From assembly GCA_017649565.1 (NCBI GenBank), contig JAGCGO010000080.1, positions 1 to 64,000 on the forward strand: DNA of 64,000 nucleotides, in the 5' to 3' direction. The notes under the pieces were generated by a model, which worked only from the letters and a program-made list of their open reading frames with translations, had not been told where the DNA came from and did not search any database. This DNA comes from Fibrobacter sp. Its GTDB lineage: Bacteria; Fibrobacterota; Fibrobacteria; Fibrobacterales; Fibrobacteraceae. How positions within the stretch are numbered: the first letter of the stretch is position 1; the number at the start of each line of letters is the position of its first letter. Shown piece by piece: positions 1 to 64,000 of this stretch. The position numbers and the translations under genes are program-made.

Positions 1-126
1 CTTGAACGCCTTGAACGCCTTGAACGCCTTGAACGCCTTGAACGCCTTGAACGCCTTGAACGCCTTGAACGCCTTGAACGCCTTGAACGCCTTGAACGCC
101 TTGAACGCCTTGAACGCCTTGAACGC
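1..126. repeat. 9-bp tandem repeat, 14 perfect copies (CTTGAACGC)
   Basis: CTTGAACGC is repeated 14 times without a mismatch from the window edge and may continue upstream. It lies in frame in the methylase gene and encodes Leu-Glu-Arg. As the unit is a multiple of three, a copy-number change alters protein length without shifting the frame. Confidence 0.97.
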
Positions 127-474
127 CTTGACATTTTTGACATTGACTATTCCGAATTTGACATTGTGTACTTTGACATCCCGTACAAGGGTACGAATAA
201 ATACGATTTTGAGTTTGATTACGACAGATTTTACGACTTCTTTGCCTCACTCGGAAAACCTGCGTTCTTGAGTGAATACAATGCTCCGTTCGAGGCCGTT
301 GCCACTTTTGACAAGGCGCAGAATATGGCTGCGTCCGTTGGTTCTACGGGAAAGAAAGAATCGCTCGAAAAACTCTACTTCAACGGCACCCTTGACGAAT
401 ACAAACGGCTTATGGGTGCAGAATACAGACCTATGGGCGAAAAACAGTTAGACATCTTCGCGGAGTCGGCATAA
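1..474 (+). CDS. Phage DNA adenine methylase, 3' part (5' end outside window)
   Basis: Reading frame 1 is open from the window edge to the stop at 472-474. It begins with 14 Leu-Glu-Arg units from the 9-bp repeat, then reads [27 protein letters not shown] occupies the place of the DPPY catalytic motif of D12/Dam-type N6-adenine methylases and is followed by the usual downstream pattern: [10 protein letters not shown], then LSEYNAPF. From family knowledge, phage methylases often carry variable L-x-R/L-x-S repeats just before this motif. The N-terminal SAM-binding half lies upstream. The stop overlaps the next start (TAATG), so the two genes are co-translated. The substrate sequence cannot be told. 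Confidence 0.75.
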
Positions 475-902
475 TGGCACTCGCAAAGATAAAGACCTCG
501 GAGGAACGCGAACGGCTTGACCGCATCTTCGCTGAAGTGGAAGCCGCCGAGCGCGGCGAGATCTCGCAGAAAACCGACTCCCGCACACCAGCCCAGATAG
601 CCGAGGACAACAGGCGAGCCAAAATCGACCGCCTTGCGAACCTTGAACGCAAGGAGTTCCTCGGCAACGTGAAGGCCAACATCGGCAACGGTGCCTTCAC
701 GACGCGCTGGGAAAAGATTCTGTCGCAGTTCATCGTGAACCAACTCGCCCCGATGAACGACGAACTGAATATCCTGCGGAATTTTACGAAATCCGTATCT
801 ACCAGGCTTGAAAAGGCCGAGAGGACGGCGAAGGAACAGGACAACCACCACTACTACAAGATATTCGCCGAACAGGTGAAGGCGCTACTCGAAAAAATTT
901 AA
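474..902 (+). CDS. Hypothetical coiled-coil protein
   Basis: A 142-residue, strongly charged protein starting at the ATG that overlaps the methylase stop. Glu/Arg/Lys-rich heptad-like stretches cover residues 8-70 and 100-142, suggesting a mostly helical coiled coil. No catalytic motif is seen. Tight coupling to the methylase suggests joint expression. Function not recognised. Confidence 0.75.
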   Translation: MALAKIKTSEERERLDRIFAEVEAAERGEISQKTDSRTPAQIAEDNRRAKIDRLANLERKEFLGNVKANIGNGAFTTRWEKILSQFIVNQLAPMNDELNILRNFTKSVSTRLEKAERTAKEQDNHHYYKIFAEQVKALLEKI

Positions 903-924
903 CAATGACAACAAAGGGTAGGTA

Positions 925-1263
925 ATGTGCGAGTATTGCGAAAATCCTAAAGGAAACAGATTAAAGTTAGATGCGTTATCAGCAGACGGGTTATCTTTTC
1001 AGAAAATCTATATCGAACAAAGAACCATTACTACACACGATTCAAGTTTTCCTGAAGAAAGATTTTGTCTTGTGGCCGAGCATTGTTTAATGCAGAACTC
1101 ATGCACTACAGTAACGCCTATTGACTATTGCCCTTTTTGCTCAAGGAAACTTGAAGTAGAAAAGATAATTGAAGAAAACGAATCTCACGAAATTAGCGAA
1201 GAAGAAGTAAAGAAAGAATGTGAGTCGATATCTATAGAATTGAAGAATCTTTCACAACTATAA
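925..1263 (+). CDS. Hypothetical protein with two CxxC zinc-binding pairs
   Basis: A 112-residue protein with CEYCENP at residues 2-8 and CPFCSRKL near residue 70. These two CxxC knuckles would bind one zinc. The C-terminal 40 residues are acidic and helical. A possible SD (AAAGGGTAGG) lies upstream of the ATG. It is the last gene before a strong terminator, so it probably ends the plus-strand early operon. Family not recognised. Confidence 0.7.
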   Translation: MCEYCENPKGNRLKLDALSADGLSFQKIYIEQRTITTHDSSFPEERFCLVAEHCLMQNSCTTVTPIDYCPFCSRKLEVEKIIEENESHEISEEEVKKECESISIELKNLSQL

Positions 1264-1290
1264 AATTCCAATTTCTCCGGTAAGACAGGT

Positions 1291-1323
1291 GGAGGGCGGC
1301 TACGGTCGCCCTCCATTCTTTTT
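1291..1323 (+). terminator. Rho-independent terminator
   Basis: GGAGGGCG-gctacggt-CGCCCTCC forms a perfect 8-bp stem followed by a T-rich tail (ATTCTTTTT), 28 nt after the stop of the preceding gene. Confidence 0.85.
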
Positions 1324-1338
1324 GCACGGAAAACGCGC

Positions 1339-1693
1339 GTGACCGATTCCATACCTACTATCCGTAATATTTCGGGGCCAAAAGTGGCTGAAATTTCAAT
1401 TTTGGTCACGTGGTGGTCACGCATATAACACGTTGTACGAAATAGAAAAAGCCGCAACCCTTGTAAATACTAGGATTGCGGCTTTTCGTGTTTTTAAATA
1501 GTGCCAAAGGGACTCTTTCCGCTACGAGCGTAATTATATGCAACATAACGTAGCAAGACGTAATTTTTCAACGAAAAAACCGGGACTCAAGGACTACGCC
1601 TTTACCGTTTTTTACACCTTTTTTCTAAAATTGGTCACGTCTTGGTCACTTGCAATTACAAGACGAAGGAGTAGTCACTATGGTCCCGGTCAC
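1339..1693 (+). other. Putative attP region with GGTCAC arm-type repeats
   Basis: GGTCAC occurs in two direct-repeat pairs, 1404-1409/1415-1420 and 1633-1638/1644-1649. Both pairs have exactly 11-bp spacing, and there is a single copy at 1688-1693 and an inverted copy at 1339-1344. The pairs flank about 210 bp of non-coding sequence directly upstream of the integrase. That geometry resembles arm-type sites of tyrosine recombinases. Alternatively they are operators for the integrase promoter. No tRNA fragment or core duplication is visible in the window. Confidence 0.45.
1451..1486 (+). terminator. Terminator hairpin upstream of integrase
   Basis: GCCGCAA (1451-1457) pairs with TTGCGGC (1476-1482), followed by TTTTC. 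It would insulate the integrase from upstream transcription. Confidence 0.65.
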
Positions 1694-2747
1694 GCGTAAA
1701 CGTGTAACCGTCTTCAGGCGCAAGCTGGCGGACGGTTCGGAATCGCTATATATCAATTACAGAATCGACGGAAAGAGGGTCCGTGAACCGCTCAACATGT
1801 ACCTGAATCCGGGCACGTCTGCAAGGGTAAAGATAGAAAATTCAAACACGCTCGCGATGGCCGAGGAATACGCCCGCAAGAAATCCAAGGAACTTGACGA
1901 GGCAGAACTAGGCGTAGCAGTAAGGCAGTCCGACACGACCGTAATGTTCGTCGATTATGCCCTCAAGGAATCCGACACATGCAAGACCGAAGGCACCAGG
2001 CATTCAAGGCTGGAACTGATAGCCAACATGAAGGAGTTTTGCAAGTACGCGCGTATAGTTGACATTAACCGCGCCTTTTACTCTAACTTCGTCGAGTGGA
2101 TGAAGATAAACAAGGGCTACGCGGCAAATACCATTCTCACCAAGACGAACGTACTCAAGACCATCCTGCACAAGGCGAAGCTGGACGGGATAATTCCTGT
2201 CATGCCGGACTTTTCAGGGCTCACCCCAGCGAAGGAAGCCGGGCAGAGATGCTTCCTCACGATCGAGGAACTGCGAGACCTGCTCGCGACTCCGTGCGAA
2301 CCGCGCATCAGCTACCCTTTTCTTTTTTCGTGCTTCACCGGGTTGAGGCTTTCGGATATAAAGGCGCTAAAATGGGCAGACATTCGCAACGGAGTAATTT
2401 TTTTAAGGCAGAAAAAGACAGGCGACTTCGTGCAGGTCCCGATAGGAAAGAACGCACAGAAGTTCCTGCGAGAAAACGATTCGGACCTTGTTTTCCACGA
2501 CTTCCCCACTTGCGAGGAATGGCACAACCGCAAGCTCCGCGAATGGGCCAAGAGAGCAATGGTGACGAAATATATATCGTTCCACGTCGCAAGGCATACT
2601 TTCGCCACACTCACCCTGGCAAACGGTGCCGACCTGTTCACGGTGAGCAAGCTGCTCGGCCACACGAAGATAACCACCACGCAGATATACGCGAAGGTGC
2701 TTGACGAGGGCCGGAAGAAGGCGGTAGACGCCATACCGGAGCTCTAA
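1680..2747 (+). CDS. int: Tyrosine-type site-specific integrase
   Basis: About 355 residues. The N-terminal part is an arm-binding and SAM-like core-binding region; the C-terminal half is the tyrosine recombinase catalytic domain. The catalytic set is visible: Arg in TGLRLSDIKAL, HxxR in FHVARHTFA, His in LLGHTKITTT and the nucleophilic Tyr in QIYAKV. ATG at 1680 is chosen because AAGGAG lies 9-15 nt upstream; a TTG start at 1650 is possible. It catalyses integration and, with an excisionase, excision of the phage. The only phage gene facing into the late block, it ends in a shared bidirectional terminator. Confidence 0.95.
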   Translation: MVPVTRKRVTVFRRKLADGSESLYINYRIDGKRVREPLNMYLNPGTSARVKIENSNTLAMAEEYARKKSKELDEAELGVAVRQSDTTVMFVDYALKESDTCKTEGTRHSRLELIANMKEFCKYARIVDINRAFYSNFVEWMKINKGYAANTILTKTNVLKTILHKAKLDGIIPVMPDFSGLTPAKEAGQRCFLTIEELRDLLATPCEPRISYPFLFSCFTGLRLSDIKALKWADIRNGVIFLRQKKTGDFVQVPIGKNAQKFLRENDSDLVFHDFPTCEEWHNRKLREWAKRAMVTKYISFHVARHTFATLTLANGADLFTVSKLLGHTKITTTQIYAKVLDEGRKKAVDAIPEL

Positions 2748-2807
2748 AAGCAGGTAAAAGCGAGCCAAAACGGGCGGATGGGTCCGCCACGCCGCAACAA
2801 ATGAAAA

Positions 2808-2839
2808 GACGGCTCCCGAATCCGGGATCCGTCCTTTTT
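2808..2839 (+). terminator. Bidirectional terminator between integrase and late block
   Basis: GACGG...CCGTC (2808-2812/2829-2833), with an inner CCCG/CGGG pairing, is followed by CTTTTT on the plus strand and TTTTC on the minus strand. It separates the convergent integrase and late operon. Confidence 0.8.
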
Positions 2840-2855
2840 CTTGCCGTACCGAAGT

Positions 2856-3047
2856 CTACTTGGTAGCCATGGCCTCCAGTTCGAGACAGCACCTCACACT
2901 CTTCAGGGAGTCCTTGATGCCGTCAAGAACCATGTGGTCCTTGATACGGCCGTTGTTCACGTCTACCTGGTCGTTGAGGTCTTCCAGGTGGCGCGTCAGC
3001 GTTTCCTTGGTGCGTTCAAGCACCTTCTTCATGCGTTCGTCCATCAT
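2856..3047 (-). CDS. Hypothetical small helical protein, end of late operon
   Basis: A 63-residue protein starting MMDERMKKVLERTKETL, charged and helical with two cysteines near the end. GGGAGG lies 6 nt upstream of the ATG at 3047. The start overlaps the stop of the upstream gene. A longer reading from 3110 would overlap that gene and lacks an SD. Function unknown; last gene of the late block. Confidence 0.6.
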   Translation of the reverse strand: MMDERMKKVLERTKETLTRHLEDLNDQVDVNNGRIKDHMVLDGIKDSLKSVRCCLELEAMATK

Positions 3048-3376
3048 TACACGCCTCCCATGCGCGTCACGAGCCTGTCGGCGTCGGACGGTTCGAAGGT
3101 GAATCCCCACAGGTCCACGGACGGGACCTTGGAGAATGCGTTCTTCAGGTGCTTGGAGAGCATATCCATATCGACGGTCTTGCCGTCTTCGGAAAGTACG
3201 CCCACCATCTTGAAGAAGCCTTCGTAAGGCTTAGCAACGAATTCGGGTTTCAGCCTCAACGCCTCGACAGACATCACGGCCCCGATTTTCTTGATGCCGT
3301 TGGGCATCTTCGGGATCATGTCGCTTTCGACGAACGAGGCCAGACCTTCAAGGGCCTGTTCAAGGGAGATAGTCAT
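3047..3376 (-). CDS. Hypothetical late protein
   Basis: A 109-residue soluble protein beginning MTISLEQALEGLASFVES, with SD AGAGG 6 nt upstream. No membrane segment or catalytic motif. Coupled to the next gene by overlap (TAATG). Position after the lysis-type genes suggests a late accessory or virion role; family not recognised. Confidence 0.65.
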   Translation of the reverse strand: MTISLEQALEGLASFVESDMIPKMPNGIKKIGAVMSVEALRLKPEFVAKPYEGFFKMVGVLSEDGKTVDMDMLSKHLKNAFSKVPSVDLWGFTFEPSDADRLVTRMGGV

Positions 3377-3391
3377 GCGCTACCTCTCTTC

Positions 3392-3907
3392 TTACGCGGC
3401 CTGCGACGCTGCGGTCGTGCTTGTGGGAGTCGTGGTGACGGTTCCGCTACCGGCTGCGACGGGCGGAAACGGAGGCGGAAGCGGTGCCACCATGGCGGGA
3501 CCCCAGCCCGGAGCCACGGCCCAGTTCGGGACGAACGGGGCGCTGATGCGGTTCACGATGGCGGAGAGGCCTGCGATGCGGTCGCCAAGGATCTGGTCGC
3601 GAAGCGGGTCCGTCTTCTCGTCGGCGAGCACTCGGGCTTCGAGGTTCGCGATGCGTTCCATGAGAGCGACCACCTTTCCGTCGGAATACTGCTGCGCCTT
3701 CAGGAGGGCAATCTCGTTGTCCTTCTGCGCGAGCTGGTAGACCGGGCTTGCGGCAGGGTTCTGGTTGCCACCAAACATACCGCCGAGGCCGTTGCCACCG
3801 AGCAGGCCGGTTGCGATTGCAGTTCCAACTGTACCGATGATGCCGGTGGTAAGACCGGCAGTCCCTACGCCCTTGGAGGCGTATTCCTTGTCTTCTTGAT
3901 ACACCAT
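3392..3907 (-). CDS. Hypothetical Gly-rich, coiled-coil late protein
   Basis: 171 residues. Residues 12-50 are Gly/Ala/Thr-rich and hydrophobic (GLTTGIIGTVGTAIATGLLG), which could insert in a membrane. A central coiled coil (about 58-115) and a Pro/Thr/Ala-rich tail follow. SD AAAGGAG precedes the ATG. This could be a minor virion or ejection-type protein or a lysis accessory. Function not assigned. Confidence 0.65.
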   Translation of the reverse strand: MVYQEDKEYASKGVGTAGLTTGIIGTVGTAIATGLLGGNGLGGMFGGNQNPAASPVYQLAQKDNEIALLKAQQYSDGKVVALMERIANLEARVLADEKTDPLRDQILGDRIAGLSAIVNRISAPFVPNWAVAPGWGPAMVAPLPPPFPPVAAGSGTVTTTPTSTTAASQAA

Positions 3908-4044
3908 CTTATTATCTCCTTTCGATTGGTGTGTGAAAATGCCTATCGGGTGTTTCCCGAATCGGCTCTCTAATGTCTTTCTGAAATCGCCCGCGTCAGC
4001 TCCCTTCTAGCTATCACGGGGACATGTAATTCCCTTCGTCCGAA

Positions 4045-4053
4045 TGAATAAAA
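4045..4053 (-). promoter_or_regulatory. Late promoter candidate (TTTTATTCA box)
   Basis: Minus-strand TTTTATTCATTCG directly follows the terminator hairpin at 4053-4071 and lies about 137 nt upstream of the 3907 start. One copy of a box repeated through the late block. Confidence 0.55.
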
Positions 4054-4071
4054 GAACGCCGTCGGCGTTCT
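4053..4071 (-). terminator. Terminator after the DUF5675 gene
   Basis: AGAACGCC-gac-GGCGTTCT forms a perfect 8-bp stem followed by TTTATT on the minus strand. Its U-run merges with the late box. Confidence 0.8.
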
Positions 4072-4128
4072 CCTTTTCCTGGTTCCAAATGTCGGAGAGA
4101 AACTGCTTTCTATCCGTCGTTTTCTCCG

Positions 4129-4509
4129 TTATTTGTATTCTTCTGTTATGATAAGTTCCGTCACGTTACGGCACAGCATCGTGACCATCGTCTCCGCAAG
4201 AGCGGATTCTGTCAACGATTGCTTTTTTGCATCTCGGCCCATGCCAACCAGGATGCACCCGCTGCTGTCCTTGGCGGTATTGCCACGGTGGATGCGGATG
4301 CCACTTGTCGAAGACACACCCGAATTCCACAGCAGCGGCAGCTCGCTCTTGAATTTCGGACTCGTTGAGTTCTGCACCATGTACACGCCGCAAGGTATCG
4401 CCTTGGCAGCGTTCTCCAGCGTGTAGCAGAATAGGCCGCCATTGAAGTACAGCTTGCCCAGGATGGCCTTGTCACCCTTGACATCTCGAATCAACGTGAG
4501 CATCGACAT
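4129..4509 (-). CDS. DUF5675 protein, putative endolysin-like
   Basis: 126 residues from MSMLTLIRD. The DUF5675 pattern is clear: GKLYFNGGLFCYTLE, IPCGVYMV, then IRIHRGNTAKDSSGCILVG with conserved His, Asp, Ser and Cys. The family is phage-associated and resembles L,D-transpeptidase-like folds; a cell-wall role is suspected but unproven. ATG 4509 is chosen because it lies 1 nt after the upstream stop. A longer frame to 4584 would overlap that gene. The neighbouring one-helix protein supports a lysis cassette. Confidence 0.7.
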   Translation of the reverse strand: MSMLTLIRDVKGDKAILGKLYFNGGLFCYTLENAAKAIPCGVYMVQNSTSPKFKSELPLLWNSGVSSTSGIRIHRGNTAKDSSGCILVGMGRDAKKQSLTESALAETMVTMLCRNVTELIITEEYK

Positions 4510-4510
4510 A

Positions 4511-5002
4511 CTACAGGAACTCCATTCGGGCCATGCCCTGGATGTGCATCTCGTCTCTACCCCAATGGCGAGAGTTCCCCGCAAAGAGGCCTACGAAGTA
4601 GTCTGCGGCTCCAGCCTTGAAACGGCTCTGCCCCGACTCGCGCAGGATGCCACGGAAGATGTCGTCACACTCGGAGCGGCAGAAAGTCTTGTAAGCGCCG
4701 ACGGTGGCGTATAGCCAGTCGTGCAAGGCTCCAGCCAAATTGTAAAGCTGGTTCTTGTCATCCCAATTAGGAAGGAACCATCGAAGCGGCTTGGGTACGG
4801 ACAGGCCGTCGCAACGGAAGCACCCCTGCCCCGCCACGTCGTCACGCCCGCAGAAATGCACGTCGATTCGCTGACGCTTTCCGTCGCGGTTGATTATCTC
4901 AAGGTACAGCGTGGAACTCCACACGAGCGCATGCGCTCCGTCCTTATCGGTATGCCACACGAACGGCTTTCCCGTCCACGCCTTGGTTACTGTAACGGCC
5001 AT
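4511..5002 (-). CDS. DUF1353 family phage protein
   Basis: 163 residues. The central segment CDGLSVPKPLRWFLPNWDD, then ALHDWLYATVG, then CRSECDDIFRGILRESG, matches the DUF1353 pattern (D-x-x-SVP, HDxLY, R...D.iF). Such proteins occur near lysis or tail genes. AAGGAGG lies 6-12 nt upstream of the ATG. The biochemical role of the family is unknown. Confidence 0.7.
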   Translation of the reverse strand: MAVTVTKAWTGKPFVWHTDKDGAHALVWSSTLYLEIINRDGKRQRIDVHFCGRDDVAGQGCFRCDGLSVPKPLRWFLPNWDDKNQLYNLAGALHDWLYATVGAYKTFCRSECDDIFRGILRESGQSRFKAGAADYFVGLFAGNSRHWGRDEMHIQGMARMEFL

Positions 5003-5023
5003 AGTCCATCCTCCTTTAGTTTG

Positions 5024-5128
5024 TTACTTCCTGAAATTGTCCGGGTTGTTCCAGTCGTCATCGTCGAAGAATATCCACCCGAGAAACAGGATTAGCGCGA
5101 AAAACAGCAGCAGTATCAGCATCTTCAT
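5024..5128 (-). CDS. 34-residue single-pass membrane protein
   Basis: A very short gene: MKMLILLLFFALILFLGWIF forms one transmembrane helix, followed by an acidic DDDDW tail and NPDNFRK. The ATG overlaps the upstream stop (ATGA), strong evidence of translation. In this position a holin-, pinholin- or spanin-like lysis role is plausible but only inferred from size and topology. Confidence 0.6.
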   Translation of the reverse strand: MKMLILLLFFALILFLGWIFFDDDDWNNPDNFRK

Positions 5129-5388
5129 TTTTCAGCCTTCCCCTTCATGTAGCCGAGGATGGTGGCGACGTTCTTGTCGATGTCGCCCACCTTGTCCATC
5201 AGCTTGTCGATTTTTGTTTCGTTGCTTGAGAAGCGGCGTTCTCCGTCATCGAGGCGGCGCTCAAGGATGGCGCAACGTTCCTCAAGTCCCTTCTTCGCAC
5301 TAGCCGCAGCACGGTCTGAATGCAGGCTTTTGGCAAGCCCGCCGAGTCCGGCTATCAGCGCACCTATGTCAATACCTGTTATATCCAT
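5125..5388 (-). CDS. Hypothetical small coiled-coil protein
   Basis: 87 residues. A short hydrophobic N-terminus (IDIGALIAGLGGLAKSL) is followed by a coiled coil (residues 30-80: EERCAILERRLDDGERRF, then NVATILGYMKG). It overlaps both neighbours by a few nt. The layout resembles lysis accessory proteins with a membrane-proximal coiled coil. Not assigned to a family. Confidence 0.6.
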   Translation of the reverse strand: MDITGIDIGALIAGLGGLAKSLHSDRAAASAKKGLEERCAILERRLDDGERRFSSNETKIDKLMDKVGDIDKNVATILGYMKGKAEK

Positions 5389-5548
5389 TGGCTACACCGC
5401 CGACACCATAAAGCAACCGACATAGACGCCTTCGTAATGAACCGAAAAGGTCTCGAATCTGACCGAGCGTGAAAACGCGGTCGCGGTCGCCACCGCCACC
5501 GCCACCGCCGATGTCAAGAAGTTCACCGATGGAAAGAATTTCGCTCAT
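5369..5548 (-). CDS. Small protein with a Gly-7 run
   Basis: 59 residues from MSEILSIGELLDI, followed by seven glycines, a DRDRVFTLGQIRDLF segment and a basic tail. AAGGAG lies 7 nt upstream of the ATG at 5548. Lies between fibre and lysis genes, overlapping the next gene by 20 nt. Could be a fibre cap or connector; no assignment. Confidence 0.5.
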   Translation of the reverse strand: MSEILSIGELLDIGGGGGGGDRDRVFTLGQIRDLFGSLRRRLCRLLYGVGGVANGYNRY

Positions 5549-5559
5549 CTTCAATCTCC

Positions 5560-7344
5560 TTAGCGGTCAGCGAATACGAAGCCGCTCACCCTTATGTTGC
5601 TGAACAGTAGGCCGCGAGTGTCTATGGAATCGCTCGTGGCGTCGCAGATGATGCACAGTTCCGGGTCGCTCGTTATGTAGGTCGCGGTCATCTGTGACGT
5701 GTCGATGTTGAACGATGCGGAAATGTGGTTCTTCCGCGGGTTGTTCATGAAGTCAGAACCAAACACGAACGTCGCCTCTTGCGTGGGGTCGACCACGTAG
5801 TTGGGGTTGTTCATGTTGGTGGCCACGGCGCATATCTGGAACTGCGTGGAGCTGTTGGCGTAGTTGAGGTACGGTTCGACGTTCGCCTCGAAGTCCACGT
5901 GGATAATCTGGTGCGCGTGGTCGGCCGAGGCATCTTTCTCCATGAACAGAACCTGGGCGGCTTCGAGCAAGTTGACGTAGCACAGGCGCCTGTTGGACTT
6001 GCTTGACAGCGTGACATGCTTCGCGGTCACCACAGAGTTCTGGTCGTTGTCGTCGCTGCCGATAAGTCCCATCATGATGTTCTTCGGCAGTTTCTGGTAG
6101 GTGATGGACCCTTCCTTGACGGCGAGGCCGCTGCGGTTCACTTCCAGCGCGTCGGAACCGTTCACCTTGACACGGATGCCCGTCGCGGCCAGCGAAAGAC
6201 CGTAGTCAGTATCGACTTCGGCCGATATCGTGTTCGTATCGCTGTCGATAGCGATTCCGTAGCCGTCAGTGAGCTCGTACTGCAAGTCCGTAACGGTGTC
6301 GGCCAGCCATCCGATGTTGTCCTGGATGCGCGAAATGACGGTACGTGCAGTGCCCGCCACGCGCACAAAGTCGAAACCCTTGACCCCGCCGACCTCGAAG
6401 TACCCCTCGAGCAGTGAGTAGCAGTACGAGATGTTGTTCCCGCTCCCGATGGTGTATGTCAGCAAGGGAGTCCTGCCGGCGTCATAGAGGGCCTTGATCT
6501 CGGCGAACGTGTTGTTCTTGGTAACGAGAACGACGCCGTCCGCAAGGTACAGGCCGCTGGAATCGACCCCGAGACCGCCACCGGTCTTGACCTTGGCCGA
6601 GATCGTGTTTGCTAAAATGTCTATGCCGTTCCCGGCGCCGAGCGAGTCGGGGACTGTCATGGACGTGATCGTCCATTGGTTCGTCGTCCCGTCGATCTTG
6701 TAGGTCTTGATGGTGTTTCCGGCAGTGCCGGAGAACGTTGCGGACTTTCCCTGGCTCTCCGAGTAGTGATACGTTGTCATCATGTAGCGGTCACGATAGT
6801 AGCCTGACGGACCTGTCGGAATCGTGTCTACTTTGTAGACGGGGAGCTTCCCCGCATCCACGATGGCCTTTATGTCGGCGAACGTGCTTGTATTTTCGAC
6901 GTACTCGATTTCCTTTGGGGCACCAGCCTCCGTGATGAAGCCCGAATCGTTCGTGAGCTCGGAAGTCTTCGTGGGCACCGTGATGTTCGCGGTCGCGTTG
7001 CTGGACTGGTCGGCGCTGAACGTGGCCACCTGGGTTCCGTTCTTCTGGATAGTGAGCACGCCGTTCTTCGGTCGCGGGATGTTGTCCAGCGCGTCCTGGA
7101 GTCCAGAGACGTCGGCGATGGCCGGCTGGTCCCTGGACACGGCGATCTTTCCGTCGACCTCGGAGACCGCGGTCACGAACTTGTTCGCAACCGCGGTGTC
7201 GGTGACGTCGAGCGCGCCGATGGCGTTGCTGATTGCGGAGGACACGTCCGAGGAGGACGCGGCACCGATGTTGTCGCGTGCCGTCTGCTTCTGCGCATCC
7301 GTCGTGTCGTTGCGCTGGTCGATGTTGTATAGGACTTTGTTCAT
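5560..7344 (-). CDS. Tail fibre protein
   Basis: 594 residues. The N-terminus has a fibre motif (QKQTARDNIGAAS) and repeated shaft elements such as TKTSELTNDSGFITEA. Two copies of a domain starting TFADIKAIVDAGKLPVY (about 153) and TFAEIKALYDAGRTPLL (about 280) recur; the same module is found in the neighbouring fibres. GNGIDI/GYGIAI-type strands (NTISAKV, NTISAEV) suggest a trimeric beta shaft. The C-terminal approximately 170 residues differ and probably form the receptor-binding tip. ATG overlaps the stop of the next fibre gene (TAATG). Confidence 0.85.
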   Translation of the reverse strand: MNKVLYNIDQRNDTTDAQKQTARDNIGAASSSDVSSAISNAIGALDVTDTAVANKFVTAVSEVDGKIAVSRDQPAIADVSGLQDALDNIPRPKNGVLTIQKNGTQVATFSADQSSNATANITVPTKTSELTNDSGFITEAGAPKEIEYVENTSTFADIKAIVDAGKLPVYKVDTIPTGPSGYYRDRYMMTTYHYSESQGKSATFSGTAGNTIKTYKIDGTTNQWTITSMTVPDSLGAGNGIDILANTISAKVKTGGGLGVDSSGLYLADGVVLVTKNNTFAEIKALYDAGRTPLLTYTIGSGNNISYCYSLLEGYFEVGGVKGFDFVRVAGTARTVISRIQDNIGWLADTVTDLQYELTDGYGIAIDSDTNTISAEVDTDYGLSLAATGIRVKVNGSDALEVNRSGLAVKEGSITYQKLPKNIMMGLIGSDDNDQNSVVTAKHVTLSSKSNRRLCYVNLLEAAQVLFMEKDASADHAHQIIHVDFEANVEPYLNYANSSTQFQICAVATNMNNPNYVVDPTQEATFVFGSDFMNNPRKNHISASFNIDTSQMTATYITSDPELCIICDATSDSIDTRGLLFSNIRVSGFVFADR

Positions 7345-9149
7345 TAGTTTTCCGGGAACATGATTTTATTAGACGCATCCCCAACGATAAACGCTGCGCT
7401 TCGTCCTTTCGCCAAGTTGAACGTAGCCGTTGAAGACCTGCCATTAGGATAGGTGATAGTAATTGCAGTCGAAGTTGACGAATTGCAAACAATCACCGCA
7501 TCTCCATTACGTATGACATCAGATGTCGGAATCGTCAACGCAGAAGCCGACCTGTAAACCTTGACTCGACCCCAGCCCCAGTCATTGACAGAAGTTGGAT
7601 AGACATCTTCTAATTTAATGTCTTTAATTTGAACCTGATCGTCTACTGTACGGAATCCGGCAAGACGGGTCGTAGATGTCATCGAAGGCGAAGACCAGTC
7701 GATTTTGATTATTCTACTCGTATTACCGGCATCCTCAACGGCTACCGCTACAGTCGCTTTTCCTCCTGGCGATGAAGAAGCAGCGTAATTATGCGTATGT
7801 GATGCTGATGCTGCATACGAAGTGTAGTTTGCCGTATCAAGACATTTTACCCAATCGCTCGTAGTGCTATTTTGTCGAGTGCGATAATATAACCCGTTAC
7901 GGTTTTCTGTGGGCAAAGCAAGTTGTGAAATCCAGTTGTTTGGGTCATTACCACTCCAATCCATTGATAGTATGTGCCACCAATCACCAGAAATCCCAGA
8001 CATTTGAGTCATACCGGCAAAATATCCACTGGTGATAGGGTCAAAGTTTGCACCCCTAGATATTTGTTTCACTACAGTTGTTTTGTCTATGTTGTTGTCA
8101 TCTCCCCACGCAGCAGTCCCGTCAGCGATCCATCGCAATATCTGTCCACTGCTTCCACCGCTCGGAATGTGCTTGTTACCTGATGTTGTCGGATGCGTGT
8201 AGTTGTTGGCATTTGTAGCCACTCCGTCCAACTTTGTCTTGTCGGATGCAGACATTAGACCAGCCGCGCTCTGCGTGGCGTTGCTGTACGTGGTGTTAGT
8301 AAGACTCTTGCTAACTCCGTTGATTTTAACAGTCAGCGTCTGACCGCTTAGGGAAACGTTACTGTCCGCAGCCGCCCTAGCATTGGACAACCGAGAGTCA
8401 TCGCTTCTCACAACCTTCGAGCTACTCGATTCTCCGCTTGTTGCAACGTCCATAAAGGCTGCGGCCTTCAACGTGCCGAAGAAGCTGCTTATGGCGGCGA
8501 ATATTACTGACAGCTTGCCTCCGCTAGCCATATCCGATGTATCGCCACTCGCCTTCGTGAATGTTGACTTTGTGTTGCTCGCATAGCCGGTCGTGTCGAC
8601 CTTTCCATCAAGGTCAGTATTCATTTTTGCCAACGACGGCACTGCATAGTCTTGGTAGTCGCCCCATCCTGTCGAATCATTGCACTTTACTGACGAGACA
8701 TATGCCAGAGAGCCATTTTCATAACCGTCTGTCGAGCCGAACTTATACTTGCCAGTATTGGGACTCTCTACCTGGCTATCGTAACCATGATAGTACAATT
8801 CGTGGATACGTACCGGAGTCGTTGCACTGGAGTTTGAATACACGGATACTCGGACAATAGGCACTTTTCCAGACTGCAAATAGCCAGTTATATCGTCGTA
8901 CGATGCGTCATCGCAAGTAAACACCTGCGTCGCAATATTAAACGAAGCCTCGATGTAAACTATCTTACATGAGTCGCCAGTAGGGACAGCCCAGCTTCCA
9001 TCGGCTCGGTAGAACTTGGTAGTGTCGTGTGTTTGCTGACCATCGTCCTTCGGTGCGAACGTATTTTTGATTTTAGTCCACAGCGACGCAATTACGGAAT
9101 TAAGTTTCCGCACGGTCACGTTGCCAAGCGATGTAGTGGGTGCTGCCAT
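7344..9149 (-). CDS. Tail fibre protein
   Basis: 601 residues from MAAPTTSLGN, with AGGAGAG 8 nt upstream; a longer frame to 9185 is less likely. It has classic fibre repeats (GLMSASDKTKLDGVATNANN) and THPTTSGNKHIPSGG, and a variant of the TF-x-x-I module (CDDASYDDITGYLQSGKVP). The C-terminal part includes WVKCLDTANYTSYAASASHT, typical of fibre tips. It probably binds the host surface together with its neighbours; translationally coupled to the 5560-7344 fibre. Confidence 0.85.
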   Translation of the reverse strand: MAAPTTSLGNVTVRKLNSVIASLWTKIKNTFAPKDDGQQTHDTTKFYRADGSWAVPTGDSCKIVYIEASFNIATQVFTCDDASYDDITGYLQSGKVPIVRVSVYSNSSATTPVRIHELYYHGYDSQVESPNTGKYKFGSTDGYENGSLAYVSSVKCNDSTGWGDYQDYAVPSLAKMNTDLDGKVDTTGYASNTKSTFTKASGDTSDMASGGKLSVIFAAISSFFGTLKAAAFMDVATSGESSSSKVVRSDDSRLSNARAAADSNVSLSGQTLTVKINGVSKSLTNTTYSNATQSAAGLMSASDKTKLDGVATNANNYTHPTTSGNKHIPSGGSSGQILRWIADGTAAWGDDNNIDKTTVVKQISRGANFDPITSGYFAGMTQMSGISGDWWHILSMDWSGNDPNNWISQLALPTENRNGLYYRTRQNSTTSDWVKCLDTANYTSYAASASHTHNYAASSSPGGKATVAVAVEDAGNTSRIIKIDWSSPSMTSTTRLAGFRTVDDQVQIKDIKLEDVYPTSVNDWGWGRVKVYRSASALTIPTSDVIRNGDAVIVCNSSTSTAITITYPNGRSSTATFNLAKGRSAAFIVGDASNKIMFPEN

Positions 9150-9212
9150 AGATACTGTCTCTCCTACTATACGTACAATGAACAAGTCAAAAAGGCGGGG
9201 CGCCTCTCCGTA

Positions 9213-11501
9213 TTAGGAGAGGGCTCCTACGAGGTCATTGACCTCGCTATCGGTCATTTCCTTGATGCTCCGGTTGACGGCAAGGAGCTGGTACTGCGTG
9301 CCGTCGAACATCAGCGTCGCGACATCGTTCTGCTGGATTACGCCGTCAGTAATTGCGGATCCTTGATAATATATGCTTTTTGCCGAGTAGTTCCCAGCCG
9401 TCAGCGTCGCTCCTGCCGGGACGGCTGCGCTACTGAACTTGACGACAAGCATTCCGCCTGCATGTATCAATAAGTCACTAACGTCTACGCTAAAATTAGC
9501 CCCTAAATTCGAGGTAGAAGCGCAGTAAGCAAATCCGAGGGTTTTAAGTTCATGGTCATGATTGGCATAAGCAATACTGTCGGTTCCGCTACTCCAATTG
9601 CTATCCGTTTCTCTTACTTCTCTGTAAATTATAAGTAACGGGTCTAAATTCGCTCCGTAACGAATAATATCTGTAAAGCAGTAGACATAGTAATTTTGCG
9701 AGAAAGTTTTTCCTGAAAATATACTTACAATCTTGTTTTCGCTGTCATACAAATACGGAATACGTCCAGATTCAAGGATTTCGGTTATTTCAGCAAACGT
9801 GGTAACGCCGTAAGTTACCTGCTTGAATCCTTTTCCGTTGGCCGTGATTGCATTGTACACCGCGTCGCCTGTAGGGAATCCGGTGCTACCGCTTGCTACA
9901 GCGCCGGTGAAGTTTGTTTTCTTGGTGGCGTCGCTCGTGTTGTCGACGTTGCCGAGTCCTACATCGCCCTTGGCGAGAGCGTCACCGAGAACCACGTGAC
10001 CGTTCGCGTCATTGCCGACCTTCTTTGCCGCCGCCGCGACCGCCGTGGTCGTCGGGTGCGTGTACACCGTCGTCTCGGTCCCGTCAATCTTGATGTTGCC
10101 GTTCGTAGAGCTTGACTGCACCTTGTTCGCGCCGGTGGAGATCCCGTCGAGCTTGGTCTTCAACGTGTCGGTGAAGTCGTTAGTAGAGAGTCCCTTGCCG
10201 CTGACCTTGTCAACCTTGTTGTTGTTGAGCGATTCGTAAGCTTCGGCGCGTACAGCGGCCTCGTCCGAGATCAGATCCCTTATGTCCGAGTGTGCGTTCG
10301 CATCAACCTTGTGCGCATCCAGTTCCTCTTGCAAGTTCTCGACAGCGTCAGTTATGTCCGATGATACTCCGAGCGGGTTCACCACCGTCCCGTCACCGAC
10401 AAGAGTTTGGTCATGGACTACATCGGCGCCGGAGCCTCCGCCAGCGGCCACCTTGTGAATGTCGAGAGACGTGATGTCGCAGGATATTCCGGCAGGAAGT
10501 CCGCTGATGGACAGAATTATCGAGGACGTACCTGACACGTAGATGTCGGAGCTTAACTCGACGGACTCGTAGTGCGCGAAAGTATTGTCGAGACAAAAAC
10601 GAGCCTCGTGGCCGTTCAGGTTCGCAGTCGGGTTATAGTAGTTGTCGTCGATGATGGCCGCACGGCATTCCAGCAGGACGGTCCATGTCACATGGTACAG
10701 CCCCTTCGTAACCCGAAGCGTTCCGCCTACAACTGCGATATTGCCGCTGTTGCCAGCTACGCGTTCGAGAGAACCGTATGAGATGTATCCGTTCGCGTCG
10801 GCGACTGCGGATGTCTGCCTGAAACGGCCGTATGACGGGTCGGCATCCGATAGAACGTCGAGCTCGTACAGCCCAGTTCCAGGAGTAGGCGAACTTTTGC
10901 GGACAATCTTCAGCGTCTGCCGCGGACTCGTAAGGTACATGTCAAGCAGGCCGTCGTTCCGTACCTCGAAGTCCTTGTGTCCGTCGTTAGGGTCAACAGT
11001 CTCGGTGACGGTGATTCCTGGCCCCTGCGACACTGTGGACTTAGCGGCAGCTTCAGCCGCAGTTGCCCTTGCGGTTTCCGAAACGATGTCGTCATGCAGT
11101 CCCTGCTCGGCGTCACCGGCCCTGTCAACCTCGTCGTCCAACGCACGGCTAAGGTTCACGACGGATTCGCGAATCAGGTTGTCGTTGTAGTCTACGTAAG
11201 CCTTCGATACGCCGCCGCCGCCACTGCCTCCATCGACGGTTATACCGTTGTAGGACGTTATTGTGTTGCCTTCGGAGTCGGCAACGATGAAGTCGAGAGC
11301 GACACCGGCATCCATGAACGCCTTCCACATGCCGTTGGAGTCGAGTACGGCCGGGTTGTCCGCGAGTTCGTCATCGTATGCGTTCTGGTAGATGTTCGCT
11401 GGGGACATCGTTCCCGCAAGGTACACGGAAACAGTGCCGCCGCTGTACGGCACTCCTGACTCGTCTACGAATTGCTTTGGGACAGGTACGAGATAGCGCA
11501 T
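9213..11501 (-). CDS. Tail fibre with particle-binding N-terminal domain
   Basis: 762 residues. Residues 1-75 (VPKQFVDESGVPYSGGTVSV, ending near NTITSYNG) form a compact domain of the type that attaches spikes to podovirus tails. A Gly linker, a coiled segment and fibre repeats (DTLKTKLDGISTGANKV, GNVDNTSDATKKTNFTG) follow. Near residue 580 is the TFAEITEILESGRIPYL module shared with the other fibres. SD AAAGGA precedes the ATG. Probable primary adaptor to which other fibres attach. Confidence 0.85.
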   Translation of the reverse strand: MRYLVPVPKQFVDESGVPYSGGTVSVYLAGTMSPANIYQNAYDDELADNPAVLDSNGMWKAFMDAGVALDFIVADSEGNTITSYNGITVDGGSGGGGVSKAYVDYNDNLIRESVVNLSRALDDEVDRAGDAEQGLHDDIVSETARATAAEAAAKSTVSQGPGITVTETVDPNDGHKDFEVRNDGLLDMYLTSPRQTLKIVRKSSPTPGTGLYELDVLSDADPSYGRFRQTSAVADANGYISYGSLERVAGNSGNIAVVGGTLRVTKGLYHVTWTVLLECRAAIIDDNYYNPTANLNGHEARFCLDNTFAHYESVELSSDIYVSGTSSIILSISGLPAGISCDITSLDIHKVAAGGGSGADVVHDQTLVGDGTVVNPLGVSSDITDAVENLQEELDAHKVDANAHSDIRDLISDEAAVRAEAYESLNNNKVDKVSGKGLSTNDFTDTLKTKLDGISTGANKVQSSSTNGNIKIDGTETTVYTHPTTTAVAAAAKKVGNDANGHVVLGDALAKGDVGLGNVDNTSDATKKTNFTGAVASGSTGFPTGDAVYNAITANGKGFKQVTYGVTTFAEITEILESGRIPYLYDSENKIVSIFSGKTFSQNYYVYCFTDIIRYGANLDPLLIIYREVRETDSNWSSGTDSIAYANHDHELKTLGFAYCASTSNLGANFSVDVSDLLIHAGGMLVVKFSSAAVPAGATLTAGNYSAKSIYYQGSAITDGVIQQNDVATLMFDGTQYQLLAVNRSIKEMTDSEVNDLVGALS

Positions 11502-11523
11502 TCATCCATTCCTTTTCCCGGAA

Positions 11524-11532
11524 TGAATAAAA
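11524..11532 (-). promoter_or_regulatory. Late promoter candidate (TTTTATTCA box)
   Basis: Minus-strand TTTTTATTCATTCCGGG lies 22 nt upstream of the fibre start at 11501, just after the upstream gene ends. No strong hairpin precedes this copy. Confidence 0.55.
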
Positions 11533-11541
11533 ACGGGGCCG

Positions 11542-12045
11542 TTATCTAGGGTCGCAGAACGACGTATTCACCTTTGAACCGCACGACGGGTTGTCCGCCA
11601 TGAACAGCTCGCCCGACAACGAAATGCCGCCGTGGTACATGTTCTGCGTGGTTATCCACGTCTTGAACCCGAACTCCGCCGTGGAGAAAACGAGACCGCA
11701 TTCATCCGAATGGCGGTACTTGCGCCATGCATAAGTGTAGACGTGTACTGTCATGGAGTCGATGCACTCGTCGCGCAGGCTGTCGAAATCGCGACCGCTT
11801 GCGTCGGCTATGGCGGCAATGGCCTTCCTTACGTTTGGCCACGAAGCCACGAGCGTGCAGCAGTGGCGCAGGTAGCCCCATAGCCTCACGTAGTCGGCAT
11901 CAGGCAGAGGCCTTATGTCGCCACGCTTGATTGTAGCTTTCCTGAGCAGTCCGCGGTTCATGCGGCGCAGCCTCTGTAGCATGGCGTCCATGTCCGCGAG
12001 CATTTCGGGAGAAAGTTTCCCGTAATACTTGCCGTTCCTTGACAT
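11542..12045 (-). CDS. Hypothetical late protein, possible weak sigma-region-2 likeness
   Basis: 167 residues from MSRNGKYYGKLSPEMLADMD. A basic segment (LQRLRRMNRGLLRKATIKRG) is followed by a helical part with SLRDECIDSMTVHVYTYAW and FGFKTWITTQNMYHGG. The latter vaguely resembles sigma-70 region 2, but the match is weak. Start 12045 follows GGGGAT; a frame from 12090 lacks an SD. It sits between spike and fibre genes, so a structural role is equally possible. Confidence 0.55.
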   Translation of the reverse strand: MSRNGKYYGKLSPEMLADMDAMLQRLRRMNRGLLRKATIKRGDIRPLPDADYVRLWGYLRHCCTLVASWPNVRKAIAAIADASGRDFDSLRDECIDSMTVHVYTYAWRKYRHSDECGLVFSTAEFGFKTWITTQNMYHGGISLSGELFMADNPSCGSKVNTSFCDPR

Positions 12046-12166
12046 TGTTATTATCCCCGAAAAAAATGTAATGATACCTTCCCACAACATAAAAAGGTTC
12101 GATGGTCAAGGATAAAGTAAATGTCATAAAGTGACACCCTAAAGCGTCACGAAATGACACGAAAAT

Positions 12167-14539
12167 CTAGTCAATCGGTTCGATGACTATAGTAGGCGTC
12201 GGAGCGTTTTCCTTTACACGCACGTACTCTTCTTCCTCGAACTCCCAAATCTTGCTGTACGGGTTAGTAAGATGCTTGTGCGAGAAATCACTGTCGCAGA
12301 ACAGTTCGAGAGGGGCGTTCCTAACAACATTTACAAGTCCACTCGACCTATTGTACGTTCCTATAAACTCTATATCCTTTTCGAAATTCCCGAAGAGGTT
12401 TGGATCAGAAGCCATTATCCTGGCCTTGATTCTGCATTTACCAATACTGTTCGTCCCGAAAGAGAACGTGTTCGGAACGAAAATCCCGTCATTGTTTGTA
12501 ATGTAAAATTCAATATACCATTCTGCGATAATCGGCACTACGGTTGGCGTGACGACAAGATTAAGCATGCCAGGGCCGGAATGCCATTCCCCCCACCCGT
12601 ACGCTCCCAATGTAGCGTCAAACTCAAGACGTTTCGGCATGCCTCCGGCGTTGTCCCTGTACTCATATTCGTGGTGACGGTCATCTTCGTCGATGCCGGT
12701 CCTGTCAATTTCAATCCAGAACGCGTTGTTCCGATTGCCAAGAATCGTATTGCCGACAATATATCCTTGGACCTTCGCATTAGTGACTACCGACGTATTG
12801 TGCCGGAATATATGCAGTCTTACGCCATCGTATACAATGTTGTCGTAGAAGAATATCCTGAAATCACCAAGGTAACTCAACGAAACTTCATCCATGAAAG
12901 TACACTTGAACGCCGTAATGTTATGAGCGCTTACGGTTGACATGAACGTAGTATATTCAGCGTTCAAAGCGTTCAGGTTCGCGTACCTTCTGATTACGGA
13001 ATTTCTTATGTAGCAGGACAAGAAACCGCCTTCAAGGCCTATGTCAATGTCTGCATTCTCCAACGTAAATACATTTGCACTTACATTTGAAGGCTGAGTA
13101 TAGCCTGACAGGCTTCCTCCGTACACGGCGAGCCTTAATATTACCGGTGCATTTTTGAGAGCTATCCAGCAATTATTCATCGTTATGGTCGCACTGTTCT
13201 TGAACGTCGCCGTTCCGCTTACGTCAGACAGGGACGACGTCCCTTGTACGGATACATTGTCGAATATGGCATTACTGATTGAGCATTGGTCGCCAAGTTC
13301 AATGTTGCCAATATGTTTCCCGCCGAGATCTCCGTAGTCTGCCTCGTTCTGCTTGTTCTTCAGTAGAATGTAAGTGTTCGCGTCGCTACACTTGTCGAGC
13401 GTTATCTTGTTCCCGGTCGATGTAAGCAAGTCCCAGTCGTAGCCGTCGGCGAACCACGAAGTGTCGAGTTCGCAGTCGCGGATTGTCAAGTTCGTCGATA
13501 TGACCTTGTTTGCCGATATGCGGCAATTCTTGAACACGCTTGGCCCTGGGTCTACAAGCAACTCCACGTCCTTGTCTTCCCACGTGCGGACAGTATTTAC
13601 GTTCACGAGAGTCGCATCGACAACAAGCCTGTATTCCGGGCTAAACTTCACCTGTACGTAGTCCCCACCCCAGCTTGTGCGTACCGTTTCGGAAATCAGC
13701 TCTATATGTCCGTTCGTATTACCGCCGCACACGATGTTGTCGATGCCGATGACAGTAGCCTTGCCCTGCGACCCGTTCACCGCGAAAACCCTCGCACGGT
13801 CGTCGCTGTCTACGTCGTATAGCGTGAGTCCCGTAATGTCGTAATAGCAGTCAGCGCTGTTCGCGAAGAAGTACAGCCCGCAACGTTTAGACCGGGCGTA
13901 ATTCATCGCGTTCTGTATGGCGTAGCGCTGCACTGTATTCTCTTCGGACGTACTCAAGGGGAACGCACCGAAATGCCTTACGTCAAGATGCCTGGGGCAT
14001 TCCACCAGCATCCACGCGCCACGGTTGCGGCCTTCGACGCAGATAGCCGAGCCGCCGTTGTCTCCGCCGATATATGCAGGCTCCCATCGGTATTCGACAG
14101 TAGGCTTGTCGCCAGGTTCGTTGTAGCCTAGAAGGTAGACAGTCCTGAATACGCCGGTGGTGGCCGGGTCTGTCCTTCGGAGTTCCGCAATAGTGCCGAC
14201 CGACATGATTACGTCGCCCTCGACTTGAATTCCGAGGGTATCGTACTTGTTGACGGCGCTCCCCTGCTCCTCCCAGCTTTCGGGGTCGTCGTCCTCGGCC
14301 ATCGTGCCGTTGCCGATGTAGCGGTCGAAATACAGGATGTAGTCGTGGTCTTCGAGGAACGGCTGCACGTCCATGCGGCCGACGGCGTTCGTGTACACCG
14401 TGGAGCCGAGCGTGGTAGTCCCGGCATCGTCGGCGAACACCTCCGCCGGTGAGCCGTCAAGGTTGCAGAAACGGACACGCCCCACGAGCATGCGTCCGGC
14501 GTTGTCGAAATACGATACGAAGGGGGTCAAAGGTCTCAT
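12167..14539 (-). CDS. Tailspike protein with beta-helix fold
   Basis: 790 residues. Residues 1-75 (FVSYFDNAGRMLVGRVRFCN, ending near YILYFDRY) look like a tail-attachment domain. Near residue 185 comes VRHFGAFPLSTSEEN, the hallmark entry of pectate-lyase-3-type right-handed beta-helix spikes. The following approximately 400 residues show repeated short strand patterns (FKNCRISANKVIS, LTIRDCELD). Spikes of this kind often depolymerise or deacetylate surface polysaccharide, but no catalytic residues can be assigned. Separated by 1 nt from the upstream gene. Confidence 0.85.
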   Translation of the reverse strand: MRPLTPFVSYFDNAGRMLVGRVRFCNLDGSPAEVFADDAGTTTLGSTVYTNAVGRMDVQPFLEDHDYILYFDRYIGNGTMAEDDDPESWEEQGSAVNKYDTLGIQVEGDVIMSVGTIAELRRTDPATTGVFRTVYLLGYNEPGDKPTVEYRWEPAYIGGDNGGSAICVEGRNRGAWMLVECPRHLDVRHFGAFPLSTSEENTVQRYAIQNAMNYARSKRCGLYFFANSADCYYDITGLTLYDVDSDDRARVFAVNGSQGKATVIGIDNIVCGGNTNGHIELISETVRTSWGGDYVQVKFSPEYRLVVDATLVNVNTVRTWEDKDVELLVDPGPSVFKNCRISANKVISTNLTIRDCELDTSWFADGYDWDLLTSTGNKITLDKCSDANTYILLKNKQNEADYGDLGGKHIGNIELGDQCSISNAIFDNVSVQGTSSLSDVSGTATFKNSATITMNNCWIALKNAPVILRLAVYGGSLSGYTQPSNVSANVFTLENADIDIGLEGGFLSCYIRNSVIRRYANLNALNAEYTTFMSTVSAHNITAFKCTFMDEVSLSYLGDFRIFFYDNIVYDGVRLHIFRHNTSVVTNAKVQGYIVGNTILGNRNNAFWIEIDRTGIDEDDRHHEYEYRDNAGGMPKRLEFDATLGAYGWGEWHSGPGMLNLVVTPTVVPIIAEWYIEFYITNNDGIFVPNTFSFGTNSIGKCRIKARIMASDPNLFGNFEKDIEFIGTYNRSSGLVNVVRNAPLELFCDSDFSHKHLTNPYSKIWEFEEEEYVRVKENAPTPTIVIEPID

Positions 14540-14540
14540 G

Positions 14541-16256
14541 TTACTTACCCATCACGGTTTCGGGTTGTCCGTACTTTTTCTTGAACTCGGCGGCGAGCGG
14601 GTCCCATTCGGGGATGCCGTAGCGCTTCCACTGCTCCACCTGTTCGGGGTTGTTGGCCTCGTAGGAAGAAAGGCTTTCCTTCATGTTTTCACGGCTCGTG
14701 ATCGGTTCATAAATTCCACCAATCACGTTTGCACCTTTGACAATAAATGTAACGCCCTTGTCAATCATGTTTATATTTTCAGGAATTTCGTTAAATTCTT
14801 CATAAGCTTGAGGATACAACTCTTTCGTATTACGAACAGCTTTCTGGTTTGTAGCCCTTGTTATAGCGTCAGCGCTGTTTTTCCCAGCAGAATTCCAACC
14901 AAAGAAAGTTTTTTTAGACGGAGCCGTGAGAATCTTTTTTAAGATATTTACTCCGGCATCAGTCATAAGAAATTCTCGCGTAAGGCCATCGCTGAAATTA
15001 GTAACACCTTCAAGCACCATCTTAGGCGATTTTGTAAGCATTTCGGCAACCTTTCCAACCGCTTCGCCAACTTCTTCGGGAACTACATCCCCTCCGTTAG
15101 CTTCCATGCGCACGCGTCCTGCCGCATCGTCAATTATCGAGTATATTCTTTCCTGTTCATAAACAGACGGCAACTTTTCGCCACGATAGATGACTTTTCT
15201 AGCATGTCTAAGCGCATGATTAAGAGCTCCGCTACCGACCTTAGCTCCATCTCCAAGAATCTTTCCTACTACGCCTGGAACAGTTCCTGCCCATACACCA
15301 GACTGTACAGCGGCATTAAGGTTTTCTCCTTCATCGGAATAGTAAGGGCTTCTTTTCAATGCGCCCCATTCATTAGCCGTTACAGCGATACCGGTGGAAG
15401 CAGGAGCCGCAAAAGTCGCATACGCTGGGATTCGGGCAGTTACAACTTTGGGAACAAGAGATGTTGCTGCGGCAAATCCTGCGTTACGAACATTATCCCA
15501 CAACATGTCATCGAAGTATCTACGGTTGAATTCAGCGCCATCTTCGGGACCTGTACCATTAGCAATATCCCTACGCATGTGAGCGTAGACGTTAGGAGAA
15601 ACCAATTTAAGGGTAGAGCTCCAATCGTTATTGTCGAATTCCTTCAGTACGCCCTTGCGGCCATCGAAGGTCACGTTGCCGATTTTGCCGCCATTGACAA
15701 TGGCGTTTCGCATCGCCTTCTCTTCGTCCTTCCACTCCTTGTCCTTCTTTTTTTTCCATTCGTTACGGATGTGGTCGCGGAGGTCTTCGGCGTCAACATC
15801 GAGATAGTGCGCAATGTCGCTAAGTTCTCCGGGATCCTCAATCATTCGGAGCAGGGGGACATTCACGACCTCTTCGCCCTTGTCGTTCACGGACACGGTG
15901 GCGTACTTCGAGTTCTGCACCTTCTCGTTCTTCTTGATGTCGTCGTAGGAGCCCAGACCCTTCGGGCTCATGAAGTCCATGATGGGGTTAGCCTTAATGA
16001 AGGCTTGTCGCACATCTTCGTCTGTCGGCGCAATAACCTGTTCGTAGAACGGGACAACAATATTCTTCTTGAAAGACAGCTTTGCTTTATTGAAATCGCT
16101 CCTATTCTGAGCCTTTTCCATATCGAGCAGATAGAGACGTACTTCCTCGTAAAGGCCGTTAGACTCGACCCATTTCATAGCCTCCTCAGTGGAGCCGAAG
16201 AATTCATCTATCAGTTGCGTAGCTTCCTTCGAATACTTGCTTTCTTTTTCAGCCAT
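14541..16256 (-). CDS. Probable DNA-ejection (internal virion) protein
   Basis: 571 residues, largely helical and charged, with a hydrophobic Ala-rich region near 255-300 (AGFAAATSLVPKV, AYATFAAPASTGIAV) that could cross a membrane. It follows two other ejection-type proteins and precedes the spike, matching the third ejection protein in P22-like order. SD GAGG lies in the leader, 20 nt after a late box. Sequence homology was not recognised; the assignment rests on position and composition. Confidence 0.6.
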   Translation of the reverse strand: MAEKESKYSKEATQLIDEFFGSTEEAMKWVESNGLYEEVRLYLLDMEKAQNRSDFNKAKLSFKKNIVVPFYEQVIAPTDEDVRQAFIKANPIMDFMSPKGLGSYDDIKKNEKVQNSKYATVSVNDKGEEVVNVPLLRMIEDPGELSDIAHYLDVDAEDLRDHIRNEWKKKKDKEWKDEEKAMRNAIVNGGKIGNVTFDGRKGVLKEFDNNDWSSTLKLVSPNVYAHMRRDIANGTGPEDGAEFNRRYFDDMLWDNVRNAGFAAATSLVPKVVTARIPAYATFAAPASTGIAVTANEWGALKRSPYYSDEGENLNAAVQSGVWAGTVPGVVGKILGDGAKVGSGALNHALRHARKVIYRGEKLPSVYEQERIYSIIDDAAGRVRMEANGGDVVPEEVGEAVGKVAEMLTKSPKMVLEGVTNFSDGLTREFLMTDAGVNILKKILTAPSKKTFFGWNSAGKNSADAITRATNQKAVRNTKELYPQAYEEFNEIPENINMIDKGVTFIVKGANVIGGIYEPITSRENMKESLSSYEANNPEQVEQWKRYGIPEWDPLAAEFKKKYGQPETVMGK

Positions 16257-16276
16257 CAGTAAACCTCGTTTGCACT

Positions 16277-16287
16277 ATGAATAAAAA
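16277..16287 (-). promoter_or_regulatory. Late promoter candidate (TTTTATTCATA box)
   Basis: Minus-strand TTTTTATTCATAGTGC sits immediately after a perfect hairpin and 20 nt upstream of the ATG at 16256. Confidence 0.65.
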
Positions 16288-16312
16288 AAGGCGGTGATGT
16301 AATAATCACCGA
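16288..16312 (-). terminator. Terminator hairpin fused to late box
   Basis: CGGTGAT-tattac-ATCACCG (16293-16312), then a T-rich run on the minus strand that continues into the late box. Confidence 0.8.
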
Positions 16313-16334
16313 CCTTATTATTAGAAGGAATTTT

Positions 16335-17144
16335 TTATCGCTGTCCATTCTTACGATATTTTCCAAGACTAGCGTCAGTCTTTGACGGAGGTTTCTTGTA
16401 ATTGAGCTTTTTTTCTATCGCAGCAATGGTTTCATTTATTTCTCTAATCTTTTCTGACGACAGAATGGTATGCTGCGGAATATTTTTGTTCATGTAATCA
16501 CGAAGATTTATGAGGTTTACCCTCAAATTATTCAATTCTGCGTTAGTAGTCGGTAAATCTGCATATTTACCATATCTGATGCCGGAACGCGCAGTATAAT
16601 CGTTGAACTCATTCACGATTTTATCAGCTTGTTTTGTATTATAGTCGCTATCAAGACCGTGCTTTTGGTAATCGATAGTTTCGATAGCTCCTATGTTCTG
16701 CATTGCTGTAGACAAGTCAGGAGAAGCTAACGCCGCCTTGTATCTAGCCTGCGCAGCAGGGCCAAGACTGGAAAGATATTCAGGAGTGTACGCACCGTTG
16801 ATGGCTGCACGGAAGTTCTTGAGACCTTCCTCGCGGCGGATCCTCTCCTCTTTTTCCTTCGCGGCGATGCGTTGCTGCTCGGCGAAGTAACGGGCGTCGT
16901 TGATGGCGTCGCGGTTGCGCTGGTAGGCCTCCTGCTCAAGCATGTGGTCCCATTTCTTCTTTTCCTCTTCCTCGCGCTTCTTGCGCTCCTCTTCGGCAGT
17001 GTGCGCTGACGCGATGTCCTTAGCCCCGGTTCCTACGCCCTCGATCATGCCGCCGATGCTCGAATAGAAGTCCTTGTTCGCATTGCGGATGCGGCCCGTA
17101 AGGTCGTTGTACTGAATCGGCTTGAAGTCGAATGACATTGCCAT
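16335..17144 (-). CDS. Probable DNA-ejection protein, coiled coil
   Basis: 269 residues. Residues 50-110 are an extremely charged coiled coil (EEERKKREEEEKKKWDHML, then QQRIAAKEKEERIRREEG). The rest is helical, with a basic C-terminus. Sits between a gp7-like gene and a larger ejection protein. SD GGAGGAA precedes the ATG. Role inferred from order and composition. Confidence 0.6.
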   Translation of the reverse strand: MAMSFDFKPIQYNDLTGRIRNANKDFYSSIGGMIEGVGTGAKDIASAHTAEEERKKREEEEKKKWDHMLEQEAYQRNRDAINDARYFAEQQRIAAKEKEERIRREEGLKNFRAAINGAYTPEYLSSLGPAAQARYKAALASPDLSTAMQNIGAIETIDYQKHGLDSDYNTKQADKIVNEFNDYTARSGIRYGKYADLPTTNAELNNLRVNLINLRDYMNKNIPQHTILSSEKIREINETIAAIEKKLNYKKPPSKTDASLGKYRKNGQR

Positions 17145-17164
17145 AGTAAATTCCTCCGTCTATG

Positions 17165-17851
17165 CTATACCAGTTGCGCCCTGCTCTGTGCGAGGGACTG
17201 CAAGAGAGAGAGTCTCGATTGCGTAGCCGCGTCCGTGCCGCTCTGGTCGAACTCGATGTCGCCACGGAGCATCTCGAGCTGGTCCTTGTAGTCCTGCTTT
17301 TCCGTGTCGAGCTTCTTCTGCACCTGGTTGATGTTGTTCGTCCATTCGCCGTAGTCGAAGTCGCGCTCGGCGGACATGCGTTCGTACGCCTTGTCGTAGA
17401 GCTGTTCGCTCTTCTCGACGGCGGCCCTGTTCATGGCCTTGAATGCGCCCGAAGAGCGTCCGAGTCCCGAACCAGCAGCCGTATGCTGTACGGCCTTCGC
17501 CACGTCCTCAAGGATAGCGTCCTTTTGCGGGTTGAGGTAGTCATCGACGGAGTACGTGGACTTGTCGAAGCGTTCAACGCCGTAGCTGTAGTTGCTCGGG
17601 TCGTACGAATCGCGCATCTGCGTGTACTTCGTCAACGTATCGGGCGACGATAGCGTGGTGCGTCCCGCGTTGTATTCATTAAGTATCTGTTCGGCTTCCT
17701 TCTGCCATTCGTCAATCTGCTCGTTCGCCTTGTTACGTGCGTTCCTGGCATCCTTGCGGTCCTGGTACGCATTGTAGGCGCTCACCGCCGACGAACCCAT
17801 GGTAGCCACCCCGCCGATGATAGCCGCTGCGATTGCTGGTGCCATACTCAA
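17165..17851 (-). CDS. Probable DNA-ejection protein (P22 gp7-like layout)
   Basis: 228 residues. The N-terminus is a hydrophobic Ala/Gly helix (APAIAAAIIGGVATMGSSAV) followed by a long coiled coil. This layout is typical of the first ejection protein of P22-like phages, which enters the cell envelope during DNA delivery. Central RSSGAFKAMNRAAVEKSEQL recurs in such proteins. Its own late box lies 35 nt upstream. Confidence 0.65.
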   Translation of the reverse strand: MSMAPAIAAAIIGGVATMGSSAVSAYNAYQDRKDARNARNKANEQIDEWQKEAEQILNEYNAGRTTLSSPDTLTKYTQMRDSYDPSNYSYGVERFDKSTYSVDDYLNPQKDAILEDVAKAVQHTAAGSGLGRSSGAFKAMNRAAVEKSEQLYDKAYERMSAERDFDYGEWTNNINQVQKKLDTEKQDYKDQLEMLRGDIEFDQSGTDAATQSRLSLLQSLAQSRAQLV

Positions 17852-17886
17852 TAACCTCTACGATTAAACGTTTCTTTTTTCCCGTC

Positions 17887-17897
17887 TATGAATAAAA
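17887..17897 (-). promoter_or_regulatory. Late promoter candidate (TTTTATTCATA box)
   Basis: TTTTATTCATAGACGGG on the minus strand lies 5 nt after the stop of the gp10-like gene and 35 nt before the next ATG. No hairpin here. Confidence 0.6.
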
Positions 17898-17902
17898 CGC
17901 GA

Positions 17903-19447
17903 CTACTTGGCGCACGTCACGCCCTTCACGTCCAGTCCGTACAGGGCGAAGCCTATGTTCTCGCTCGAACCGACCTCCACCGCGAGGTACTGCGCCTTGC
18001 CCAGGTTCCTGAAAACCGTGTCGTAGTCGTACGTACCAGCCGAACCGAGAGAACGGGTGCTCGAGGCAACCCATGTCGTTCCGTTTCGGGAGTAACGCAT
18101 CGTTATCACCGGCGCGTGGTCGAGTACGTTGTGGTAGTCGCCGTTGTTCGTGATGAGCTTGATGGAGCCTATCTTGAACGGCTTGTTGTCGCTCGAAATG
18201 ATGCCTCCGGCCCTCTTTCGTAGAATCGGAGTGCCGTCGTGCTCGAACCAGCTATCCTCCGTCACCTTGACCAGGCATCCTTCGCCCTGCAACAGAACGC
18301 TGCCGTCCGTTCCCACGACCGGGTACGAGTAGCGGAAGAAAGTCTCGTTGCCCCTCGTACCCCTGGAACCCATCCTTGTCCACCCGCGTTCGCGGAGGTC
18401 GTAGCAGAACGTGAGACCGTCGGTCGGGAACGTGATTACGTACATCGGATGTGCCAGCCACCTGTACATGAACGCGTACGCCGTCTGCCATTCGCACTTC
18501 AGCATCATGCGTTCGATTTCGTCCGTGGATATACGCTCCGGCCTTGCGTCCGAACCCATCAGGAAAACGGAACCGTCGCCCATGTCTGACGAACCGAGCC
18601 ACGCCACGCTGTCGCCGTACATGGCGAGCGTCTGCGGATTCTTGATTCCGATGTTCTGCGCCGCCGTGTCCGGGCTCGCGAACGGATTATCCATTGAATC
18701 CTGGAACGAGAACACCTGGAAAGAACGTTCTCCGAACGTGAACAGCCTCGAACCGTTGGAACACCCGACAAGCGTATTGTCCGGCTGCCATTCCGAGAAA
18801 GTGTAGTTCCCGTAACCGCCTGTATCGCCGTTAAGGTCCATGATGTCGTCATTGCCCTCGAACGGGTACTGGACGGAACGGTAGAAGATGTCGGTATCCT
18901 TCGCGCCCACCAGCAGGTAGCCGTACATGTATGCAACCCACGAAGGGGTTATACGGTCAGTCTTTGCGTCCGGGTACTTCAGCGGCATCGTTATGATGGA
19001 AAGTTTCTGCGCCACCGGGTCAAGCGTCGTGTCGAGACTGTAGACGTTCACGCCGTCACAGAGTATCAGGTGCGGATGGTTGCGGCCATTGCCGCCCGTC
19101 TCGCAGAACGATACCTTCGCGCTCCCGGCTATGTTGTCTATGAACTGTAGGCCAACATCCATGCCGTCGTCCTTTACGAGGTACAGCTTCTTGCCCCATA
19201 CGCCGTAGACGCACGGCCTTCCGGCGTAACCCCTTGAACAACGGAACGTCCCCTGCGGGGAGCCTTGCGGCAACACGGCATGGTCCGTAATCGCGTCGGC
19301 ATACCCAGGCATAGGGAGAAGCACGACAGAGAATCCCTGCTCGTTAGCGTCCTTCTGCTCGACGAACATGTTGTAGGTGTCCGAACGGCCCAGCTTCGCA
19401 AAGTTGGATTTCTTTGTAAACCCTACGATGTTGGATACAAAGCTCAT
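17903..19447 (-). CDS. P22 gp10-like packaged-DNA stabilisation (tail hub) protein
   Basis: 514 residues. The family pattern is present: an N-terminal R-x-D-T-YNMFVE, LLPMPGYADAIT, then FRCSRGYAGRPCVYGVWGKK, and later GERSFQVFSFQD and TTPR-less WLGSSDMGDGSVFLM repeats of a beta-propeller-like body. In P22 this protein stacks under gp4 and closes the packed head before needle and spikes attach. Overlaps the upstream adaptor gene by 4 nt, as expected for assembly partners. Confidence 0.85.
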   Translation of the reverse strand: MSFVSNIVGFTKKSNFAKLGRSDTYNMFVEQKDANEQGFSVVLLPMPGYADAITDHAVLPQGSPQGTFRCSRGYAGRPCVYGVWGKKLYLVKDDGMDVGLQFIDNIAGSAKVSFCETGGNGRNHPHLILCDGVNVYSLDTTLDPVAQKLSIITMPLKYPDAKTDRITPSWVAYMYGYLLVGAKDTDIFYRSVQYPFEGNDDIMDLNGDTGGYGNYTFSEWQPDNTLVGCSNGSRLFTFGERSFQVFSFQDSMDNPFASPDTAAQNIGIKNPQTLAMYGDSVAWLGSSDMGDGSVFLMGSDARPERISTDEIERMMLKCEWQTAYAFMYRWLAHPMYVITFPTDGLTFCYDLRERGWTRMGSRGTRGNETFFRYSYPVVGTDGSVLLQGEGCLVKVTEDSWFEHDGTPILRKRAGGIISSDNKPFKIGSIKLITNNGDYHNVLDHAPVITMRYSRNGTTWVASSTRSLGSAGTYDYDTVFRNLGKAQYLAVEVGSSENIGFALYGLDVKGVTCAK

Positions 19448-20349
19448 CTACATAGTCTCCTGCGGATGAAAGCCCCGGAGCGGAGCGAATCGACCGTGCT
19501 GCCGTCGGGTTCACGGGTAAGCCTTCTCGTGGTGACGTTGGTCGCGCCGATCAGGTCTTCCATAGACGTAAGCTGTGCCGAATAGTTGGCAAGCTGTTTA
19601 GGGTCGGAATCGGCGTCCTCGGACAACAGCCCAACCGTTACAGCGAGCGTCAGCAGTTCCTTGTACGCGTCAGGCAGTTCGATGTAGTCGTCGTCGGCAA
19701 GGTGCATCTCGGCATAGTAAACGATGCGGAACTCGCAGTTGTCCATGCCGGACGGAAGCAACAGTTCGACCTTGTTCTCGCCTACCGGCGACGCGCTGAA
19801 TATGTCCTTAGACGGGTCCGCGTAGAAGTTCACCAGCGGAACGAAGTTCATCTTCGCAAACGCCGTCTGTTCGCCCTTCAGTCGGTACATGCACGCCATG
19901 ATGCGCTCGATGTCCGGTACTATAACGTCCGGGACATAATCGCAGCAGTGCGTCAATTCGAGGTTCGCCGACGGGGTTTCACCGCCTGGGTTGTACCACA
20001 CGTTCCGTCCACCCATGACATCAACGACATAGTAGCGGTCGTCGCTCCTAGTATGCCCGAAATCATTTCCGTTGGTAAGCCTTGACGCGTCTGGCAGGCC
20101 TTCGACAGTCTCTGCCTCGTGCATGACCTTGCCTCGCTTGAGGTTGTACTTTCCGACTGTCTGCCGTTCGGCATACGGTACGTCAGTCATCCTCTGGAAC
20201 GCCGTGATAAGGTTGGAGCTGGAATATTTCGAGAGGGCGCTTTCAAGGTGCGAACGCGCCTTCGACAGTTCGCGGGAATCGGCAGGCGTGCCGTCCTCGA
20301 TGTGGTTGGCCCTCGAAAGGGCGCGGAGCAGGAGTTCCTTCACTCTCAT
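19444..20349 (-). CDS. P22 gp4-like head-completion adaptor
   Basis: 301 residues. The helical N-terminus (MRVKELLLRALSRANHIEDG) and the C-terminal signature IELPDAYKELLTLAVTVGLL match the gp4/tail-tubular-A type adaptor that plugs onto the portal. Between these lies a beta-rich insertion (residues 90-210). It is followed directly by the gp10-like gene. Start ATG 20349 follows AAGGAAGG. Confidence 0.8.
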   Translation of the reverse strand: MRVKELLLRALSRANHIEDGTPADSRELSKARSHLESALSKYSSSNLITAFQRMTDVPYAERQTVGKYNLKRGKVMHEAETVEGLPDASRLTNGNDFGHTRSDDRYYVVDVMGGRNVWYNPGGETPSANLELTHCCDYVPDVIVPDIERIMACMYRLKGEQTAFAKMNFVPLVNFYADPSKDIFSASPVGENKVELLLPSGMDNCEFRIVYYAEMHLADDDYIELPDAYKELLTLAVTVGLLSEDADSDPKQLANYSAQLTSMEDLIGATNVTTRRLTREPDGSTVDSLRSGAFIRRRLCR

Positions 20350-20370
20350 TTCGTTAAATCCTTCCTTGGG

Positions 20371-20940
20371 TTACTTTTTGTTCTTGCCGCGATTGACCAC
20401 GCTCGACGGGAGCTTACCTATCCAGTGCGTAGCGATGTATGAACCGATGGACGGCGCCGACATCGCCTTCGCGAAAGAGCCCGGTCCCGTGGCGGCGTCA
20501 ACCTCGGACTTTTTGAAGAAGTACTTCTTGCCGCCGAGGTCGATGTAGCAGCCCGTGTCGCCGAGCGTCGTGAAGTCGCCCACCCAGCTAGACGAGAGGT
20601 TAGCCGTCTGCCCGCTCGGGGTGCGGCGTTCCTTGGTGTCGGCCGGGATTCCGTTCATCGGGCGCAGCAACGGGTTTAGGAACCGTTTCGGTTCCATCTT
20701 CTTCGCCCATTCCCTCGCCTGACGCTTTGCTGCGACCTGCCACGCACGCATGGCACCCGGATTGCCGATAATCTGCGGAGGCGGTTCGTGCGTCATGAAC
20801 CATTCGGTCTCGAGCTGCGCAAGGTGCTCGTCGTTCATGGCCTTGTTCTGCGGGACGAGCGCGTCCCTGTACCTGGGGTCGTACCGCCAGTTGCCGGGGC
20901 CTTCGCTGTTGCCGCCGTTGTTCCATACGTTCCATTTCAT
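20371..20940 (-). CDS. Hypothetical protein between portal and adaptor genes
   Basis: 189 residues. An Asn/Gly-rich N-terminus (WNVWNNGGNSEGPGNW) is followed by a helical domain (EHLAQLETEWFMTHEPPP, MRAWQVAAKRQAREWAKKM) and a small beta region (YIDLGGKKYFFKKSEV). GAGGAA precedes the ATG, and a late box lies 28 nt upstream. Constant neighbours suggest a structural or assembly role; not identified. Confidence 0.6.
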   Translation of the reverse strand: MKWNVWNNGGNSEGPGNWRYDPRYRDALVPQNKAMNDEHLAQLETEWFMTHEPPPQIIGNPGAMRAWQVAAKRQAREWAKKMEPKRFLNPLLRPMNGIPADTKERRTPSGQTANLSSSWVGDFTTLGDTGCYIDLGGKKYFFKKSEVDAATGPGSFAKAMSAPSIGSYIATHWIGKLPSSVVNRGKNKK

Positions 20941-20968
20941 CGGTCAGAATTCCTCGTAATTATCCACC

Positions 20969-20979
20969 TATGAATAAAA
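20969..20979 (-). promoter_or_regulatory. Late promoter candidate (TTTTATTCATA box)
   Basis: TTTTATTCATAGGTGG follows a strong hairpin and precedes the ATG at 20940 by 28 nt. Confidence 0.65.
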
Positions 20980-20980
20980 C

Positions 20981-21005
20981 GGGAGCCGGAATGAATCCGG
21001 CCCCC
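20981..21005 (-). terminator. Terminator hairpin fused to late box
   Basis: An approximately 11-bp stem (GGGAGCCGGAAT/ATCCGGCCCCC on the plus strand, one mismatch) is followed on the minus strand by CGTTTTATT. Confidence 0.8.
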
Positions 21006-21056
21006 GCCACGGTCGCGCCAACCCTTTATGGCCGGGAGGCGGGGCCGTAAGCCTTG

Positions 21057-21569
21057 TTACTTGTCCAGTTCGAGAAGGTGCCGCAACGAATCCAGCGGGA
21101 CCATCTTGCGCGATTTCCCGATGTATCCGCCAACGGCGTAATCAATCGGCAAGTCTTCCATGAAGAAGTCTGCACTGCCGCCACGGTCCACCGAGTAGAC
21201 CTTTTCGGGCAGACCGAGTCCGCGCTTCTGCACGCCAGGCGCATAGTCGGGATTCAGGTCGGTCCGTTTCATGCCCTTGTAGACGCTTTCGGGAATTTCG
21301 AGCACAAGGGTCTTCGTTTCCGGCCCCATGTCCCATTCGCCTCGTCTCCTGCTGGTGAAAACCGGGCGGGTTTCTTCCACGTAGACGAAAGTCCCGTCGG
21401 GATTCTTTTTCTTGTGCTGAAGGTCGGCCTCGTACACGTTATGCTTGCCAGTCGTGGTCCTGATGGAGCCCTGCGAAAGGATTCCGCGCAACGGCTCGTC
21501 CGTAGTGGCGTGGTAACGGCGTATGACCTTTTCCATTTTATCGAGGAAATTTTTCGGCACCTTCGGCAT
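21057..21569 (-). CDS. ADP-ribosyltransferase-like virion cargo with NFLD tag
   Basis: 170 residues starting MPKVPKNFLDKMEK, carrying the NFLD[RK] tag shared with other late proteins. Then come RRYHATTDEPLRGILSQGS (about 17-35), PVFTSRR (about 69-75) and LVLEIPESVYKGM. This order (His/Tyr near the start, IL-x-x-G, TS, IPE) resembles the small ART fold seen in PARP/Tpt1-like enzymes and in phage cargo proteins. A late Asp in LPIDYA could stand where the third catalytic acid sits; activity is uncertain. GGGGG SD, 1 nt after portal. Confidence 0.5.
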   Translation of the reverse strand: MPKVPKNFLDKMEKVIRRYHATTDEPLRGILSQGSIRTTTGKHNVYEADLQHKKKNPDGTFVYVEETRPVFTSRRRGEWDMGPETKTLVLEIPESVYKGMKRTDLNPDYAPGVQKRGLGLPEKVYSVDRGGSADFFMEDLPIDYAVGGYIGKSRKMVPLDSLRHLLELDK

Positions 21570-21570
21570 G

Positions 21571-23493
21571 CTAGTACCCCCTGCTCGCGATGATCCGGGC
21601 AGTCTGTTCGCGGTTCGCGTCCACGGCCTTCTGCGCGTCGATGGCGAGTTTCCGTTCGTCGGCCGCTATCTTCGCGGCGGCGGTCGCGTTCTTCGCCGCA
21701 AGTTCCGCCTCGCGGAGCTTCATCTGCTGCTGGAACTGGATGTTCTGAATGTCCTGCTGGCTCTTCATGTTCTGCTGCGCCAGCTCGAGCTCGTAGTTGC
21801 GGCGTTCGAGTTCCTTGTTCTCGGCCTGCACCTGGTCCAGCTTCTCCATCGCCTCGTCGAGCTGCGCTTTCAGCTTCTCGGCCACGTTCATCATCGTTCC
21901 GATGTCCTGGCCTTCCGTGAGCTTCAGTTCCGTGTTCGCCTTCAGGTCCTGCGCGATGTTCTTCGCCACGTCGCTGTCGATTGTCTCGGCTAGACGGATG
22001 GCGCACAGTTCCTTGTGGGCGGGGTCCGCCATCTCGGCTATCGCCTGGATTTCGGAGCGGATTTTCATTTTCGCGGTAATGACCGACGGGCCGCCTTCGA
22101 GCGTGAACTGCGGCACTTCGCCGTTGTTCAGGATTCCGAGCATGATGCGTCCGAGCGCGTGACAGGCGGCTTCCGCGTGCAGGTAGAGTTCCTGCACGTT
22201 GGATTCCGAGTTGATCTGCTGCTGCATTATCTCGTAGGCCGTGCGCTGCGTAGTGTCGAGGCCGGAGAGGTTCACGCCGGAGCATTCCTGCATCGTCTGG
22301 CGGCCTTCCTGTAGCGCGGCGGAAATGTCCGCCGTGTTGAAGCTGTCGTTGACGAGTTGCGGTTGCGACGCACCGGCCTTGTCGTTCCAGGTGAGCCACA
22401 TCGCGGAGCCCTTCTCGAAGTCCGTGAAGTATTCCTCGCAGCCCTCCGTGGCCGACTTGCCGACCACGCCGCGGACGTTCGAACAGCGGCGCATGCGGAG
22501 CGCCTGCATCGTGAGGGCCACGCTCATCTGCTCGATCTGCGGCATCATCTTCTGCACGTAGCCGACGTAGACCTGGCCGTATTCGGAGCTGTAGTCCGTG
22601 TAGCCCGCGAATCGGACAATCGGGATGATGTCGGTCATGAGGTCCACCGGGTTGCGCACCTCGCGTTCGCCGCATATCGTGTGCATGCGGACGAAAGTCC
22701 TCTTTACCGTCTTCGGCGGCATTCCGGACTGTGCGTCCGGCGACGGGAATTCCTTCGTGACCTTGCGGAAGTAGCGGACGAGCTGTACCTTGTCGGTCTT
22801 GTCCTGCCAAGCCTTGATTCCGGCAAAGGACATCTGCGGCTGTCCCGACGGGTAGTCCATCGGGACGATGTCCTCGCCGTACTCTCTCTTGGCTTTCGTG
22901 ACGGATATGTAGCTGATGATGGCGCCTTCCTCCGCGTCGCAGCCCGAGGGGTCTATGCAGTCGGGGTCGATGGCCACCTGCTTCTGGTCGGCGATGAACT
23001 CGATGCTTGGAACCACCTTGCCGTCGGCGAGGCTGGTGCCTACTACCACGTAACCGGCGGCGCACGTTACGCCGCGCGTGAAGGCTCGCTGGTAGACGTT
23101 CTTCGCGTTGTTGGAGCTCTCGATCTTGGATATGGCTTCCTGGATGGTCTTGCCGCCATTCTCTTCCGTACGGTCAACCAGGTTCACGTGGAAGGGCGAA
23201 CGCGAGAACGGCGACGCGATTGCGTTCACCTGCGGCGATATGTTGTTGTAGGGAATGGTCGGGATGAGGTCGTTTCCTTCCTTGTCGAGGATGGCCCACC
23301 TCTTCTTGTTCTCGCCCACGCCCCAGAAGTTGCCGCCCGCCACTTCGAGGGCGAGTTCCTGGTCGTCGATGTCGGAGCACCACCTGTCGCTTGCGCGCTT
23401 CAGGAAGTCCCTGCATTTCTTGATGATGTCTTCGTCTTCTTCCGGCATCGGCGCGAAGCCGTTGTTTCCGTTGGCCTGTAAAATTCCTTCCAT
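21571..23493 (-). CDS. Portal protein (P22-like)
   Basis: 640 residues. An N-terminal helical wing (EDIIKKCRDFLKRASDRW) leads to WAILDKEGNDLIPTIPYNNI and VNAIASPFSRSPFHVNLVDR, the pattern of P22-type portals. A stem/crown region follows, then a long C-terminal coiled coil (residues 520-640) like the P22 barrel. The dodecamer forms the DNA channel and docks terminase and adaptor. Unlike P22, the gene lies downstream of coat and scaffold. Confidence 0.85.
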   Translation of the reverse strand: MEGILQANGNNGFAPMPEEDEDIIKKCRDFLKRASDRWCSDIDDQELALEVAGGNFWGVGENKKRWAILDKEGNDLIPTIPYNNISPQVNAIASPFSRSPFHVNLVDRTEENGGKTIQEAISKIESSNNAKNVYQRAFTRGVTCAAGYVVVGTSLADGKVVPSIEFIADQKQVAIDPDCIDPSGCDAEEGAIISYISVTKAKREYGEDIVPMDYPSGQPQMSFAGIKAWQDKTDKVQLVRYFRKVTKEFPSPDAQSGMPPKTVKRTFVRMHTICGEREVRNPVDLMTDIIPIVRFAGYTDYSSEYGQVYVGYVQKMMPQIEQMSVALTMQALRMRRCSNVRGVVGKSATEGCEEYFTDFEKGSAMWLTWNDKAGASQPQLVNDSFNTADISAALQEGRQTMQECSGVNLSGLDTTQRTAYEIMQQQINSESNVQELYLHAEAACHALGRIMLGILNNGEVPQFTLEGGPSVITAKMKIRSEIQAIAEMADPAHKELCAIRLAETIDSDVAKNIAQDLKANTELKLTEGQDIGTMMNVAEKLKAQLDEAMEKLDQVQAENKELERRNYELELAQQNMKSQQDIQNIQFQQQMKLREAELAAKNATAAAKIAADERKLAIDAQKAVDANREQTARIIASRGY

Positions 23494-23531
23494 GACAAAA
23501 AAGCCCTTCTATCCAATAGGTTCTAACGACC

Positions 23532-23542
23532 TATGAATAAAA
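23532..23542 (-). promoter_or_regulatory. Late promoter candidate (TTTTATTCATA box) upstream of portal
   Basis: TTTTATTCATAGGTCG on the minus strand, 38 nt before the portal ATG. A second copy lies 46 nt further upstream. Confidence 0.65.
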
Positions 23543-23577
23543 GGGCCTCTGCATCAGGAGGGATAATATGCAGGCAA

Positions 23578-23585
23578 TGAATAAA
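23578..23585 (-). promoter_or_regulatory. Second late box upstream of portal
   Basis: CCTTTATTCATTGCC on the minus strand, a slightly diverged copy. Just upstream, CTAGAA...TTCTAG can form a hairpin after the 23619 gene. Two boxes in tandem may reflect a need for high portal expression. Confidence 0.5.
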
Positions 23586-23618
23586 GGCTAGAAGATTTTA
23601 CTTACTATTTTCTAGAAC

Positions 23619-25148
23619 TCACTTTATTGGAGGATTAACACCTTCATTTACAATGTCATACGCAGTCATTCCGTCAACATCGAGATTTACGTAGTAATCC
23701 TTTAGCGCCTTTCTTTTAGTTTCATCTTTCAATCTATTATACTGATTTTCTCTGCGAACAACTTTTTCAAGCAACTTTCTTTTATTGTTTTCGTCTTTCA
23801 GCAAGTCCAGTAAGAAAATCCTTCTTTCTCCGGCGCCCATATCATAAATATCAGATTCATCTTGACCGCCAAGAATCATATTCAACGCATCTATGGTATT
23901 GTAACCCAATTTTTCCTTATTAGGATGTGAACCGGGCAGCATATCCCGATCCCAAACAGGAGCCCAGTCAGGGCGCATCTTGTCTACCGGAATATGCTCT
24001 ATGAACTCCGCCGGAGTTGCAATCTTTTTAATTAGGCGCTCGTCACCTTCACCTACAATTACTTGTGGTGCACTAGGCCTCGCCTGAATCACGTCAACCT
24101 TTGGACCATACGCTCTAGTCCCTTGATGAATTACCGGAGCTTTTTGGTACCATCTTAATGGCATACGAGTGTGAAGAAGTTCTTCATTAAAAGATTCTCC
24201 ATTACTTCCACGCCCGAAAATCTTTACACCATTTACATAGTTTGAGTCCATTGGATAATCGTCTCGATTCGATGTCCACTGTCCTTCTGTTCCAGGATGA
24301 TAGTTTTTAGTATCGGAGCCTTCTATCGCAAGGTAACCTGTCTGCTTTATCTTCTCGATGTTCGGAATCTGCGTCCAGGTGTATGCGTCAATAACTGGTG
24401 TGCCGTCTTTTAGATAGTGAATTTCATGTCCTGATCTTTGCAATTTTGAAAGGCTCATTGCATCCTCGACCTTAGACGGGTCTTCGGCATATCTGTGATT
24501 CTGGTTACCAAGAGCAAACTTCGGCCTTGTACCTTTAGGAACAGGATTCTGCGACAATCCTATTCCGGCGGCGATATTGCCGTATGCGTTCTTTTCGCGT
24601 TGGTTTTGTTCGGCAAAAAGACGACCTACTTTATGGCCGGCTTCCTTCGCGGCTTTCTTGGCAGCAAGCCATTCTTGCCATGAATCTACTCCGTATGTAC
24701 GTCTTGCCTGGTTTTCCAAAAAACCTTTGGATTTCATTTCATTATATTGATCCATTCTAGAGTTTTTTTCATCAACATCTCGTATTGCAAGATAGTCCTT
24801 ATTTTGGCCTTGATTTGTTCTAAAAGCCCTCTGTCGTTCAACATTATCGTAAGCGTTTACAAAACCGTCACGGACGCTTTTCTTTGCGTCAAGGTCGTTC
24901 AGGACGTCAATCGGATGTACTGAACGACCGAACGTCTGCATGTCGTCTCTTATGATGTCTCTAGCCGACTTTCCTTTCTTCGCACCGTGAGCGACGGAAC
25001 CATAAAATATGTTTTTTCCTATTTTCTGCCCGATTTTCGCTAACGGAGCGGCATATTCTACAGGATGAAAAGGATTGTCTAAAGGATTTTTGCTATCAAA
25101 CGACATTTCGTCATATAATTCGTCGAGCAAGTTACGTTTTTCAGCCAT
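23619..25148 (-). CDS. Large late cargo protein, possible ADP-ribosyltransferase-like core
   Basis: 509 residues from MAEKRNLLDELYDE, a variant of the NFLD tag; AAGGG lies 8 nt upstream (an in-frame ATG at 25166 is less likely). Around 251-300 is IDAYTWTQIPNIEKIKQTGY, then EGQWTSNRDDYP, which has the same order of motifs (aromatic-x-T, NIE-x-I, WTS) as the two other ART-like proteins. The C-terminal region is helical. If real, this is a modifying enzyme carried in the virion. Weak evidence; family not named with certainty. Confidence 0.5.
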   Translation of the reverse strand: MAEKRNLLDELYDEMSFDSKNPLDNPFHPVEYAAPLAKIGQKIGKNIFYGSVAHGAKKGKSARDIIRDDMQTFGRSVHPIDVLNDLDAKKSVRDGFVNAYDNVERQRAFRTNQGQNKDYLAIRDVDEKNSRMDQYNEMKSKGFLENQARRTYGVDSWQEWLAAKKAAKEAGHKVGRLFAEQNQREKNAYGNIAAGIGLSQNPVPKGTRPKFALGNQNHRYAEDPSKVEDAMSLSKLQRSGHEIHYLKDGTPVIDAYTWTQIPNIEKIKQTGYLAIEGSDTKNYHPGTEGQWTSNRDDYPMDSNYVNGVKIFGRGSNGESFNEELLHTRMPLRWYQKAPVIHQGTRAYGPKVDVIQARPSAPQVIVGEGDERLIKKIATPAEFIEHIPVDKMRPDWAPVWDRDMLPGSHPNKEKLGYNTIDALNMILGGQDESDIYDMGAGERRIFLLDLLKDENNKRKLLEKVVRRENQYNRLKDETKRKALKDYYVNLDVDGMTAYDIVNEGVNPPIK

Positions 25149-25180
25149 AAGGATCCCTTTTTTCATTGTTTTTTCCGCCG

Positions 25181-25191
25181 TATGAGTAAAA
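25181..25191 (-). promoter_or_regulatory. Late box variant (TTTTACTCATA)
   Basis: One mismatch to the consensus, 32 nt upstream of the ATG at 25148, in the divergent gap with the plus-strand cassette. Confidence 0.5.
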
Positions 25192-25273
25192 CAAAGAATT
25201 TTACTGTAAAAAAACTAGACATTTTTATATATTATATATATTGTATATTCGGAAACAAGAAAGGAGGTTAATT

Positions 25274-25639
25274 TTGCTGTTATCAAAGGATCGTCTGTTT
25301 ACGAAAGAACAAATTGTAGGTAAGGCTTTAATTGTAGTTGACGAGTTGAACAAGGTTTTTCAAGGACTGACTCTAAACGGCACAATATGCCTACCAAAAT
25401 ACCGAGACAACGCCATTAAAGACTGTTTTCTCGCAAGAGCAAAAGACCTGATTATGGAATCCACCAAGGAAAAGCTTGAAAGCGCTTTCGACGAATGCGC
25501 AAAGTCGGGTTCTGTAGACGCTTACGACTACTTCACCGCAAAAGACGTAATTGCAAGAATGTTCCAGGTCATAGGCAACAAGGCCCCGAACCCGGACAAC
25601 GAAAAGCCAATAGAGACCGTGTGGTTCGGCATTGTCTAG
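25274..25639 (+). CDS. Hypothetical cassette protein on the opposite strand of the late block
   Basis: 121 residues from a TTG start (MLLSKDRLFTKEQIVGKALI); GGAGG lies 5 nt upstream and no ATG fits. Helical, with one acidic stretch (STKEKLESAFDECAKSG). It is preceded by a very AT-rich promoter-like stretch (25215-25250, TATATT at 25244) and is followed by a second gene and a terminator. This layout is a typical moron. Could be expressed in the lysogen. Function unknown. Confidence 0.65.
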   Translation: MLLSKDRLFTKEQIVGKALIVVDELNKVFQGLTLNGTICLPKYRDNAIKDCFLARAKDLIMESTKEKLESAFDECAKSGSVDAYDYFTAKDVIARMFQVIGNKAPNPDNEKPIETVWFGIV

Positions 25640-25649
25640 GAGTACATCC

Positions 25650-25823
25650 ATGCCAGAAGACACCAAGTTCTGCGTAGCACTCGACAAGGGCGTTCTCGAA
25701 AAGGCCAAGCGCGTGGCCATCGACCGTGGCGTAGATTTCGGGATAGCAACAAAGACAGGCCCGTTCATCCGCTACCTGCTCGAGGAGTACCTTACGCAGG
25801 ACTCCACCGCCAAGAAGAAGTAG
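25650..25823 (+). CDS. Small ribbon-helix-helix-like protein
   Basis: 57 residues: MPEDTKFCVALDKGVLEKAK, then FIRYLLEEYLTQD. A short N-terminal strand followed by two helices resembles Arc/CopG-type DNA-binding proteins. AGGAG lies 8 nt upstream. Cotranscribed with 25274-25639; the pair could be a regulator or a toxin-antitoxin-like couple, but no toxin motif is seen. Confidence 0.55.
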   Translation: MPEDTKFCVALDKGVLEKAKRVAIDRGVDFGIATKTGPFIRYLLEEYLTQDSTAKKK

Positions 25824-25860
25824 CCGGAATCATTCTTGCCGACCAATATAACGATAAAGA

Positions 25861-25893
25861 CCCCGCCACGGTTAGGTGACGGGGCCTTTTTTT
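25861..25893 (+). terminator. Terminator closing the embedded plus-strand cassette
   Basis: CCCCGCCAC-ggttag-GTGACGGGG, with one mismatch in 9 bp, followed by CCTTTTTTT. Confidence 0.9.
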
Positions 25894-25938
25894 GGGATAA
25901 TAGGTTATGCCAACCTAGAATTCCTTGTATCGCCGTGG

Positions 25939-27141
25939 TTAGGCGATCTTGTAGAGCACGAGGGCCGCTGCGCGCGGTTCCACCAGCTTGGAGCAGAGAA
26001 TCATGTCGTAGCGGCTGTCGGTGGACAGGGCGCCGATGTTCTCGCCGGAGTTGGCGTGCACGGTCAGGCCGTCGATGGAGCTCTTTTCGTACTTGGCGCC
26101 TTCGCAGTCGCACTGGTTCATCGTACCGAAGGCCTGTGCGCCTTCCGCACGGATGATGGTTGCGCCGTAGGTGCCAGCGGTGCCCTTGACGGTCACGGCG
26201 GCGTTGGCGGCAACTGTAGCCGGAATCACGACGAGGTCCTGGTCGAAGGTCACGGTCACGTCCAAGGTGCCGGAGGCGGCGACGGAACTTGCGACGGTCA
26301 CGACGAAGCTGTTGGCGACGCCGGTATCGTTGTCGTTCACGTCGAGGGCGTTGATGCCCGGGATGGCCACGACGACCTTGTCACCGACGGCGAGACCAGC
26401 GGAACCGGCGGTCAGCGTGACGGTGGCGGTGGTCGCGGAGGTGGCGACGGATGCCTTCACCTTGGCGGAAGCCACGTCACCGATGGTGAACTGCGGGATG
26501 TCCGGGATGGTGCGGAGCTGGTCGATGAGGGACCAGGAACCGCGGAGGTTGCGGCCGAAGCGCGGTTCGGCGAGTGCGCACGGCACGGCCTGCTGGCCCT
26601 TGGCGGTCAGGTCGCCCCATACGTTCCAGTCCATGAAGCCGTAGAGGGTGCCGTCCACGAAGGACTTGAGGAACGCACCGGCCTTCTGGAAGGCGGCGAA
26701 GTCGCTGCCGACGAAGATGTTGCCGATGGTCAGGATGTCTTCGCCGATGACGTTCTTGACGGCCTTCTTGGCGAGCTTCTGGCCGATCTTGCCCATGGCG
26801 ATGTCCTTGCCGAGGGAGGTAATCTGCTTTTCGATTGCCTTCACGTTGTACATCACGCGGGCGTCCTTGATCTTCACCGGAACCTGGCGGTGCTTGACCG
26901 GGGTCGCGGACGCGATGTCGAGGGAGGCGAGGCCGGTGTTGGCCGGGTTGCCCATGGACACGTCGGAGATTTCGGCCTGGCCGAGATTGGTGGTCTTGTA
27001 GTAGATGATGTCGCCGTTGTCCTTGCCCTGCATTTCAGCGGCAATGGCGCGGTCGGCACCAGCATAGAGGTAAGCGCCGTCGGCTACTGCGCCGAGGGCG
27101 AGGGAAATCACCTTCTTGTTCTGAACGGTGGAATTTGCCAT
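25939..27141 (-). CDS. Major capsid protein (P22 coat-like)
   Basis: 400 residues from MANSTVQNKKVISLALGAVA, with AAAGGA 7 nt upstream (the frame extends to 27162). P22-coat-like elements: an N-arm, DNGDIIYYKTTNL, a long helix (IGQKLAKKAVKNVIGEDIL), then LRGSWSLIDQLRTIPDIPQ. Residues 225-320 form a Val/Thr/Ala-rich beta segment matching the inserted I-domain of P22 coat. C-terminal ALVLYKIA is the usual beta end. It assembles the icosahedral shell with the scaffold encoded just upstream. Confidence 0.88.
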   Translation of the reverse strand: MANSTVQNKKVISLALGAVADGAYLYAGADRAIAAEMQGKDNGDIIYYKTTNLGQAEISDVSMGNPANTGLASLDIASATPVKHRQVPVKIKDARVMYNVKAIEKQITSLGKDIAMGKIGQKLAKKAVKNVIGEDILTIGNIFVGSDFAAFQKAGAFLKSFVDGTLYGFMDWNVWGDLTAKGQQAVPCALAEPRFGRNLRGSWSLIDQLRTIPDIPQFTIGDVASAKVKASVATSATTATVTLTAGSAGLAVGDKVVVAIPGINALDVNDNDTGVANSFVVTVASSVAASGTLDVTVTFDQDLVVIPATVAANAAVTVKGTAGTYGATIIRAEGAQAFGTMNQCDCEGAKYEKSSIDGLTVHANSGENIGALSTDSRYDMILCSKLVEPRAAALVLYKIA

Positions 27142-27192
27142 GATTATGTCCTTTGGCCGCACGGTGGCGGCACTTGAAGTGTGGGTCTGTAG

Positions 27193-28416
27193 TTACCCGA
27201 ACATCTTCTTGAACAGGGCGTTCGCTTCCGCGCTCTCGTCGGGAGTCCCGCCACCCTCGTTTCCTCGGGTGAGCGAGCCTGTCACTCCGCTGCTCATGGG
27301 CGGCTGTGCCGGAGCGGGAGCCGGTGCCGTGGCCTGTGCGGGAACTGCCGGTTGCGTTGCGGCCGGTGCAGTAGCCGTGGCTGCGGGGGCGTCCTTCTGA
27401 GGGGGGAGCGTGAACCGTCTCTGCTGCGTGGCCGCACCGTTCTGTGCCGTGCGCGGTGCCGCCTGCTGTTCGGGCTGTGCGCCCTGTTCCCTCGCGAAGA
27501 ACGCCTTCACCTGGCTTTCGAGCTGGCGCAGAATCTGGACGCGCGTGGTGTTCGCGATATGCTTGCTTCCGAACTGCTGGAAGAGTTCTTCCTGCAACGG
27601 GCCGTTCTTGTAGATGATGTTTCGCATCACCGGCTCGTAGGGGGAATTCTTCAAGTAGTCCAGGATGATGTTGTCCGGGTCGTATCGTTGGCACGTGGCG
27701 TCCAGTACGGTTCCGTAATGTTCGTCAAGTGCGTCGAATGCGTGACGCGCGTCCTCGTCCGGGTAGAAAGCCTCCACCTTGGACTCGTACTCGCGTTCGT
27801 ACTGTCTGTTCGCGATGTCTTCCAGGTCCTCGTCCATGCCGTTGAGCTTCTGCTCGGTACGTGCCTGCCAGGCTAGGAAGCGCTCCCTGTCTGCGGGGTC
27901 GCGAAACTGCGTAGGGTCAATCCTGCTGTACTTGTCGAGTTCGGCCTGCAACGCGTCGCGCTTCTCGCGCATCTCGCGGTACTTCTGCTTCCACTTGCGT
28001 GTGGAATACTCGGCCTTCTCGAGTCGTGAAAGAGGATTCCTGCGCGGCACCTTGGGCTTCGCCTTCGCGGGTTCCGACGCCGCGCCTGCGTTGCCTTCAG
28101 TACCAGCCACACCGCCGTCACCGTTGGCGGGTTCACCGCCATTGTTGTCTTTGTCCGGCTCGGCGCCCGCTGCCTGTTGTCCCGCCGGGGCGTTCGCTGC
28201 ATTGTCAAACGGCCCATCTGCTTTCGCGGGTTCCTGTTTTGCGGGTTCAGCTCCTGCGGCCTGTTCCGGGTGGCCCCCGTCACCTGCCGTAGCCGTCTGC
28301 GTTTCTGGAGCCGGTTCGGATGCACCGGGTTCCGTCTGCGTTTCGGGCTCGTCGTCCTTGTAGGACGCCAGGATGTAATCAATGTCCATGTTCGGATTCA
28401 TTGCTTCGTTAGGCAT
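27193..28416 (-). CDS. Scaffolding protein
   Basis: 407 residues directly upstream of coat. Residues 20-130 are Ala/Pro/Gly/Glu-rich and disordered, 130-210 a coiled coil (KAEYSTRKWKQKYREMREKR), 210-300 helical, and 310-390 Pro/Ala/Gln-rich. It ends in a short charged helix (ESAEANALFKKMFG), as scaffolds do for coat binding. Composition and position are the evidence; sequence similarity is not expected for scaffolds. Confidence 0.8.
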   Translation of the reverse strand: MPNEAMNPNMDIDYILASYKDDEPETQTEPGASEPAPETQTATAGDGGHPEQAAGAEPAKQEPAKADGPFDNAANAPAGQQAAGAEPDKDNNGGEPANGDGGVAGTEGNAGAASEPAKAKPKVPRRNPLSRLEKAEYSTRKWKQKYREMREKRDALQAELDKYSRIDPTQFRDPADRERFLAWQARTEQKLNGMDEDLEDIANRQYEREYESKVEAFYPDEDARHAFDALDEHYGTVLDATCQRYDPDNIILDYLKNSPYEPVMRNIIYKNGPLQEELFQQFGSKHIANTTRVQILRQLESQVKAFFAREQGAQPEQQAAPRTAQNGAATQQRRFTLPPQKDAPAATATAPAATQPAVPAQATAPAPAPAQPPMSSGVTGSLTRGNEGGGTPDESAEANALFKKMFG

Positions 28417-28491
28417 TACCTATCTCCTCGCGTGTACGCCACGCGCTGCGTTAATTGTTGTGAGTAAAGGCTCGTTCTCGGCCTTCCGTGG

Positions 28492-28502
28492 TATGAATAA
28501 AA
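28492..28502 (-). promoter_or_regulatory. Late promoter candidate (TTTTATTCATA box) for scaffold and coat
   Basis: TTTTATTCATACCACGG follows the hairpin 28504-28526, 75 nt before the scaffold ATG. A weaker variant (CTTTACTCACA) lies at about 28461. Confidence 0.65.
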
Positions 28503-28503
28503 G

Positions 28504-28526
28504 AAGGCCCCCGAAAAGGGGCCTTT
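28504..28526 (-). terminator. Terminator hairpin fused to late box
   Basis: GGCCCC-ttttc-GGGGGCC with a TTCTTTT tail on the minus strand; ends the 28556-29275 transcript. Confidence 0.85.
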
Positions 28527-28555
28527 TGTTTCATGACTGGTGAAAATCCTAGTCG

Positions 28556-29275
28556 TCACTTTTTCCAAGGACCGTCATAGTAATCTTCGAACAAAGGGGC
28601 GTACTCGTCTTTTATGAAGTAGTCTCTACCGACTTCGAGATTCCATGGGGTACCTTCAAACATCCAGTTTTTCTTATTGCCGTTCTCGTCGACTATCAGC
28701 ATTCCCTTGTATTTTTTCATTTCGTCTTCGGGAAGATTCAGAAGTTCTTCGTACGTTTTCCCCGAAGATGGAATTGTCTCGATTTCGCGTTTCTTTACGT
28801 TCCTGCCGACAAGTTTCTTTTCGATACGCGGTTCGGACCTTACCATTCCAAGTTCACTCAAGATGTCCAGCGGGCCTTTGTATTCCTGATTGGAAAAGTG
28901 GTTTGAGTATCTTGATTTCGATGTTCCCTTTCCTGGATTTACGTAAGTCACGTAAACGCTTTCGCTGTTTGTGGAAGGAGATATGGACACTTCCGTTCCA
29001 GGAATGTCATACACAGTGTATTCGGCGTGATATGTTCCGTTACCGATAGGATTGCCATATCTATCATCTCTGTATCTAGATCTACGAGCCTTTTCAAGTT
29101 CCCTGTTTTCTAGTTCGATTCTTCGTATTCTTTCCTTTGCTTCCCTAGTATATTCGTTGTCAAGTTCTCTTAAAAAACCTAGACGAGGCAAAGGCTTTTT
29201 CGTGATAGAAGGGCCTTCTTTTACGATTTCCTTATAGATTCTGTCTAGCGGAAGAACCTTTTTTATGTTAGGCAT
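28556..29275 (-). CDS. Hypothetical late cargo protein
   Basis: 239 residues. The start MPNIKKVLPLDRIYKEIVKE resembles the NFLD tag in spacing and character (PLDRIYKE). A charged helix (residues 40-70) and a mainly beta part (TYHAEYTVYDIPGTEVSI, SVYVTYVNP, SRYSNHFS) follow, ending in DYYDGPWKK. AAGGAGG lies 6 nt upstream. Follows the large ART-like gene closely. No enzyme motif recognised; may be another ejected effector. Confidence 0.6.
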   Translation of the reverse strand: MPNIKKVLPLDRIYKEIVKEGPSITKKPLPRLGFLRELDNEYTREAKERIRRIELENRELEKARRSRYRDDRYGNPIGNGTYHAEYTVYDIPGTEVSISPSTNSESVYVTYVNPGKGTSKSRYSNHFSNQEYKGPLDILSELGMVRSEPRIEKKLVGRNVKKREIETIPSSGKTYEELLNLPEDEMKKYKGMLIVDENGNKKNWMFEGTPWNLEVGRDYFIKDEYAPLFEDYYDGPWKK

Positions 29276-29292
29276 TGCAAACCTCCTTAAAA

Positions 29293-31350
29293 CTACATCT
29301 GCTTTGGGTTCACTGGCTTTCCGCGGCTCGCGCGGTACTTGCCAATCTTACGGCCGAGTTCGTGACCGAATACGCGGTTGAGGGAATCCTGGCGGAACTG
29401 GTCGCGCCATTCGTTAGCGATGTTTTTACGAATGTCATTAAGTTCGGCCTGATAATACTTGTCTTCGAGAGGCTTGTAGAGTTCGGGGTCCTTCGTTCTC
29501 GTTACATGGATCAATGCTTGGTCGTAATCCTTTACGTGGTCGAGTTCGGGATGTTCTGCAAGGTACTTTTCGGTTTCTTCAAAAATCTTGTTTTCGATTT
29601 CTTCGTCAAGTCTAGCCCTTCCGCTCGCCCTCTGCCTTGCGTATTCCTCCGGATGTTTCATCCATCGTTTGTTATAGCTTAACGGCTGCAACTTGTTTTC
29701 GTCAATCATCGAACCAAGCGCTTTCTGTCTTTGAATACGGATTTCAGGAGTCTTCAATATGTCATGAAATTCGTCAATCTGCTGTTTTGCCTTCAGTGGG
29801 TCATTTTCTTCAAGGAAAGAGTCTATCTTGTCCTTGTAGTTTTCACGCAAGAACTTGTTATTCCAGTCGCGGATTGCGGCAACCTTGTCTTCTTTAGAAT
29901 ATCGAGGAATGCTTGAATTGGATGCACGACGGGCGTCATTCGGATTTCTCCAATCGCCAATATTGAAACGGAACCCTGCGTTCTTGAGGTAGTCATGCGG
30001 GTTAGAATACCTTGCCTCGCTCGGAACTTCTATTCCCTGCGTTTCAGCCCTCTTTACAAACAGGTCGTCGTCATAATAAGAATCGGAATTCAAGAAAGAC
30101 TTGAAAGACTTCTGGTCGCCTATTACGTCGTTCATGAATTTCGCTGTTCTAGGGGCTTCTATTCCAGGACCAAACACATTTTGAGGACCGTACCCCCTTC
30201 TTACTATTCCTTTGGAAAGGCTTGGGGAATCTTCAGTAGCCCTTGCAAAATCGTAAGGCGTTTCAAATTCAGTATTCTCGAACCATTGCCTACGGGCTTT
30301 GTATGGAAGGTTGTTTACGGCGTTGGCTTCAATATCACGACGTCTCGGGTTTTTCGGCATCGGAAAAGCGTCCATAAACTCACCACGTCTCAATCCTCCG
30401 TAAGCAACGCTTCCGTTATTTTCGAGAATGTACTTCTTGTTTTCGGTTTGCGCGTTGTCTACAATCCATTGTGCAATTTGGTTGTCGGTAGCGCCATCGC
30501 CAAGGGTTTCCCTAGCTTTCTCGACAAGTTCAGGTGAAGACGTTTCTACAAAGCCTCTATCCCTTACAAGAATTTCCTTTTTGTTAGGTGCGTATCCGTA
30601 CAATGTATTAGAACCATCGGCAAAGTGCATGGTCCAGTCTTTCGGGAAATCGTAACGGCTGATATACTCCGGCGGAATTACTACAGTTGCGTCTTCTCCG
30701 GCTACATTCGCGGTTCCGTACGGCTTCGAAGGCGAACCGCGAAAAACCATTACCTGGTCGTCGCCTGTCTTTCCCGTATGGTCAACATACATTGACTTCC
30801 ATTCATCTTCGGGAATGCGGATTTCTAGCGGGTCCATGCGGTAGTTCTTGTCGCCGACAAAAGCATTGTTCACGTAGTCGTAGCCCATCGGGTTTGCGTC
30901 ACCCATGCTCGTCCATACACCGGCTCTTTTTTGGAAATTCTTTGCGTCCGGCCCGAGTCTTTCAACCAATCCAGTCTTCAGGATGTTCTCGATGTTTTCC
31001 GGCTGCGTGTAGTGGAAGGCGCGGACGTAGCGTTCGCCGGTTTCGGGATCAATCCACACCTTCGGGGAGCGTTTTACCTTCTCACCCGCCACAAGAAGAT
31101 AACTACGCCCTGCATCATAATATCTATGATTTTCTCCACCCGGAACAAGTTCGGGGAAAGACTTTGAAAAGATATTTTCGTCAAGGTTTTCTGCGTAAAG
31201 CTTATTCCTGTTTCGACCGGTCCTTTCCGGGTACATTTCCCCGCGCTTGACCTCGAATCGGCGCCAAGCGTCGTTGCGCGCGGCGTCCGTCTTCGCGTTC
31301 TTGAATTCCCTGTACAAAATTTCTAGCGGAGTGAGTTTCTTGTTTGCCAT
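29293..31350 (-). CDS. Large virion cargo protein with ADP-ribosyltransferase-like domain
   Basis: 685 residues. The N-terminus MANKKLTPLEILYREFKNAK is a distant form of the shared tag. Residues 108-150 read YVRAFHYTQPENIENILKTG, then RAGVWTSMGDANPM: an H-Y-x-T / NI-x-x-IL-x-x-GL / GVWTS series typical of H-Y-E-type ART folds. DPLEIRIPEDEWKSM follows, and VVIPPEYI (about 225) offers the catalytic Glu. The C-terminal 330 residues are helical, charged and probably non-enzymatic. It is the best ART candidate of three. The ATG lies only 7 nt after a late box, so the mRNA may be nearly leaderless. Confidence 0.6.
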   Translation of the reverse strand: MANKKLTPLEILYREFKNAKTDAARNDAWRRFEVKRGEMYPERTGRNRNKLYAENLDENIFSKSFPELVPGGENHRYYDAGRSYLLVAGEKVKRSPKVWIDPETGERYVRAFHYTQPENIENILKTGLVERLGPDAKNFQKRAGVWTSMGDANPMGYDYVNNAFVGDKNYRMDPLEIRIPEDEWKSMYVDHTGKTGDDQVMVFRGSPSKPYGTANVAGEDATVVIPPEYISRYDFPKDWTMHFADGSNTLYGYAPNKKEILVRDRGFVETSSPELVEKARETLGDGATDNQIAQWIVDNAQTENKKYILENNGSVAYGGLRRGEFMDAFPMPKNPRRRDIEANAVNNLPYKARRQWFENTEFETPYDFARATEDSPSLSKGIVRRGYGPQNVFGPGIEAPRTAKFMNDVIGDQKSFKSFLNSDSYYDDDLFVKRAETQGIEVPSEARYSNPHDYLKNAGFRFNIGDWRNPNDARRASNSSIPRYSKEDKVAAIRDWNNKFLRENYKDKIDSFLEENDPLKAKQQIDEFHDILKTPEIRIQRQKALGSMIDENKLQPLSYNKRWMKHPEEYARQRASGRARLDEEIENKIFEETEKYLAEHPELDHVKDYDQALIHVTRTKDPELYKPLEDKYYQAELNDIRKNIANEWRDQFRQDSLNRVFGHELGRKIGKYRASRGKPVNPKQM

Positions 31351-31357
31351 ATCGCAC

Positions 31358-31368
31358 TATGAATAAAA
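31358..31368 (-). promoter_or_regulatory. Late promoter candidate (TTTTATTCATA box)
   Basis: TTTTTATTCATAGTGCGATATG: the box ends 7 nt before the start codon at 31350, leaving no room for a normal SD if transcription begins downstream of it. Confidence 0.65.
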
Positions 31369-31376
31369 ACGAGAAA

Positions 31377-31397
31377 CCGGGGCGTGGTTAGCCCCGG
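31377..31397 (-). terminator. Terminator hairpin upstream of late box
   Basis: CCGGGGC-taaccac-GCCCCGG, then TTTCTCGTTTTT on the minus strand. Confidence 0.85.
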
Positions 31398-31436
31398 CTC
31401 CCGTTTTTTCAATTAACCCAAGGAACAATGGAAATT

Positions 31437-32120
31437 CTATGCCTGCGGCATCGGTGTCGTGGGTTCGGCGGTGGCTACCTGCGGAACTTCCGCGGGCTGC
31501 GCTTCCGGCTGTTGCACGGCTTGCGGTTCGGCGGCCTGCTGTTGCTGCGCCTGGGAACGTGCCACGAGGGCCTGCACGAACTCCTCGAAGCTGGCGGGCT
31601 GTGCTCCGCGTTCCGCGGCTTCGCGGGTGTAGTCGTTGTACATCAGGCGGATGCGGAGCTGGGCCTCTTCCTCCTCGGTAAGCGGCTGTTCTTCCGGTTC
31701 GGGCTGCTGTGCGTAGCCCTGCGGCACCTGTGCGCCACCGGCGGGCATCGCGCCGGAGCTTGCGCCGAGGCGTGCGGCCTCGCCCATCAGGAACTCGTAG
31801 GGACGCGCTGCCGCTCCATCGCCAACCTGCGGGACACCGTATGCGGCGCGTCGCTGCATCTCGGCCTCGTAGGCGCGCTGTGCGTATTCGCGCTTCGCCT
31901 GCTCCATGCGGTATGCGTAGATTTCCTCGGGCGTGTACTGGCGCTGTACCGGCTGCGGTTGCGGTTGGGCCTGTCGTTGCTGTCCGTAGCCCTGCGGGAT
32001 GCTTCCGTAACCTCCGCGAGGCACGAATCCGCCGTTGTTGCGGGGTGCGTACTGCGGGCGTCTCTGCACGCCGCCGTAGCGCATCACGCGGTCAAGAAAG
32101 TTCTCGTTCTGTCTTGCCAT
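31437..32120 (-). CDS. Gln/Pro-rich disordered late protein with NFLD tag
   Basis: 227 residues. Starts MARQNENFLDRVMRYGG, an exact NFLDR tag. The rest is low complexity: Arg/Gly/Pro/Gln-rich (residues 20-60), a charged helical centre (YRMEQAKREYAQRAYEAEMQ), and a Gln/Ala/Pro-rich tail. No catalytic motif. Likely a capsid-internal or assembly protein; its extreme GC content reflects the amino-acid bias. Confidence 0.7.
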   Translation of the reverse strand: MARQNENFLDRVMRYGGVQRRPQYAPRNNGGFVPRGGYGSIPQGYGQQRQAQPQPQPVQRQYTPEEIYAYRMEQAKREYAQRAYEAEMQRRAAYGVPQVGDGAAARPYEFLMGEAARLGASSGAMPAGGAQVPQGYAQQPEPEEQPLTEEEEAQLRIRLMYNDYTREAAERGAQPASFEEFVQALVARSQAQQQQAAEPQAVQQPEAQPAEVPQVATAEPTTPMPQA

Positions 32121-32125
32121 AAGTC

Positions 32126-32395
32126 TTATTCCTCCGCACCCTTCCTGCGGCCCCTTCGGGCGTTCGGGTGCTCGAAAAGGTCCTTGACTGAATCAAGGTC
32201 CCTGTCGTTCTTGAAAATCGCCTTCATGCGGTCAAGCGGGTTGTTATCGCCGACAACCTCGACGTTCGTCACCGACTTGCCGTCGGGCATCACCAGCTTT
32301 GCGGCGCGCACGGACACGTTTCGGCCCCTGTCGAAGCCTCCCCGGCCCATCGCCTTCGCGACGCGGTCAAGGAAGTTGCCATTGACGCAACCCAT
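32126..32395 (-). CDS. Small basic late protein with NFLD tag
   Basis: 89 residues from MGCVNGNFLDRVAKAMG. ATG 32395 is preferred because AAGG lies 9 nt upstream and because it puts the NFLDR tag at residue 7 as in its relatives; an ATG at 32413 overlaps the upstream gene. Basic, ending in RRGRRKGAEE. Possibly binds DNA or a capsid component; function unknown. Confidence 0.6.
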   Translation of the reverse strand: MGCVNGNFLDRVAKAMGRGGFDRGRNVSVRAAKLVMPDGKSVTNVEVVGDNNPLDRMKAIFKNDRDLDSVKDLFEHPNARRGRRKGAEE

Positions 32396-32400
32396 GGGAA

Positions 32401-32571
32401 CTAGCCTTCCCATTCTTCGCCGTCACCTGCCTGGACGCCTTCGCCCGTGGCTTCTGCGACCGCTTCTGCGACGGTGGTATCCACGGCCTGCGTAACAACG
32501 GCCATGTCTTCGTCGGAAATGCCGTAACGGCCCTTGAGGTCGTCAAAAAGCTGTACGAGTTCTTCAGTCAT
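32401..32571 (-). CDS. Small acidic late protein
   Basis: A 56-residue acidic protein (MTEELVQLFDDLKGRYGISD, Ala/Glu-rich tail ending GEEWEG). AAAGGAG lies 5-11 nt upstream of the ATG at 32571, and a late box is 46 nt upstream. Its stop lies 5 nt from the following tagged basic protein, suggesting an acidic/basic pair. Not recognised. Confidence 0.6.
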   Translation of the reverse strand: MTEELVQLFDDLKGRYGISDEDMAVVTQAVDTTVAEAVAEATGEGVQAGDGEEWEG

Positions 32572-32617
32572 GTTGTATCTCCTTTGGAGTATTGTTAAAA
32601 ATTCCTGTTGTTCGTCC

Positions 32618-32628
32618 TATGAATAAAG
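32618..32628 (-). promoter_or_regulatory. Late promoter candidate (CTTTATTCATA box)
   Basis: CCTTTATTCATAGGACG on the minus strand, 7 nt after the stop of the HEXXH gene and 46 nt before the next ATG. Confidence 0.6.
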
Positions 32629-32635
32629 GAAGGGG

Positions 32636-34090
32636 CTACTTCACTCCCTTCAAAAGTTTCGTCCCGAACTTCTTTGCCAAAGCCTTGTATTCAAGGTTTG
32701 GCTCCTTGATGTGCTTAATCTCGTCAGGTACGAACCTTCTCCAGTTCCCGTCAAGGTCCCTGTATTCGATATAGTTCTTGTTCTGACTTATGGCGCTGTT
32801 TCTAGCCTTGTAGTCGTAGTCGTCAAAATACTTGTAACCGCCATAAGGGTCGGGGACGCGCACATAGCGGCGTTCTACATCAGGCTCGTACGGAGCAGGC
32901 TTTCCACGTAGCGGATAGACGTTTTTAGGGCTTTCCTGTGAATAGAGTCGCCACGGCCTCAAGTCTTCTTTCGGTAAATAGCGGCGCCTGTCAGCCTTAT
33001 ACTCTTCCATCATCGCATTGTATGTTTCTGGGAACTTTTCACGAACATACGCGGCACCGTCTTCGGTAGACATCAAATCCGCGAGTTCGGCAGCGCCTTC
33101 GGTAGACATGGCCGCGTATTTCGTTTCGTAATCATACTTCAAGTCACGATCGCGTGCAAGTGCGCCTAACAAGGACTGCTGTCTTGACGCTTCTCGCCAA
33201 ATAGGATTGATGTAACCCCTATCGTGACCGACCCTTGTAATCAAATTGATGTTATTTGCGTATTCATTACCTTCAACCCTGGGGTTCAAGGACATCATGT
33301 CAGCGACAAATTCCTTCTTCCTTGAGTTGAAATCCATTTTTTCACGCAATTTTTTCTTATTGAAGAAATCTTCGCCTTTAAGATTGTACTTGCTTTCCAT
33401 TACCGGACGCATTGACTTAAAGAAGAAACTACTCGATTCTTCCGGCCCCTTCTTATCGGCAATTCTACCCATTTCGTCAATGAGTTCATTAGTATTGTAC
33501 AGATTTCCTTTCGGTTCCGGCTCGAATATGAAAGGGAGTTCTCCATTTACTGTAGCCCCTAGACCAATCCCGATCATCCTGTCAGGAACATTGAAAGACT
33601 TTGTATTTTGGTAGTACGGATGATGTAAGTTCAGGTCGTGATTAGTCTTGTGCGCGTATTCGTGAATTGCCAAATGAGGCTCTTCAAGGAAAGAATACTT
33701 TTTCATGAAAACCTGACCATATTCTGGGTCATAGTACCCTGCGGTTGTCGGGTCACTCAAACCTTTGCCCGCGTCAAAGATTGGTACGCCTTTTTCGTCA
33801 CTGATAGACATGAGCCAAGAATCGCGCAACGGTTCAGGCATCCTCTGTATAGCCTGTTCGAGACGGTCAGCCTTCTTTCTCGCGTCAATGTAGTTCGAAA
33901 TGTCTGCAATACTTCCCTTTTCGACATTTTTAATTCCGGCGTGTTTAAACAACCCCTCTGAAATATCCTTCACCAGCGCGTCCTGCTCCAGCGCGGTAAG
34001 GCCCGGTATGAGCGCTATCGAGTACGGAAGGTAGCTCTCGCCGTCCCGTTTTTCCTTCTCGCGGTCCAAAAAGTTCTTTCGTTCTGCCAT
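32636..34090 (-). CDS. Zincin-like metallopeptidase (HEXXH) with NFLD tag
   Basis: 484 residues. The N-terminus MAERKNFLDREKEKRDG carries the NFLDR tag. LAIHEYAHKTNHDL at about 140-153 is a canonical HEXXH zinc site with a further His. About 110 residues later KKEFVADMMS resembles the E-x-x-AD third-ligand helix of gluzincins. The remainder is helical and charged with an aromatic C-terminal part. A virion-borne peptidase could process head proteins or act in the host after ejection. Activity is unproven, but the motif is strong. Confidence 0.65.
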   Translation of the reverse strand: MAERKNFLDREKEKRDGESYLPYSIALIPGLTALEQDALVKDISEGLFKHAGIKNVEKGSIADISNYIDARKKADRLEQAIQRMPEPLRDSWLMSISDEKGVPIFDAGKGLSDPTTAGYYDPEYGQVFMKKYSFLEEPHLAIHEYAHKTNHDLNLHHPYYQNTKSFNVPDRMIGIGLGATVNGELPFIFEPEPKGNLYNTNELIDEMGRIADKKGPEESSSFFFKSMRPVMESKYNLKGEDFFNKKKLREKMDFNSRKKEFVADMMSLNPRVEGNEYANNINLITRVGHDRGYINPIWREASRQQSLLGALARDRDLKYDYETKYAAMSTEGAAELADLMSTEDGAAYVREKFPETYNAMMEEYKADRRRYLPKEDLRPWRLYSQESPKNVYPLRGKPAPYEPDVERRYVRVPDPYGGYKYFDDYDYKARNSAISQNKNYIEYRDLDGNWRRFVPDEIKHIKEPNLEYKALAKKFGTKLLKGVK

Positions 34091-34096
34091 GATAAC

Positions 34097-34327
34097 CTAC
34101 TTGACTATACCCCAGCTACCGCCGCCGTCGCAGCGGTTCCACGCCATCACCTTCACGGGGCATTCGTCGGTATTGCCCTGCACGAACACGACGCGCCCGA
34201 GTATGCACCAGGTCGTGTCGCTCCCGCCGCCCGTGGAACGGCCCCACTGCCCCTGCACGGCGTTCACTACGTCCGCAAGGTCGCGAGTAAGGGGTGAAAT
34301 CTGTTGAAGTCTCGCCGATACCGGCAT
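34097..34327 (-). CDS. Hypothetical small late protein
   Basis: 76 residues: a helical start (MPVSARLQQISPLTRDLADVV) and a beta-like second half (TTWCILGRVVFVQGN, then VKVMAWNRCDGGGSWGIVK). Sits between terminase and the HEXXH gene, with a late box 41 nt upstream. Could be a decoration or connector protein; no assignment. Confidence 0.55.
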   Translation of the reverse strand: MPVSARLQQISPLTRDLADVVNAVQGQWGRSTGGGSDTTWCILGRVVFVQGNTDECPVKVMAWNRCDGGGSWGIVK

Positions 34328-34368
34328 GGGTCACAGTCCTTCGTCGAATGTTGCACTTTCTTTCGGAC

Positions 34369-34379
34369 TATGAATAAAA
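34369..34379 (-). promoter_or_regulatory. Late promoter candidate (TTTTATTCATA box)
   Basis: TTTTATTCATAGTCCG directly follows the terminase stop and a small CGGC-ggta-GCCG stem. Confidence 0.6.
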
Positions 34380-34391
34380 CGGCTACCGCCG

Positions 34392-35666
34392 CTAGAACAT
34401 CCGCATCTTCTTGTACATGCTGTTCACGGCCACGTCGAGCGTGGACATCTTGCGCCTGTTGTAGTACGCGAGCGCGAGCGCGTCCGAGCTGTCCGGGGAG
34501 CGCTGGAGCACCTTCTTGATGACATCCTTGCTCACCAGCAGGCACTTGCCCGACACGTTGACGTCCGAACTGATGATGCGGAGCTCCTCCTCGGTCTCCG
34601 CGTCGTCGAGACGGAATTCCAGCTTCATCGCCTCGGCGAGACGGAAGAACATCTCCGCGCGGGCGTTGGCGAAGTGCTCGTGGTCCTCCGCGGCCTGCCC
34701 GAAGTTCGTGAAGTAGACCTGTAGGCTCGGGTCCAGCTTCAGGAAGTCGTATATGGCCTGCCCGTAGCCGCCCGTGCCGTCCACCGTCACCTGCCGCACC
34801 TTGTACTTCTGTATGAGCCCGCGGGCGATACTGTTCATCTCGAAGGAGTCGGCCTTCTGTATCTTGACCTTCTCCAGGATGTGCACGTCGTCGATGACGT
34901 AGAACACGTTGTAGTCGCGCCCGTGTCCGGCGCAGTCTATGCCCATGGAGGCGTAGCCCCTCGGCGGCTGCCACATTCGCCCGAAGCAGTCCGAGGTGAA
35001 TACGGCGCTCTCGATGTCGCCCGAGAGTATCTGCCCCTGGATTTCCTGACGGTACAGGTCGCCCTTCAGGAAGCGCTTCATGTTCTCGCGCTCCGCCTCG
35101 GTCACATGGGTGTTGTCGTCGATGGTGGCGCCAGTCACCACGCGACCCAGCTCGTTGTTCAGCACCATGCGGTCGCACTGGCCACCCTTTCGCGGGGTGG
35201 TCGCGTAGATAGTCTGCGGCTCGAACCTTGCACCGCGCATCGTGGGGGCCACGGCCGCAAAGAGCATCGGAAGGTCGTCAGCCTTGGCGAGCTCGTCGTA
35301 GCACACGGTAGACACGCCGTCGGCACCGCGGCACACGTCGTCGTAATTTCGGTAGGATGCGCCCCAAAGGATTCCGGTGGAGCCGTCCACGGAAATTGTC
35401 TCGTCCGACTTGTTCCAGGTTGCGGTGAGCCCCCACGAACGTAGCGTGGAGAGCATTCGCGGCATCATCTGCTTTCGGAGAAGGGAGTTGGTAGGCGTGA
35501 GGTACAGCACGTTCTCGCCGCTCGCGAGCGCTATGCAGGCCTTGTTGTGCATCACCCAGCTCTTGCCAACGCCACGGCCGGAATACATGCCCGAGAGGCG
35601 CTCCCTCTGTGTGAAGAAGGACCGCTGGTATGGTTCCGGCCTGATGTCTACGTTGATTGTCCGCAT
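34392..35666 (-). CDS. terL: Terminase large subunit
   Basis: 424 residues. The N-terminal packaging ATPase has Walker A SGRGVGKSW (29-37), Walker B VCYDELAK (121-128) with the catalytic Glu, and coupling motif ATTPRKGG (156-162). The C-terminal nuclease domain supplies Asp in GIDCAGHGRDY (about 244), VDGTGGYG (about 296) and SPDSSDALAL (about 396). It drives DNA into the prohead through the portal and cuts the concatemer. Preceded by a probable small subunit, 23 nt apart. Confidence 0.95.
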   Translation of the reverse strand: MRTINVDIRPEPYQRSFFTQRERLSGMYSGRGVGKSWVMHNKACIALASGENVLYLTPTNSLLRKQMMPRMLSTLRSWGLTATWNKSDETISVDGSTGILWGASYRNYDDVCRGADGVSTVCYDELAKADDLPMLFAAVAPTMRGARFEPQTIYATTPRKGGQCDRMVLNNELGRVVTGATIDDNTHVTEAERENMKRFLKGDLYRQEIQGQILSGDIESAVFTSDCFGRMWQPPRGYASMGIDCAGHGRDYNVFYVIDDVHILEKVKIQKADSFEMNSIARGLIQKYKVRQVTVDGTGGYGQAIYDFLKLDPSLQVYFTNFGQAAEDHEHFANARAEMFFRLAEAMKLEFRLDDAETEEELRIISSDVNVSGKCLLVSKDVIKKVLQRSPDSSDALALAYYNRRKMSTLDVAVNSMYKKMRMF

Positions 35667-35689
35667 GCGGATTCAGCCTCCGCCATGCG

Positions 35690-36208
35690 CTACACTATGT
35701 TGATGTTCAACTGGATGTGTCCGTCGTCCTCGTCCTTCTCGGCTCCGACTTCTGCCACGACAGCCTTCTGCCACGACTTGACGCGCGCCTGTAGCATCTT
35801 GATGATGGTCTGCGATCCGTTGAAGTTGCGTTCCTTGAACGCGAGTGCCGCGAGCTCGTTGCTTATCTCGAGGGTGAGCTCCTGTAGGAGAGGCTTCCAC
35901 TTCTCCTCGTCGTATTCGCCGCGCTCGATAGTCACCTTGCCCACCTTCTTCGGCAGGATGAGGCACACGTGGTCGTAGAAGGCCTGCGGTGTCGTGGAAT
36001 TGAGCGCCGTGACGGTCACGCGTTCCAGCAGGGTGTTCTCCAGCTTGATTTCGGCGTCCTCGTCCAGCTCGGTGCGGTAGAGCTCCGTTTCGAACTTCTG
36101 GAACGGCGACGAACCCTCGATAACCTTCACTTCCTTGGACTTTTCGCTAGGGAAACGGCATCGCGAGCCGTTCTGCGTAATCTTCCTGACATATTCTAGT
36201 GCATTCAT
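35690..36208 (-). CDS. Putative terminase small subunit
   Basis: 172 residues. No strong HTH is visible, but FKERNFNGSQTIIKMLQARV (about 125-145) resembles the 'GN-x-x-x-x-x-xLK' helix of small terminases. A coiled central part and an acidic end (EVGAEKDEDDGHIQ) are also typical. Placement directly before terL is the main evidence. Confidence 0.5.
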   Translation of the reverse strand: MNALEYVRKITQNGSRCRFPSEKSKEVKVIEGSSPFQKFETELYRTELDEDAEIKLENTLLERVTVTALNSTTPQAFYDHVCLILPKKVGKVTIERGEYDEEKWKPLLQELTLEISNELAALAFKERNFNGSQTIIKMLQARVKSWQKAVVAEVGAEKDEDDGHIQLNINIV

Positions 36209-36272
36209 TCTATATCTCCCGACGGGAATTTTGTCGCGGCCCCGTCTGCGGCGTCATTTCCCGGAAAAACGG

Positions 36273-36298
36273 AAAAAGGACGGCACAGTAGTGCCGTC
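36273..36298 (-). terminator. Terminator between 36335 and 36208 genes
   Basis: GACGGCAC-tact-GTGCCGTC, a perfect 8-bp stem, then CTTTTT on the minus strand. Unlike other sites, the hairpin lies downstream of the late box, so a transcript from that box would need to read through. Confidence 0.8.
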
Positions 36299-36301
36299 AC
36301 C

Positions 36302-36312
36302 TATGAATAAAA
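36302..36312 (-). promoter_or_regulatory. Late promoter candidate (TTTTATTCATA box)
   Basis: TTTTATTCATAGGTGACG, 93 nt upstream of the 36208 ATG and just before a terminator hairpin. Confidence 0.5.
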
Positions 36313-36334
36313 GAACGATTGCGTATTTACCGGG

Positions 36335-37075
36335 CTACCACTCGCCCAACAGTTTTCCTTCCCTGTCGAAGAGCTGCGTGCGGGCGTAGTCGAGCGGGGT
36401 CTTGTATTCCTTGTCCGTCAGGCCTTCGGCGAACCTGCGTGCTCGTCCGGCCTTGAAGCCCTTCACGAACGCCTTGCCAGCCCTCTTGATTCTCGGGCCG
36501 AAGAAAGGGACCGCGATGGCTGCGTCCAGTGCGCCCGGCATGCCTCCGCGCTTCACCTGGTCAAGGATATTGTTTCCGTACATGGCTGAACCGAGGACCG
36601 GGACGAAGTAGCCTGCGTCCACGACGCTGACCCCCTCGCCTTCGCCGTCGTCTTCCGGGTCGTAGCCGAGGAAGAACGCCTCGGCCTTGGAAGGCTGTTC
36701 CTTGACTTCGAGTGAGTGCGGTCGGAGCTCGCGTTCCTTCAGTTCCTTTTCCAGGTCGAGGTCGCGCTCGATGCGCAGGCGCTCGAAATCGTCCTCGTTG
36801 CCGTCAGAGAGAGCCCACAGCTCGCGGTCGGTCATCAGTTCGCCGTCCTTCAGCTTGCTCTTGAGCATGGAACGGTAGCCCTTGCGCATGTTGCCAAGCG
36901 CCGCCTTGTGACGCATCGCGTCGGATTCGCGTTCTTCTTCGGCCACGCGTGCGTAATCTTCCAGCCTGCGCTGGTTGTCGAGCCATTCTTCGACGAGCGC
37001 TTCGTTAGCCAACGGGGCATCCTCATTAAAGATCGTGGCCGTGCTGTTCGCCGGTGCGTAATTCCTTTCTGCCAT
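36335..37075 (-). CDS. Hypothetical late protein
   Basis: 246 residues. The charged helical N-terminal half (RRLEDYARVAEEERESD, DFERLRIERDLDLEKELKER) is followed by SVVDAGYFVPVLGSAMYGNN and AAIAVPFFGPRIKRAGKAFV, a short hydrophobic Gly/Pro region that could associate with membranes. GAGGAC lies in the leader, and a late box is 30 nt upstream. Possibly an internal virion protein; not identified. Confidence 0.6.
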   Translation of the reverse strand: MAERNYAPANSTATIFNEDAPLANEALVEEWLDNQRRLEDYARVAEEERESDAMRHKAALGNMRKGYRSMLKSKLKDGELMTDRELWALSDGNEDDFERLRIERDLDLEKELKERELRPHSLEVKEQPSKAEAFFLGYDPEDDGEGEGVSVVDAGYFVPVLGSAMYGNNILDQVKRGGMPGALDAAIAVPFFGPRIKRAGKAFVKGFKAGRARRFAEGLTDKEYKTPLDYARTQLFDREGKLLGEW

Positions 37076-37104
37076 GGTACAAGTCCTCTATGAGTTTCCG
37101 CACT

Positions 37105-37115
37105 ATGAATAAAAA
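37105..37115 (-). promoter_or_regulatory. Late promoter candidate (TTTTATTCATA box)
   Basis: TTTTTATTCATAGTGCGG, 30 nt before the ATG at 37075, after a 10-bp perfect hairpin. It is the first late box after the sigma gene. Confidence 0.65.
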
Positions 37116-37123
37116 CGGAAACG

Positions 37124-37155
37124 GCGGACGCGCAGGAGAAACAACGCGTCCGCCG
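37124..37155 (-). terminator. Terminator after the sigma operon
   Basis: A 10-bp perfect stem (GGCGGACGCG/CGCGTCCGCC), then GTTTCCGTTTTT on the minus strand. It would stop the early transcript of the sigma gene before the late boxes. Confidence 0.8.
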
Positions 37156-37203
37156 ACTACTATGGAGCAATCAACTACGGAGTGAAAAAAAATTCTTTCG
37201 CCG

Positions 37204-37449
37204 CTACCGTCCGCGGCGTTCCTTCGGGGTACGGCGCCACAGGCACTTGTGGCCGAGGAGGTTGATTTCCTTCACGAGCACCTGCGCCACCTGCAAGGTC
37301 AAGTTCGAGTTCAGGTCGCCGATCTTCATTTCCACCGGTACGGGGAGCTGGAATTCCATCCCGTTGTCGAAGGCGATGACCTCGAAGCGCACGACCTTCG
37401 ACTTCGGCACCTTCTTATCGGAATTACCTGTATTCTTCTTCGTTGCCAT
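37204..37449 (-). CDS. Hypothetical small basic protein
   Basis: 81 residues: basic ends (ATKKNTGNSDKKVPKSKV; RRTPKERRGR) around a beta-like core (RFEVIAFDNGMEFQLPVPVE, LTLQVAQVLVKEINL). Lies directly after the sigma-like gene, before the first late terminator, so it is probably co-expressed with it and might be a sigma partner. Not recognised. Confidence 0.6.
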   Translation of the reverse strand: MATKKNTGNSDKKVPKSKVVRFEVIAFDNGMEFQLPVPVEMKIGDLNSNLTLQVAQVLVKEINLLGHKCLWRRTPKERRGR

Positions 37450-37470
37450 AAAATTCTTTTCCTTTTTGTT

Positions 37471-38133
37471 CTATGCGCGTACCAGCCTGCACGGCAGGCC
37501 CCCGCGGCTGAACTGTCTCACCGCGCGACGGACTTCCTGTAGAGTCCGCTCGCACTGCTCCACCGTCCACCCCATGTTGCGGTAGCGACGGAGCCACATT
37601 TTCCTGGCGTTAAGGACGCAGTTCTTCGAGAACCTGGAATCCTTCTGCGATACCGTCTTGACCTTGCGTCCCGCAGTATTGAGCCTGTCGGCGCAGACGG
37701 ACTCCACCACGTCGGCACCGTCAGCGGACAGAACCTTGCCGCAATGTGCGAACAGCTCGGAGTAGCCGTCGTCGGCCATGCGTTCCGTGTATTCTATCGT
37801 GGAAGGCATTATCACGGACTGGTTCACCTTTACCTCGAATCCTCCGTTGTCCGCGAAGTCGTCGATGCTGTCCGGTTTCGAAAGGCCGCCTTGTCCGTCC
37901 GGCACGAGCACGTTGCGGGCCTCGTCGTTGAGGCATTTAAGCCGGTGGTAAAGGTAGGTGGTGAAAGACGTGCCCTTGGACTTGTCGAAGTCCCGCGTGG
38001 CGTCCATGAATACCGTGTTGGCGATTGACTTGAGTTCGTCTCTGTCGAGGTAAGGCTTCGCGCTCGCGACTTTCCCGACGCACAGGTCGATAATTCCCTC
38101 GCACCGCCTGTAGAGTTCTTCTGTAGCTTCCAT
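37471..38133 (-). CDS. Phage sigma-70-like factor, candidate late transcription activator
   Basis: 220 residues. Residues 28-75 match sigma-70 region 2: LDRDELKSIANTVFMDATRD, FDKSKGTSFTTYLYHRL, then NDEAR (core-binding and -10 recognition). The C-terminal 70 residues are basic, with a possible helix-turn-helix (NCVLNARKMWLRRYRNMGWT) where region 4 would lie. It is the first gene of the late block, driven by its own strong host-type promoter. The simplest model is that it redirects host RNA polymerase to the TTTTATTCATA boxes. Confidence 0.7.
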   Translation of the reverse strand: MEATEELYRRCEGIIDLCVGKVASAKPYLDRDELKSIANTVFMDATRDFDKSKGTSFTTYLYHRLKCLNDEARNVLVPDGQGGLSKPDSIDDFADNGGFEVKVNQSVIMPSTIEYTERMADDGYSELFAHCGKVLSADGADVVESVCADRLNTAGRKVKTVSQKDSRFSKNCVLNARKMWLRRYRNMGWTVEQCERTLQEVRRAVRQFSRGGLPCRLVRA

Positions 38134-38151
38134 ATTATCCCTTCACTACAC

Positions 38152-38180
38152 AATATACATTTTGCGTCATTTTTTGTCAA
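38152..38180 (-). promoter_or_regulatory. Host-type sigma-70 promoter for the phage sigma factor
   Basis: On the minus strand, TTGACA (38175-38180), exactly 17 bp, then TATATT (38152-38157). Start of transcription expected near 38145, 12 nt before the ATG. No late box lies here. Confidence 0.8.
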
Positions 38181-38270
38181 TAGCAAAATTACTTTACACA
38201 AAAAGTTCAGCACGCGAATTCCGATAACAAGGTGAAGGGAATAACATTTTCAACCAAGGGAAATCTTACT

Positions 38271-39677
38271 ATGGCAAAAGGAAGCGTATCTTACATGGCG
38301 GTGATGGAACTCCGCCCGGACGAGGTGGAATTCGACCCGAAGAACCCCCGTTCCGAAACCGGCGACGTGAGCGACCTGGTCGCGAGCCTCAGGACTCACG
38401 GGCTCATCCAGCCCATCACCGTGCGCCGTACCGACGAAGGCAAGTTCGTGGTGGTCGCAGGGAACCGCCGTCTCGCCGCGCTGAAGGAACTCAAGCGCTC
38501 CGTGAACGCCATCGAGGTGGAATTCTCCACCGAGAAGGAATCCCAGGAAGTATCCGTAGCCGAGAACATCGTGCGTTCGCAGATGTCGCCCGTTGACGAG
38601 GCGAAGGCCGTGGCGAGCCTTTTCCGCCGCGGCAAGGGACGAATGGAAATCGGCGCCATGTTCGGCAAGTCCCCGCGCTGGGCGGAAGCACGCTACCGCA
38701 TCGCGAAGTTGGGCGGAAAGGCCCTCGAATACCTGGAACAGGGAAAGATCAACCTCGGACACGCCGAGGCGCTCACCGTATGCCCCGAAGACGACATCGA
38801 CAGATTCCTGGAACAGGCCAAGTGGAACACTCCCGAACAGCTCCGCGCGGCCATTCTCCGCAGCCGAAAGTCTCTCGACAACGCATGCTTCGACTGCAAG
38901 AAGGTGTGCGAGGGCTGCACGAAGAAATCCGACTGCCAGCAGGACCTCTTCGGCGACATCAAGGACGTGTACTGTCTCGACGAGCAGTGCTTCGAGGAAA
39001 ACGTGAAGAAGTTCGAGGAACAGCTCGCCGATAGCTGGAGGGTGAACGGCTACGAGCGCGTCCCCGAAGGCGAGGACAGCGACGCCTGCAACGGTTACGG
39101 CGAATGGGTCGCCGACGAGGAATGCAACGCCGACGAAATCGCGGAGCTCAAGGAAAAGGGCGTTAAGCCGATGTTCTGGGTTTACGAAGGCAAGTCCGGC
39201 CTCGCATACCGCGAACCCGAAGATGAAACGGAAGATTCCGAAGGCGAAGGCGAACCCGACGACGGACTTTCCTGGAGCGACAGGAACGCCATCGAGCACA
39301 AGGTGTGCGCGGTGGACGAACCGCACGTTCGTGCCAAGGTACACGACTTCGTATCGACACTCGATGACATCCAGGTGTCATTCATTCTCGCCACCCTAAC
39401 GAACTGCCGCTACGAATACACGGAATGCGACGCCGACGGCAACCATACTGACAAGGACGAATCGTTCCTGCTGCACGTAGGCGACGAGGTCGGCGAAAAG
39501 CGTCAGCGCGACATCTTGGAAGACGAGATCGTTGAATCCGTACTCGGTTACAACGGCGTACGCAACGGAGACGAGCGCGGCTACTTCGGATGCCTCCCGA
39601 AGGACGAGACAATGCAGAAGGCGAAGGAACTCTGGGAATCAGAAAAGTCTAAAAATAAGGAAGATGCTAATGAGTAA
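38271..39677 (+). CDS. ParB-like DNA-binding protein
   Basis: 468 residues. The N-terminal ParB/Sulfiredoxin-like domain shows VEFDPKNPRSETGDVSDLVA, SLRTHGLIQPITVRR, VVAGNRRLAALKEL (the G-x-RR box) and VAENIVRSQMSPVDEAKAVA. An HTH region (MEIGAMFGKSPRWAEARYRI) follows. A Cys cluster (CFDCKKVCEGCTKKSDC, about 208-225) may bind zinc. The acidic C-terminus is phage-specific. ATG 38271 is chosen with AAGGG 10 nt upstream; a GTG at 38232 is possible. May act in plasmid-like segregation or as an early regulator; no parA seen. Confidence 0.8.
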   Translation: MAKGSVSYMAVMELRPDEVEFDPKNPRSETGDVSDLVASLRTHGLIQPITVRRTDEGKFVVVAGNRRLAALKELKRSVNAIEVEFSTEKESQEVSVAENIVRSQMSPVDEAKAVASLFRRGKGRMEIGAMFGKSPRWAEARYRIAKLGGKALEYLEQGKINLGHAEALTVCPEDDIDRFLEQAKWNTPEQLRAAILRSRKSLDNACFDCKKVCEGCTKKSDCQQDLFGDIKDVYCLDEQCFEENVKKFEEQLADSWRVNGYERVPEGEDSDACNGYGEWVADEECNADEIAELKEKGVKPMFWVYEGKSGLAYREPEDETEDSEGEGEPDDGLSWSDRNAIEHKVCAVDEPHVRAKVHDFVSTLDDIQVSFILATLTNCRYEYTECDADGNHTDKDESFLLHVGDEVGEKRQRDILEDEIVESVLGYNGVRNGDERGYFGCLPKDETMQKAKELWESEKSKNKEDANE

Positions 39678-39768
39678 AAAAGAAATCCGTATTTGCAACG
39701 GCTGTGGTAAAGAAAACGATAAAAATAAAGAAAAAATTAGAGGTGAAATAGGCTATGCAAAAGACTGA
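39670..39768 (+). CDS. Micro-protein with one CxxC
   Basis: 32 residues: MSKKEIRICNGCGKENDKNK, then a basic-acidic end. The ATG overlaps the ParB stop; AGGAAG lies just upstream, and an ATG at 39664 is possible. CNGCG could be half a zinc knuckle. Translation is likely from context; function unknown. Confidence 0.5.
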   Translation: MSKKEIRICNGCGKENDKNKEKIRGEIGYAKD

Positions 39769-40054
39769 ATACGAGCAGAAGAATAGCCGCACCGCGACCG
39801 GCGAATACTACGACGGCGGAGAGGTTGAGACCATCGTGTACCTCGAAGGTCTCATCACGGCGCTCATCAGGAACGGCGTGGAACCGAGGCGCGCCCACAA
39901 CATCGTCGCCGCCACGAAGTACCTCTCGTCTCGACTGGGCGCGAAGGCAGACCAGCCGATAGAACTTGACCTGATGAAGGCGGAGAACTACATCCACCGC
40001 GCCCGCACGGGCAAGTGGCTGCCGAAGGAACGGCTTGACCCGTTCGGAGAGTAG
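39755..40054 (+). CDS. DUF3310 family protein
   Basis: 99 residues. ITALIRNGVEPRRAHNIVAA, TKYLSSRLGAKAD and ELDLMKAENYIHRARTG match the phage DUF3310 pattern (GN-x-x-KY, D-x-KA-x-xY). The family lies near nucleotide-metabolism genes in phages, and its activity is unproven. Start overlaps the previous gene by 14 nt; AGAGG is upstream. Confidence 0.65.
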   Translation: MQKTEYEQKNSRTATGEYYDGGEVETIVYLEGLITALIRNGVEPRRAHNIVAATKYLSSRLGAKADQPIELDLMKAENYIHRARTGKWLPKERLDPFGE

Positions 40055-40059
40055 GAAAA

Positions 40060-40905
40060 ATGAAGACGCTGATTAGGCTATGGAAGATGTTCTACAGGCT
40101 GCTACGGCTGAAGGACTACCAACGCCACGCAATGTTGAGCCGTGCCGAAATGGTCGCCGACATGAGGCTCAAATACCTGCGTGACGCATACGACACGATT
40201 TTCGACGATTACCGGTCTTACAAAAATTTGGCTCTGGAGTACGGATGTAATTCCGCATCGGAACTGCAAGCGACAATCGAGAGCTTGTACAAGACAAAGA
40301 AATCACAAAAACAATCCAACACAAGAAAGGAAAAAACAATGAAAGCAACAAAGAAACCCGTAACCATCGAATGCTTCAAGTACGATGGCGACCTCAAGAA
40401 CAGCAACGGCGAATACTACGTTCCCGAATGGGCCGTGGAAGCCGAAAAGAACGGTATTATCTTCTTCAAGTATCAGGGAGAAATGTACATCAAGACTCTC
40501 GAGGGCGACCACCACGCAAGCGTCGGCGACTACATCATCCGTGGCGTGAATGGCGAACTTTATCCGTGCAAGCCCGACATTTTTGAAAAAACCTACGATA
40601 TTGCCGAAAACGTAAAACAGGTTGAATGCGTTCCCGACAAAAATAAAAATCTGGCCAAAGAGGACGAGGCCCTGTGCCAACATCCCAATCTTCGCATTCG
40701 CAAGAACTCCGATGTGGTCATCGAACTTGCCATCGAACGAAAGGAAACTTCTGTCCTTCTCGCCAAACTCAACACGGCTATTGATGCAGACCCCGAAACC
40801 GTGAGCGCACACCACAAGGAATTGTGGCGCAAGCAGGCCAAGGCGATGCAGGATTACGTTGACGTACTTGGTGAACGCATCATTGACCTGATTAACAATA
40901 ACTAA
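40060..40905 (+). CDS. Fused or internally re-started phage protein
   Basis: 281 residues in one frame with two unlike halves. Residues 1-93 are basic and helical (IRLWKMFYRLLRLKDYQ). From an internal ATG at 40339, AAAGGA lies upstream and the familiar phage protein MKATKKPVTIECFKYDG, GDYIIRGVNGELYPCKPDIF begins; this module is normally encoded alone. So either a natural fusion or two overlapping products from one frame. C-terminal approximately 70 residues are a helix similar to accessory domains. Confidence 0.65.
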   Translation: MKTLIRLWKMFYRLLRLKDYQRHAMLSRAEMVADMRLKYLRDAYDTIFDDYRSYKNLALEYGCNSASELQATIESLYKTKKSQKQSNTRKEKTMKATKKPVTIECFKYDGDLKNSNGEYYVPEWAVEAEKNGIIFFKYQGEMYIKTLEGDHHASVGDYIIRGVNGELYPCKPDIFEKTYDIAENVKQVECVPDKNKNLAKEDEALCQHPNLRIRKNSDVVIELAIERKETSVLLAKLNTAIDADPETVSAHHKELWRKQAKAMQDYVDVLGERIIDLINNN

Positions 40906-40910
40906 AAGCA

Positions 40911-41040
40911 ATGGCCGTAGCCTCAACTGGTAAGGCTCTTCTCCTGCGAGGACGGGTTCGAGTCCCGGATGTTGCCGTCAGGTGTCAACGGTCGCACGCG
41001 TCGGAAGAAGGTAGTTGTGGGTTCGACTCCCACCGGCCAT
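40911..41040 (+). ncRNA. tRNA-like RNA A with a second T-arm and D-arm
   Basis: A perfect 7-bp acceptor ATGGCCG (40911-40917)/CGGCCAT (41034-41040), U8-A9, D-arm GCCT...AGGC (40920-40936), a 5-bp stem CTTCT/AGAAG (40938-40942/41006-41010), a 6-nt variable region and T-arm GTGGG-TTCGACT-CCCAC (41017-41033). The 63 nt inside the anticodon-stem position hold an additional T-arm CGGG-TTCGAGT-CCCG (40953-40967) and a D-like arm GTGT...GCAC (40982-40997). No encoded CCA. Element B at 59210 shares the same plan. Not an ordinary tRNA; the anticodon cannot be stated. Confidence 0.65.
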
Positions 41041-41064
41041 ATAACTGAACAAAGGATTTCTCAA

Positions 41065-41424
41065 ATGCCAAAAGTAAGACTCAACAACGTCACGCGCGAA
41101 GATTTTTCTATGATGGAGAAATACCACATTCCGTTAAAGATAATGGGATGCGAGGCGGAATCTTTTGATGACGTAAAAGGTTCGTTAGCCATTCAATATG
41201 TAAATGTGCTTTGCGGAACACGCCGAATCTTCTTTGACGTCAACGTAGAAACTCTTCAAAAGAAATTTTCATTTGAATACAACCATCCAGACTTGGGTTC
41301 CGACAGCATATTTGCTTGGCTTGACGCTGAAACGCAAGAAAAAGACGGGAAGCAATTTGACAAAATTGTAGAACGAATCATGCACCAATTTATTCGAAAA
41401 ATGCTGGAGAACGACAAGAAATGA
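41065..41424 (+). CDS. Hypothetical protein
   Basis: 119 residues from MPKVRLNNVTREDFSMM, with AAAGGA 8 nt upstream; frames starting inside the RNA element are rejected. Mixed alpha/beta, no motif recognised. First gene after tRNA-like element A and head of a chain of genes linked by ATGA overlaps. Confidence 0.65.
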   Translation: MPKVRLNNVTREDFSMMEKYHIPLKIMGCEAESFDDVKGSLAIQYVNVLCGTRRIFFDVNVETLQKKFSFEYNHPDLGSDSIFAWLDAETQEKDGKQFDKIVERIMHQFIRKMLENDKK

Positions 41425-41588
41425 ACTTTGCCAACCCGAAGAAGACCCTGCTTCTCGCAATGGCGAAACAGGCAAAATACATGTCGCTATACTATAGGCT
41501 CGAATTCATGTCAACGGAAGGCGAACTATTCAGGCGCAAGTGGAGACAGTTTGAGCTGTTCCGCAAGAAAGCGAAGGAGCTGGAATGA
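41421..41588 (+). CDS. Small basic helical protein
   Basis: 55 residues (MNFANPKKTLLLAMAKQAKY, then a Lys/Arg/Glu-rich helix). ATGA overlaps at both ends strongly support translation. Function unknown. Confidence 0.55.
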   Translation: MNFANPKKTLLLAMAKQAKYMSLYYRLEFMSTEGELFRRKWRQFELFRKKAKELE

Positions 41589-41758
41589 TAGAACAATTTG
41601 TCATTGAAACCTGGGAAATTCTTCTAGTGGTTATGATCAGCTATACACTCGGAGCCGTAACGTCCGTAATAATTATTCAATCAATAGAAAAAATCATCAA
41701 AAAGAATATGGAAAAAGTTCATATCGAAAACCAGAAGATGCTCCGAGGAATAAAATGA
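41585..41758 (+). CDS. Small single-pass membrane protein
   Basis: 57 residues. Residues 11-32 (EILLVVMISYTLGAVTSVII) form one transmembrane helix, followed by a basic cytoplasmic-type tail. Overlaps both neighbours by four bases. Unknown function. Confidence 0.55.
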   Translation: MIEQFVIETWEILLVVMISYTLGAVTSVIIIQSIEKIIKKNMEKVHIENQKMLRGIK

Positions 41759-42150
41759 CAGAGAAACCTAAAGCCGAGAACTGCTTCGACGTATACGAGG
41801 AATACACGAAGACCGGCGAAGAAATCCTCGTCTACCGCGCCGAGGCAATCGACAAGTACATCGACGCCCTGCGCTCCGAGATTGTCGAGAAGGTAGTGGA
41901 CGACTTCACGCGGTGGCGCAAGTGCGACCCGGTGACTGGAGCCCCGTCGGAAGAATACTTCCGCTCGCACCCGAAGAATGCTCTCGTCAAGGTGAAGTTC
42001 AACTACCTCGGCGAGGACATCGAGGTTATCAAGATCGCGAGGTGGGGTTTAAACGCGAAGTGCTGGAAGTTCCAGTGCAGCGAGGACCCGATGAACGACC
42101 CCGAGTACAAGGGCGACTACAGGGTCGCGGGATGGAGGCCCATACATTGA
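41755..42150 (+). CDS. Hypothetical protein
   Basis: 131 residues: a helical N-terminus (NCFDVYEEYTKTGEEILVYR) with AIDKYIDALRSEIVEKVVDD and a beta-like C-terminal half rich in Tyr/Trp (ARWGLNAKCWKFQCSEDP). Linked by overlap to both neighbours. Family not recognised. Confidence 0.6.
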   Translation: MTEKPKAENCFDVYEEYTKTGEEILVYRAEAIDKYIDALRSEIVEKVVDDFTRWRKCDPVTGAPSEEYFRSHPKNALVKVKFNYLGEDIEVIKIARWGLNAKCWKFQCSEDPMNDPEYKGDYRVAGWRPIH

Positions 42151-42434
42151 GCGAAGGTTTCCATTGCGACAGATGCGGGCTATGCTGCCGCAAGGTCGGA
42201 AAGTTCCCGTTCATGAAGGAATTCGACCGCGGAGACGGAGCCTGCAAGCACCTGAAGGACGACAACACGTGCGCGATATACGAAAACAGGCCGACGGTGT
42301 GCAACGTGGACCGGCTCTACGAAGAACGGTTCAAGGACGACATGACAAGGGACGAATGGTACAGGCTCCAGTACGAAGGATGCCGGGAACTGAAGGAGGA
42401 AAACGGGAATGGGAATGGACGTGAACGATTTTGA
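42147..42434 (+). CDS. YkgJ-family cysteine-cluster protein
   Basis: 95 residues from TTG 42147, with GGAGG 8 nt upstream; in-frame ATG 42132 is an alternative. HCDRCGLCCRKVGKFPFMKE, GACKHLKDDNTCAIYENRPT and VCNV match the YkgJ/zinc-or-iron-chelating cluster (C-x2-C-x2-CC...C...C-x3-Y-x-x-RP-x-x-C). Such proteins are thought to bind Fe-S or zinc; the phage role is unknown. Confidence 0.75.
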   Translation: MSEGFHCDRCGLCCRKVGKFPFMKEFDRGDGACKHLKDDNTCAIYENRPTVCNVDRLYEERFKDDMTRDEWYRLQYEGCRELKEENGNGNGRERF

Positions 42435-42591
42435 TTCGGTGCCCAAAGTAATCAGCGAAGGGATGAACGTCGGCGGACGCGGATACACGCTCACGGAAGC
42501 GCAGAAGATGAGGCGCAGACGCGGCAAGAGCATATACAACAGGGACACGAAAGTGGAAGAATACAAGTACAGCAAGGGAGAATGGGTATAG
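42409..42591 (+). CDS. Small hypothetical protein
   Basis: 60 residues (MGMDVNDFDSVPKVISEGMN, then a basic segment QKMRRRRGKSIYN). Overlaps the YkgJ gene by 26 nt, ends 1 nt before the glycosyltransferase. The C-terminal YSKGEWV resembles the end of the protein at 56958 (PKGEWV). No function assigned. Confidence 0.55.
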   Translation: MGMDVNDFDSVPKVISEGMNVGGRGYTLTEAQKMRRRRGKSIYNRDTKVEEYKYSKGEWV

Positions 42592-42592
42592 C

Positions 42593-43630
42593 ATGGCTAA
42601 CAACGCAATAAAGAAGGATCTCATCGTGGTGCACGGCACCGACCGTACGCAGTGCGGATTCCAGCGGTTCGTGCTTCCGACCCTCATGCACGCGACTTCT
42701 CTGACCGAGAACGTGCACGTGGAGCTCCGCACGTCGCCCGTAACCGACGTTGGCGAACTGAAGCGCCTCATATCCGTGGTTATCGTGCGACCGGCAGACA
42801 TCGCCTGGAAGGGCTACGTGGCCTACTACACGCAGAAGCGACAGTTCTTCGGCTTCAAGGTGGTGGTTGACTTTGATGATCCGCTGTGGTGCGTACACGA
42901 CAACTGCCGCGATCTCATGGACGAGGTTTCAAGAGGTTTCGACTGCGCGGTGCTTTCGACTAGGGCGCTGAAGGACAAGTTCCACGACCGCTACCCCGCA
43001 ACGAGGGCGATAGTGATGCCGAACGGCGTGGCCGACTTCATGTACGGCAACACGGACAAGGGCGAGCCCGCAATGCCGCGCAAGGTGCCTGTGGTGCTGT
43101 ACGGAGGCGCGGGAGGACACGACGAGGACTTCGCCGGTCCGTGGTCTTCGTGGCTGCGGCACAAGGTAGAGGACGGAGAGATAGAATTCCACTGTTTCGC
43201 ATCGCCAATCAAGCCGCTGGAGCACCTGGCGAACCGAATCACGGTGCACAACGCCGTCACGCCGCCGGAATGGGGCAAGGCGTTAACGTCGATACGCCCG
43301 GACTTCTACATCGCGCCGCTCGCCGACACGACCGTGAACCGCTGCAAGAGCGACCTGAAGTACAAGGAGGCCTGCGAGCTCGGCGCCGTGTTCATGGGCT
43401 GCGGCGAGAACTGGTCGCCGTACAGGTCGGCACCGAAGGGACAGCTCGTAGCGAACTCGGCCACCGAGGACGAACTTGACGCGAAGTTCCGCTCATTGTG
43501 CGAGCCGGAGAACTTCGCGAACGCGGTCAAGGCGCAGCGTGACATGCTCACCGAGAAGCACCTGCGCATGACTGACCACGTCTTCATAGGACGCTGGCTC
43601 ATCGCATACGGCAACTGCAAGGAAGCGTAG
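42593..43630 (+). CDS. Phage glycosyltransferase (GT4-like)
   Basis: 345 residues. VVHGTDRTQCGFQRFVLPTL opens the N-terminal Rossmann half. VVDFDDPLWCVHD, RAIVMPNGV and VVLYGGAGGHDEDF are typical of GT-B enzymes, and KYKEACELGAVFMGCGENW matches the K-x-x-E-x-x-x-x-G nucleotide-sugar site. The acceptor is unknown: it could be modified phage DNA or host surface glycan. It lies in the early operon, away from tail genes, so DNA or host modification is more likely than virion decoration. Confidence 0.75.
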   Translation: MANNAIKKDLIVVHGTDRTQCGFQRFVLPTLMHATSLTENVHVELRTSPVTDVGELKRLISVVIVRPADIAWKGYVAYYTQKRQFFGFKVVVDFDDPLWCVHDNCRDLMDEVSRGFDCAVLSTRALKDKFHDRYPATRAIVMPNGVADFMYGNTDKGEPAMPRKVPVVLYGGAGGHDEDFAGPWSSWLRHKVEDGEIEFHCFASPIKPLEHLANRITVHNAVTPPEWGKALTSIRPDFYIAPLADTTVNRCKSDLKYKEACELGAVFMGCGENWSPYRSAPKGQLVANSATEDELDAKFRSLCEPENFANAVKAQRDMLTEKHLRMTDHVFIGRWLIAYGNCKEA

Positions 43631-43684
43631 CCGGATGCCGTCGCACGCGAACCACGATAACATAGCAGATAGGAAATACACACA

Positions 43685-43980
43685 ATGTTCACCGAATACC
43701 ATCTCGAAAAGATCATCCAGGCGATAAACGACGCCGAGGAACGGCAGACGAAGGCGATTGTCGCCGCCATCGAAAAACTGAATCCTGAGACCGTCAAGGT
43801 CACGCAGGAACGTCACGGCGTCGAACTGTCCATCAACCCGGACATGTTCACCCCGAAGAGGAAGAGGCTCTAGCCAAGGCAATCGACGAATCGCGCGTGG
43901 TCCCCGTAAAGAAACCGTCCACGGCACCGAAGAAACCGACCGCCACGAAGAAACCGGCTCCGGTAAGGGGGCGCAACTGA
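43685..43980 (+). pseudogene. Small Lys/Pro-tailed protein split by a one-base frameshift
   Basis: The first frame gives 62 residues (MFTEYHLEKIIQAINDAEER to FTPKRKRL, stop at 43871-43873). In the -1 frame from about 43853 the sequence reads P-EEEALAKAIDESRVV and a Lys/Pro/Ala-rich tail (KKPSTAPKKPTATKKPAPV) to the TGA at 43978, which overlaps the next ATG. The natural protein is therefore probably approximately 98 residues, with one base missing near ACCCCG. It may be intact if the indel is an assembly error. Confidence 0.6.
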
Positions 43981-44156
43981 TGGTTAGAGGCGACAGCGAA
44001 TGGAAAAGCCAGCAACGCCGCGAGGAACTGCCGAAGGCTCGCTGCTACAGATGCGGCAGGGAAAGGCCTGTGAACGAGATGGTGGAAGTGGGCTACGAAG
44101 TCTACGCGTGTCCCGGAGGATGCAGGAAGGCCGCAAACACGGAGGAAACGAAATGA
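43980..44156 (+). CDS. Small zinc-finger protein
   Basis: 58 residues starting MVRGDSEWKSQQRREELPKA. CYRCGRERP and YACPGGCRK give two Cys pairs for one zinc. The ATG overlaps the preceding TGA and the stop overlaps the next ATG, so it sits in a translationally coupled chain. Unknown role. Confidence 0.6.
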   Translation: MVRGDSEWKSQQRREELPKARCYRCGRERPVNEMVEVGYEVYACPGGCRKAANTEETK

Positions 44157-44722
44157 CCGAACAGGAAAAGGACCTTTTCATAGAGCAGCTCCAGAACGAG
44201 CTGCGCAACTCAAAAGAGACCGTCAACGCGCAGAAGGTGGTGATACGCCAGCTCTGCGCCGAGAACGCCAAACTCGAAAACGAAATCAGGAACATCAAGC
44301 AAAGGAAAACGGAAAATGAAGACACTCGTGGAACTCACGATGAAGGACGTGAAGGAAATTGCAAACAAAGTAACAACGGGGGGGGGTGTAGCGAAGTAGC
44401 GCGTACGCCGCTGGATGTGGCTCTCGCGAAGAAGTGCGAGAAGCTGTACGCAGCGCTTGTCACGGCGAACAACGAGCGCAACCGTTTCTTCGGACTCCTC
44501 TACGGCCACTACATACGCCTGGGCGACCTCAAGAAGACATTCGACGAGAAAAGGGCGAACGAGCTGCTGAACGAGAGCAAGAGACTCTTCAGCCGTTCCG
44601 TCAAGATGAACTCGGAGGCGGCAGGCCTTGAAGCCGTAACAATGAACCCGCCCTACACCACGCCCGAGGAAGTCTTGAAGGTAGTGACAGACAAGGAAAA
44701 GGAAGAACCAAAGGAAGGATAA
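44153..44722 (+). CDS. Coiled-coil protein crossing a G9 tract (possibly two genes)
   Basis: 189 residues as the sequence stands. Residues 1-58 (MTEQEKDLFIEQLQNELRNS) are a coiled coil. Residues 59-82 look like out-of-frame sequence up to the G9 run; from residue 83 natural coding resumes (LDVALAKKCEKLYAALVTAN, FFGLLYGHYIRLGDLKK). An internal ORF at 44316 gives a more natural reading before the tract. One G more or fewer would join different halves. Function unknown. Confidence 0.55.
   Translation: MTEQEKDLFIEQLQNELRNSKETVNAQKVVIRQLCAENAKLENEIRNIKQRKTENEDTRGTHDEGREGNCKQSNNGGGCSEVARTPLDVALAKKCEKLYAALVTANNERNRFFGLLYGHYIRLGDLKKTFDEKRANELLNESKRLFSRSVKMNSEAAGLEAVTMNPPYTTPEEVLKVVTDKEKEEPKEG
44316..44399 (+). 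CDS. Alternative short ORF ending just after the G9 tract
   Basis: MKTLVELTMKDVKEIANKVT, then three Gly and VAK, stop at 44397-44399. GGAAAACGGAAA lies before the ATG. The sequence looks more like real protein than the overlapping frame. If the tract had ten G, this ORF would run into the LDVALAKK frame and make a 135-residue protein. Confidence 0.4.
   Translation: MKTLVELTMKDVKEIANKVTTGGGVAK
44378..44386. repeat. Homopolymer G9 inside a coding region
   Basis: Nine consecutive G at the junction of two reading frames. Such tracts are slippery in replication and also error-prone in long-read assemblies. Confidence 0.95.
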
Positions 44723-44726
44723 CCCC

Positions 44727-44936
44727 ATGGCCGTGAACCCTGCAAGACAGCACCGCGCAGAGACGATGTACGCGCGCATATACCCCTACCGCACGAAGGT
44801 GACGGGCGAATGCCCGCAGCGCATCCAGCTCATACTCGCGCTCAACGGGTGGTGCGCACCCTGGCACGCGCTCCGCGAGATAGCGAAGGACATACCGCGT
44901 GACCGCCTGAAGGGAATGGAGCTGGAGCTTGGATGA
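44727..44936 (+). CDS. Small hypothetical basic protein
   Basis: 69 residues (MAVNPARQHRAETMYARIYP, then RIQLILALNGWCAPWHALRE). GGAAGGAT lies 6 nt upstream of the ATG. The stop overlaps the next start. Not recognised. Confidence 0.55.
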   Translation: MAVNPARQHRAETMYARIYPYRTKVTGECPQRIQLILALNGWCAPWHALREIAKDIPRDRLKGMELELG

Positions 44937-45310
44937 GCGGTGTCTACTCGAAGGCGAGGGAACGAATAGCGGCCATGGACGCGCTGGCGTCCGCATTCGC
45001 AGGCGCCAAGGCGGTAGCCGACGCGGAACGCAAGCGCCGTAACCAGCGCGAACGCAGTCCCGAACGGAAGGAATACAAGAAGGCCTACGACGGCGTAGGC
45101 GGACCCGGACACGAGGGAATGCTGGAGCGTTCCAGTCGATACAAGGAACGGCACCCGGAAAGGTGCAAGGCGAAACAGAAAAGGTACTACGAGGAACACC
45201 GCGAACAGGAGGACGAGAGGTGCAGGCTATGGCGAAGGATGAAAAAGATATTGGCGCTCGCTACAATCCTGACTACGTGCGGGGATTCCGCGCGGCCCTG
45301 CGGTACCTGA
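44933..45310 (+). CDS. Basic, Arg/Lys/Glu-rich hypothetical protein
   Basis: 125 residues; the first approximately 102 are very basic with repeats such as SSRYKERHPERCKAKQKRYY, resembling the protein at 56537 and suggesting nucleic-acid binding. The last approximately 24 residues overlap the next gene by 82 nt in another frame and look unnatural, so the true end may be shorter (possible indel near 45230). Confidence 0.5.
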   Translation: MSGVYSKARERIAAMDALASAFAGAKAVADAERKRRNQRERSPERKEYKKAYDGVGGPGHEGMLERSSRYKERHPERCKAKQKRYYEEHREQEDERCRLWRRMKKILALATILTTCGDSARPCGT

Positions 45311-45486
45311 TAACGACGGCAGACGCACCCGGCGACGGACTGAAGAAGGCGAAGGTGCTCGGCAAGCGCACGCTGGAGTGGCTGAAGGTGGTCGAGGAAT
45401 TCGCCTTCGACATAGCGGACGGCAACGACATAGAACTTTGGATCACGCCGGACGGCAAGCTGTTCGGTAAAAAGGAAAGACGATGA
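45229..45486 (+). CDS. Hypothetical protein
   Basis: 85 residues from MAKDEKDIGARYNPDYVRGF, with AGAGG upstream. A helical middle (KKAKVLGKRTLEWLKVVEEF) and a strand-rich end. The stop overlaps the next start (ATGA). No family recognised. Confidence 0.6.
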   Translation: MAKDEKDIGARYNPDYVRGFRAALRYLITTADAPGDGLKKAKVLGKRTLEWLKVVEEFAFDIADGNDIELWITPDGKLFGKKERR

Positions 45487-45719
45487 AGAAGACGCGCAGC
45501 ATAACGACCACCGTCACGGTGCAGCCATCTGACGTTGAGTTCGTGCCGAGGCTGGGAGAGGTGCCGAACGAGACGGCGGCGGATAGGGTGCGGCGAATGG
45601 CCAACGAGCGGAAGAAAAGATACCTTCTGAACCCGGTAAACCGACGGAAGCACATCAGGTGCATCATCGAGTGCGTAAGGCGCCAGCGCGAAAGAAAGAA
45701 ACTACAGAAGACCGCTTGA
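45483..45719 (+). CDS. Small basic protein, last gene of the early operon
   Basis: 78 residues: MKKTRSITTTVTVQPSDVEF followed by a highly basic helix (RRMANERKKRYLLNP, RRQRERKKLQK). Overlaps the upstream stop by four bases and is followed at once by a terminator. Nucleic-acid binding is plausible from charge alone. Confidence 0.55.
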   Translation: MKKTRSITTTVTVQPSDVEFVPRLGEVPNETAADRVRRMANERKKRYLLNPVNRRKHIRCIIECVRRQRERKKLQKTA

Positions 45720-45732
45720 ACGGTCTTTTTTC
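45709..45732 (+). terminator. Terminator of the first early operon
   Basis: AGACCG-cttgaa-CGGTCT followed by TTTTTTC. The stem overlaps the end of the last gene. Confidence 0.9.
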
Positions 45733-46371
45733 TTTTTATCGTCAATTCAGCCAATTTTGTAAAGTAAAAAAAAAGAAACCGCATTTTGACGAAATTCAAA
45801 AGGCGACGAAAAGTAAACGAAACGAAACACGGCTTGCGCCGGATTCCTGTTCCTAAACACACTTGATACACTCCTGCGTTTTTGACACTTTGCAAAATAT
45901 CGTTTTTAAGCAAAGTGTATCAAGTGTACCAAGCATCCAACCCACCCCACACCCCCAATATACCTTTTCCTCGACGACAAAGCAAACGCACAATTTGCGA
46001 ACGGTTCGCAAATCCGGCAGAAAACGGCACCGATTTTCGGATTCAAGGTCACCGACTAGGAGTATTCCAACATGGAATAGTCGAATTTCCGCACGGAACC
46101 GACCTAGAAAGCCGTTTTTGGCACTCGCACGTACTTCCTACCGCCCAAAAAGAAAAACGGCCTAGAATGCCGTTTCCGTTCGACTGCGGATTTATGCGTG
46201 CTTCGCATTTTGATGCACTGCATAAAGTCCGATGCAAGGCCCAAGCGTCAAAATCCGTATTTTACCGATTTTAAACCCTGTTTTTGCAAAAATCCTGCAA
46301 AATCCGCAAATTAAACCGGAAAATTCAACATTTTGTATCGTTTTCGGGTTTTACTTGCCGTTTCACGCGGT
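45733..46371. other. Non-coding gap between convergent operons
   Basis: About 640 bp with no convincing ORF. It holds the nested palindrome at 45859-45927 and G-poor, C-runs near 45940-45960. Weak hairpins with GGC/GCC (46090-46170, TTTTTGG and AAAAACGG) could end minus-strand transcription from the 46372 gene. The T- and A-rich end (46260-46340) shows no promoter I trust. Confidence 0.5.
45859..45927. repeat. Nested inverted repeats
   Basis: ACACTTGATACAC (45859-45871) is the exact complement of GTGTATCAAGTGT (45915-45927). Inside, CACTTTGC (45886-45893) pairs with GCAAAGTG (45910-45917). The two pairings share GTG, so they are mutually exclusive, like a switching structure or two binding sites. 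Confidence 0.75.
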
Positions 46372-46716
46372 CTATTCCGTCTTATCCTCGATCTCCCCAG
46401 CGATGAGGTTCGGGTTGGTGCGCAGCTCCTCCTCGCAGACCTCGATGAGCGAATCCATGGCGCCGATGGTCGTTTTCAGGACGGATTCCGTAGGCACCCT
46501 ACGCTCGACGTCCTTGTCTATCGACTTGCGGCATATCTTCATGTGGTTCACGAAGTTGGTCATCTGGAGCCTGCGCCCCTTGCAAATGAGCAGTTCGTTC
46601 TCCTTGAAGTGCTCCTTCTCCAGTTTGAGGAACATCTTCGCCATCTCGGACATCATCTCCTTCTGCACGGTAAGCAGCATCTTCGTGATTTCGGCTAGGT
46701 CGTTCTTGTCGAGCAT
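46372..46716 (-). CDS. Hypothetical helical protein downstream of repressor
   Basis: 114 residues from MLDKNDLAEITKMLLTVQKE with AGGAG 8 nt upstream; the longer frame to 47037 is a shadow of the repressor gene. Helical, Met- and Lys/Glu-rich. Co-directional with and 11 nt downstream of the XRE gene, so part of the same lysogeny transcript. Function unknown. Confidence 0.6.
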   Translation of the reverse strand: MLDKNDLAEITKMLLTVQKEMMSEMAKMFLKLEKEHFKENELLICKGRRLQMTNFVNHMKICRKSIDKDVERRVPTESVLKTTIGAMDSLIEVCEEELRTNPNLIAGEIEDKTE

Positions 46717-46727
46717 CGTATTTTCTC

Positions 46728-47033
46728 CTACTTGTTCATGTGGATGTCTTTCTTGAGGTTCATCAGCGAGTTCTCGGCAGCCTCCCACAGCGCGCCCTTC
46801 TGCCTGAGCGCGTCGGCGCTCGACGGGTAAGGATACCCGAACAGCTCCTCGACGGTCATCCCCATCCGGAGCAGCTTGTCCTCGGTCTCGTGCTTCGGGA
46901 ACTTCTTCCCCTTCGCCCAGTTGGATACGGTCTGCTCGGAAACGCCGAGCCTTTCCGCGAGTTCGTCCTGCTTGCGGATACCGAGCCTTTCGCCCTCGCG
47001 GGCGAGAAATTCCTTGATGGCTAGACCTTTCAT
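46728..47033 (-). CDS. XRE-family transcriptional repressor
   Basis: 101 residues from MKGLAIKEFLAREGERLGIR. QDELAERLGVSEQTVSNWAK is a textbook Cro/CI helix-turn-helix; a short C-terminal helix (ADALRQKGALWEAAENSLMN) could dimerise. ATG 47033 is preferred over a TTG at 47042, with GGAG just upstream. Its promoter overlaps two GTAAAATTT repeats, so autoregulation is likely. One of two immunity-type regulators in the window. Confidence 0.8.
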   Translation of the reverse strand: MKGLAIKEFLAREGERLGIRKQDELAERLGVSEQTVSNWAKGKKFPKHETEDKLLRMGMTVEELFGYPYPSSADALRQKGALWEAAENSLMNLKKDIHMNK

Positions 47034-47043
47034 GCACTCCAAT

Positions 47044-47073
47044 ATAGTAAAATTTTAAAACGGAAGTTGTAAA
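47044..47073 (-). promoter_or_regulatory. Promoter and operator of the XRE repressor
   Basis: Minus-strand TTTACA (47068-47073), 18 bp, TACTAT (47044-47049). Direct repeats GTAAAATTT at 47047 and 47069 (22 bp, two helical turns) lie inside it. The predicted start is only about 5 nt before the ATG, so the mRNA would be almost leaderless. Confidence 0.55.
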
Positions 47074-47166
47074 ATTTCACTTTTTTATAACAATAAGTTT
47101 TATTTTTGAGATTTTTGTGCTATATTTACCCCGAAAAGGTATGAAAGACGAAGGGGAAATCACACT

Positions 47167-47346
47167 ATGCCTGGACAGAAACAGAGGGAAGCGGTGGCGC
47201 TGATATACGCGCTCGCCAGGAAGGGGCTCTCGGAGCCAGGTCTCGAGAGGGAGGCGCTTCGCAGGATAGCTGGCGCCGTGGAGAGGGGATTCATGGGGAA
47301 AAAAGAAAAGTGCCGGGACGGACACGCGCCTTTGAAGGGGAGATAA
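47167..47346 (+). CDS. Small hypothetical protein divergent from the repressor
   Basis: 59 residues (MPGQKQREAVALIYALARKG, then basic KKEKCRDGHAPLKGR). AAGGGG lies 9-14 nt upstream, and a TATATT box at about 47121 could serve as a -10. Its position opposite the repressor would suit a Cro- or excision-type regulator, but no HTH is clear. Confidence 0.45.
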   Translation: MPGQKQREAVALIYALARKGLSEPGLEREALRRIAGAVERGFMGKKEKCRDGHAPLKGR

Positions 47347-47431
47347 CCAGCGAGGGACGCTGGTAGGCGGTCCGTTCCCGGCTAGGGAATTCGTTACACG
47401 GTGTTATCGGTGTTCGTGTGCCGGAATAGGC

Positions 47432-47833
47432 CTATTTCGCCTTGCCCTGATAGTAACCGTTCTTATCGTAGTATTTCACGGTGCCGTCGTTTCCGACGGT
47501 AGCCTTCCCGGTATAGTACCCGTTCTTGTCGTAATACTTTACCGTATTTCCGTCTCCGACGGCCTTTCCTCCGTAATACCCGTTTTGGTCGTATATCTTG
47601 GCGGTATTTCCCGAATACGAAGTCTTTCCCTGGTAATACCCGTTCTGGTCATAATGCCTTGACGTCCCGTCGGAGTACGAGGACTTGCCCGAATAATATC
47701 CGTTCTGGTCGTAGTACGACGTAGTCCCGTCTTGCGTCTTCGCCCTGCCCTGGTAGTACCCGTTCTGATCGTAATACGATTGCGCAACCGCAGCGACGGC
47801 CATCACGATGACGATAAAGATGAGTTTTTTCAT
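47432..47833 (-). CDS. Secreted Tyr/Gly tandem-repeat protein (lysogenic cargo)
   Basis: 133 residues from MKKLIFIVIVMAVAAVAQS, a signal peptide, with GGAGG 5 nt upstream (a frame to 47887 lacks this). The mature part is six tandem approximately 20-residue repeats of the form YYDQNGYYQGK plus a Ser/Thr/Gly/Asp linker. These Y-D-x-NG-x-Y-x-G repeats form beta-hairpin stacks in other secreted proteins. Lies against the early direction, in the lysogeny section: a typical moron that may alter the lysogen's surface. Confidence 0.75.
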   Translation of the reverse strand: MKKLIFIVIVMAVAAVAQSYYDQNGYYQGRAKTQDGTTSYYDQNGYYSGKSSYSDGTSRHYDQNGYYQGKTSYSGNTAKIYDQNGYYGGKAVGDGNTVKYYDKNGYYTGKATVGNDGTVKYYDKNGYYQGKAK

Positions 47834-47889
47834 GGCGGCCTCCTTGAGAGCTGTTGAACCTGTCATCCCTACCCCAAATATAGACAAAT

Positions 47890-48274
47890 TTTCGTGAAAG
47901 GGGTAGCCCCTCGCGCGCGCACGCGCGTATACCCCCCCCCTCTGGAAAATACTATCTGTACTCGGATATATGGTTAAATGAAAGAATATATTATTCTTTT
48001 ATTTCTTTTATTACGTTTATTTCTTTATGGCGTTTTAATCCGTTGAAAAAAACGTTTTAGAAATGTTTTAAAAACGTTTTGTAACGTTTTACTCCCAAAA
48101 TCGACGGTCGTACCGCTGAAGTACATCGGTTTAACCACGGAATAACCACGGAAAACCCATGGAAACCCAGTGGGTTTATTTCGGTTTTGGGAAGCCAATA
48201 AAAAACCGTCTGGTTTCCGTTAGGTTAAGGGTTAGGTTAAGTGCTTGGTTTTGGCTTTGTTCCTGTGGACGCAT
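47890..48274. other. Repeat-rich AT-rich non-coding region, candidate origin
   Basis: Contains GCGCGC/CACGCGCG and C7 runs (47915-47940), phased AACGTTTT repeats (48051-48091), AACCACGGAAT direct repeats near 48134-48160, and a 12-bp tandem repeat GTTAGGTTAAG at 48219 and 48231. No ORF with an SD is seen. Iteron-type origin or multi-site regulatory region are the best readings. Confidence 0.5.
48051..48091. repeat. Four helically phased AA[CT]GTTTT repeats
   Basis: AACGTTTTAG at 48051, AATGTTTTAA at 48062, AACGTTTTGT at 48073 and AACGTTTTAC at 48083: spacing 11, 11 and 10 bp, one turn each. Two further copies, 10 bp apart, lie at 49085 and 49095. Confidence 0.85.
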
Positions 48275-48298
48275 AAAAAAGGACGGCTTTCACCGTCC
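48275..48298 (-). terminator. Terminator of the 48322 secreted-protein gene
   Basis: GGACGG-tgaaag-CCGTCC on the minus strand followed by TTTTTT. Confidence 0.85.
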
Positions 48299-48321
48299 GT
48301 CACCAACAGCAGCCGTCATCG

Positions 48322-49041
48322 TCATGGCTTCCAGTAGAGCGCGTTAGAGTTCATAAACTTCTTGCAGTAGTCGGCCGGTTTCAGTCCGCCGTATTCCTTC
48401 ATTTTCTCTCTCTTCCCCGTTTTCCTGTTGAAAGTGAACGCGGTCACAAAATCCTTCGAATTGCACACCATAAGGCTCAACTTTTCGCCAGCGTTTACCA
48501 TCGGGAAAAGTTCGTAAGGCATTTCAAAGCGTTCTCCACTTGAGATCTTCTTCATGATGTAATCACGGCTTTCTACGCACTTGTCTTTAGGGATTCCATA
48601 TTGTTCATTTAGGATTACGTCTAACTCTTTTGCAGTTGAGTCTCCATCGTACCATCCAACATAAGCCTCGAATCTTTTGTGCACCGAAGAATCTTCAGGA
48701 ACATCTTTCATCCAGCATGGCCACTTCTCTATCGGATGGAATTTTGATACCAAAACGACAGATTCGTCATCTTCTTTTACGTACCATTTTTTTATCCAAG
48801 AGCCATCTTTTTGCATCTTGTATGTGGAGATCGATTCGTCAACAAGCACTCCTTTTCCGCATTCAACTTTATTCTTCGCTACAACATAGCATTCATGTTC
48901 AGCCCATGGACGGAAATAGTACTCAAAATCGTATGAGCATTTGACAAAATTTCTTTCGTACACGCATGAAGACGAGTCTACCGGAAACTCCGAAAATGCG
49001 TAAGCGGAAAACATCAGTACCGCAGTCCAAGCCTTTTTCAT
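48322..49041 (-). CDS. Secreted hypothetical protein (lysogenic cargo)
   Basis: 239 residues with a signal peptide (MKKAWTAVLMFSAYAFS) and about ten Cys, suggesting disulfides in the periplasm or outside. No enzyme motif; the C-terminus shows PADYCKKFMNSNALYWKP. GGAGAAA lies 5-11 nt upstream, and a terminator follows. Isolated on the minus strand between regulators, a second moron. Function unknown. Confidence 0.7.
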   Translation of the reverse strand: MKKAWTAVLMFSAYAFSEFPVDSSSCVYERNFVKCSYDFEYYFRPWAEHECYVVAKNKVECGKGVLVDESISTYKMQKDGSWIKKWYVKEDDESVVLVSKFHPIEKWPCWMKDVPEDSSVHKRFEAYVGWYDGDSTAKELDVILNEQYGIPKDKCVESRDYIMKKISSGERFEMPYELFPMVNAGEKLSLMVCNSKDFVTAFTFNRKTGKREKMKEYGGLKPADYCKKFMNSNALYWKP

Positions 49042-49084
49042 CGCCGTTTCTCCTTTCCGTACAAATGTTCATTTAACGTCACAA

Positions 49085-49102
49085 AACGTTTTATAATGTT
49101 TT
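49085..49102. repeat. Second site of AA[CT]GTTTT repeats
   Basis: AACGTTTTAT (49085) and AATGTTTTCA (49095), 10 bp apart, about 45 bp upstream of the 49041 ATG. Same sequence as the phased array on the other side of this gene. Confidence 0.7.
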
Positions 49103-49153
49103 CAGGTTCTTCTTAAAAATCGTTCGATATATCGTTCGCTCACTCGTACGATT

Positions 49154-49600
49154 TTACGAATCCTTTTTCTTGAGCAGTTCCCCGGCACGGAGCATCATTT
49201 CCGCCACAAGATCGTCCGTAATAACGATATTTTGAGGTTCCTCGCTGTGGCAAGACGATTCTACACCGAAAAGGGATTTCGATGTCGCGCCGCTACGCAT
49301 CATTCTTACTATGGCGTTGTACGAAGGCCTAGTCCCGTGGTTGGCTTGGTCCTTGCTCCAGTTGTACACGCCTTTCGGATTAGACAGGTTGACAAACACC
49401 CCGATTTCCTCTATTGACGAAAATCCGAGTTCCTTCTTCAGGCTGTCCAGGTCCACCCTGGCAATAAAGCCTTCGCCTGCACCGGCCTTCCTCCCCCTCT
49501 TCTTGTTGCTTTCGGAAATGCCGTCGGCAGCCTGCCCGGTCTGTACGGGACAAATAGAGCTGTCTTCCCCTTCGATTTTCGGCGTTTCTTTTTCTTCCAT
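49154..49600 (-). CDS. Putative HTH repressor of the early promoter
   Basis: 148 residues. Disordered N-terminus (1-45, KKRGRKAGAGEG is basic). SLKKELGFSSIEEIGVFVNL and SNPKGVYNWSKDQANHG fit a helix-turn-helix of XRE-like kind, followed by YNAIVRMMRSGATSKSLFGV. Divergent from the strong early promoter and its perfect palindrome, the place of a CI-type repressor. Assignment rests on weak HTH and position. Confidence 0.55.
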   Translation of the reverse strand: MEEKETPKIEGEDSSICPVQTGQAADGISESNKKRGRKAGAGEGFIARVDLDSLKKELGFSSIEEIGVFVNLSNPKGVYNWSKDQANHGTRPSYNAIVRMMRSGATSKSLFGVESSCHSEEPQNIVITDDLVAEMMLRAGELLKKKDS

Positions 49601-49650
49601 GGTACAAAAATAGACAAATTAGCGCCTTTTAGAAATTTTTATTAAAAAAA

Positions 49651-49676
49651 AATACTTTTTTTTATAAAAAAGTATT
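49651..49676. promoter_or_regulatory. Palindromic operator
   Basis: AATACTTTTTT (49651-49661) and AAAAAAGTATT (49666-49676) form a perfect 11-bp inverted repeat with a TTAT centre. It overlaps the -35 of the early promoter, so a bound repressor would block it. Confidence 0.7.
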
Positions 49677-49703
49677 GACATTGTTAAAATAAAAGACTAT
49701 ATT
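49675..49703 (+). promoter_or_regulatory. Strong early promoter
   Basis: TTGACA (49675-49680), 17 bp, TATATT (49698-49703); transcription expected from about 49710. Identical boxes and spacing to the promoter of the sigma gene. Confidence 0.85.
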
Positions 49704-49758
49704 CTTGAATAACGACACCAAAGTGTCAAGATTTAAAACAAGAGTACAAGGATTAACA

Positions 49759-49941
49759 ATGGCAGAAACCGAAGAAAAGAAACCGTCCGACCTGTTCTTG
49801 AGACTTCCTCCCGAACTCGGAACGCTACTTGACGAAATCAAGGTGGTACGCGCAAAGAATCTCGAACCTCTCACAAATACGTCAATCGTCATTGACGCCG
49901 TCAAGGAATACCACAAGGTACGCGTCGTAAACAAGGCTTAG
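49759..49941 (+). CDS. Small ribbon-helix-helix-like protein
   Basis: 60 residues from MAETEEKKPSDLFLRLPPEL, with AAGGA 8 nt upstream. A strand (LFLRLPPEL) and two helices (TLLDEIKVVRAK; TSIVIDAVKEYHKV) resemble Arc/CopG-like DNA-binding proteins. First gene after the early promoter; may act as an early regulator (Cro-like) at the neighbouring palindrome. Confidence 0.6.
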   Translation: MAETEEKKPSDLFLRLPPELGTLLDEIKVVRAKNLEPLTNTSIVIDAVKEYHKVRVVNKA

Positions 49942-49944
49942 TCA

Positions 49945-50808
49945 ATGCTCAAGAAACCGCAAAACGTATACCTGCCTATCGACAAGTTCCAGGCGAAGGT
50001 TTTCAAGAAGAACGAAGGCGAACGGTCCGAATGGGTCACTAAATTCGCTCTCGCTCTTGCCGAGGAAGCCGAAGAACCTTTCGCGAAGGAACTGCTCAAC
50101 AGGGCGCAGGCAGACCTATACAAGGACATCGTTCGCGGATGGCGGTTTAATGCGCGCAGGTCGCTGGAATCGTCCGGCATCAAGGACCCTACAGACAAGC
50201 AGGTTCACGAAAAGTGTATCGACGAGTACGGTGACGAGTATGTCGAGGCGATGGAGCTGCTGAAGGCATCCAGCAAGAGAATTAAGGCGAAAGCCTTAAA
50301 GATGGAAAACGACGAATCTACGGCAGGCGCCCCTACCCGCGAGGATGGGGAGGATCGTAAATCGGGAACGCCTGCCACCATTTCGCAGGATGCCGCGCAC
50401 CGTAAGGCCGCGGACGATAGCAAAGCGCCAACGTCCTGCAACCTCGCTTACGCCGGCAAGAACGGACTCGTCCGACTCACGGACGACGAGTACGCCCTGC
50501 TCCTACAGGAACTAGGCAACAAGAGGAAGGCCGACCGCCTCATAGACGACCTCGACTACAAGCTCGCCGAAGGCGCCACCTTCCGCCAGCCACACCTGCA
50601 CGTGCTAACCCATTGGCAGAGCTACCGCGAGGACAAGGCCGCAGAGGCGGCGGAAATGGCAAAGGTAAACGCGGACGCCAGGGCCGAGGCGTACTCCAAG
50701 CGCGGGTACAAGACTGCCGAGGAAAGGCAGCAGGAAGAACTGGCGAAGATTAACGACTTCTGCACAGGGCTGCGCAACGGAACCATCAAGATCGCGAAGG
50801 AGGGCTAG
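49945..50808 (+). CDS. Possible replisome-organiser-like protein
   Basis: 287 residues. A helical N-terminal half (WVTKFALALAEEAEEPFAKE), a disordered Ser/Thr/Asp-rich linker (120-170), then GLVRLTDDEYALLLQELGNK, LIDDLDYKLAEGATFRQPHL and HVLTHWQSYRED. This last module (V-x-LT-x-x-E-x-x-x-L...W) is common at the end of phage replication-initiation proteins. Assignment tentative. Confidence 0.5.
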   Translation: MLKKPQNVYLPIDKFQAKVFKKNEGERSEWVTKFALALAEEAEEPFAKELLNRAQADLYKDIVRGWRFNARRSLESSGIKDPTDKQVHEKCIDEYGDEYVEAMELLKASSKRIKAKALKMENDESTAGAPTREDGEDRKSGTPATISQDAAHRKAADDSKAPTSCNLAYAGKNGLVRLTDDEYALLLQELGNKRKADRLIDDLDYKLAEGATFRQPHLHVLTHWQSYREDKAAEAAEMAKVNADARAEAYSKRGYKTAEERQQEELAKINDFCTGLRNGTIKIAKEG

Positions 50809-50811
50809 ACC

Positions 50812-51459
50812 ATGGACGAGAAGATTCTTGCCGAAATCAGCGAACAGCTTACCGTCGCATACATGTCGGCTGGAAAGAAGATAACCGGCGAAAACGTGGC
50901 CGTGGTGGCAAAGTCAATCACGGATTCCATCGGCTTCGCCAGCGTCGAAGAGGTACGCGAATCCTTCCGACGCGCCAAGATGGTGCAGGACATCCCCACC
51001 CAGCGCACGCTCGCCGAGGCACTCGCCAACCACCGCGCCGAGACATACTCGCAGACGTCCTCGCTCCCCCTCATCGAGAACAGGGACCCCCGCTCCGCAT
51101 GGCTCCCCAAGGACCAGATGGCGAGGAACGTGAACATGAGGGTCGCCATCCGGAACCTCTGCGCCGCCATTAGCGAACGCGAATACTCCGAGTTCTGCAA
51201 GTGCCACCTGACACGCAAGAAACGACGCGGAGACAAGGACGTGGTGGTGCTGGCAAACCCCAAGGCCGCCCACGCGTTCGACAGGCCGAAGAAGGCCATG
51301 CTGGAAGACCTCTACAAGAAATACTGGCGCATGCTCCCGATAGCCAGGGGCTACCCGAAGGACGCGCCGCTCAACCACGGACTTATACCGCCTACCGTGC
51401 CGCAGTTCCGCGTGATGCTGGAACACGAGGCCAAGGTGAACGGGTACACCGCCGCATAA
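50812..51459 (+). CDS. Hypothetical protein of the replication module
   Basis: 215 residues, starting 3 nt after the previous stop. A helical N-terminus (MDEKILAEISEQLTVAYMSA, VEEVRESFRRAKMVQDIPTQ) and a basic middle (HLTRKKRRGDKDVVVL). Position suggests DNA replication or recombination; no motif recognised. Confidence 0.6.
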   Translation: MDEKILAEISEQLTVAYMSAGKKITGENVAVVAKSITDSIGFASVEEVRESFRRAKMVQDIPTQRTLAEALANHRAETYSQTSSLPLIENRDPRSAWLPKDQMARNVNMRVAIRNLCAAISEREYSEFCKCHLTRKKRRGDKDVVVLANPKAAHAFDRPKKAMLEDLYKKYWRMLPIARGYPKDAPLNHGLIPPTVPQFRVMLEHEAKVNGYTAA

Positions 51460-51486
51460 GATTTAACCACAAGGAGAAAAGCAACT

Positions 51487-51789
51487 ATGGACTGCAATTT
51501 AGACCTTGACATGGTGGCAAAGGCCGCCATCATGAAAGACCCGGATTCCGTCGCGAAGAAAATCGGCGAGGCCATCCTCGAGGCCGCCGAGAACGCGGGC
51601 AAGTATTTCGCCGGTTCCCTCGAACTCGATATAACGCGCTTCGTCACGTACCGCATCGGCGAGGCGAAGGACGAATCCTTCGACCGCGTCGTCAAGAAGA
51701 AAATCCAGTCGCTCGCGGACTGCCCCGCACCAGCACCGGCACCGAAGCGCCGCGGACGCCCGCCCAAGAAGGAGACGGACAATGTGTAA
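51487..51789 (+). CDS. Small protein with AT-hook-like tail
   Basis: 100 residues; helical body (MDCNLDLDMVAKAAIMKDPD, SVAKKIGEAILEAAENAGKY) and tail PAPAPAPKRRGRPPKKETD. K-R-R-G-R-P-P-K is a good AT-hook, suggesting minor-groove DNA binding. AAGGAG lies upstream of the ATG. Confidence 0.6.
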   Translation: MDCNLDLDMVAKAAIMKDPDSVAKKIGEAILEAAENAGKYFAGSLELDITRFVTYRIGEAKDESFDRVVKKKIQSLADCPAPAPAPKRRGRPPKKETDNV

Positions 51790-51979
51790 GGACGGATTCA
51801 CGCACAACGCAGCCGACGACGGCATCCACGAGACGGTGGAGTTCAACGAGTACCGCAATCCGAAGTGGTGGTCGGAGCAACGCCACCGCGAGTGGCTCAT
51901 GGAGCGCCTGATGCCTTTCGCCATCGTCGCGGGGGCGCTGATCGGGTTCTGCATCGTAGGCTTCGTGGAGGCATTGTGA
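51782..51979 (+). CDS. Small C-tail-anchored membrane protein
   Basis: 65 residues. The N-terminal part is soluble and charged (EYRNPKWWSEQRHREWLMER), and residues 43-65 (LMPFAIVAGALIGFCIVGFV) form one transmembrane helix. Overlaps its neighbours on both sides. Unknown role. Confidence 0.55.
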   Translation: MCKDGFTHNAADDGIHETVEFNEYRNPKWWSEQRHREWLMERLMPFAIVAGALIGFCIVGFVEAL

Positions 51980-52137
51980 CGCAGAGCCATCCCGAATTCA
52001 GCGAGTACGCCACGTGCACCGTATGCGGCATGCACAAGTATTGCAGGCAGGTCAACCGCTACTTCGTCTGCTACAGCTGCGAAAACGGAAATTTCAAGGG
52101 ACTGAAGAACATCAAGAAAAAGGAACAGGGCAAATGA
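51976..52137 (+). CDS. Small zinc-ribbon protein
   Basis: 53 residues from GTG 51976 (GTGA overlap with the upstream stop). CTVCGMHKYCRQVNRYFVCY, with SCENG next, gives two CxxC pairs in the spacing of a zinc ribbon. A basic C-terminus (KGLKNIKKKEQGK) fits DNA or RNA binding. Confidence 0.6.
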   Translation: MTQSHPEFSEYATCTVCGMHKYCRQVNRYFVCYSCENGNFKGLKNIKKKEQGK

Positions 52138-52373
52138 CTACTCTCAACGACATCAACATCATCCGCGAGGCGCATGAACGCGCGGCCGAGCGGTACAACC
52201 GCCGATGCCGCCGACTGGTGGCCCTCTACACCGCAGGGCGCAAGGTCACGGACCACATGATCCTCTACAAGACCGACATGCTCCGCCTCGCCTACGAGTC
52301 CACGCTGAAGGACATGGACTACGTGATGGAATTCCAGGCGCAGATGGCAAGCATGGAATCTGTCAACAACTGA
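52134..52373 (+). CDS. Small helical hypothetical protein
   Basis: 79 residues (MTTLNDINIIREAHERAAER to MASMESVNN), ATGA-coupled to the upstream gene. Charged and helical, with no motif. Precedes the recombination module. Confidence 0.6.
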   Translation: MTTLNDINIIREAHERAAERYNRRCRRLVALYTAGRKVTDHMILYKTDMLRLAYESTLKDMDYVMEFQAQMASMESVNN

Positions 52374-52406
52374 CACAACTTATCAACAATAACCGGAGAC
52401 AAGACA

Positions 52407-53420
52407 ATGGAACAAGCAAAGGAAACTACTACCGCCGTCAGCGTGCTCGACGACTACTCCGTAATCGTCGTCGACCAGGAACGCCTCCAGACATTTTTCT
52501 CGGACGGCAAGAACCTCGATGAAGTCTACGGACACATCGAGAAGATGGCGAAGGGCCTCGTCGCCGACATCTCCACCAAGGAAGGCGTCTCGCAAATCAA
52601 GAGCTGCGCAAGGCAAATCGCAAGCGCCAAGACGAAAATCGACAACCTCGGAAAGCAGGTGGTCGCAGAGCTCAAGGAACTCCCCAAGATTATCGACGCC
52701 AACCGCCGCAACTTCCGCGAACGTATGGAAGCCCTGCAAGACGAAATCCGCCGCCCGGTCACCGAGATCGAGGAACGCGAAGCCGAAATCGACCGCATCA
52801 AGACCGTGCACCAGCAGCTCATCGGTGCGGACTCTGCCACCATCAAGCAAAACATCGAATCGGTGAAGGCGATCGAGCTCACCGCCGAAAAGTGGAAGGA
52901 GAGCCTCGAAAAGGCCACGAAGGCCGTGACGGAAGAAATCAACGCCCTCGAGACGATGCTCAAGGCCGCCGAAAAGCGCGAGGCCGAAGAACGCGAGCTC
53001 GAGGAACTTCGCAAGAAGCAGGAAGAAGCCGAGCGCATCATCCGCGAACAGAAAATCCGCGAGGAAGCAGAACGCAAGGCAGCCGAAGCCGAAAGGGCCG
53101 CACAGGAGGCCCGCGAACGCGAAGAAGCCGCCAGGAACTCCAAGGAGGCGATTGAACGCGCCGCCATCGGGGCTCAACAGGCCACAGTACCGATGTCGAA
53201 GCCCCTGCCGCAGCCGAAGCCCTCCAAGTGGACCGACGCCCAGAAGGCTGTGAACAAGCGCATTGTGGCCGACATCGCCGCCATCATCGAACCGGAACTC
53301 AAGACACGTATCGCCGGACACTCCGACCCCGGCTACAGACTCGCGGCGGAAGAATCCGCGAAGGCAGTCGTGAAGGCTGTTCTCACGGGAAAAATCAACA
53401 ACCTCAAGGTGGAGTACTAA
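52407..53420 (+). CDS. Coiled-coil protein of the phage recombination module
   Basis: 337 residues. Residues 30-140 (VADISTKEGVSQIKSCARQI, SAKTKIDNLGKQVVAELKEL) match a widespread phage protein found next to YqaJ exonucleases. Residues 170-250 are a very long Glu/Arg/Ala coiled coil. The last approximately 70 residues may bind DNA or partners (WTDAQKAVNKRIVADIAAII). No enzymat­ic motif. Directly upstream of the exonuclease, so probably an accessory of recombination. Confidence 0.7.
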   Translation: MEQAKETTTAVSVLDDYSVIVVDQERLQTFFSDGKNLDEVYGHIEKMAKGLVADISTKEGVSQIKSCARQIASAKTKIDNLGKQVVAELKELPKIIDANRRNFRERMEALQDEIRRPVTEIEEREAEIDRIKTVHQQLIGADSATIKQNIESVKAIELTAEKWKESLEKATKAVTEEINALETMLKAAEKREAEERELEELRKKQEEAERIIREQKIREEAERKAAEAERAAQEAREREEAARNSKEAIERAAIGAQQATVPMSKPLPQPKPSKWTDAQKAVNKRIVADIAAIIEPELKTRIAGHSDPGYRLAAEESAKAVVKAVLTGKINNLKVEY

Positions 53421-53422
53421 AA

Positions 53423-54397
53423 ATGGAATTTACCGAAATCAACCGCAACGAGGCCGACAAGGCCGCATGGCTCGAAAAGCGCAAGCACTACGTTACAGGC
53501 ACGGATGCCGGAAAGCTCATTGGCGTGTCGCCGTTTGGCGGAAAGTTCGCCGTATGGCTCGACAAGATGGGCCGCGCCGCGCCCGTTGCCGAAACGCCCG
53601 CGATGAAGGCCGGCAAGAAGTTCGAATCTGCAATTTTGCAGATGTACGCCGAGGAAATGAACTGCAAGCTGGAACACGTTGACGGCTACAACCTCATTAC
53701 TTGCGACAAGTACCCGCGCCTCGGCGCGTCCCTCGACGGCTGGAACCACGACCTGCAAATTCCGGTCGATGCAAAGAATATCAAGTGGAAAAACGAGAAG
53801 TGGGGCGACGCCTGGACCTCCGATTTCCCGGAATACTACAAGGCGCAACTCCAAGTGCAAATGATGGTGACGGGCGCCACATTCGCACATCTTGCCGTCA
53901 TGTTCAGCGGTCAGGACTTCTTCATCTATTCCATGGAATACGACGAAGATATGGCGCAGAAGATTCTCGACGCGTCCGATGAATTTTGGCACTATGTCGA
54001 AAACGACCAGATGCCCGAAGCCGACGGCTCCGACGAGGCCTCGGACTACATCAAGGACAAGTACGCGGTCGGTACGCCCGACATCGAAAAGGATGCCGAA
54101 GAGAACCTCCAGAAGTACGTGGCAGACTACAAGGCCGCGACCGCCGCCGAGAAGGACGCCAAGGCGAAGAAGGACGAGGCTGGCAACCGCATCAAGGTAT
54201 TCATGGGCGACGCCACGGTGGTGCCAGGGTTCTGCACCTGGAAGAACGCTAAGGATTCGCAGAAGACCGACTGGGAGGCCGTCGCAAAGGTCGCCATGGA
54301 AAACATGAGCGTGCTCGACCGCGACAAGCTCGTCGCGAAGTTCACCGAGACGAAGCCGGGCAATAGAACACTCCGCATCACCGCGAAAGGATTTTAA
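53423..54397 (+). CDS. YqaJ-type recombination exonuclease
   Basis: 324 residues from MEFTEINRNEADKAAWLEKR. HYVTGTDAGKLIGVSPFGG, MKAGKKFESAILQMYAEE, YPRLGASLDGWNHD, IPVDAKNIKW and YYKAQLQVQMMVTG follow the YqaJ/lambda-exonuclease order, with the GASLD Asp and the D-x-K replacing the usual E-x-K metal site. The C-terminal third is a coiled coil. It degrades 5' strands to feed the annealing protein encoded next. Confidence 0.85.
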   Translation: MEFTEINRNEADKAAWLEKRKHYVTGTDAGKLIGVSPFGGKFAVWLDKMGRAAPVAETPAMKAGKKFESAILQMYAEEMNCKLEHVDGYNLITCDKYPRLGASLDGWNHDLQIPVDAKNIKWKNEKWGDAWTSDFPEYYKAQLQVQMMVTGATFAHLAVMFSGQDFFIYSMEYDEDMAQKILDASDEFWHYVENDQMPEADGSDEASDYIKDKYAVGTPDIEKDAEENLQKYVADYKAATAAEKDAKAKKDEAGNRIKVFMGDATVVPGFCTWKNAKDSQKTDWEAVAKVAMENMSVLDRDKLVAKFTETKPGNRTLRITAKGF

Positions 54398-54423
54398 ACA
54401 ATCAACCCCAAAGAGGTAAAACT

Positions 54424-55428
54424 ATGGAACAAGCAATGCCCCCCGCAATCGCAACCCCCGAACAGCAGATGATGCCCGCCGTGGCACCTTCCGCCTCCGA
54501 AAGCGCCGCCTTCGCGATGGCCGCGCAGCAGAAGGCTATCGTCGAGGCCCGCTACAAGATGGCCCTCGCCCGCCCCCGCGACCTCGACATGGTCCGCCAG
54601 GCGATGCTCAAGGACGCCCGCCGCCCCAGCTTCGCGAACGTCGCCATCTACCACAAGCCCGTCGGCAAGGGCATCGAAGGCCCCAGCATCCGATTCGTCG
54701 AGGCCGCCATCCGCAACATGACGAACATCCTCACCGAGACGGCCACCGTATCCGAGGACGACGAACGCCGCGTGATCCGCGTCGCCGTCAGCGACCTGGA
54801 AACGAACACCTACTTCAGCCAGGACGTGACCGTCACCAAGACCGTGGAACGTGCCAAGCTCCCGCAGGGAGAAAAGCCAATCCGCGTCCGCACCAACAGC
54901 TACGGAAAGCCCGTCTACATCCTCCACGGCACCGACGACGACATCCTGAACAAGCAGAACGCGCTCATCTCCAAGGCGGTCCGCACACTCGGACTCCGAC
55001 TCATCCCGGGCGACCTCGTTGACGAAGCGCTGTGGTACGTAAGGCAGACGATGCAGAAGCAGGACGCCGCCGACCCGGATGCCGCCAAGAACCGCCTGAT
55101 CGACGCCTTCGCGCAGCTCGGTGTCGCGGTGGAATCGCTCAAGGACTACGTCGGCCACGAACTCTCCGCGCTCGACCCGAACGAACTCCAGACCCTCCGC
55201 GCCATCTACTCCGCAATCAAGGACGGCGAGACGAGCTGGAAGGCCGTGATGGACGACAAGGCAGAAAAGGATGCCGAAGCCAAGCAGTCCGCGAAGAACG
55301 GCAAGATTGCCGCCGCGAAGGCCGCACCGAAGCAGGAAACTAAAAAGGAACCCGAACAGCCCGCGTCCGGTGACGCGCCGACACCTGAATCGTCGACGAC
55401 CGAAGACAACGACATGTTCGGAGACTAG
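54424..55428 (+). CDS. Putative single-strand annealing protein (RecT/Sak analogue)
   Basis: 334 residues. An N-terminal Pro/Ala-rich start, then FAMAAQQKAIVEARYKMALA, RPRDLDMVRQAMLKDARRPS, FANVAIYHKPVGKGIEGPSI and RFVEAAIRNMTNILTE. The NKQNALISKAVRTLGLRLIP segment is the conserved core of a phage family that always travels with YqaJ exonucleases. The C-terminus is disordered and acidic, ending DNDMFGD, like the SSB-interaction tail of recombination proteins. Role by context: anneals ssDNA. Confidence 0.7.
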   Translation: MEQAMPPAIATPEQQMMPAVAPSASESAAFAMAAQQKAIVEARYKMALARPRDLDMVRQAMLKDARRPSFANVAIYHKPVGKGIEGPSIRFVEAAIRNMTNILTETATVSEDDERRVIRVAVSDLETNTYFSQDVTVTKTVERAKLPQGEKPIRVRTNSYGKPVYILHGTDDDILNKQNALISKAVRTLGLRLIPGDLVDEALWYVRQTMQKQDAADPDAAKNRLIDAFAQLGVAVESLKDYVGHELSALDPNELQTLRAIYSAIKDGETSWKAVMDDKAEKDAEAKQSAKNGKIAAAKAAPKQETKKEPEQPASGDAPTPESSTTEDNDMFGD

Positions 55429-55583
55429 CCGGAAACTCCGGCACCCCTCCTGGCGGCAGCGTGCGTAGTGCACAATTTTTGTTCGGCGGCCTTCAGGAGG
55501 GTAGAACATCAAGCTGTAGAACGTGCTTCTCCCACTCTTGCTAACTCACGGCATCAAGCGAATACATGGAATAGAGTGGAATA
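55429..55583. other. Non-coding stretch before tRNA-Met
   Basis: 155 bp without a plausible gene. CCTCCTGGCG (near 55446) and the AGGAGGG near 55496 could pair into a long hairpin (CCCTCCTG/CAGGAGGG), perhaps the terminator of the recombination operon, although no T-run follows. Confidence 0.4.
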
Positions 55584-55655
55584 CGGCATATAGCACAATG
55601 GTTAGTGCAGCGGACTCATAACTCGCCGATGAAGGTTCGAATCCTTATGTGCCGA
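55584..55655 (+). tRNA. tRNA-Met (anticodon CAT)
   Basis: Acceptor CGGCATA/TGTGCCG (one G-U), D-arm GCAC...GTGC, anticodon stem GCGGA/CTCGC (weak top pair) with loop CTCATAA giving CAT, T-arm around AAGG-TTCGAAT-CCTT, discriminator A. No encoded CCA. A methionine-type phage tRNA (initiator, elongator or tRNA-Ile2 cannot be separated). Confidence 0.85.
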
Positions 55656-55676
55656 TAGCCCGATGGGTGTAAGTTT

Positions 55677-55704
55677 TTGACAAGACACAATACTTCCCTA
55701 TAAT
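55677..55704 (+). promoter_or_regulatory. Sigma-70 promoter
   Basis: TTGACA (55677-55682), 16 bp, TATAAT (55699-55704), 22 nt after the tRNA. Confidence 0.8.
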
Positions 55705-56043
55705 AGCACCCGGAGGGCACAATTTTGCACGATGGCGGCATGAACAAACAACGAACAAACAAACTTTTAAACTTTCTTCTAAGGTCTGGTCGTTGCAATA
55801 AATTACACAAAAACGCCGCCGGAGTGCAAAAATCTTGAAAAGTGTGTCGCCCATAACTGGACCTTGGGGACACATGGCGCGGCGAGGCGGCTTGTAGGAA
55901 CTCCATTTTTACCTTACCGCCCACGCCACTAGGCGGCATAAAAGTAACTGAATTAGCCATGCCGACGAAGACGGGTAAACCGCCGCGCCTCCACCCGCAG
56001 GCCATAACTGCGGGAACGGATTTGAAAACCAGGAAGGATGAAG
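55705..56043 (+). ncRNA. Long leader or structured RNA after a strong promoter
   Basis: About 330 transcribed bases before the next good ORF. It has G-C hairpins (CCGCAG-gccataa-CTGCGG near 55998-56015; GCGGCGAGGCGGC and CCGCC...GGCGG around 55880-55935). A weak 32-residue ORF at 55740-55838 (MNKQRTNKLLNFLLRSG) has no SD. Could be an untranslated leader, a small RNA or a decayed gene. Confidence 0.4.
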
Positions 56044-56304
56044 ATGAGAAAGGAAGAATACCTCAAGATACTGGCCAAGTACCCGCCCTGCAAGGAGGAA
56101 GTCCTCGGGGAGAAAGTCTGGACGCCAAGCATGGCTGCAAAGGCTATCGGGATGAAGTCCCGCAACACCGTGCTCAACTGGGAGCGAAATACGGTCGCCG
56201 GTGAGATGGACATGCCGATGTTCGGCGGTCGAATCAAGGGTTCACTGGTCCACATCCCGATCCGCAGATTCCTTGACTGGTATTGCTACGTGGGGCAGAA
56301 CTGA
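56044..56304 (+). CDS. Excisionase/MerR-like DNA-binding protein
   Basis: 86 residues from ATG 56044 with AGGAAGG at 56031-56037; ATG 56038 is too close to it. WTPSMAAKAIGMKSRNTVLN is a winged-HTH start, and MFGGRIKGSLVHIPIRRFLD is the wing-helix typical of excisionases and AlpA-like regulators. May direct excision with the integrase or regulate early genes. Confidence 0.65.
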   Translation: MRKEEYLKILAKYPPCKEEVLGEKVWTPSMAAKAIGMKSRNTVLNWERNTVAGEMDMPMFGGRIKGSLVHIPIRRFLDWYCYVGQN

Positions 56305-56339
56305 CACTTTAATGCAAGTAAAACGACTCCTTAATTCGC

Positions 56340-56367
56340 TTGACAATAAACACGTTAGTTGTACATT
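56340..56367 (+). promoter_or_regulatory. Sigma-70 promoter
   Basis: TTGACA (56340-56345), 16 bp, TACATT (56362-56367), 18 nt before the ATG at 56386. Confidence 0.7.
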
Positions 56368-56385
56368 ACGGATAAAATAAAAATC

Positions 56386-56544
56386 ATGAAGAATAATCCA
56401 AGATTACGCGATCCAATGAATGACAAGCTGACGAACATCTGGCTATGGGCCGTTGCGGTGGCGTTCACAATTGCCGCGTTCTGCACATTCGCTGCGTGGG
56501 TGGTGGGAATTACGATTTGCCTCATGAGGATGTTCAATGGCTGA
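56386..56544 (+). CDS. Small membrane protein
   Basis: 52 residues. Residues 17-45 (IWLWAVAVAFTIAAFCTFAA, then WVVGITICL) form one long or two short membrane helices. Overlaps the next gene by 8 nt. Unknown function; first gene after its own promoter. Confidence 0.6.
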   Translation: MKNNPRLRDPMNDKLTNIWLWAVAVAFTIAAFCTFAAWVVGITICLMRMFNG

Positions 56545-57046
56545 ACCGACCGCACAACAACTCGCACGTCAGCGCATAGCGAAGGTTGACATCACCCAGT
56601 TCGCTCCGAAGCCTCAGAAGAAAAGCGGCCCGGTGCCAAAGCAGAAAGCTCCGGATCCTCCAAAGAAGCCTCGCGTGATACTCACGCCGGAGGAGCGTAA
56701 GGCGAAGGCGAGGCAGTACAACCACGACTGGTATGTCGCCCACAAGGAGCACTGCCTGGCACAGAGCAAGAAGTGGGCGCAGGAGAACCGCGACAAGACG
56801 CGCAAGTCGTGCAGGGACTACTACGCGGCTCACAAGGACGCCCGCAACGCGGCAAGCAAGAAGTGGATAGACGAACACAAGGATATTTACAACGCGAGAA
56901 TGCGGGAGTACCGCAGGAAGCAAAGGGAAAAATGTAGAAACGAAAGCGAGGTAAATAATGGTCAACAAGGAAGTGCAGAAACTTGTAGACAGCGGCATGA
57001 GCGTGAGGACTGCATACCGCAAGGCCGAGCGCATGAATGCCGATAA
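56537..57046 (+). CDS. Basic HNH-like or DNA-binding protein, 3' end doubtful
   Basis: The first approximately 133 residues are basic with repeats (YNHDWYVAHKEHCLAQSKKW, CRDYYAAHKDARNAASKKWI, YNARMREYRRKQREK) resembling phage proteins with tandem YY-x-x-H helices. After the A5 run at about 56930 the frame looks unnatural and overlaps the next gene by 89 nt. With one more A it would end at a TAA just before the next ATG. So an indel is suspected. Confidence 0.55.
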   Translation: MAEPTAQQLARQRIAKVDITQFAPKPQKKSGPVPKQKAPDPPKKPRVILTPEERKAKARQYNHDWYVAHKEHCLAQSKKWAQENRDKTRKSCRDYYAAHKDARNAASKKWIDEHKDIYNARMREYRRKQREKCRNESEVNNGQQGSAETCRQRHEREDCIPQGRAHECR

Positions 57047-57104
57047 CAAGAAGAAGATTGAATTCAACTACGAGGCTGAAACGCCTAAAGGAGAATGGGT
57101 ATAA
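56958..57104 (+). CDS. Small hypothetical protein
   Basis: 48 residues (MVNKEVQKLVDSGMSVRTAY, then basic KAERMNADNKKK and the end PKGEWV). The C-terminal KGEWV recurs in the protein at 42409. Ends 2 nt before the next ATG. Confidence 0.55.
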   Translation: MVNKEVQKLVDSGMSVRTAYRKAERMNADNKKKIEFNYEAETPKGEWV

Positions 57105-57106
57105 TA

Positions 57107-57676
57107 ATGACACAGGAAGAACTTGACAAGATTATCGAGCAGCACCAGCACTGGATTCACGAGGATGTGGACGGATGGGAAGATATGAGAGCGGACTTGC
57201 TCGATAAGGATTTATCTGGACTCCGCCTTGACGGTGCCATCCTTGACGGTGCCATCCTTGACGGTGCCATCCTTGACGGTGCCATCCTTGTCGATGCCAG
57301 CCTTGACGGTGCCAGCCTTGACGGTGCCAGCCTTGTCGGTGCCAGCCTTGACGATGCCGAGAAAATTCGTCTCGGTCAAATTCTCACCGAGCCCATGACG
57401 GGCTACAAGAAAACCAAGGAAGGCGTGGTCATCACTGCCGAGATTCCAGCGGGTGCAATCGTCTTCTGCATCAACAGAAGAAAGTGCCGAACGAACATGG
57501 CAAAGATTACCGATATGGACGGCCACGAAATCTTGCACTCGCAATACGACAATTCCTTTGAGTACCGCATGGGACAGGAAATTAATATCAAGGACTTCAA
57601 CCTTATGTACAACGTGGAGTGTGCGAGCGGCTTCCACTTCTTCAGGACGAAGAAGGAAGCGGAGGATTACAAATGA
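57107..57676 (+). CDS. Pentapeptide-repeat protein with DUF5758-like C-terminus
   Basis: 189 residues from [20 protein letters not shown]. Residues 38-85 are about nine [10 protein letters not shown]-type pentapeptides, predicting a short right-handed quadrilateral helix. The C-terminal [33 protein letters not shown] matches the DUF5758 domain often fused to such repeats. Function of these phage proteins is unknown; DNA mimicry has been shown only for longer ones. Confidence 0.75.
57233..57352. repeat. 15-bp tandem repeat within the pentapeptide gene
   Basis: CCTTGACGGTGCCATC-type 15-mers: four near-identical copies ending in ATC, then four ending in AGC with single changes. In-frame copy-number change would lengthen the helix without a frameshift. 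Confidence 0.85.
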
Positions 57677-58071
57677 GCGAACTGAAAGCGTACACATCTG
57701 TAGACATTGAAGAAATGGACAACGCAAAATTATATCGTGATAATAGACTTCAATGCACCAGGGTTTACCTCAAGTCCGAAGCCGACAAGGTGATTGCTGA
57801 GAAGGATGCGAGGATTGCTGAATTAAAAAAAGAGCGAGACTGGTTGGCAAAAGATAGGGCGCAAGCCTACGATGACCTCGAAAAAAGAGCGCAGTTAAAT
57901 ATCAAGCAAGAAGAGTCTATTCGCCATCAGAAGTACAAGCGGTGCTTGGCGATGGCGAGGTGGTGCAGAGAGTGTTCCTGGAGCAAGTGTGTCGAGAATG
58001 TTGATTTTTATTACAAGTGGTATAACAGATGGCTTGAACTTGCAGAGAAATTCAAACCTAACAAGGAGTAA
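57673..58071 (+). CDS. Coiled-coil protein with Cys/Trp-rich C-terminus
   Basis: 132 residues from [20 protein letters not shown] (ATGA overlap upstream). A coiled coil (residues 33-80: DKVIAEKDARIAELKKERDW) is followed by CLAMARWCRECSWSKCVENV, four Cys that may bind metal, and FYYKWYNRWLELAEKF. Unknown function. Confidence 0.6.
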   Translation: MSELKAYTSVDIEEMDNAKLYRDNRLQCTRVYLKSEADKVIAEKDARIAELKKERDWLAKDRAQAYDDLEKRAQLNIKQEESIRHQKYKRCLAMARWCRECSWSKCVENVDFYYKWYNRWLELAEKFKPNKE

Positions 58072-58074
58072 TAT

Positions 58075-58344
58075 ATGATCGTGAAAAAAGTTGATTTGGA
58101 ACAGAAAGAGTGGTCTAAACAAAGAGTGACAATCGAACTCTCTTATAGTGAACTTTCCACAATTTGCAACTTGATTGCGAAAATGGAAATGAAACGTGCA
58201 GAAGATTACAACTTGAAGTATGAATTTGCCTGCCTTCACGATTTCTGCCACGATTGTGGGATTAAGACAACACTCATTCCCAAGCACATTTGGCCTAAAT
58301 TGGCTGAAGAAGCCGAGAAATTCAAGGAGGCGAACGATGAATAA
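58075..58344 (+). CDS. Hypothetical protein
   Basis: 89 residues starting MIVKKVDLEQKEWSKQRVTI. Helical, with CLHDFCHDCGIK (three Cys, two His) as a possible metal site. Overlaps the HNH gene by 8 nt. Not recognised. Confidence 0.6.
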   Translation: MIVKKVDLEQKEWSKQRVTIELSYSELSTICNLIAKMEMKRAEDYNLKYEFACLHDFCHDCGIKTTLIPKHIWPKLAEEAEKFKEANDE

Positions 58345-58705
58345 AAAGACCCGTAAAATTGTCTACGAAAAATATGGAGGTCGCTGTGCATACTGTGGGC
58401 AGCCGATAGAGATGAAGGATATGCAGGTAGACCATATCGTTCCTATCGCAAGAGGCCATTCGGACGCACTTATGAAAGCAAATAATATTGAACGTGGAAC
58501 TGAGAACATAGATAATTACAACCCTGCTTGCCGTGCCTGCAACTTTAGAAAAGGGATGCTTGACATTGAAGAATTCCGAGAAGCGCTAATGCATGGAATA
58601 GATGTTCTGGAAAGGAACTTTACATATCGCCTAATGATGAGGTACGGACTAATCGTAAAACGTGAGCCAAGAACGATAAAATTCTTTTTTGAGGCGCTTA
58701 GATGA
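58337..58705 (+). CDS. HNH endonuclease
   Basis: 122 residues. CAYCGQPIEMKDMQVDHIVP and NPACRACNFRKG give the two zinc pairs and the D-H of the HNH motif (third N in NIDNYN). GGAGG lies 6 nt upstream of the ATG. Could be a homing-type or host-directed nuclease, or assist packaging, though it is far from terminase. Confidence 0.85.
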   Translation: MNKKTRKIVYEKYGGRCAYCGQPIEMKDMQVDHIVPIARGHSDALMKANNIERGTENIDNYNPACRACNFRKGMLDIEEFREALMHGIDVLERNFTYRLMMRYGLIVKREPRTIKFFFEALR

Positions 58706-58887
58706 TAGTACACTATGACCAAGACAAGCGCAAGGACCTTGTCTTCACGATTCAGGAGGTCGACGCCGGACACGTCGAAATCATAATAGACCAGCAACGG
58801 CCCCCGTGCGGGGATTTTCAGCAGGTAGGGCACTATTCCGTGCCGGTCCCGGAAGAACCCGCAGAGATTTTCACAATCAAAAGATAA
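58702..58887 (+). CDS. Small hypothetical protein
   Basis: 61 residues (MIVHYDQDKRKDLVFTIQEV, beta-rich, ending EPAEIFTIKR). ATGA overlap with the HNH gene supports translation. Function unknown. Confidence 0.6.
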   Translation: MIVHYDQDKRKDLVFTIQEVDAGHVEIIIDQQRPPCGDFQQVGHYSVPVPEEPAEIFTIKR

Positions 58888-58914
58888 CCGCCCATAGGGC
58901 AAAGGAAACAAACC

Positions 58915-59202
58915 ATGTGTGAAGAAAACAAGAACAACGAAAAAAAAGAAATTCCGGAAAACCTGTTCGAATAGCTGAACAGCCTTCGCAAAAAGCGCGA
59001 GGATACACCGAGCGAGAAAATCCTGAAGATCGCGCTCGAACGCGACAAGGTGTATGACCGTTGCAAGTCCTTGAGCGCAGAAATCAAGGAAGTGAAGGAA
59101 AAGAACCAGGACTACAGCTTCCTCACGATCCAGTTCAACCACATGGACGATTACAAGAAAGTCCTCGGCGACCAGATCAAGAAACTCATCGACGAAACCT
59201 AA
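58915..59202 (+). pseudogene. Coiled-coil protein gene interrupted by an in-frame TAG
   Basis: Starts MCEENKNNEKKEIPENLFE, then TAG at 58972-58974, then LNSLRKKREDTPSEKILKIA and on to DQIKKLIDET with stop at 59200-59202. Codon quality and coiled-coil pattern continue smoothly across the stop, so the ancestor was about 95 residues with Glu or Gln at codon 20. TAG is used as a normal stop elsewhere in this genome, so reassignment is unlikely. It lies 7 nt before tRNA-like element B. Confidence 0.65.
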
Positions 59203-59209
59203 AACCACA

Positions 59210-59340
59210 TCGGCTGTAGCTTAATTGGTTAAAGCGCGGCTATACCCGAATATCGGTTCGACTCCGATGAAAGAAGGTGTTAAACGGTTACACGCGGGAA
59301 GAAGGTGCCGAAGGTTGCGGGTTCGACTCCCGCCAGCCGC
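59210..59340 (+). ncRNA. tRNA-like RNA B with a second T-arm and D-arm
   Basis: Acceptor TCGGCTG/CAGCCGC (six of seven pairs; 59210-59216/59334-59340), D-arm GCTT...AAGC (59219-59235), stem CGGC/GCCG (59237-59240/59307-59310), variable AAGGTT, T-arm GCGGG-TTCGACT-CCCGC (59317-59333). Between the stem halves lie a second T-arm ATCGG-TTCGACT-CCGAT (59252-59268) and a second D-arm GTGT-TAAACGGTT-ACAC (59277-59293). Same order and spacing as element A, sharing CACGCG and GGAAGAAGGT. No CCA encoded. Confidence 0.65.
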
Positions 59341-59364
59341 CTACTCAAAACAAAGGAAAACACA

Positions 59365-59670
59365 ATGGCAATAGAATTACACCACCTCAACACGCACGGG
59401 ATGATGGAGCAGGCAGGCAAAGTATTGGACGGCGTTGTGCGCCTCAAGGCACGCATCGCGGAGCTGGAAGAAGAACGCCGCTGGCGCAAGTTCAGCGAGG
59501 AAAAGCCGAAAGAAAAGCAGTGGATTCTTGTGCATTACCCTAATCACTCAAACTTCACTACTGGCGTAGAAGTGCGCCGTTGGGATGAAGGTTGCAAGTA
59601 CGATGTTGAAGTGCAAGAAATCTATGACAAGTGGATGCCGCTGCCGTCGGCTCCGAAGGAGGAAAAATGA
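59365..59670 (+). CDS. DUF551 family protein
   Basis: 101 residues. A coiled N-terminus (GKVLDGVVRLKARIAELEEE) followed by KFSEEKPKEKQWILVHYPNH and YDKWMPLPSAPKEE, the conserved W...H-W-x-PLPxxP frame of DUF551. AAAGGA lies 7 nt before the ATG. DUF551 genes are common in phage accessory regions; role unknown. Confidence 0.75.
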   Translation: MAIELHHLNTHGMMEQAGKVLDGVVRLKARIAELEEERRWRKFSEEKPKEKQWILVHYPNHSNFTTGVEVRRWDEGCKYDVEVQEIYDKWMPLPSAPKEEK

Positions 59671-59978
59671 AGACGACAACCAATAACGACAAAAACTACT
59701 ACCGCCTAAAAGACAACATCGACTGGGTTGGTGATAAAAAATACAACCGCATCGTCTACAGAACCTGGTGGATGATTGCCGTGAACCTGTTGCTGAAAAT
59801 CCTGCAACCGTTCACGCACGATCCGTTCCTGGTAAATGTCGAAAGCGAAATGGACGATGAAGGAAATCCGCACTTCATCCGCTATTGCTTTAGAAGGACT
59901 CATCTTGACGACAGATACTTTGAACGAATCAAGAGTTCATTCCTATCCAGACGATATGCAGAGAGGTACTACGAATGA
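59667..59978 (+). CDS. Hypothetical protein with one membrane-like segment
   Basis: 103 residues. Residues 33-50 (TWWMIAVNLLLKILQPF) are hydrophobic and may associate with membrane; the rest is charged. GGAGG lies 6 nt upstream; ATGA overlaps. Not identified. Confidence 0.6.
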   Translation: MKTTTNNDKNYYRLKDNIDWVGDKKYNRIVYRTWWMIAVNLLLKILQPFTHDPFLVNVESEMDDEGNPHFIRYCFRRTHLDDRYFERIKSSFLSRRYAERYYE

Positions 59979-60319
59979 AAACGCTCACGCTGTCGCTTAA
60001 AAAGCAATGGTTCGACATGATCAAGGCCGGAATCAAGAAGGAGGAATATCGAGAATGCTCCGAACACTGGATTGCAAGATTCCAAAAGTTATGCTCATAC
60101 TTTGAATATTTCCACGCCGCACCCCATAACAATGTCATGCGGTCATGTAGCGGACTGAATGTTGACCGCCTCGTCTTTACCCTCGGCTACCCGAAAGCAG
60201 GAGACACCGAGCGCAGGATCACGTTCAAGAACCCGAAAATCCGCATCGGCACGGGCCGCCCCGAATGGGGCGCGGAGCCGGGAAAACGGTATTTCGTGAT
60301 TAGCTGGGACAAGGAGTAA
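59975..60319 (+). CDS. ASCH-domain protein
   Basis: 114 residues. LTLSLKKQWFDMIKAGIKKE, YRECSEHWIARF, RLVFTLGYPKAGDTERRITF and GKRYFVISW match the ASCH/PUA-like beta-barrel found in phage operons, thought to bind RNA or modified nucleotides. Overlaps its upstream neighbour by four bases. Confidence 0.7.
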   Translation: MKTLTLSLKKQWFDMIKAGIKKEEYRECSEHWIARFQKLCSYFEYFHAAPHNNVMRSCSGLNVDRLVFTLGYPKAGDTERRITFKNPKIRIGTGRPEWGAEPGKRYFVISWDKE

Positions 60320-60321
60320 CG

Positions 60322-60546
60322 ATGGACGGAATTGAAACATTGCCGTATGACGAAAAACGCGTAATTGCTGGAATAGTGTGTCAAACTTGCGGAACTATGA
60401 TGAGCATACATAGAGGCCGATTCCCGATTTGCGACGACTGCATGAAGGACTTGCGCGAAATCATCAAGGAAAGAAGACTCGAAAAGGAAAAGGCTGAATT
60501 CAAGATGAAAGTGAAAGAACGATGTGCTGAACTGGAGAGGAAATAA
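60322..60546 (+). CDS. Small zinc-ribbon protein
   Basis: 74 residues. CQTCGTMMSIHRGRFPICDD with DC-M gives a C-x2-C...C-x2-C zinc ribbon, then a charged helix. Stop shares bases with the next start. Probable nucleic-acid or protein binder. Confidence 0.65.
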   Translation: MDGIETLPYDEKRVIAGIVCQTCGTMMSIHRGRFPICDDCMKDLREIIKERRLEKEKAEFKMKVKERCAELERK

Positions 60547-61067
60547 TGATGTTCTATCTATGCTTTTTCGTAGGCTGGGTTATAGGAATCTTCTCGGCGG
60601 TCATGCTCATTTACCTTGTACGCAGGGAGACTGAATCCGTGGCCGACGGCGAAATGGTGTGCGGCAAGGAAAATCCCGTGAGATGGTCCGAAACATTCTA
60701 CGTCGAGGTCGCTACGGGCAAATACCATTTTGCGGGCGACCTCATAAAAGAATACGGACGGCAAAAGCTCTGCAAGCTCCTTTCCGAGGGGAAGTTCGTC
60801 GCCGAGGTTCGTTGTGAAAAAATGCAGGAGGGGATGATGGCTGAAATAACATTCAACTCGATGGATGATGATAGATGGTACGACCAGGACTACGTTCTGT
60901 TACTCATAGAAAATACCGTTCATGAAGCAACTTACGAACGTAGCAGAGGATGGTTCTACCTATTCAATCATTGGAATTTTGAAGGGAAAGACGGTTTAGA
61001 TGAACACATAATGTTGGATGACGAACGTCTTAAAGGATGGGCTTACTGCAATATGGAGAAAGCGTGA
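60546..61067 (+). CDS. Membrane-anchored hypothetical protein, possibly composite
   Basis: 173 residues. MMFYLCFFVGWVIGIFSAVM is a transmembrane helix like those of DUF3789 mini-proteins, which are usually free. A soluble part follows (NPVRWSETFYVEVATGKYHF). At 60836 an AGGAGGGG precedes ATGATGGCTG, so MMAEITFNSMDDDRWYDQDY may also start alone. Likely a fusion of two small phage genes. Confidence 0.55.
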   Translation: MMFYLCFFVGWVIGIFSAVMLIYLVRRETESVADGEMVCGKENPVRWSETFYVEVATGKYHFAGDLIKEYGRQKLCKLLSEGKFVAEVRCEKMQEGMMAEITFNSMDDDRWYDQDYVLLLIENTVHEATYERSRGWFYLFNHWNFEGKDGLDEHIMLDDERLKGWAYCNMEKA

Positions 61068-61351
61068 TTAACCTAACCAAAAGTAAAGTGTTGAATTATG
61101 TAGAGAAAGCGTTGAGCGAACAAACGACTTTATACTATGGCTGTCAAACGCCTAAATGGATTAGAGAAAAGACTGACGCAAAGGCAGGAGATACCGTAAC
61201 AGTCTACGGAATACCTAAAAAAGAAAAGACAAAGCCGTATCAGCATAAAGAAGAAAGGTATGCAATTATCAGTAGGAAACGTGTCTACAATGGAACGCTA
61301 CTTCTATTTGACGGAAACAAATGGTTTAGACTAGATGGAGGGAAAGCATGA
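61064..61351 (+). CDS. Hypothetical protein
   Basis: 95 residues from GTG 61064 (GTGA overlap, GGAG upstream): MINLTKSKVLNYVEKALSEQ, then a beta-rich part (GDTVTVYGIPKK, RYAIISRKRVYNGTLLLF). The first 17 bases after the start match those of the next gene. Not recognised. Confidence 0.6.
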   Translation: MINLTKSKVLNYVEKALSEQTTLYYGCQTPKWIREKTDAKAGDTVTVYGIPKKEKTKPYQHKEERYAIISRKRVYNGTLLLFDGNKWFRLDGGKA

Positions 61352-61575
61352 TTAACCTAACCAAACACCAGTACAAAATATGCGAGGCAGTAGCCCTCGG
61401 CCTCACCCACTACTACATGGGAAAGAACGACAGGCGCAAACTTACCGAGGAAGAGCGCAAGCAGGCAGAGTTACTCTTGCCCGTACTCCCGAAGGGATGG
61501 TTCATGGAAGAACAGGAATGGATGGCGGTAGTCCAGGCGGAAAAGAGACGTCAATCGAAAAGGAAGAAACTATGA
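61348..61575 (+). CDS. Hypothetical protein
   Basis: 75 residues: MINLTKHQYKICEAVALGLT, then basic KNDRRKLTEEERKQAELLLP and KRRQSKRKKL. ATGA-coupled upstream. Shares its first six residues and their exact DNA with the previous gene, pointing to duplication of a start region. Confidence 0.6.
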   Translation: MINLTKHQYKICEAVALGLTHYYMGKNDRRKLTEEERKQAELLLPVLPKGWFMEEQEWMAVVQAEKRRQSKRKKL

Positions 61576-61775
61576 TAGATAGACTTATCACGTACATGTT
61601 CATTGCGTTAGCCACATACTCCTCCGCCGCATACATTTTTGTCGGAGAAGACAAGGCGCTCTTTTTCGCGCTTTGGTGCTTTACCATGCTCGAAATACGC
61701 TCCATGAAGATGCCGAAAATATACATCGGTATCGAGAAGGAAGAAAAACAGGAGGAACGCAAGGATGACACCTGA
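61572..61775 (+). CDS. Small membrane protein
   Basis: 67 residues; LITYMFIALATYSSAAYIFV and ALFFALWCFTMLEI make two membrane helices, followed by an acidic-basic tail. ATG overlaps the upstream stop by four bases. Unknown role. Confidence 0.6.
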   Translation: MIDRLITYMFIALATYSSAAYIFVGEDKALFFALWCFTMLEIRSMKMPKIYIGIEKEEKQEERKDDT

Positions 61776-62049
61776 CGAACTCGTGACATGCAACGACCTT
61801 GAGCGAATGAAAGAATCTATACTCAAGGCCATGGAAGCCATGCTCCACCCAGCCGAACCGTACCTTTCTTTCGAACAGGCCGTTGTATACATCAAGACGA
61901 CCGAGCGCTCTCTCGCCGACCGCGTAAGGGCACGTGAAATACCCCACATCAAGGACGGAAAGTTCACGAAGTTCAAGCGCGAAGACCTGGACGCCTACAT
62001 GGAATCGCGACGCGTGATGCCCATCGAAGAGCTACGGAGGGCCGTATAG
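61765..62049 (+). CDS. Excisionase-family helix-turn-helix protein
   Basis: 94 residues. LSFEQAVVYIKTTERSLADR, VRAREIPHIKDGKFTKFKRE and DLDAYMESRRV form the HTH_17/excisionase layout (winged helix with 'IP-x-x-K-x-G' turn). The N-terminal helix may mediate dimerisation. Candidate Xis or early regulator; a second such protein lies at 56044. Confidence 0.7.
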   Translation: MTPDELVTCNDLERMKESILKAMEAMLHPAEPYLSFEQAVVYIKTTERSLADRVRAREIPHIKDGKFTKFKREDLDAYMESRRVMPIEELRRAV

Positions 62050-62053
62050 ACCT

Positions 62054-62913
62054 ATGGCAGCGACGGCTGAAAAAGAATTGCTGGGGCTCCGTTCCAGGGC
62101 TTCCGACGAAATCGCCAAGAGACTCCGCTCGATCCACGACAGGGACTACTACTCCGTTCTCGGGGACTTCTTCGAGGCATCGGCGATTTCCGTCAAGAAC
62201 GCGGTAGACCTGAACGACCGCGAGGTCTACGAGAAGCGCTTCGCCGACATCGCGAAATCTTACGGCGATAAGGGCATGAAGATTTTTGCGGAGTGCCTGT
62301 CGCTGTTCGCCGGAGAAATAAACGACGCCATCCACGGCAACGCCATGTTCCGCGACTTCGCGGGAGAGTTATACATGGCGAGCGGAACGAACTCGAAAGG
62401 GCTCGGGCAGTTCTTCACGCCTTACCACGTTTCGCGAATGATGGCAGAATGCAACCTTTAAAAGGACCGTTTCATCAGCGAAATAGAAGAGAATCCAGAC
62501 CGAGTCATAACATTCTACGAGCCTACGTGCGGAGCCGGTGGACTCATGGTGGCCGCCATCGACGTGATGCACGCGGCAGGCATAAACTATGCTCACAACA
62601 TGTTCATCGACTGCGGAGACATAGACCGCGCTGCTTCCACATGAGCTACCTCACGCTGTCGCTCCTTGGCGCACCGGCCGTAGTTCGTCTTGGCGACGCG
62701 CTCGCCATGAAGTATCACCGGGCATGGTTCACCCCGGCGTACATATTCAACTGGCCACACTTCAAGAAGGAACTGAACGGAGGCAAGCTGGACTCCTACC
62801 CCGTCACGCCCACCAAGCACGCGAACCCCGATAACAAGGTAGAGACCGAAAAGATTGGATCGTCGCCATTGACACCTACGATGGACGCAAACGGACAGTA
62901 CAGCCTTTTCTAA
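62054..62913 (+). pseudogene. N6-adenine DNA methylase, broken by a TAA and a frameshift
   Basis: Frame 1: MAATAEKELLGLRSRASDEI through NSKGLGQFFTPYHVSRMMAE, the N-terminal type I-like methylase pattern, to TAA at 62459. Reading on in the same frame: FISEIEENPDRVITFYEPTC-GAGGLM, the SAM-binding motif, and FIDCGDIDR. Near 62630 one base is missing, after which CFHMSYLTLSLLGAPAVVRL and WFTPAYIFNWPHF continue in frame 1 of the coordinates to 62913. Two independent lesions suggest decay or sequence errors. Would modify phage DNA if intact. Confidence 0.75.
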
Positions 62914-62928
62914 AGAAGGACTTCAGCC

Positions 62929-63306
62929 ATGACTGAACTTGATAAAAGATTTGAAAATTTCCTTGATTTTGTAAAAGACGCTCCTGGTTACGTGAAAGAA
63001 AACTTGATGTGCTACTATTACCACAACACTTCCGCGTGTAGACTATGCCCGAAGGAAGATTGCAAGGCAAGAGAACCTAGGCCCGTTGCGGAGCAGACCG
63101 TAGACCCTTCCGAATTAGCGGAATACGTCGTAAGGATCGATGAATATTCTTTGTTCGCAGTTCCTAACCCGAAGGTAAACTTCAATCTGTTCGAGTACGT
63201 TATAAATCAACTAGGCCGTGGAGAATATGTCAAGCTCTTTACAGAAAGATGCCAGTACACGGAAGAAGACAAGAAAGCCGTTGTCCGAAAATTCCGCGGG
63301 GAATAG
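62929..63306 (+). CDS. Hypothetical protein with Cys cluster
   Basis: 125 residues. Residues 28-48 (CYYYHNTSACRLCPKEDCKA) hold four Cys and a His, a likely zinc site. The rest is helical-acidic, with no family recognised. Short gap to the next gene. Confidence 0.65.
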   Translation: MTELDKRFENFLDFVKDAPGYVKENLMCYYYHNTSACRLCPKEDCKAREPRPVAEQTVDPSELAEYVVRIDEYSLFAVPNPKVNFNLFEYVINQLGRGEYVKLFTERCQYTEEDKKAVVRKFRGE

Positions 63307-63310
63307 ACGC

Positions 63311-63478
63311 ATGGAACAAGTGACGTTCACGACGCAAGATTTTCAACTTATGCTGGAATCGCTCATCGAGCACCAGCACAAGCTATACGACCGTTCGTAC
63401 CTGTGGAAAAGGATGGCGAAGGGGCTTTCCATGCAGAAGAAAATCGAAATGTACGAGGAATTTGAGGAAATAGTTTAA
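63311..63478 (+). CDS. Small helical protein
   Basis: 55 residues (MEQVTFTTQDFQLMLESLIE to EMYEEFEEIV). Its TAA overlaps the next ATG. Charged helix, unknown function. Confidence 0.55.
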   Translation: MEQVTFTTQDFQLMLESLIEHQHKLYDRSYLWKRMAKGLSMQKKIEMYEEFEEIV

Positions 63479-63928
63479 TGAGCCTGCAAGACATAGCAAA
63501 AAAAAATGGCTGACGATTTTCAAGCCGAAATATTGCGGTTTGCCGACCAAAAGAAGACCAGGAGAGTCTATGTAACGAAATGGACGGAAAGCAAGAATTT
63601 CAGTATCAGAATCGGTCACAAGTGTTTCGCGTACAACGAAAGGGACCTTGCGTTCGATTTGTGCCGCCACATAAACAAGCGACAAGGCATTCTGAACGCA
63701 CGCGTGCAGATTATTGACTTCAAGAACATCGTTGACCTTTCGCAGGAAGAAATCGAGCGATTGAGATTTTATCCTGGATACAGGGAGGCGAAGGCCCTGT
63801 GGGACACGTTCAACGAATGCTGCTGCTGTGGCCGCATCGCTCCTGTCGTGCATGATTGTATAATGAAAGGAGAGAAGTCAAGGGCATGCGAAGATTGCCT
63901 GAACAAATACGCGAGGTTTAAGGTCTGA
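63478..63928 (+). CDS. Hypothetical Cys-rich protein; start disturbed by an A9 tract
   Basis: The coupled ATG at 63478 (TAATG) reads MSLQDIAKKNG and stops after an A9 run. With one A fewer it would continue MSLQDIAKKMADDFQAEILR and on. As given, translation must start at 63506 (MADDFQAEILRFADQKKTRR, 140 residues), which has no SD. C-terminal CCCCGRIAPVVHDCIMKGEK and CEDC are a zinc-binding cluster. Confidence 0.6.
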
Positions 63929-64000
63929 TGGAAAAGGTTTTCCCCACGATACTCATGGCCCTGGATTTCATCGCGGCTGTGCCGTATGTGTTCAAGGGCG
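63928..64000 (+). CDS. Small membrane protein, truncated by the window end
   Basis: MEKVFPTILMALDFIAAVPY-VFKG runs to the edge. It matches the start of short phage membrane proteins with two helices. ATG shares a base with the upstream TGA. Confidence 0.6.
   Translation, partial: MEKVFPTILMALDFIAAVPYVFKG

Follow-up and report, generated by a model that had tools for sequence, protein, structure and literature searches.

The late promoter of T4 is TATAAATA. The C-termini of T4 gp43, gp55 and gp33 are similar in being hydrophobic and acidic, bind the clamp and are swappable, and this mode of late transcription has been called unique to phages related to T4 (PMC2988020); the authors of a 2021 structure paper on it anticipated that other examples exist in nature (PMC7892883). 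Among podovirus-type phages, phiEco32 and 7-11 have their own sigma factor for late genes, together with a short -10-like motif (PMC4331800). A literature search naming Fibrobacter found no account of the transcription of its phages. Here, we analyzed a 64,000-nt stretch of a phage contig (hereafter the window) assigned to a bin that is Fibrobacter-related, as judged from the primary-sigma-like gene of its own genome, which is 70% identical to that of an uncultured Fibrobacter and 51% identical to that of a Fibrobacteria MAG.

The first-pass annotation had read a sigma-like gene at the head of the late block as the logic of an early-to-late switch. This logic is supported by a region 2, a host promoter and a late-box regulon, by sigma homologues from viral contigs, which share 25-62% identity with it, and by a sister phage, G004. 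In our main reading, to which we assign a probability of roughly 0.8, host RNA polymerase with the host sigma would make a minimal phage sigma early from a host-type promoter, TTGACA-17-TATATT; the phage sigma, judging by its fold, would bind core RNA polymerase via domain 2 and would direct it to the -35-less, -10-like late box TTTTATTCATAG, copies of which would open leftward virion and packaging transcripts. The early-to-late switch would proceed by sigma replacement and not by an antiterminator of the P22/lambda type, and in several relatives a sigma with a QDELF or QEELF tail would couple late transcription to replication via a sliding clamp. The sigma gene and its surroundings comprise the following features:

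38133..37471, minus strand: phage sigma factor gene, a real open reading frame of 220 aa; sigma domain 2 at residues ~2-76, a variable linker, and a conserved C-terminal helix pair at residues ~176-208
38180..38152, minus strand: host-type promoter TTGACA-17-TATATT of the sigma gene, 11/12
37204..37449, minus strand: 81-aa gene downstream of the sigma gene
37122..37155, minus strand: terminator-like hairpin (-26 kcal/mol, z -4.6) between the sigma transcript and the first late box
38274..39677, plus strand: ParB-like gene (PHROG_6218, E 1e-25), divergent from the sigma gene and opening a rightward early-type block

Both peptides quoted earlier for this protein, DELKSIANTVFMDATRD and FDKSKGTSFTTYLYHRL, are present in the open reading frame, and the C-terminus, which ends GGLPCRLVRA, is basic as claimed. 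The proposed region-2-like sequence was borne out as well: PHROG_351 ('RNA polymerase sigma factor') matches residues 1-63 (E 5.7e-7), Pfam Sigma70_r2 matches residues 29-65 more weakly (E 0.0025, under Pfam's curated cut-off), and the best PDB matches of a profile built from six homologues are nearly all sigma factors, mostly RpoS, WhiG, SigH and SigE, each of them weak (E 0.07-0.5). In an AlphaFold model computed from the six-homologue alignment, residues 1-76 reach a pLDDT of ~85, and the C-terminal half is of low confidence. VIA-align superimposes residues 2-76 of this model onto domain 2 of sigma70, sigmaS, sigmaB, SigE and sigma28 (Z 9-11, rmsd 1.6-2.0 Å over 70-75 residues), the aligned part of E. 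coli sigma70 being residues 375-447 (regions 2.1-2.4). These trimmed domain-2 alignments alone were used, and whole-model alignments at an rmsd of >20 Å were set aside. Although a Z of 9-11 can be reached by chance for helical bundles, nearly all matches listed here were sigma factors and the sequence evidence was concordant. Of regions 2 and 4, for which a structure check had been proposed, region 2 was supported by the AlphaFold model, but region 4 was not found in the window sigma (no family match in Pfam or PHROG); the C-terminal helices 176-184 and 191-208 are modelled at pLDDT ~50-70.

That the individual sequence scores to known sigma factors are modest speaks against our main reading. 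With domain 2 alone recognisable and a Pfam score under the cut-off, the gene product might be a degenerate sigma-domain protein with a structural or DNA-binding role and no function as a transcription factor. We give this hardly any credence, because domain 2 and the C-terminal helix pair are both retained in homologues with as little as 25% identity, and because the gene has a conserved strong predicted promoter of its own. Among named phages, Bacillus phage Troll gave the sole match to the window sigma. By megablast, the 20-44 kb part of the window matched no phage and the 1-25 kb part no plasmid, and a profile search of bacterial genome contigs returned no sigma homologue. In 111 genomes of the family, the sigma was found on its own contig only, apart from one weak match with stops.

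The claim of a perfect host promoter was essentially, if not literally, correct: TTGACA-17-TATATT ranks first among 12 promoter-like sites in the region of 20-40 kb and recurs at -47 in front of the homologue (62% identical) of L001-L003, but it scores 11/12. The 81-aa gene, for which no known family was matched, is probably part of the sigma gene's transcript. It is 93% identical in relatives, as against 62% for their sigma. The hairpin at 37122..37155 is retained in L001/L002. As the first-pass annotation had stated, no late box lies upstream of the sigma gene to drive it, and late boxes follow after the next terminator, with sigma gene, 81-aa gene and hairpin preceding, in this order, the first late box (37114).

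The late box is phage-specific, lacks a -35 and reads TTTTATTCATAG; it punctuates the late block after the sigma gene. From right to left, the sites of this block and its recognised packaging and virion genes are:

37104..37114, minus strand: late box TTTTATTCATA, 29 nt upstream of gene 37075
36302..36312, minus strand: late box TTTTATTCATA, with a hairpin and T-run directly after it
34392..35666, minus strand: terminase large subunit (TerL; PHROG_2, E 1.3e-32)
34369..34379, minus strand: late box TTTTATTCATA, downstream of TerL
32618..32628, minus strand: late box CTTTATTCATA
31358..31368, minus strand: late box TTTTATTCATA, with an ATG about 8 nt further
28492..28502, minus strand: late box TTTTATTCATA, with a terminator-like hairpin directly before it
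25181..25191, minus strand: late box TTTTACTCATA
about 23584: second site before the portal gene, CTTTATTCATT
23532..23542, minus strand: late box TTTTATTCATA, before the portal gene
21571..23493, minus strand: portal protein (PHROG_156, E 3.2e-27)
20969..20979, minus strand: late box TTTTATTCATA
17903..19447, minus strand: head-closure protein Hc3 (PHROG_578, E 2.3e-49)
17887..17897, minus strand: late box TTTTATTCATA
16276..16286, minus strand: late box TTTTATTCATA
11522..11532, minus strand: late box TTTTATTCATT
4043..4053, minus strand: late box TTTTATTCATT

At 36279-36312 (minus strand), the late box immediately precedes a perfect hairpin of 20 nt with a T-run, a layout also seen in L002; the start expected for this box (36302) would land at the stem edge of the adjoining hairpin. 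The box before the portal gene adjoins a small hairpin (ATAGGT...ACCTAT; 23490-23545, minus strand) followed by GGGC and a T-run, and the arms of this hairpin are kept in L013 with a changed loop. Boxes ~8 nt before an ATG occur at 31350-31368 of the window and at 28519-28535 of G004, so that nearly leaderless late mRNAs would result, provided that the start codons are correct. The contig start (window 1-150) carries CTTGAACGC repeats in tandem.

When up to one mismatch is allowed, TTTTATTCATA is found at 14 sites in the window versus 0.77 expected, all on the minus strand, with 13 falling within 4-37 kb. In the first 38.2 kb, there are 13 copies of the 9-mer TTTATTCAT on the late strand and none on the opposite one; the late-block sites of TTA[TC]TCAT are intergenic in 14 of 14 cases, and the core box pattern is present in 11-12 of the 16 late intergenic regions of the window (p about 1e-16). 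The information content upstream of the box, from -45 to about -8, is close to zero, which argues that there is no -35, and purines are enriched about 6 nt downstream of it (+13 to +16 of the box). The genes that would be served by late boxes include those for TerL, the portal and the head-closure protein Hc3. Of the 12-mer TTTTATTCATAG, the phage contig carries eight copies and the remaining 119 contigs of the 3.45-Mb genome a single one, so that it does not represent a host promoter class. The late boxes are most likely phage promoters, predicted to open leftward virion and packaging transcripts.

Start codons follow the late boxes at distances of about 8 to more than 90 nt. This variation, the position of boxes after terminator-like hairpins, where a new start is needed, the fit of the purines at +13 to +16 to a start site, and the sigma fold encoded in the gene set make it very unlikely that the boxes act in late mRNA as processing or translation signals, with late expression resulting from readthrough or antitermination, even though several boxes directly adjoin hairpins and some are located only about 8 nt from an ATG.

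Turning back to the boxes as promoters, sigma and late box are both present in the close relatives L001-L003. The sister phage G004 (50 kb) has virion genes related to those of the window (TerL 73%, portal 63%, Hc3 62%) and encodes a full-length homologue of the window sigma with 27-28% identity. Two predicted promoter classes were discernible in this phage, host-type TGCTATAAT for the early and TTATTCAT for the late genes, the latter being present in 8 of 9 late intergenic regions (p 9e-14) and, in total counts, 11 times on the late strand versus 0 on the other. That sigma, box and virion block are kept together across the distance to G004 is the main argument that sigma and box belong together. 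Judged from this genome architecture, the window sigma would recognise the late box.

More distant relatives complicate the picture. TTATTCAT is not enriched in G115/G116, despite their sigma homologue, nor in L132/L133, whose sigma homologue is 25% identical. As the sigma of G115/G116 is about 50% identical to that of box-bearing G004, either the specificity must differ or the link between sigma and box is indirect. G115/G116 virion genes did not match any of the window's, and a search for a late box in these two phages yielded no convincing motif in either strand block, so that the specificity link between sigma and box is one that we infer. The protein could instead be a sigma for another gene set or for host genes, in which case the TTTATTCAT boxes would depend on an activator or on the host sigma plus another phage protein. 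This would be in line with the two clades that have homologous sigmas without enriched TTATTCAT, and with the observation that, in the alignment, the presence of the box is not mirrored by the residues that should recognise the -10 element. We nevertheless consider it unlikely, as the sigma gene heads the box-bearing block, as G004 keeps sigma, box and virion genes together, as the box has no -35 and is not of a class used in the host genome, and as no phage RNA polymerase was recognised in PHROG scans (not all small ORFs covered). With sigma replacement at the late boxes as the preferred reading, a phage sigma and a probable late-promoter regulon are now in hand for phages of a Fibrobacter-related host.

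In five phages (L021/G004, L022, L024, L029/G115 and L030/G116), the sigma ends QDELF or QEELF, a tail that persists across a large length difference just upstream of it. Directly after the sigma gene, relatives encode a protein of 94-103 aa ending G[DE]LF; in L029/L030, one QueC-like gene (judged by eye only) lies between the two. An open frame of 640-659 residues, seen in three relatives, ends DDLF and contains FDIETYP, DVASLYP, KLVLN..SGKFG and NTDS, which are motifs of family-B DNA polymerases; the name polymerase rests on these motifs, since Pfam gives only DNA_pol_B_2 (E 1.2). In G004 and G116, exactly three predicted genes end in LF, encoding the sigma, its short neighbour and the DNA polymerase. 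G115 has two more predicted genes ending in LF (G115:C1 35309-35746 and 48226-48639), whose products end EEDLF and DGELF and are possibly extra clamp binders. As candidate clamp we consider the product of a 370-379-aa gene immediately upstream of the polymerase gene in relatives, located at 11388-12500 in L022. It gave no Pfam or PHROG match; its two best PDB profile matches are beta clamps, both weak (E 0.44 and 1.8), and its top Foldseek matches are beta clamps as well, but the query model, with a pLDDT of 39, is too poor to stand alone. L021 additionally encodes a clamp-loader-like DNA_pol3_delta2/AAA protein (Pfam E 4.6e-11). By analogy to gp55/gp33/gp43/gp45 of T4, a sliding clamp probably links late transcription to replication in the tailed relatives.

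The window sigma has no C-terminal clamp-binding motif and ends LPCRLVRA, like the L132/L133 clade (LPCNLIPST), which makes the tail look as if it had been added to a core common to all of them; the tail-less window sigma presumably works in a 'basal' mode. Polymerase-B motifs were not found in the window. Its only predicted gene ending in LF is the open reading frame 62293..62913 (plus strand; NGQYSLF), which was discarded because the upstream part looks spurious. The end of this frame, QYSLF, is close to the bacterial beta-clamp consensus (QLSLF), and the C-terminal ~37 residues of the frame are conserved in phage G002 (73% identity). We see the odds as evenly balanced that a branch outside the T4-like phages tethers a sigma and a small co-activator to a phage clamp, either independently of T4 or diverged beyond sequence similarity, with the window phage representing the tether-less sister form. 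If true, this would provide a natural coupled/uncoupled pair on the same virion lineage and with the same core late box. The clamp-tailed relatives are concrete candidates for clamp-coupled late transcription other than that of T4, and the surprise lies there, not in the window phage.

With P22 and lambda, the window phage shares related head genes (portal and head-closure Hc3 by PHROG); unlike these phages, which use an antiterminator (gp23/Q) and one late promoter, it has many predicted late starts, each with a box, and a sigma gene. A sigma factor combined with a P22-type virion had been expected to be a different strategy, and a sigma/box architecture is indeed seen instead of an antiterminator, but the podovirus-type phages phiEco32 and 7-11 provide a precedent. 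The window sigma is akin to phiEco32 gp36 and the 7-11 sigma, which are about 215 aa in length and made from host promoters, and further likenesses are a phage-specific -10-like motif without a -35 (TAATGTATA; TGATGT core there) and virion genes in one strand block (PMC4331800). The phiEco32-type strategy, i.e., a host promoter for the sigma gene and phage-specific -10-like late promoters, is thus found here at the level of sequence only. The differences are the lack of detectable sequence similarity to gp36 (hhalign probability 0.4%), another box, and a sigma gene that heads the virion block, whereas it resides in a functional (replication) cluster in phiEco32/7-11. Like T4 gp55, the window sigma has a domain 2, with no region 4 recognised in it, and the predicted late promoter has no -35; the box core TATTCATA matches the T4 late promoter TATAAATA at 6/8 positions. 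As in T4, the sigma, its small neighbour and the DNA polymerase of the relatives have acidic-hydrophobic C-termini in common (PMC2988020). Unlike gp55, the window sigma carries no clamp tail, and its assignment to gp55 (PHROG_234) by sequence was rejected at an hhalign probability of 0.1-0.2%; PHROG_234 is matched by T4 gp55 and not by the window sigma. The closest sequence matches to the domain-2 part are PHROG_351 and the SigF-like gp209 of Bacillus phage Troll (E 5.7e-7 and 6e-4), where about 65 residues match and the rest of the window sigma does not. In its strategy the system resembles that of phiEco32 and 7-11, in its anatomy the sigma resembles the T4 gp55 core, and by sequence it is a member of neither family.

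Follow-up and report, generated by a model that had tools for sequence, protein, structure and literature searches.

The reasons why phages carry tRNAs are debated, the two main proposals being decoding and resistance to anticodon nucleases. Engineered 'tRNA scaffold' RNAs, reportedly described by Ponchon and Dardel in 2007, hold a foreign structured RNA in the anticodon stem of a tRNA. In the circularly permuted tRNA genes known from unicellular algae and an archaeon, the 3' half precedes the 5' half (PMC3978253). The tRNA-like domain of YrlA, a bacterial Y RNA-like RNA, is left uncut by an SOS-induced anticodon nuclease and has been proposed as a competitive inhibitor of this nuclease (PMC7790460). 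tRNA-cleaving defences are evaded by phage tRNAs (PMC11555353; PMC10264068), and tRNases that read the acceptor and T-arm also exist, such as Cas12a3 (PMC12851939).

Two RNA elements, A and B, lie in the stretch of DNA analysed here (the window, 64,000 nt). Sequence and covariation in relatives assign them to a phage RNA class in which two tRNA bodies sit back to back (hereafter twins): the outer body is the upper half of an ordinary tRNA, and an inner, permuted body replaces the anticodon loop. Twins resemble a canonical tRNA (RF00005) in their outer acceptor, D-arm, variable region and T-arm, and CCA is encoded in some; they differ in having no anticodon hairpin and, at that place, a structured insert of 50-100 nt. 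As in permuted tRNA genes, the inner body is encoded 3' half first, but it is nested in another tRNA, has no anticodon and no visible bulge-helix-bulge, and is found in bacterial viruses. The order of T-arm, closed acceptor and D-loop is that of tmRNA (RF00023) and of the permuted two-piece tmRNA (RF04321), whereas twins have no mRNA-like domain, tag ORF or pseudoknots; no Rfam tmRNA match is listed on A or B. Like the engineered scaffolds, twins place a structured RNA in the anticodon stem, but they occur naturally, are encoded by phages and carry a further tRNA body as their insert.

Anatomy of elements A and B

The elements, their parts and the genes that precede them are as follows.

40060..40905, + strand: gene ending 5 nt before A, C-terminus crAss001_48-related (PF21825)
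40911..41040, + strand: element A, complete twin-tRNA RNA, from one outer acceptor strand to the other
40911..40917, + strand: A, outer acceptor 5' strand ATGGCCG, pairs with CGGCCAT at 41034-41040, 7/7 (sequence, pairing count)
40920..40936, + strand: A, outer D-arm GCCTCAACTGGTAAGGC (sequence, RF00005 alignment)
40938..40942, + strand: A, outer anticodon-stem strand CTTCT, 5 bp with AGAAG at 41006-41010 (sequence, MFE of A and L119)
40944..40948, + strand: A, inner anticodon-stem strand CTGCG, pairs with 40999-41003 (sequence, alignment, L119 fold)
40952..40968, + strand: A, inner (first) T-arm ACGGG-TTCGAGT-CCCGG (sequence)
40982..40997, + strand: A, inner (second) D-arm-like hairpin GTGTCAACGGTCGCAC (sequence)
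41011-41016, + strand: A, 6-nt variable region directly before the outer T-arm
41017..41033, + strand: A, outer (second) T-arm GTGGG-TTCGACT-CCCAC (sequence, RF00005 alignment)
58915..59202, + strand: small gene with an in-frame TAG (58972-58974), ends 7 nt before B
59210..59340, + strand: element B, whole twin-tRNA RNA
59210..59216, + strand: B, outer acceptor 5' strand TCGGCTG, pairs with CAGCCGC at 59334-59340, 6/7
59219..59235, + strand: B, outer D-arm, canonical GCTTAATTGGTTAAAGC (sequence)
59237..59240, + strand: B, outer anticodon-stem strand CGGC, 4 bp with GCCG at 59307-59310
59245..59248, + strand: B, inner anticodon-stem strand CCCG, pairs with CGGG at 59295-59298
59252..59268, + strand: B, inner (first) T-arm ATCGG-TTCGACT-CCGAT (sequence)
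59277..59293, + strand: B, inner (second) D-arm GTGTTAAACGGTTACAC (sequence)
59311-59316, + strand: B, 6-nt variable region directly before the outer T-arm
59317..59333, + strand: B, outer (second) T-arm GCGGG-TTCGACT-CCCGC (sequence)

Each element has a complete tRNA upper half (acceptor, D-arm, T-arm and closing anticodon stem) in which a T-arm and then a D-arm stand where the anticodon loop would be, and the spacing of the two T-arms is exactly 65 nt in both. The original prediction had given these coordinates, this shared anatomy and the acceptor and closing-stem pairings of A (7/7, 5 bp) and B (6/7, 4 bp), all of which were recovered from the sequence. The Rfam model RF00005 fits both over their full length with an insert at the anticodon loop, of 62 nt in A (35.6 bits, E = 3.6e-6 with 251 bases searched) and 66 nt in B (37.6 bits, E = 2.6e-4 with the whole window searched), in agreement with the predicted replacement of that loop; the anatomy likewise upholds the view that this is not a usual tRNA, intron or tmRNA plan. 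ARAGORN, which had been suggested as a check, missed A and B, its sole call in the window being an ordinary tRNA-Met at 55584. The folding energies are unremarkable (z = -0.81 for A, +0.33 for B), and the twin fold of B lies 2.7 kcal/mol above its predicted minimum.

The inner acceptor hairpin is lost in both elements, and their interiors are conserved without covariation. Three homologues of A (L119, L478, L480) and five of B (L173, L514, L515, L516, L527) were found; the A RNA forms an island of 94.6-95.9% identity amid poorly aligning flanks. The inner anticodon stem has 4/5 pairs in A, compared to 5/5 in L119 and L480. The acceptor of L514, L516 and L527 is TCGGATG/CATCCGA (7/7), a compensatory pair swap relative to B. 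The relatives were expected to keep both T-arms and the outer acceptor pairing: both T-arms are indeed kept, as is the outer acceptor in most, often by compensatory changes, but the B homologues L173 and L515 are down to 5/7 acceptor pairs. In the B family alone, a double change occurs at one acceptor pair only, a count that is not significant (reached in 140/500 shuffles).

Relatives and covariation

Among IMG/VR contigs ~30 share this plan, and three more genomes from the host genus have it too. Since ~30 other virus sequences carry it, the design of A and B is considered real. Twins are 120-178 nt long, and their outer halves score 35-56 bits with RF00005, with acceptor, D-arm and T-arm in cloverleaf order. 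ARAGORN called none of them as a tRNA. ACCA is encoded after the outer acceptor in L426 and L457, and the unconstrained minimum-energy fold of L457 is the twin.

In the complete twins, two tRNA bodies lie on one shared anticodon-stem axis, and the inner body is circularly permuted. Its order is anticodon strand, T-arm, acceptor hairpin or (across twins) a short linker, D-arm and anticodon strand. Because the insert of these relatives forms a second, permuted tRNA body, which has an anticodon stem and a loop-closed acceptor to itself, the earlier term 'permuted tandem tRNA' is literally correct for them.

MAFFT misaligns the interior when all families are aligned jointly, so covariation was counted family by family. 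In the complete twins 100% of cells are paired and both sides have changed in 22/40 pairs, which was reached in 0/500 shuffles, while slid controls are 36-48% paired. The alpha family (98.9% paired) has 13/33 double-changed pairs, and the beta family (99.5% paired) 13/31. The strong covariation comes from these relatives and not from A and B themselves; the twin structure is thus well supported in the relatives and less so for A and B alone.

Across 25 elements, an average of 6.44 of the 7 positions are paired between an element's own acceptor strands, compared to 2.96 with partners swapped between families. A strict scanner, which leaves out elements whose T-arms belong to ordinary tRNAs, accepted 24 elements in viral loci, compared to a mean of 2.4 (maximum 8) in a control that reassigned the 3' ends at random within the same set of non-ordinary T-arm pairs. 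A reading as two tandem tRNAs by alternative pairing was ruled out, ordinary-tRNA T-arms being already excluded by the scanner, and the elements do not separate into a pair of ordinary tRNAs. Among the bacterial-genome matches listed, the single accepted element (L331) is an artefact adjoining an N. Half of model R1 is tRNA and it also matches ordinary tRNAs, so its E-values were not used as evidence for twins. The conserved piece CACGCGNNGGAAGAAGGT, used as a query against viral contigs, had 16 chance matches, none near a tRNA T-loop; the working search signal is the spacing of the two T-arms. In blastn searches against annotated phages, A and the alpha and beta elements had no match, and B, L243 and L452 had partial matches only, mostly to ordinary tRNA features.

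Comparison with YrlA

The inner half of the complete twins appears to have the plan of the YrlA tRNA-mimic module, with weak, sub-threshold matches to Rfam RF02553 (40.9, 43.4 and 41.8 bits; curated cut-off 69 bits). The module order is T-arm, closed acceptor hairpin, UA, D-arm and a stem replacing the anticodon arm. In YrlA this stem leads into the Ro-binding stem, whereas in twins it runs into the second tRNA upper half; A and B further differ in having no inner acceptor hairpin, and Rfam YrlA gives no match on them. The L171 element scores 34.7 bits, also below the cut-off of 69. Ro-binding stem motif strings are absent from twins save for scattered single matches in different sequences, the stem being occupied by the outer tRNA. 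No Ro60/TROVE gene (PF05731) was detected in 16 records, comprising 15 phage records and the host assembly, some of which may be fragments; the Deinobacterium control was positive. Given an inner half of YrlA-like plan with neither a Ro60 gene nor a Ro-binding stem, the A/B class resembles a tRNA that carries a YrlA-type module in its anticodon loop. The scores could also reflect convergence, because any permuted tRNA body would score on YrlA. This resemblance lay beyond what a letters-only reading of the window could see.

Possible functions

A canonical anticodon hairpin (5-bp stem and 7-nt U33-type loop) was found in 0/35 twin sequences, and an RNA with no anticodon cannot decode. The twin RNA most likely acts as a tRNA look-alike and not as a decoder. 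If a conserved phage RNA carries a tRNA body twice and cannot decode, its conservation would mean selection for tRNA shape itself. We hypothesize that RNase P and 3' processing at the outer acceptor would release a stable RNA of ~125-150 nt from the phage message, which would display two tRNA elbows and acceptor/T-arm surfaces and act during infection as a tRNA mimic that competes for tRNA-acting proteins (a decoy or sponge). Host tRNA nucleases of anti-phage defence would be the most attractive targets, and with no anticodon loop the RNA would resist anticodon nucleases. We assign a probability of roughly 45% to this favoured reading, in which a double tRNA mimic that does not decode would keep tRNA-acting proteins occupied, anti-phage tRNases perhaps among them. 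More tentatively, twins may form a separate, widespread phage RNA class, Ro60-independent and not derived from YrlA, with two complete tRNA bodies head to head on one anticodon-stem axis and no anticodon, serving as a bivalent decoy against host proteins (e.g. tRNA-cleaving immune nucleases). The twin RNA makes the decoy idea, including the published suggestion for the YrlA tRNA-like domain, directly testable, and shows that standard tRNA finders overlook an entire layer of phage RNAs derived from tRNA.

The outer half could instead be a scaffold that provides processed ends and stability for a working insert, the second tRNA body being one of several cargoes. Other inserts do occur on the same scaffold (L426:629-758, with a perfect outer tRNA, AGGCT/AGCCT and three hairpins; L171:6281-6418; L442:6976-7106), and in the other phage-like contig of the host assembly (C48) two hairpins with complementary loops replace the anticodon arm, in an element type whose outer acceptors are compensated in L519. 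The B and alpha families also vary most at the acceptor, with a nearly fixed interior. This explanation is nevertheless judged unlikely: the inner acceptor of complete twins shows the lowest conservation of any part (42% identity) but is fully paired, so that in them both halves act as structural bodies. A nested pair of real tRNAs, with the internal loop cut and the ends ligated so that an outer tRNA and an inner tRNA (first circular, then linear) result, as in algal permuted tRNAs, would account for the permuted inner order (PMC3978253), for the two separate anticodon stems of some twins (linkers of ~4 and 8 nt), and for RtcB in the contig of the A homologue L119 and in C48 and an Rnl2-type ligase in three other carriers. 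It is improbable, since the linkers lack U33 and total 7-13 nt where two 7-nt loops would be needed, the inner acceptor is lost or capped by a tight tetraloop (GAAA, TTCG), no relative has the canonical hairpin, and the large carriers G006, G008, G012, G013 and G016 have no match to RtcB or PF09414. PF09511 (Rnl1) had no match in these five either, a weak negative given its silent control. As read from the alignment, the linkers contain no bulge-helix-bulge splice site (3-nt bulge, 4-bp helix, 3-nt bulge). With RtcB and Rnl2-type ligases patchy, no ligase common to all carriers and no decodable anticodon loop in any relative, the 'intron-like insert' of the original prediction is not sustained; its observation is confirmed and its interpretation partly supported.

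The stop codons of related genes lie 5 nt upstream of A and 7 nt upstream of B, and more + strand genes follow each element, as would suit a tRNA-like fold that tells RNase P where to cut between phage genes. Such cis-acting punctuation is hardly to be expected here: the outer half would suffice for it, whereas conservation in A and B is highest in the inner half, and the twins of large phages sit among ordinary tRNAs. The plan could also come from two tandem tRNAs that lost their anticodon loops, and phage tRNA clusters are fluid; decayed fused tRNA genes, functionless and with the middle deleted, are however the least probable explanation and already largely refuted by the 22/40 compensated pairs of complete twins, by covariation in three independent families and by the occurrence of the same RNA amid unrelated flanks in different phages. 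The DNA of the gene preceding A (40060..40905) matches the gene just upstream of the B-type RNA in L173 (72.6%). The twin of L447 adjoins a permuted tmRNA.

Two tRNA-like RNAs in a phage contig

The window belongs to a contig from a tailed phage (with matches to portal, head-closure and terminase proteins), which was assembled together with a 3.45 Mb bacterial genome. Three RNAs are considered in it:

40911-41040 (+), element A, starting 5 nt past a stop codon
59210-59340 (+), element B, starting 7 nt past a stop codon
55584-55655, tRNA-Met(CAT), the window's single ordinary tRNA (ARAGORN)

The tRNA-Met at 55584 was the single ARAGORN call in the window, and A and B were not called. In both elements the upper half of a tRNA is complete, and the anticodon-loop site holds a T-arm followed by a D-arm-like hairpin, with a T-arm-to-T-arm spacing of 65 nt in A and B alike. 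This plan, proposed in the original prediction, was confirmed, and the Rfam tRNA model aligns end to end with both elements around an insert of 62-66 nt. A and B are reduced forms of a twin RNA, in which an outer tRNA body and a circularly permuted inner body are joined back to back via the anticodon-stem axis: the two T-arms and the GG pair of each D-loop are kept, and a short linker stands where the inner acceptor hairpin was.

Between poorly aligning flanks, the A RNA shares 94.6-95.9% identity with its homologues L119 and L480, indicating that it is conserved as a unit. In five sequences of the B family the interiors are nearly identical, differing by one inner substitution; the acceptor shows one compensatory change (C-G to A-U, pair 5), which alone is not significant, and two homologues retain just 5 of 7 acceptor pairs. 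Strong covariation was found in the relatives of A and B and not in A and B themselves, whose folding energies are unremarkable (the twin fold of B lies 2.7 kcal/mol over its minimum), so that their twin folding rests on the shared plan.

The gene before A (40060-40905) and that before a B-type RNA (L173:8826-9169) have a common C-terminal region (PF21825, crAss001_48-related), and gene and RNA may therefore travel together. The small gene upstream of B contains an in-frame TAG (58972-58974), a point mutation or a readthrough site; at this position the relatives L514 and L515 carry a sense codon.

Relatives and covariation of the complete twin

IMG/VR was scanned for two T-loops nearer than tandem tRNAs permit, with UAGC a short distance before, giving 97 stretches. 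A strict scanner (outer acceptor, D-arm and closing stem) retained 29 distinct elements over all loci, a few of them spurious, and outer pairing exceeded chance in partner-swap controls. The twin carriers comprise ~30 IMG/VR contigs, near-identical copies counted, and a scan of 168 host-phylum genomes found the B-type RNA in three additional genomes of the host genus.

Loci with twin RNAs include:
Close homologues of A: L119, L478, L480
Close homologues of B: L173, L527
Alpha family: L428, L466, L424, L068, L245, L278, L423, L289
Beta family: L425, L422, L470, L452, L243, L281
Scattered members: L426, L447, L445, L457, L182, L507, and three within L171, one 324-kb phage

The complete design is present in L243, L281, L425, L452, L422 and L489, and runs from the outer acceptor, outer D-arm and outer anticodon stem into the inner anticodon stem and inner T-arm, through a loop-closed inner acceptor, UA and the inner D-arm, and back via both anticodon stems to the variable region, which is followed by the outer T-arm and the outer acceptor. 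In the alignment of these six sequences all 240 of 240 cells are paired, and 22 of the 40 pairs are altered on both sides, including 6/6 inner-acceptor and 4/4 inner anticodon-stem pairs. This covariation was equalled in 0 of 500 shuffles, sliding the partners by 1-3 columns lowered the paired fraction to 36-48%, and the alpha and beta families each reproduce the result independently. For L457, in which two canonical D-arms go with a single shared 7-bp stem, unconstrained energy minimization already gives the twin fold.

The main rival to the mode of action proposed below is a role of the outer half as a general scaffold, and other kinds of insert do occur on it:

G000 (host assembly) contig C48:19475-19589 (-), anticodon-less tRNA-like RNA (loci L048/L517; relatives L518, L519, L528, L529)
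L426:629-758, L171:6281-6418, L442:6976-7106 and L459:3120-3275, tRNA-scaffold RNAs with large structured anticodon-loop inserts

The C48 RNA has a perfect outer tRNA, in which two hairpins substitute for the anticodon arm, and their loops (ATGGAAG and CTTCCAT) are complementary across 7 nt. The outer acceptor is compensated in L519 (TCGGTTG/CAGCCGA versus AGCCTCG/CGAGGCT), and one loop-loop pair is broken in L518.

Comparison with YrlA

The inner half of the complete twin has the order of the YrlA consensus (T-arm, closed acceptor hairpin, UA, D-arm, stem), and the Rfam YrlA model matches it at 40.9 (L425), 43.4 (L489) and 41.8 bits (L452), below the gathering cut-off of 69, as is the L171 element (34.7 bits). 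On this basis the inner half appears to function like the YrlA tRNA-mimic module, from which it may be derived. However, a second tRNA upper half occupies the place of the Ro-binding stem of YrlA, Ro-binding strings are absent from twins except for scattered single matches, and no Ro60/TROVE gene was found in the 16 records searched, host assembly included. Classification of the twin as a YrlA was therefore rejected. Full-text searches of openly licensed papers for nested, permuted or anticodon-less phage tRNAs yielded no account of the twin design, although a phage YrlA variant may have been mentioned earlier.

Possible mode of action

A 5-bp stem that closes a U33-containing 7-nt loop occurs in none of 35 twin sequences. 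The two anticodon stems are separated by linkers (4+8, 4+7, 4+9 and 1+6 nt) that lack U33 and cannot form two normal loops. Decoding, direct or after splicing, is unlikely. RNA ligases are patchy among carriers, with RtcB genes on two phage-like contigs that carry such RNAs:

C48, 10770-11888, RtcB RNA ligase gene
contig of A homologue L119, 46575-47654, RtcB RNA ligase gene

An Rnl2-type ligase occurs in three other carriers, and neither type was detected in several large carriers; in the Rnl1 search the control stayed silent.

We propose that the outer acceptor would mature as in a tRNA, and that the mature RNA would display two tRNA elbows with acceptor/T-arm faces and would not be open to anticodon cleavage. 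The nearest statement in the literature concerns Salmonella YrlA, whose tRNA-like domain is uncut by an SOS-induced anticodon nuclease and was proposed to inhibit it competitively (PMC7790460). The defence nuclease Cas12a3 reads the T-arm and acceptor, not the anticodon (PMC12851939), and tRNAs serve phages in evading tRNA-cleaving defences (PMC11555353, PMC10264068).

Other RNAs near the tRNA-like elements

The phage-like L457 contig, with its fully symmetric twin, also encodes a tmRNA and an abiF RNA (8923-9295 and 9346-9382 (-)), and on the L447 phage contig a permuted tmRNA (679-976 (-); RF04321, 64.3 bits) adjoins the twin RNA. About 20 short D-armless tRNA-like elements directly follow phage tRNAs (L145, L123, L177, L436, L439, L481 and others). 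They matched no separate Rfam family at the three loci scanned, and share a conserved CAGCAA, as in GGATACATACAGCAATGTCTAACGACACGTTGGTTCGATTCCAACATTATCC.
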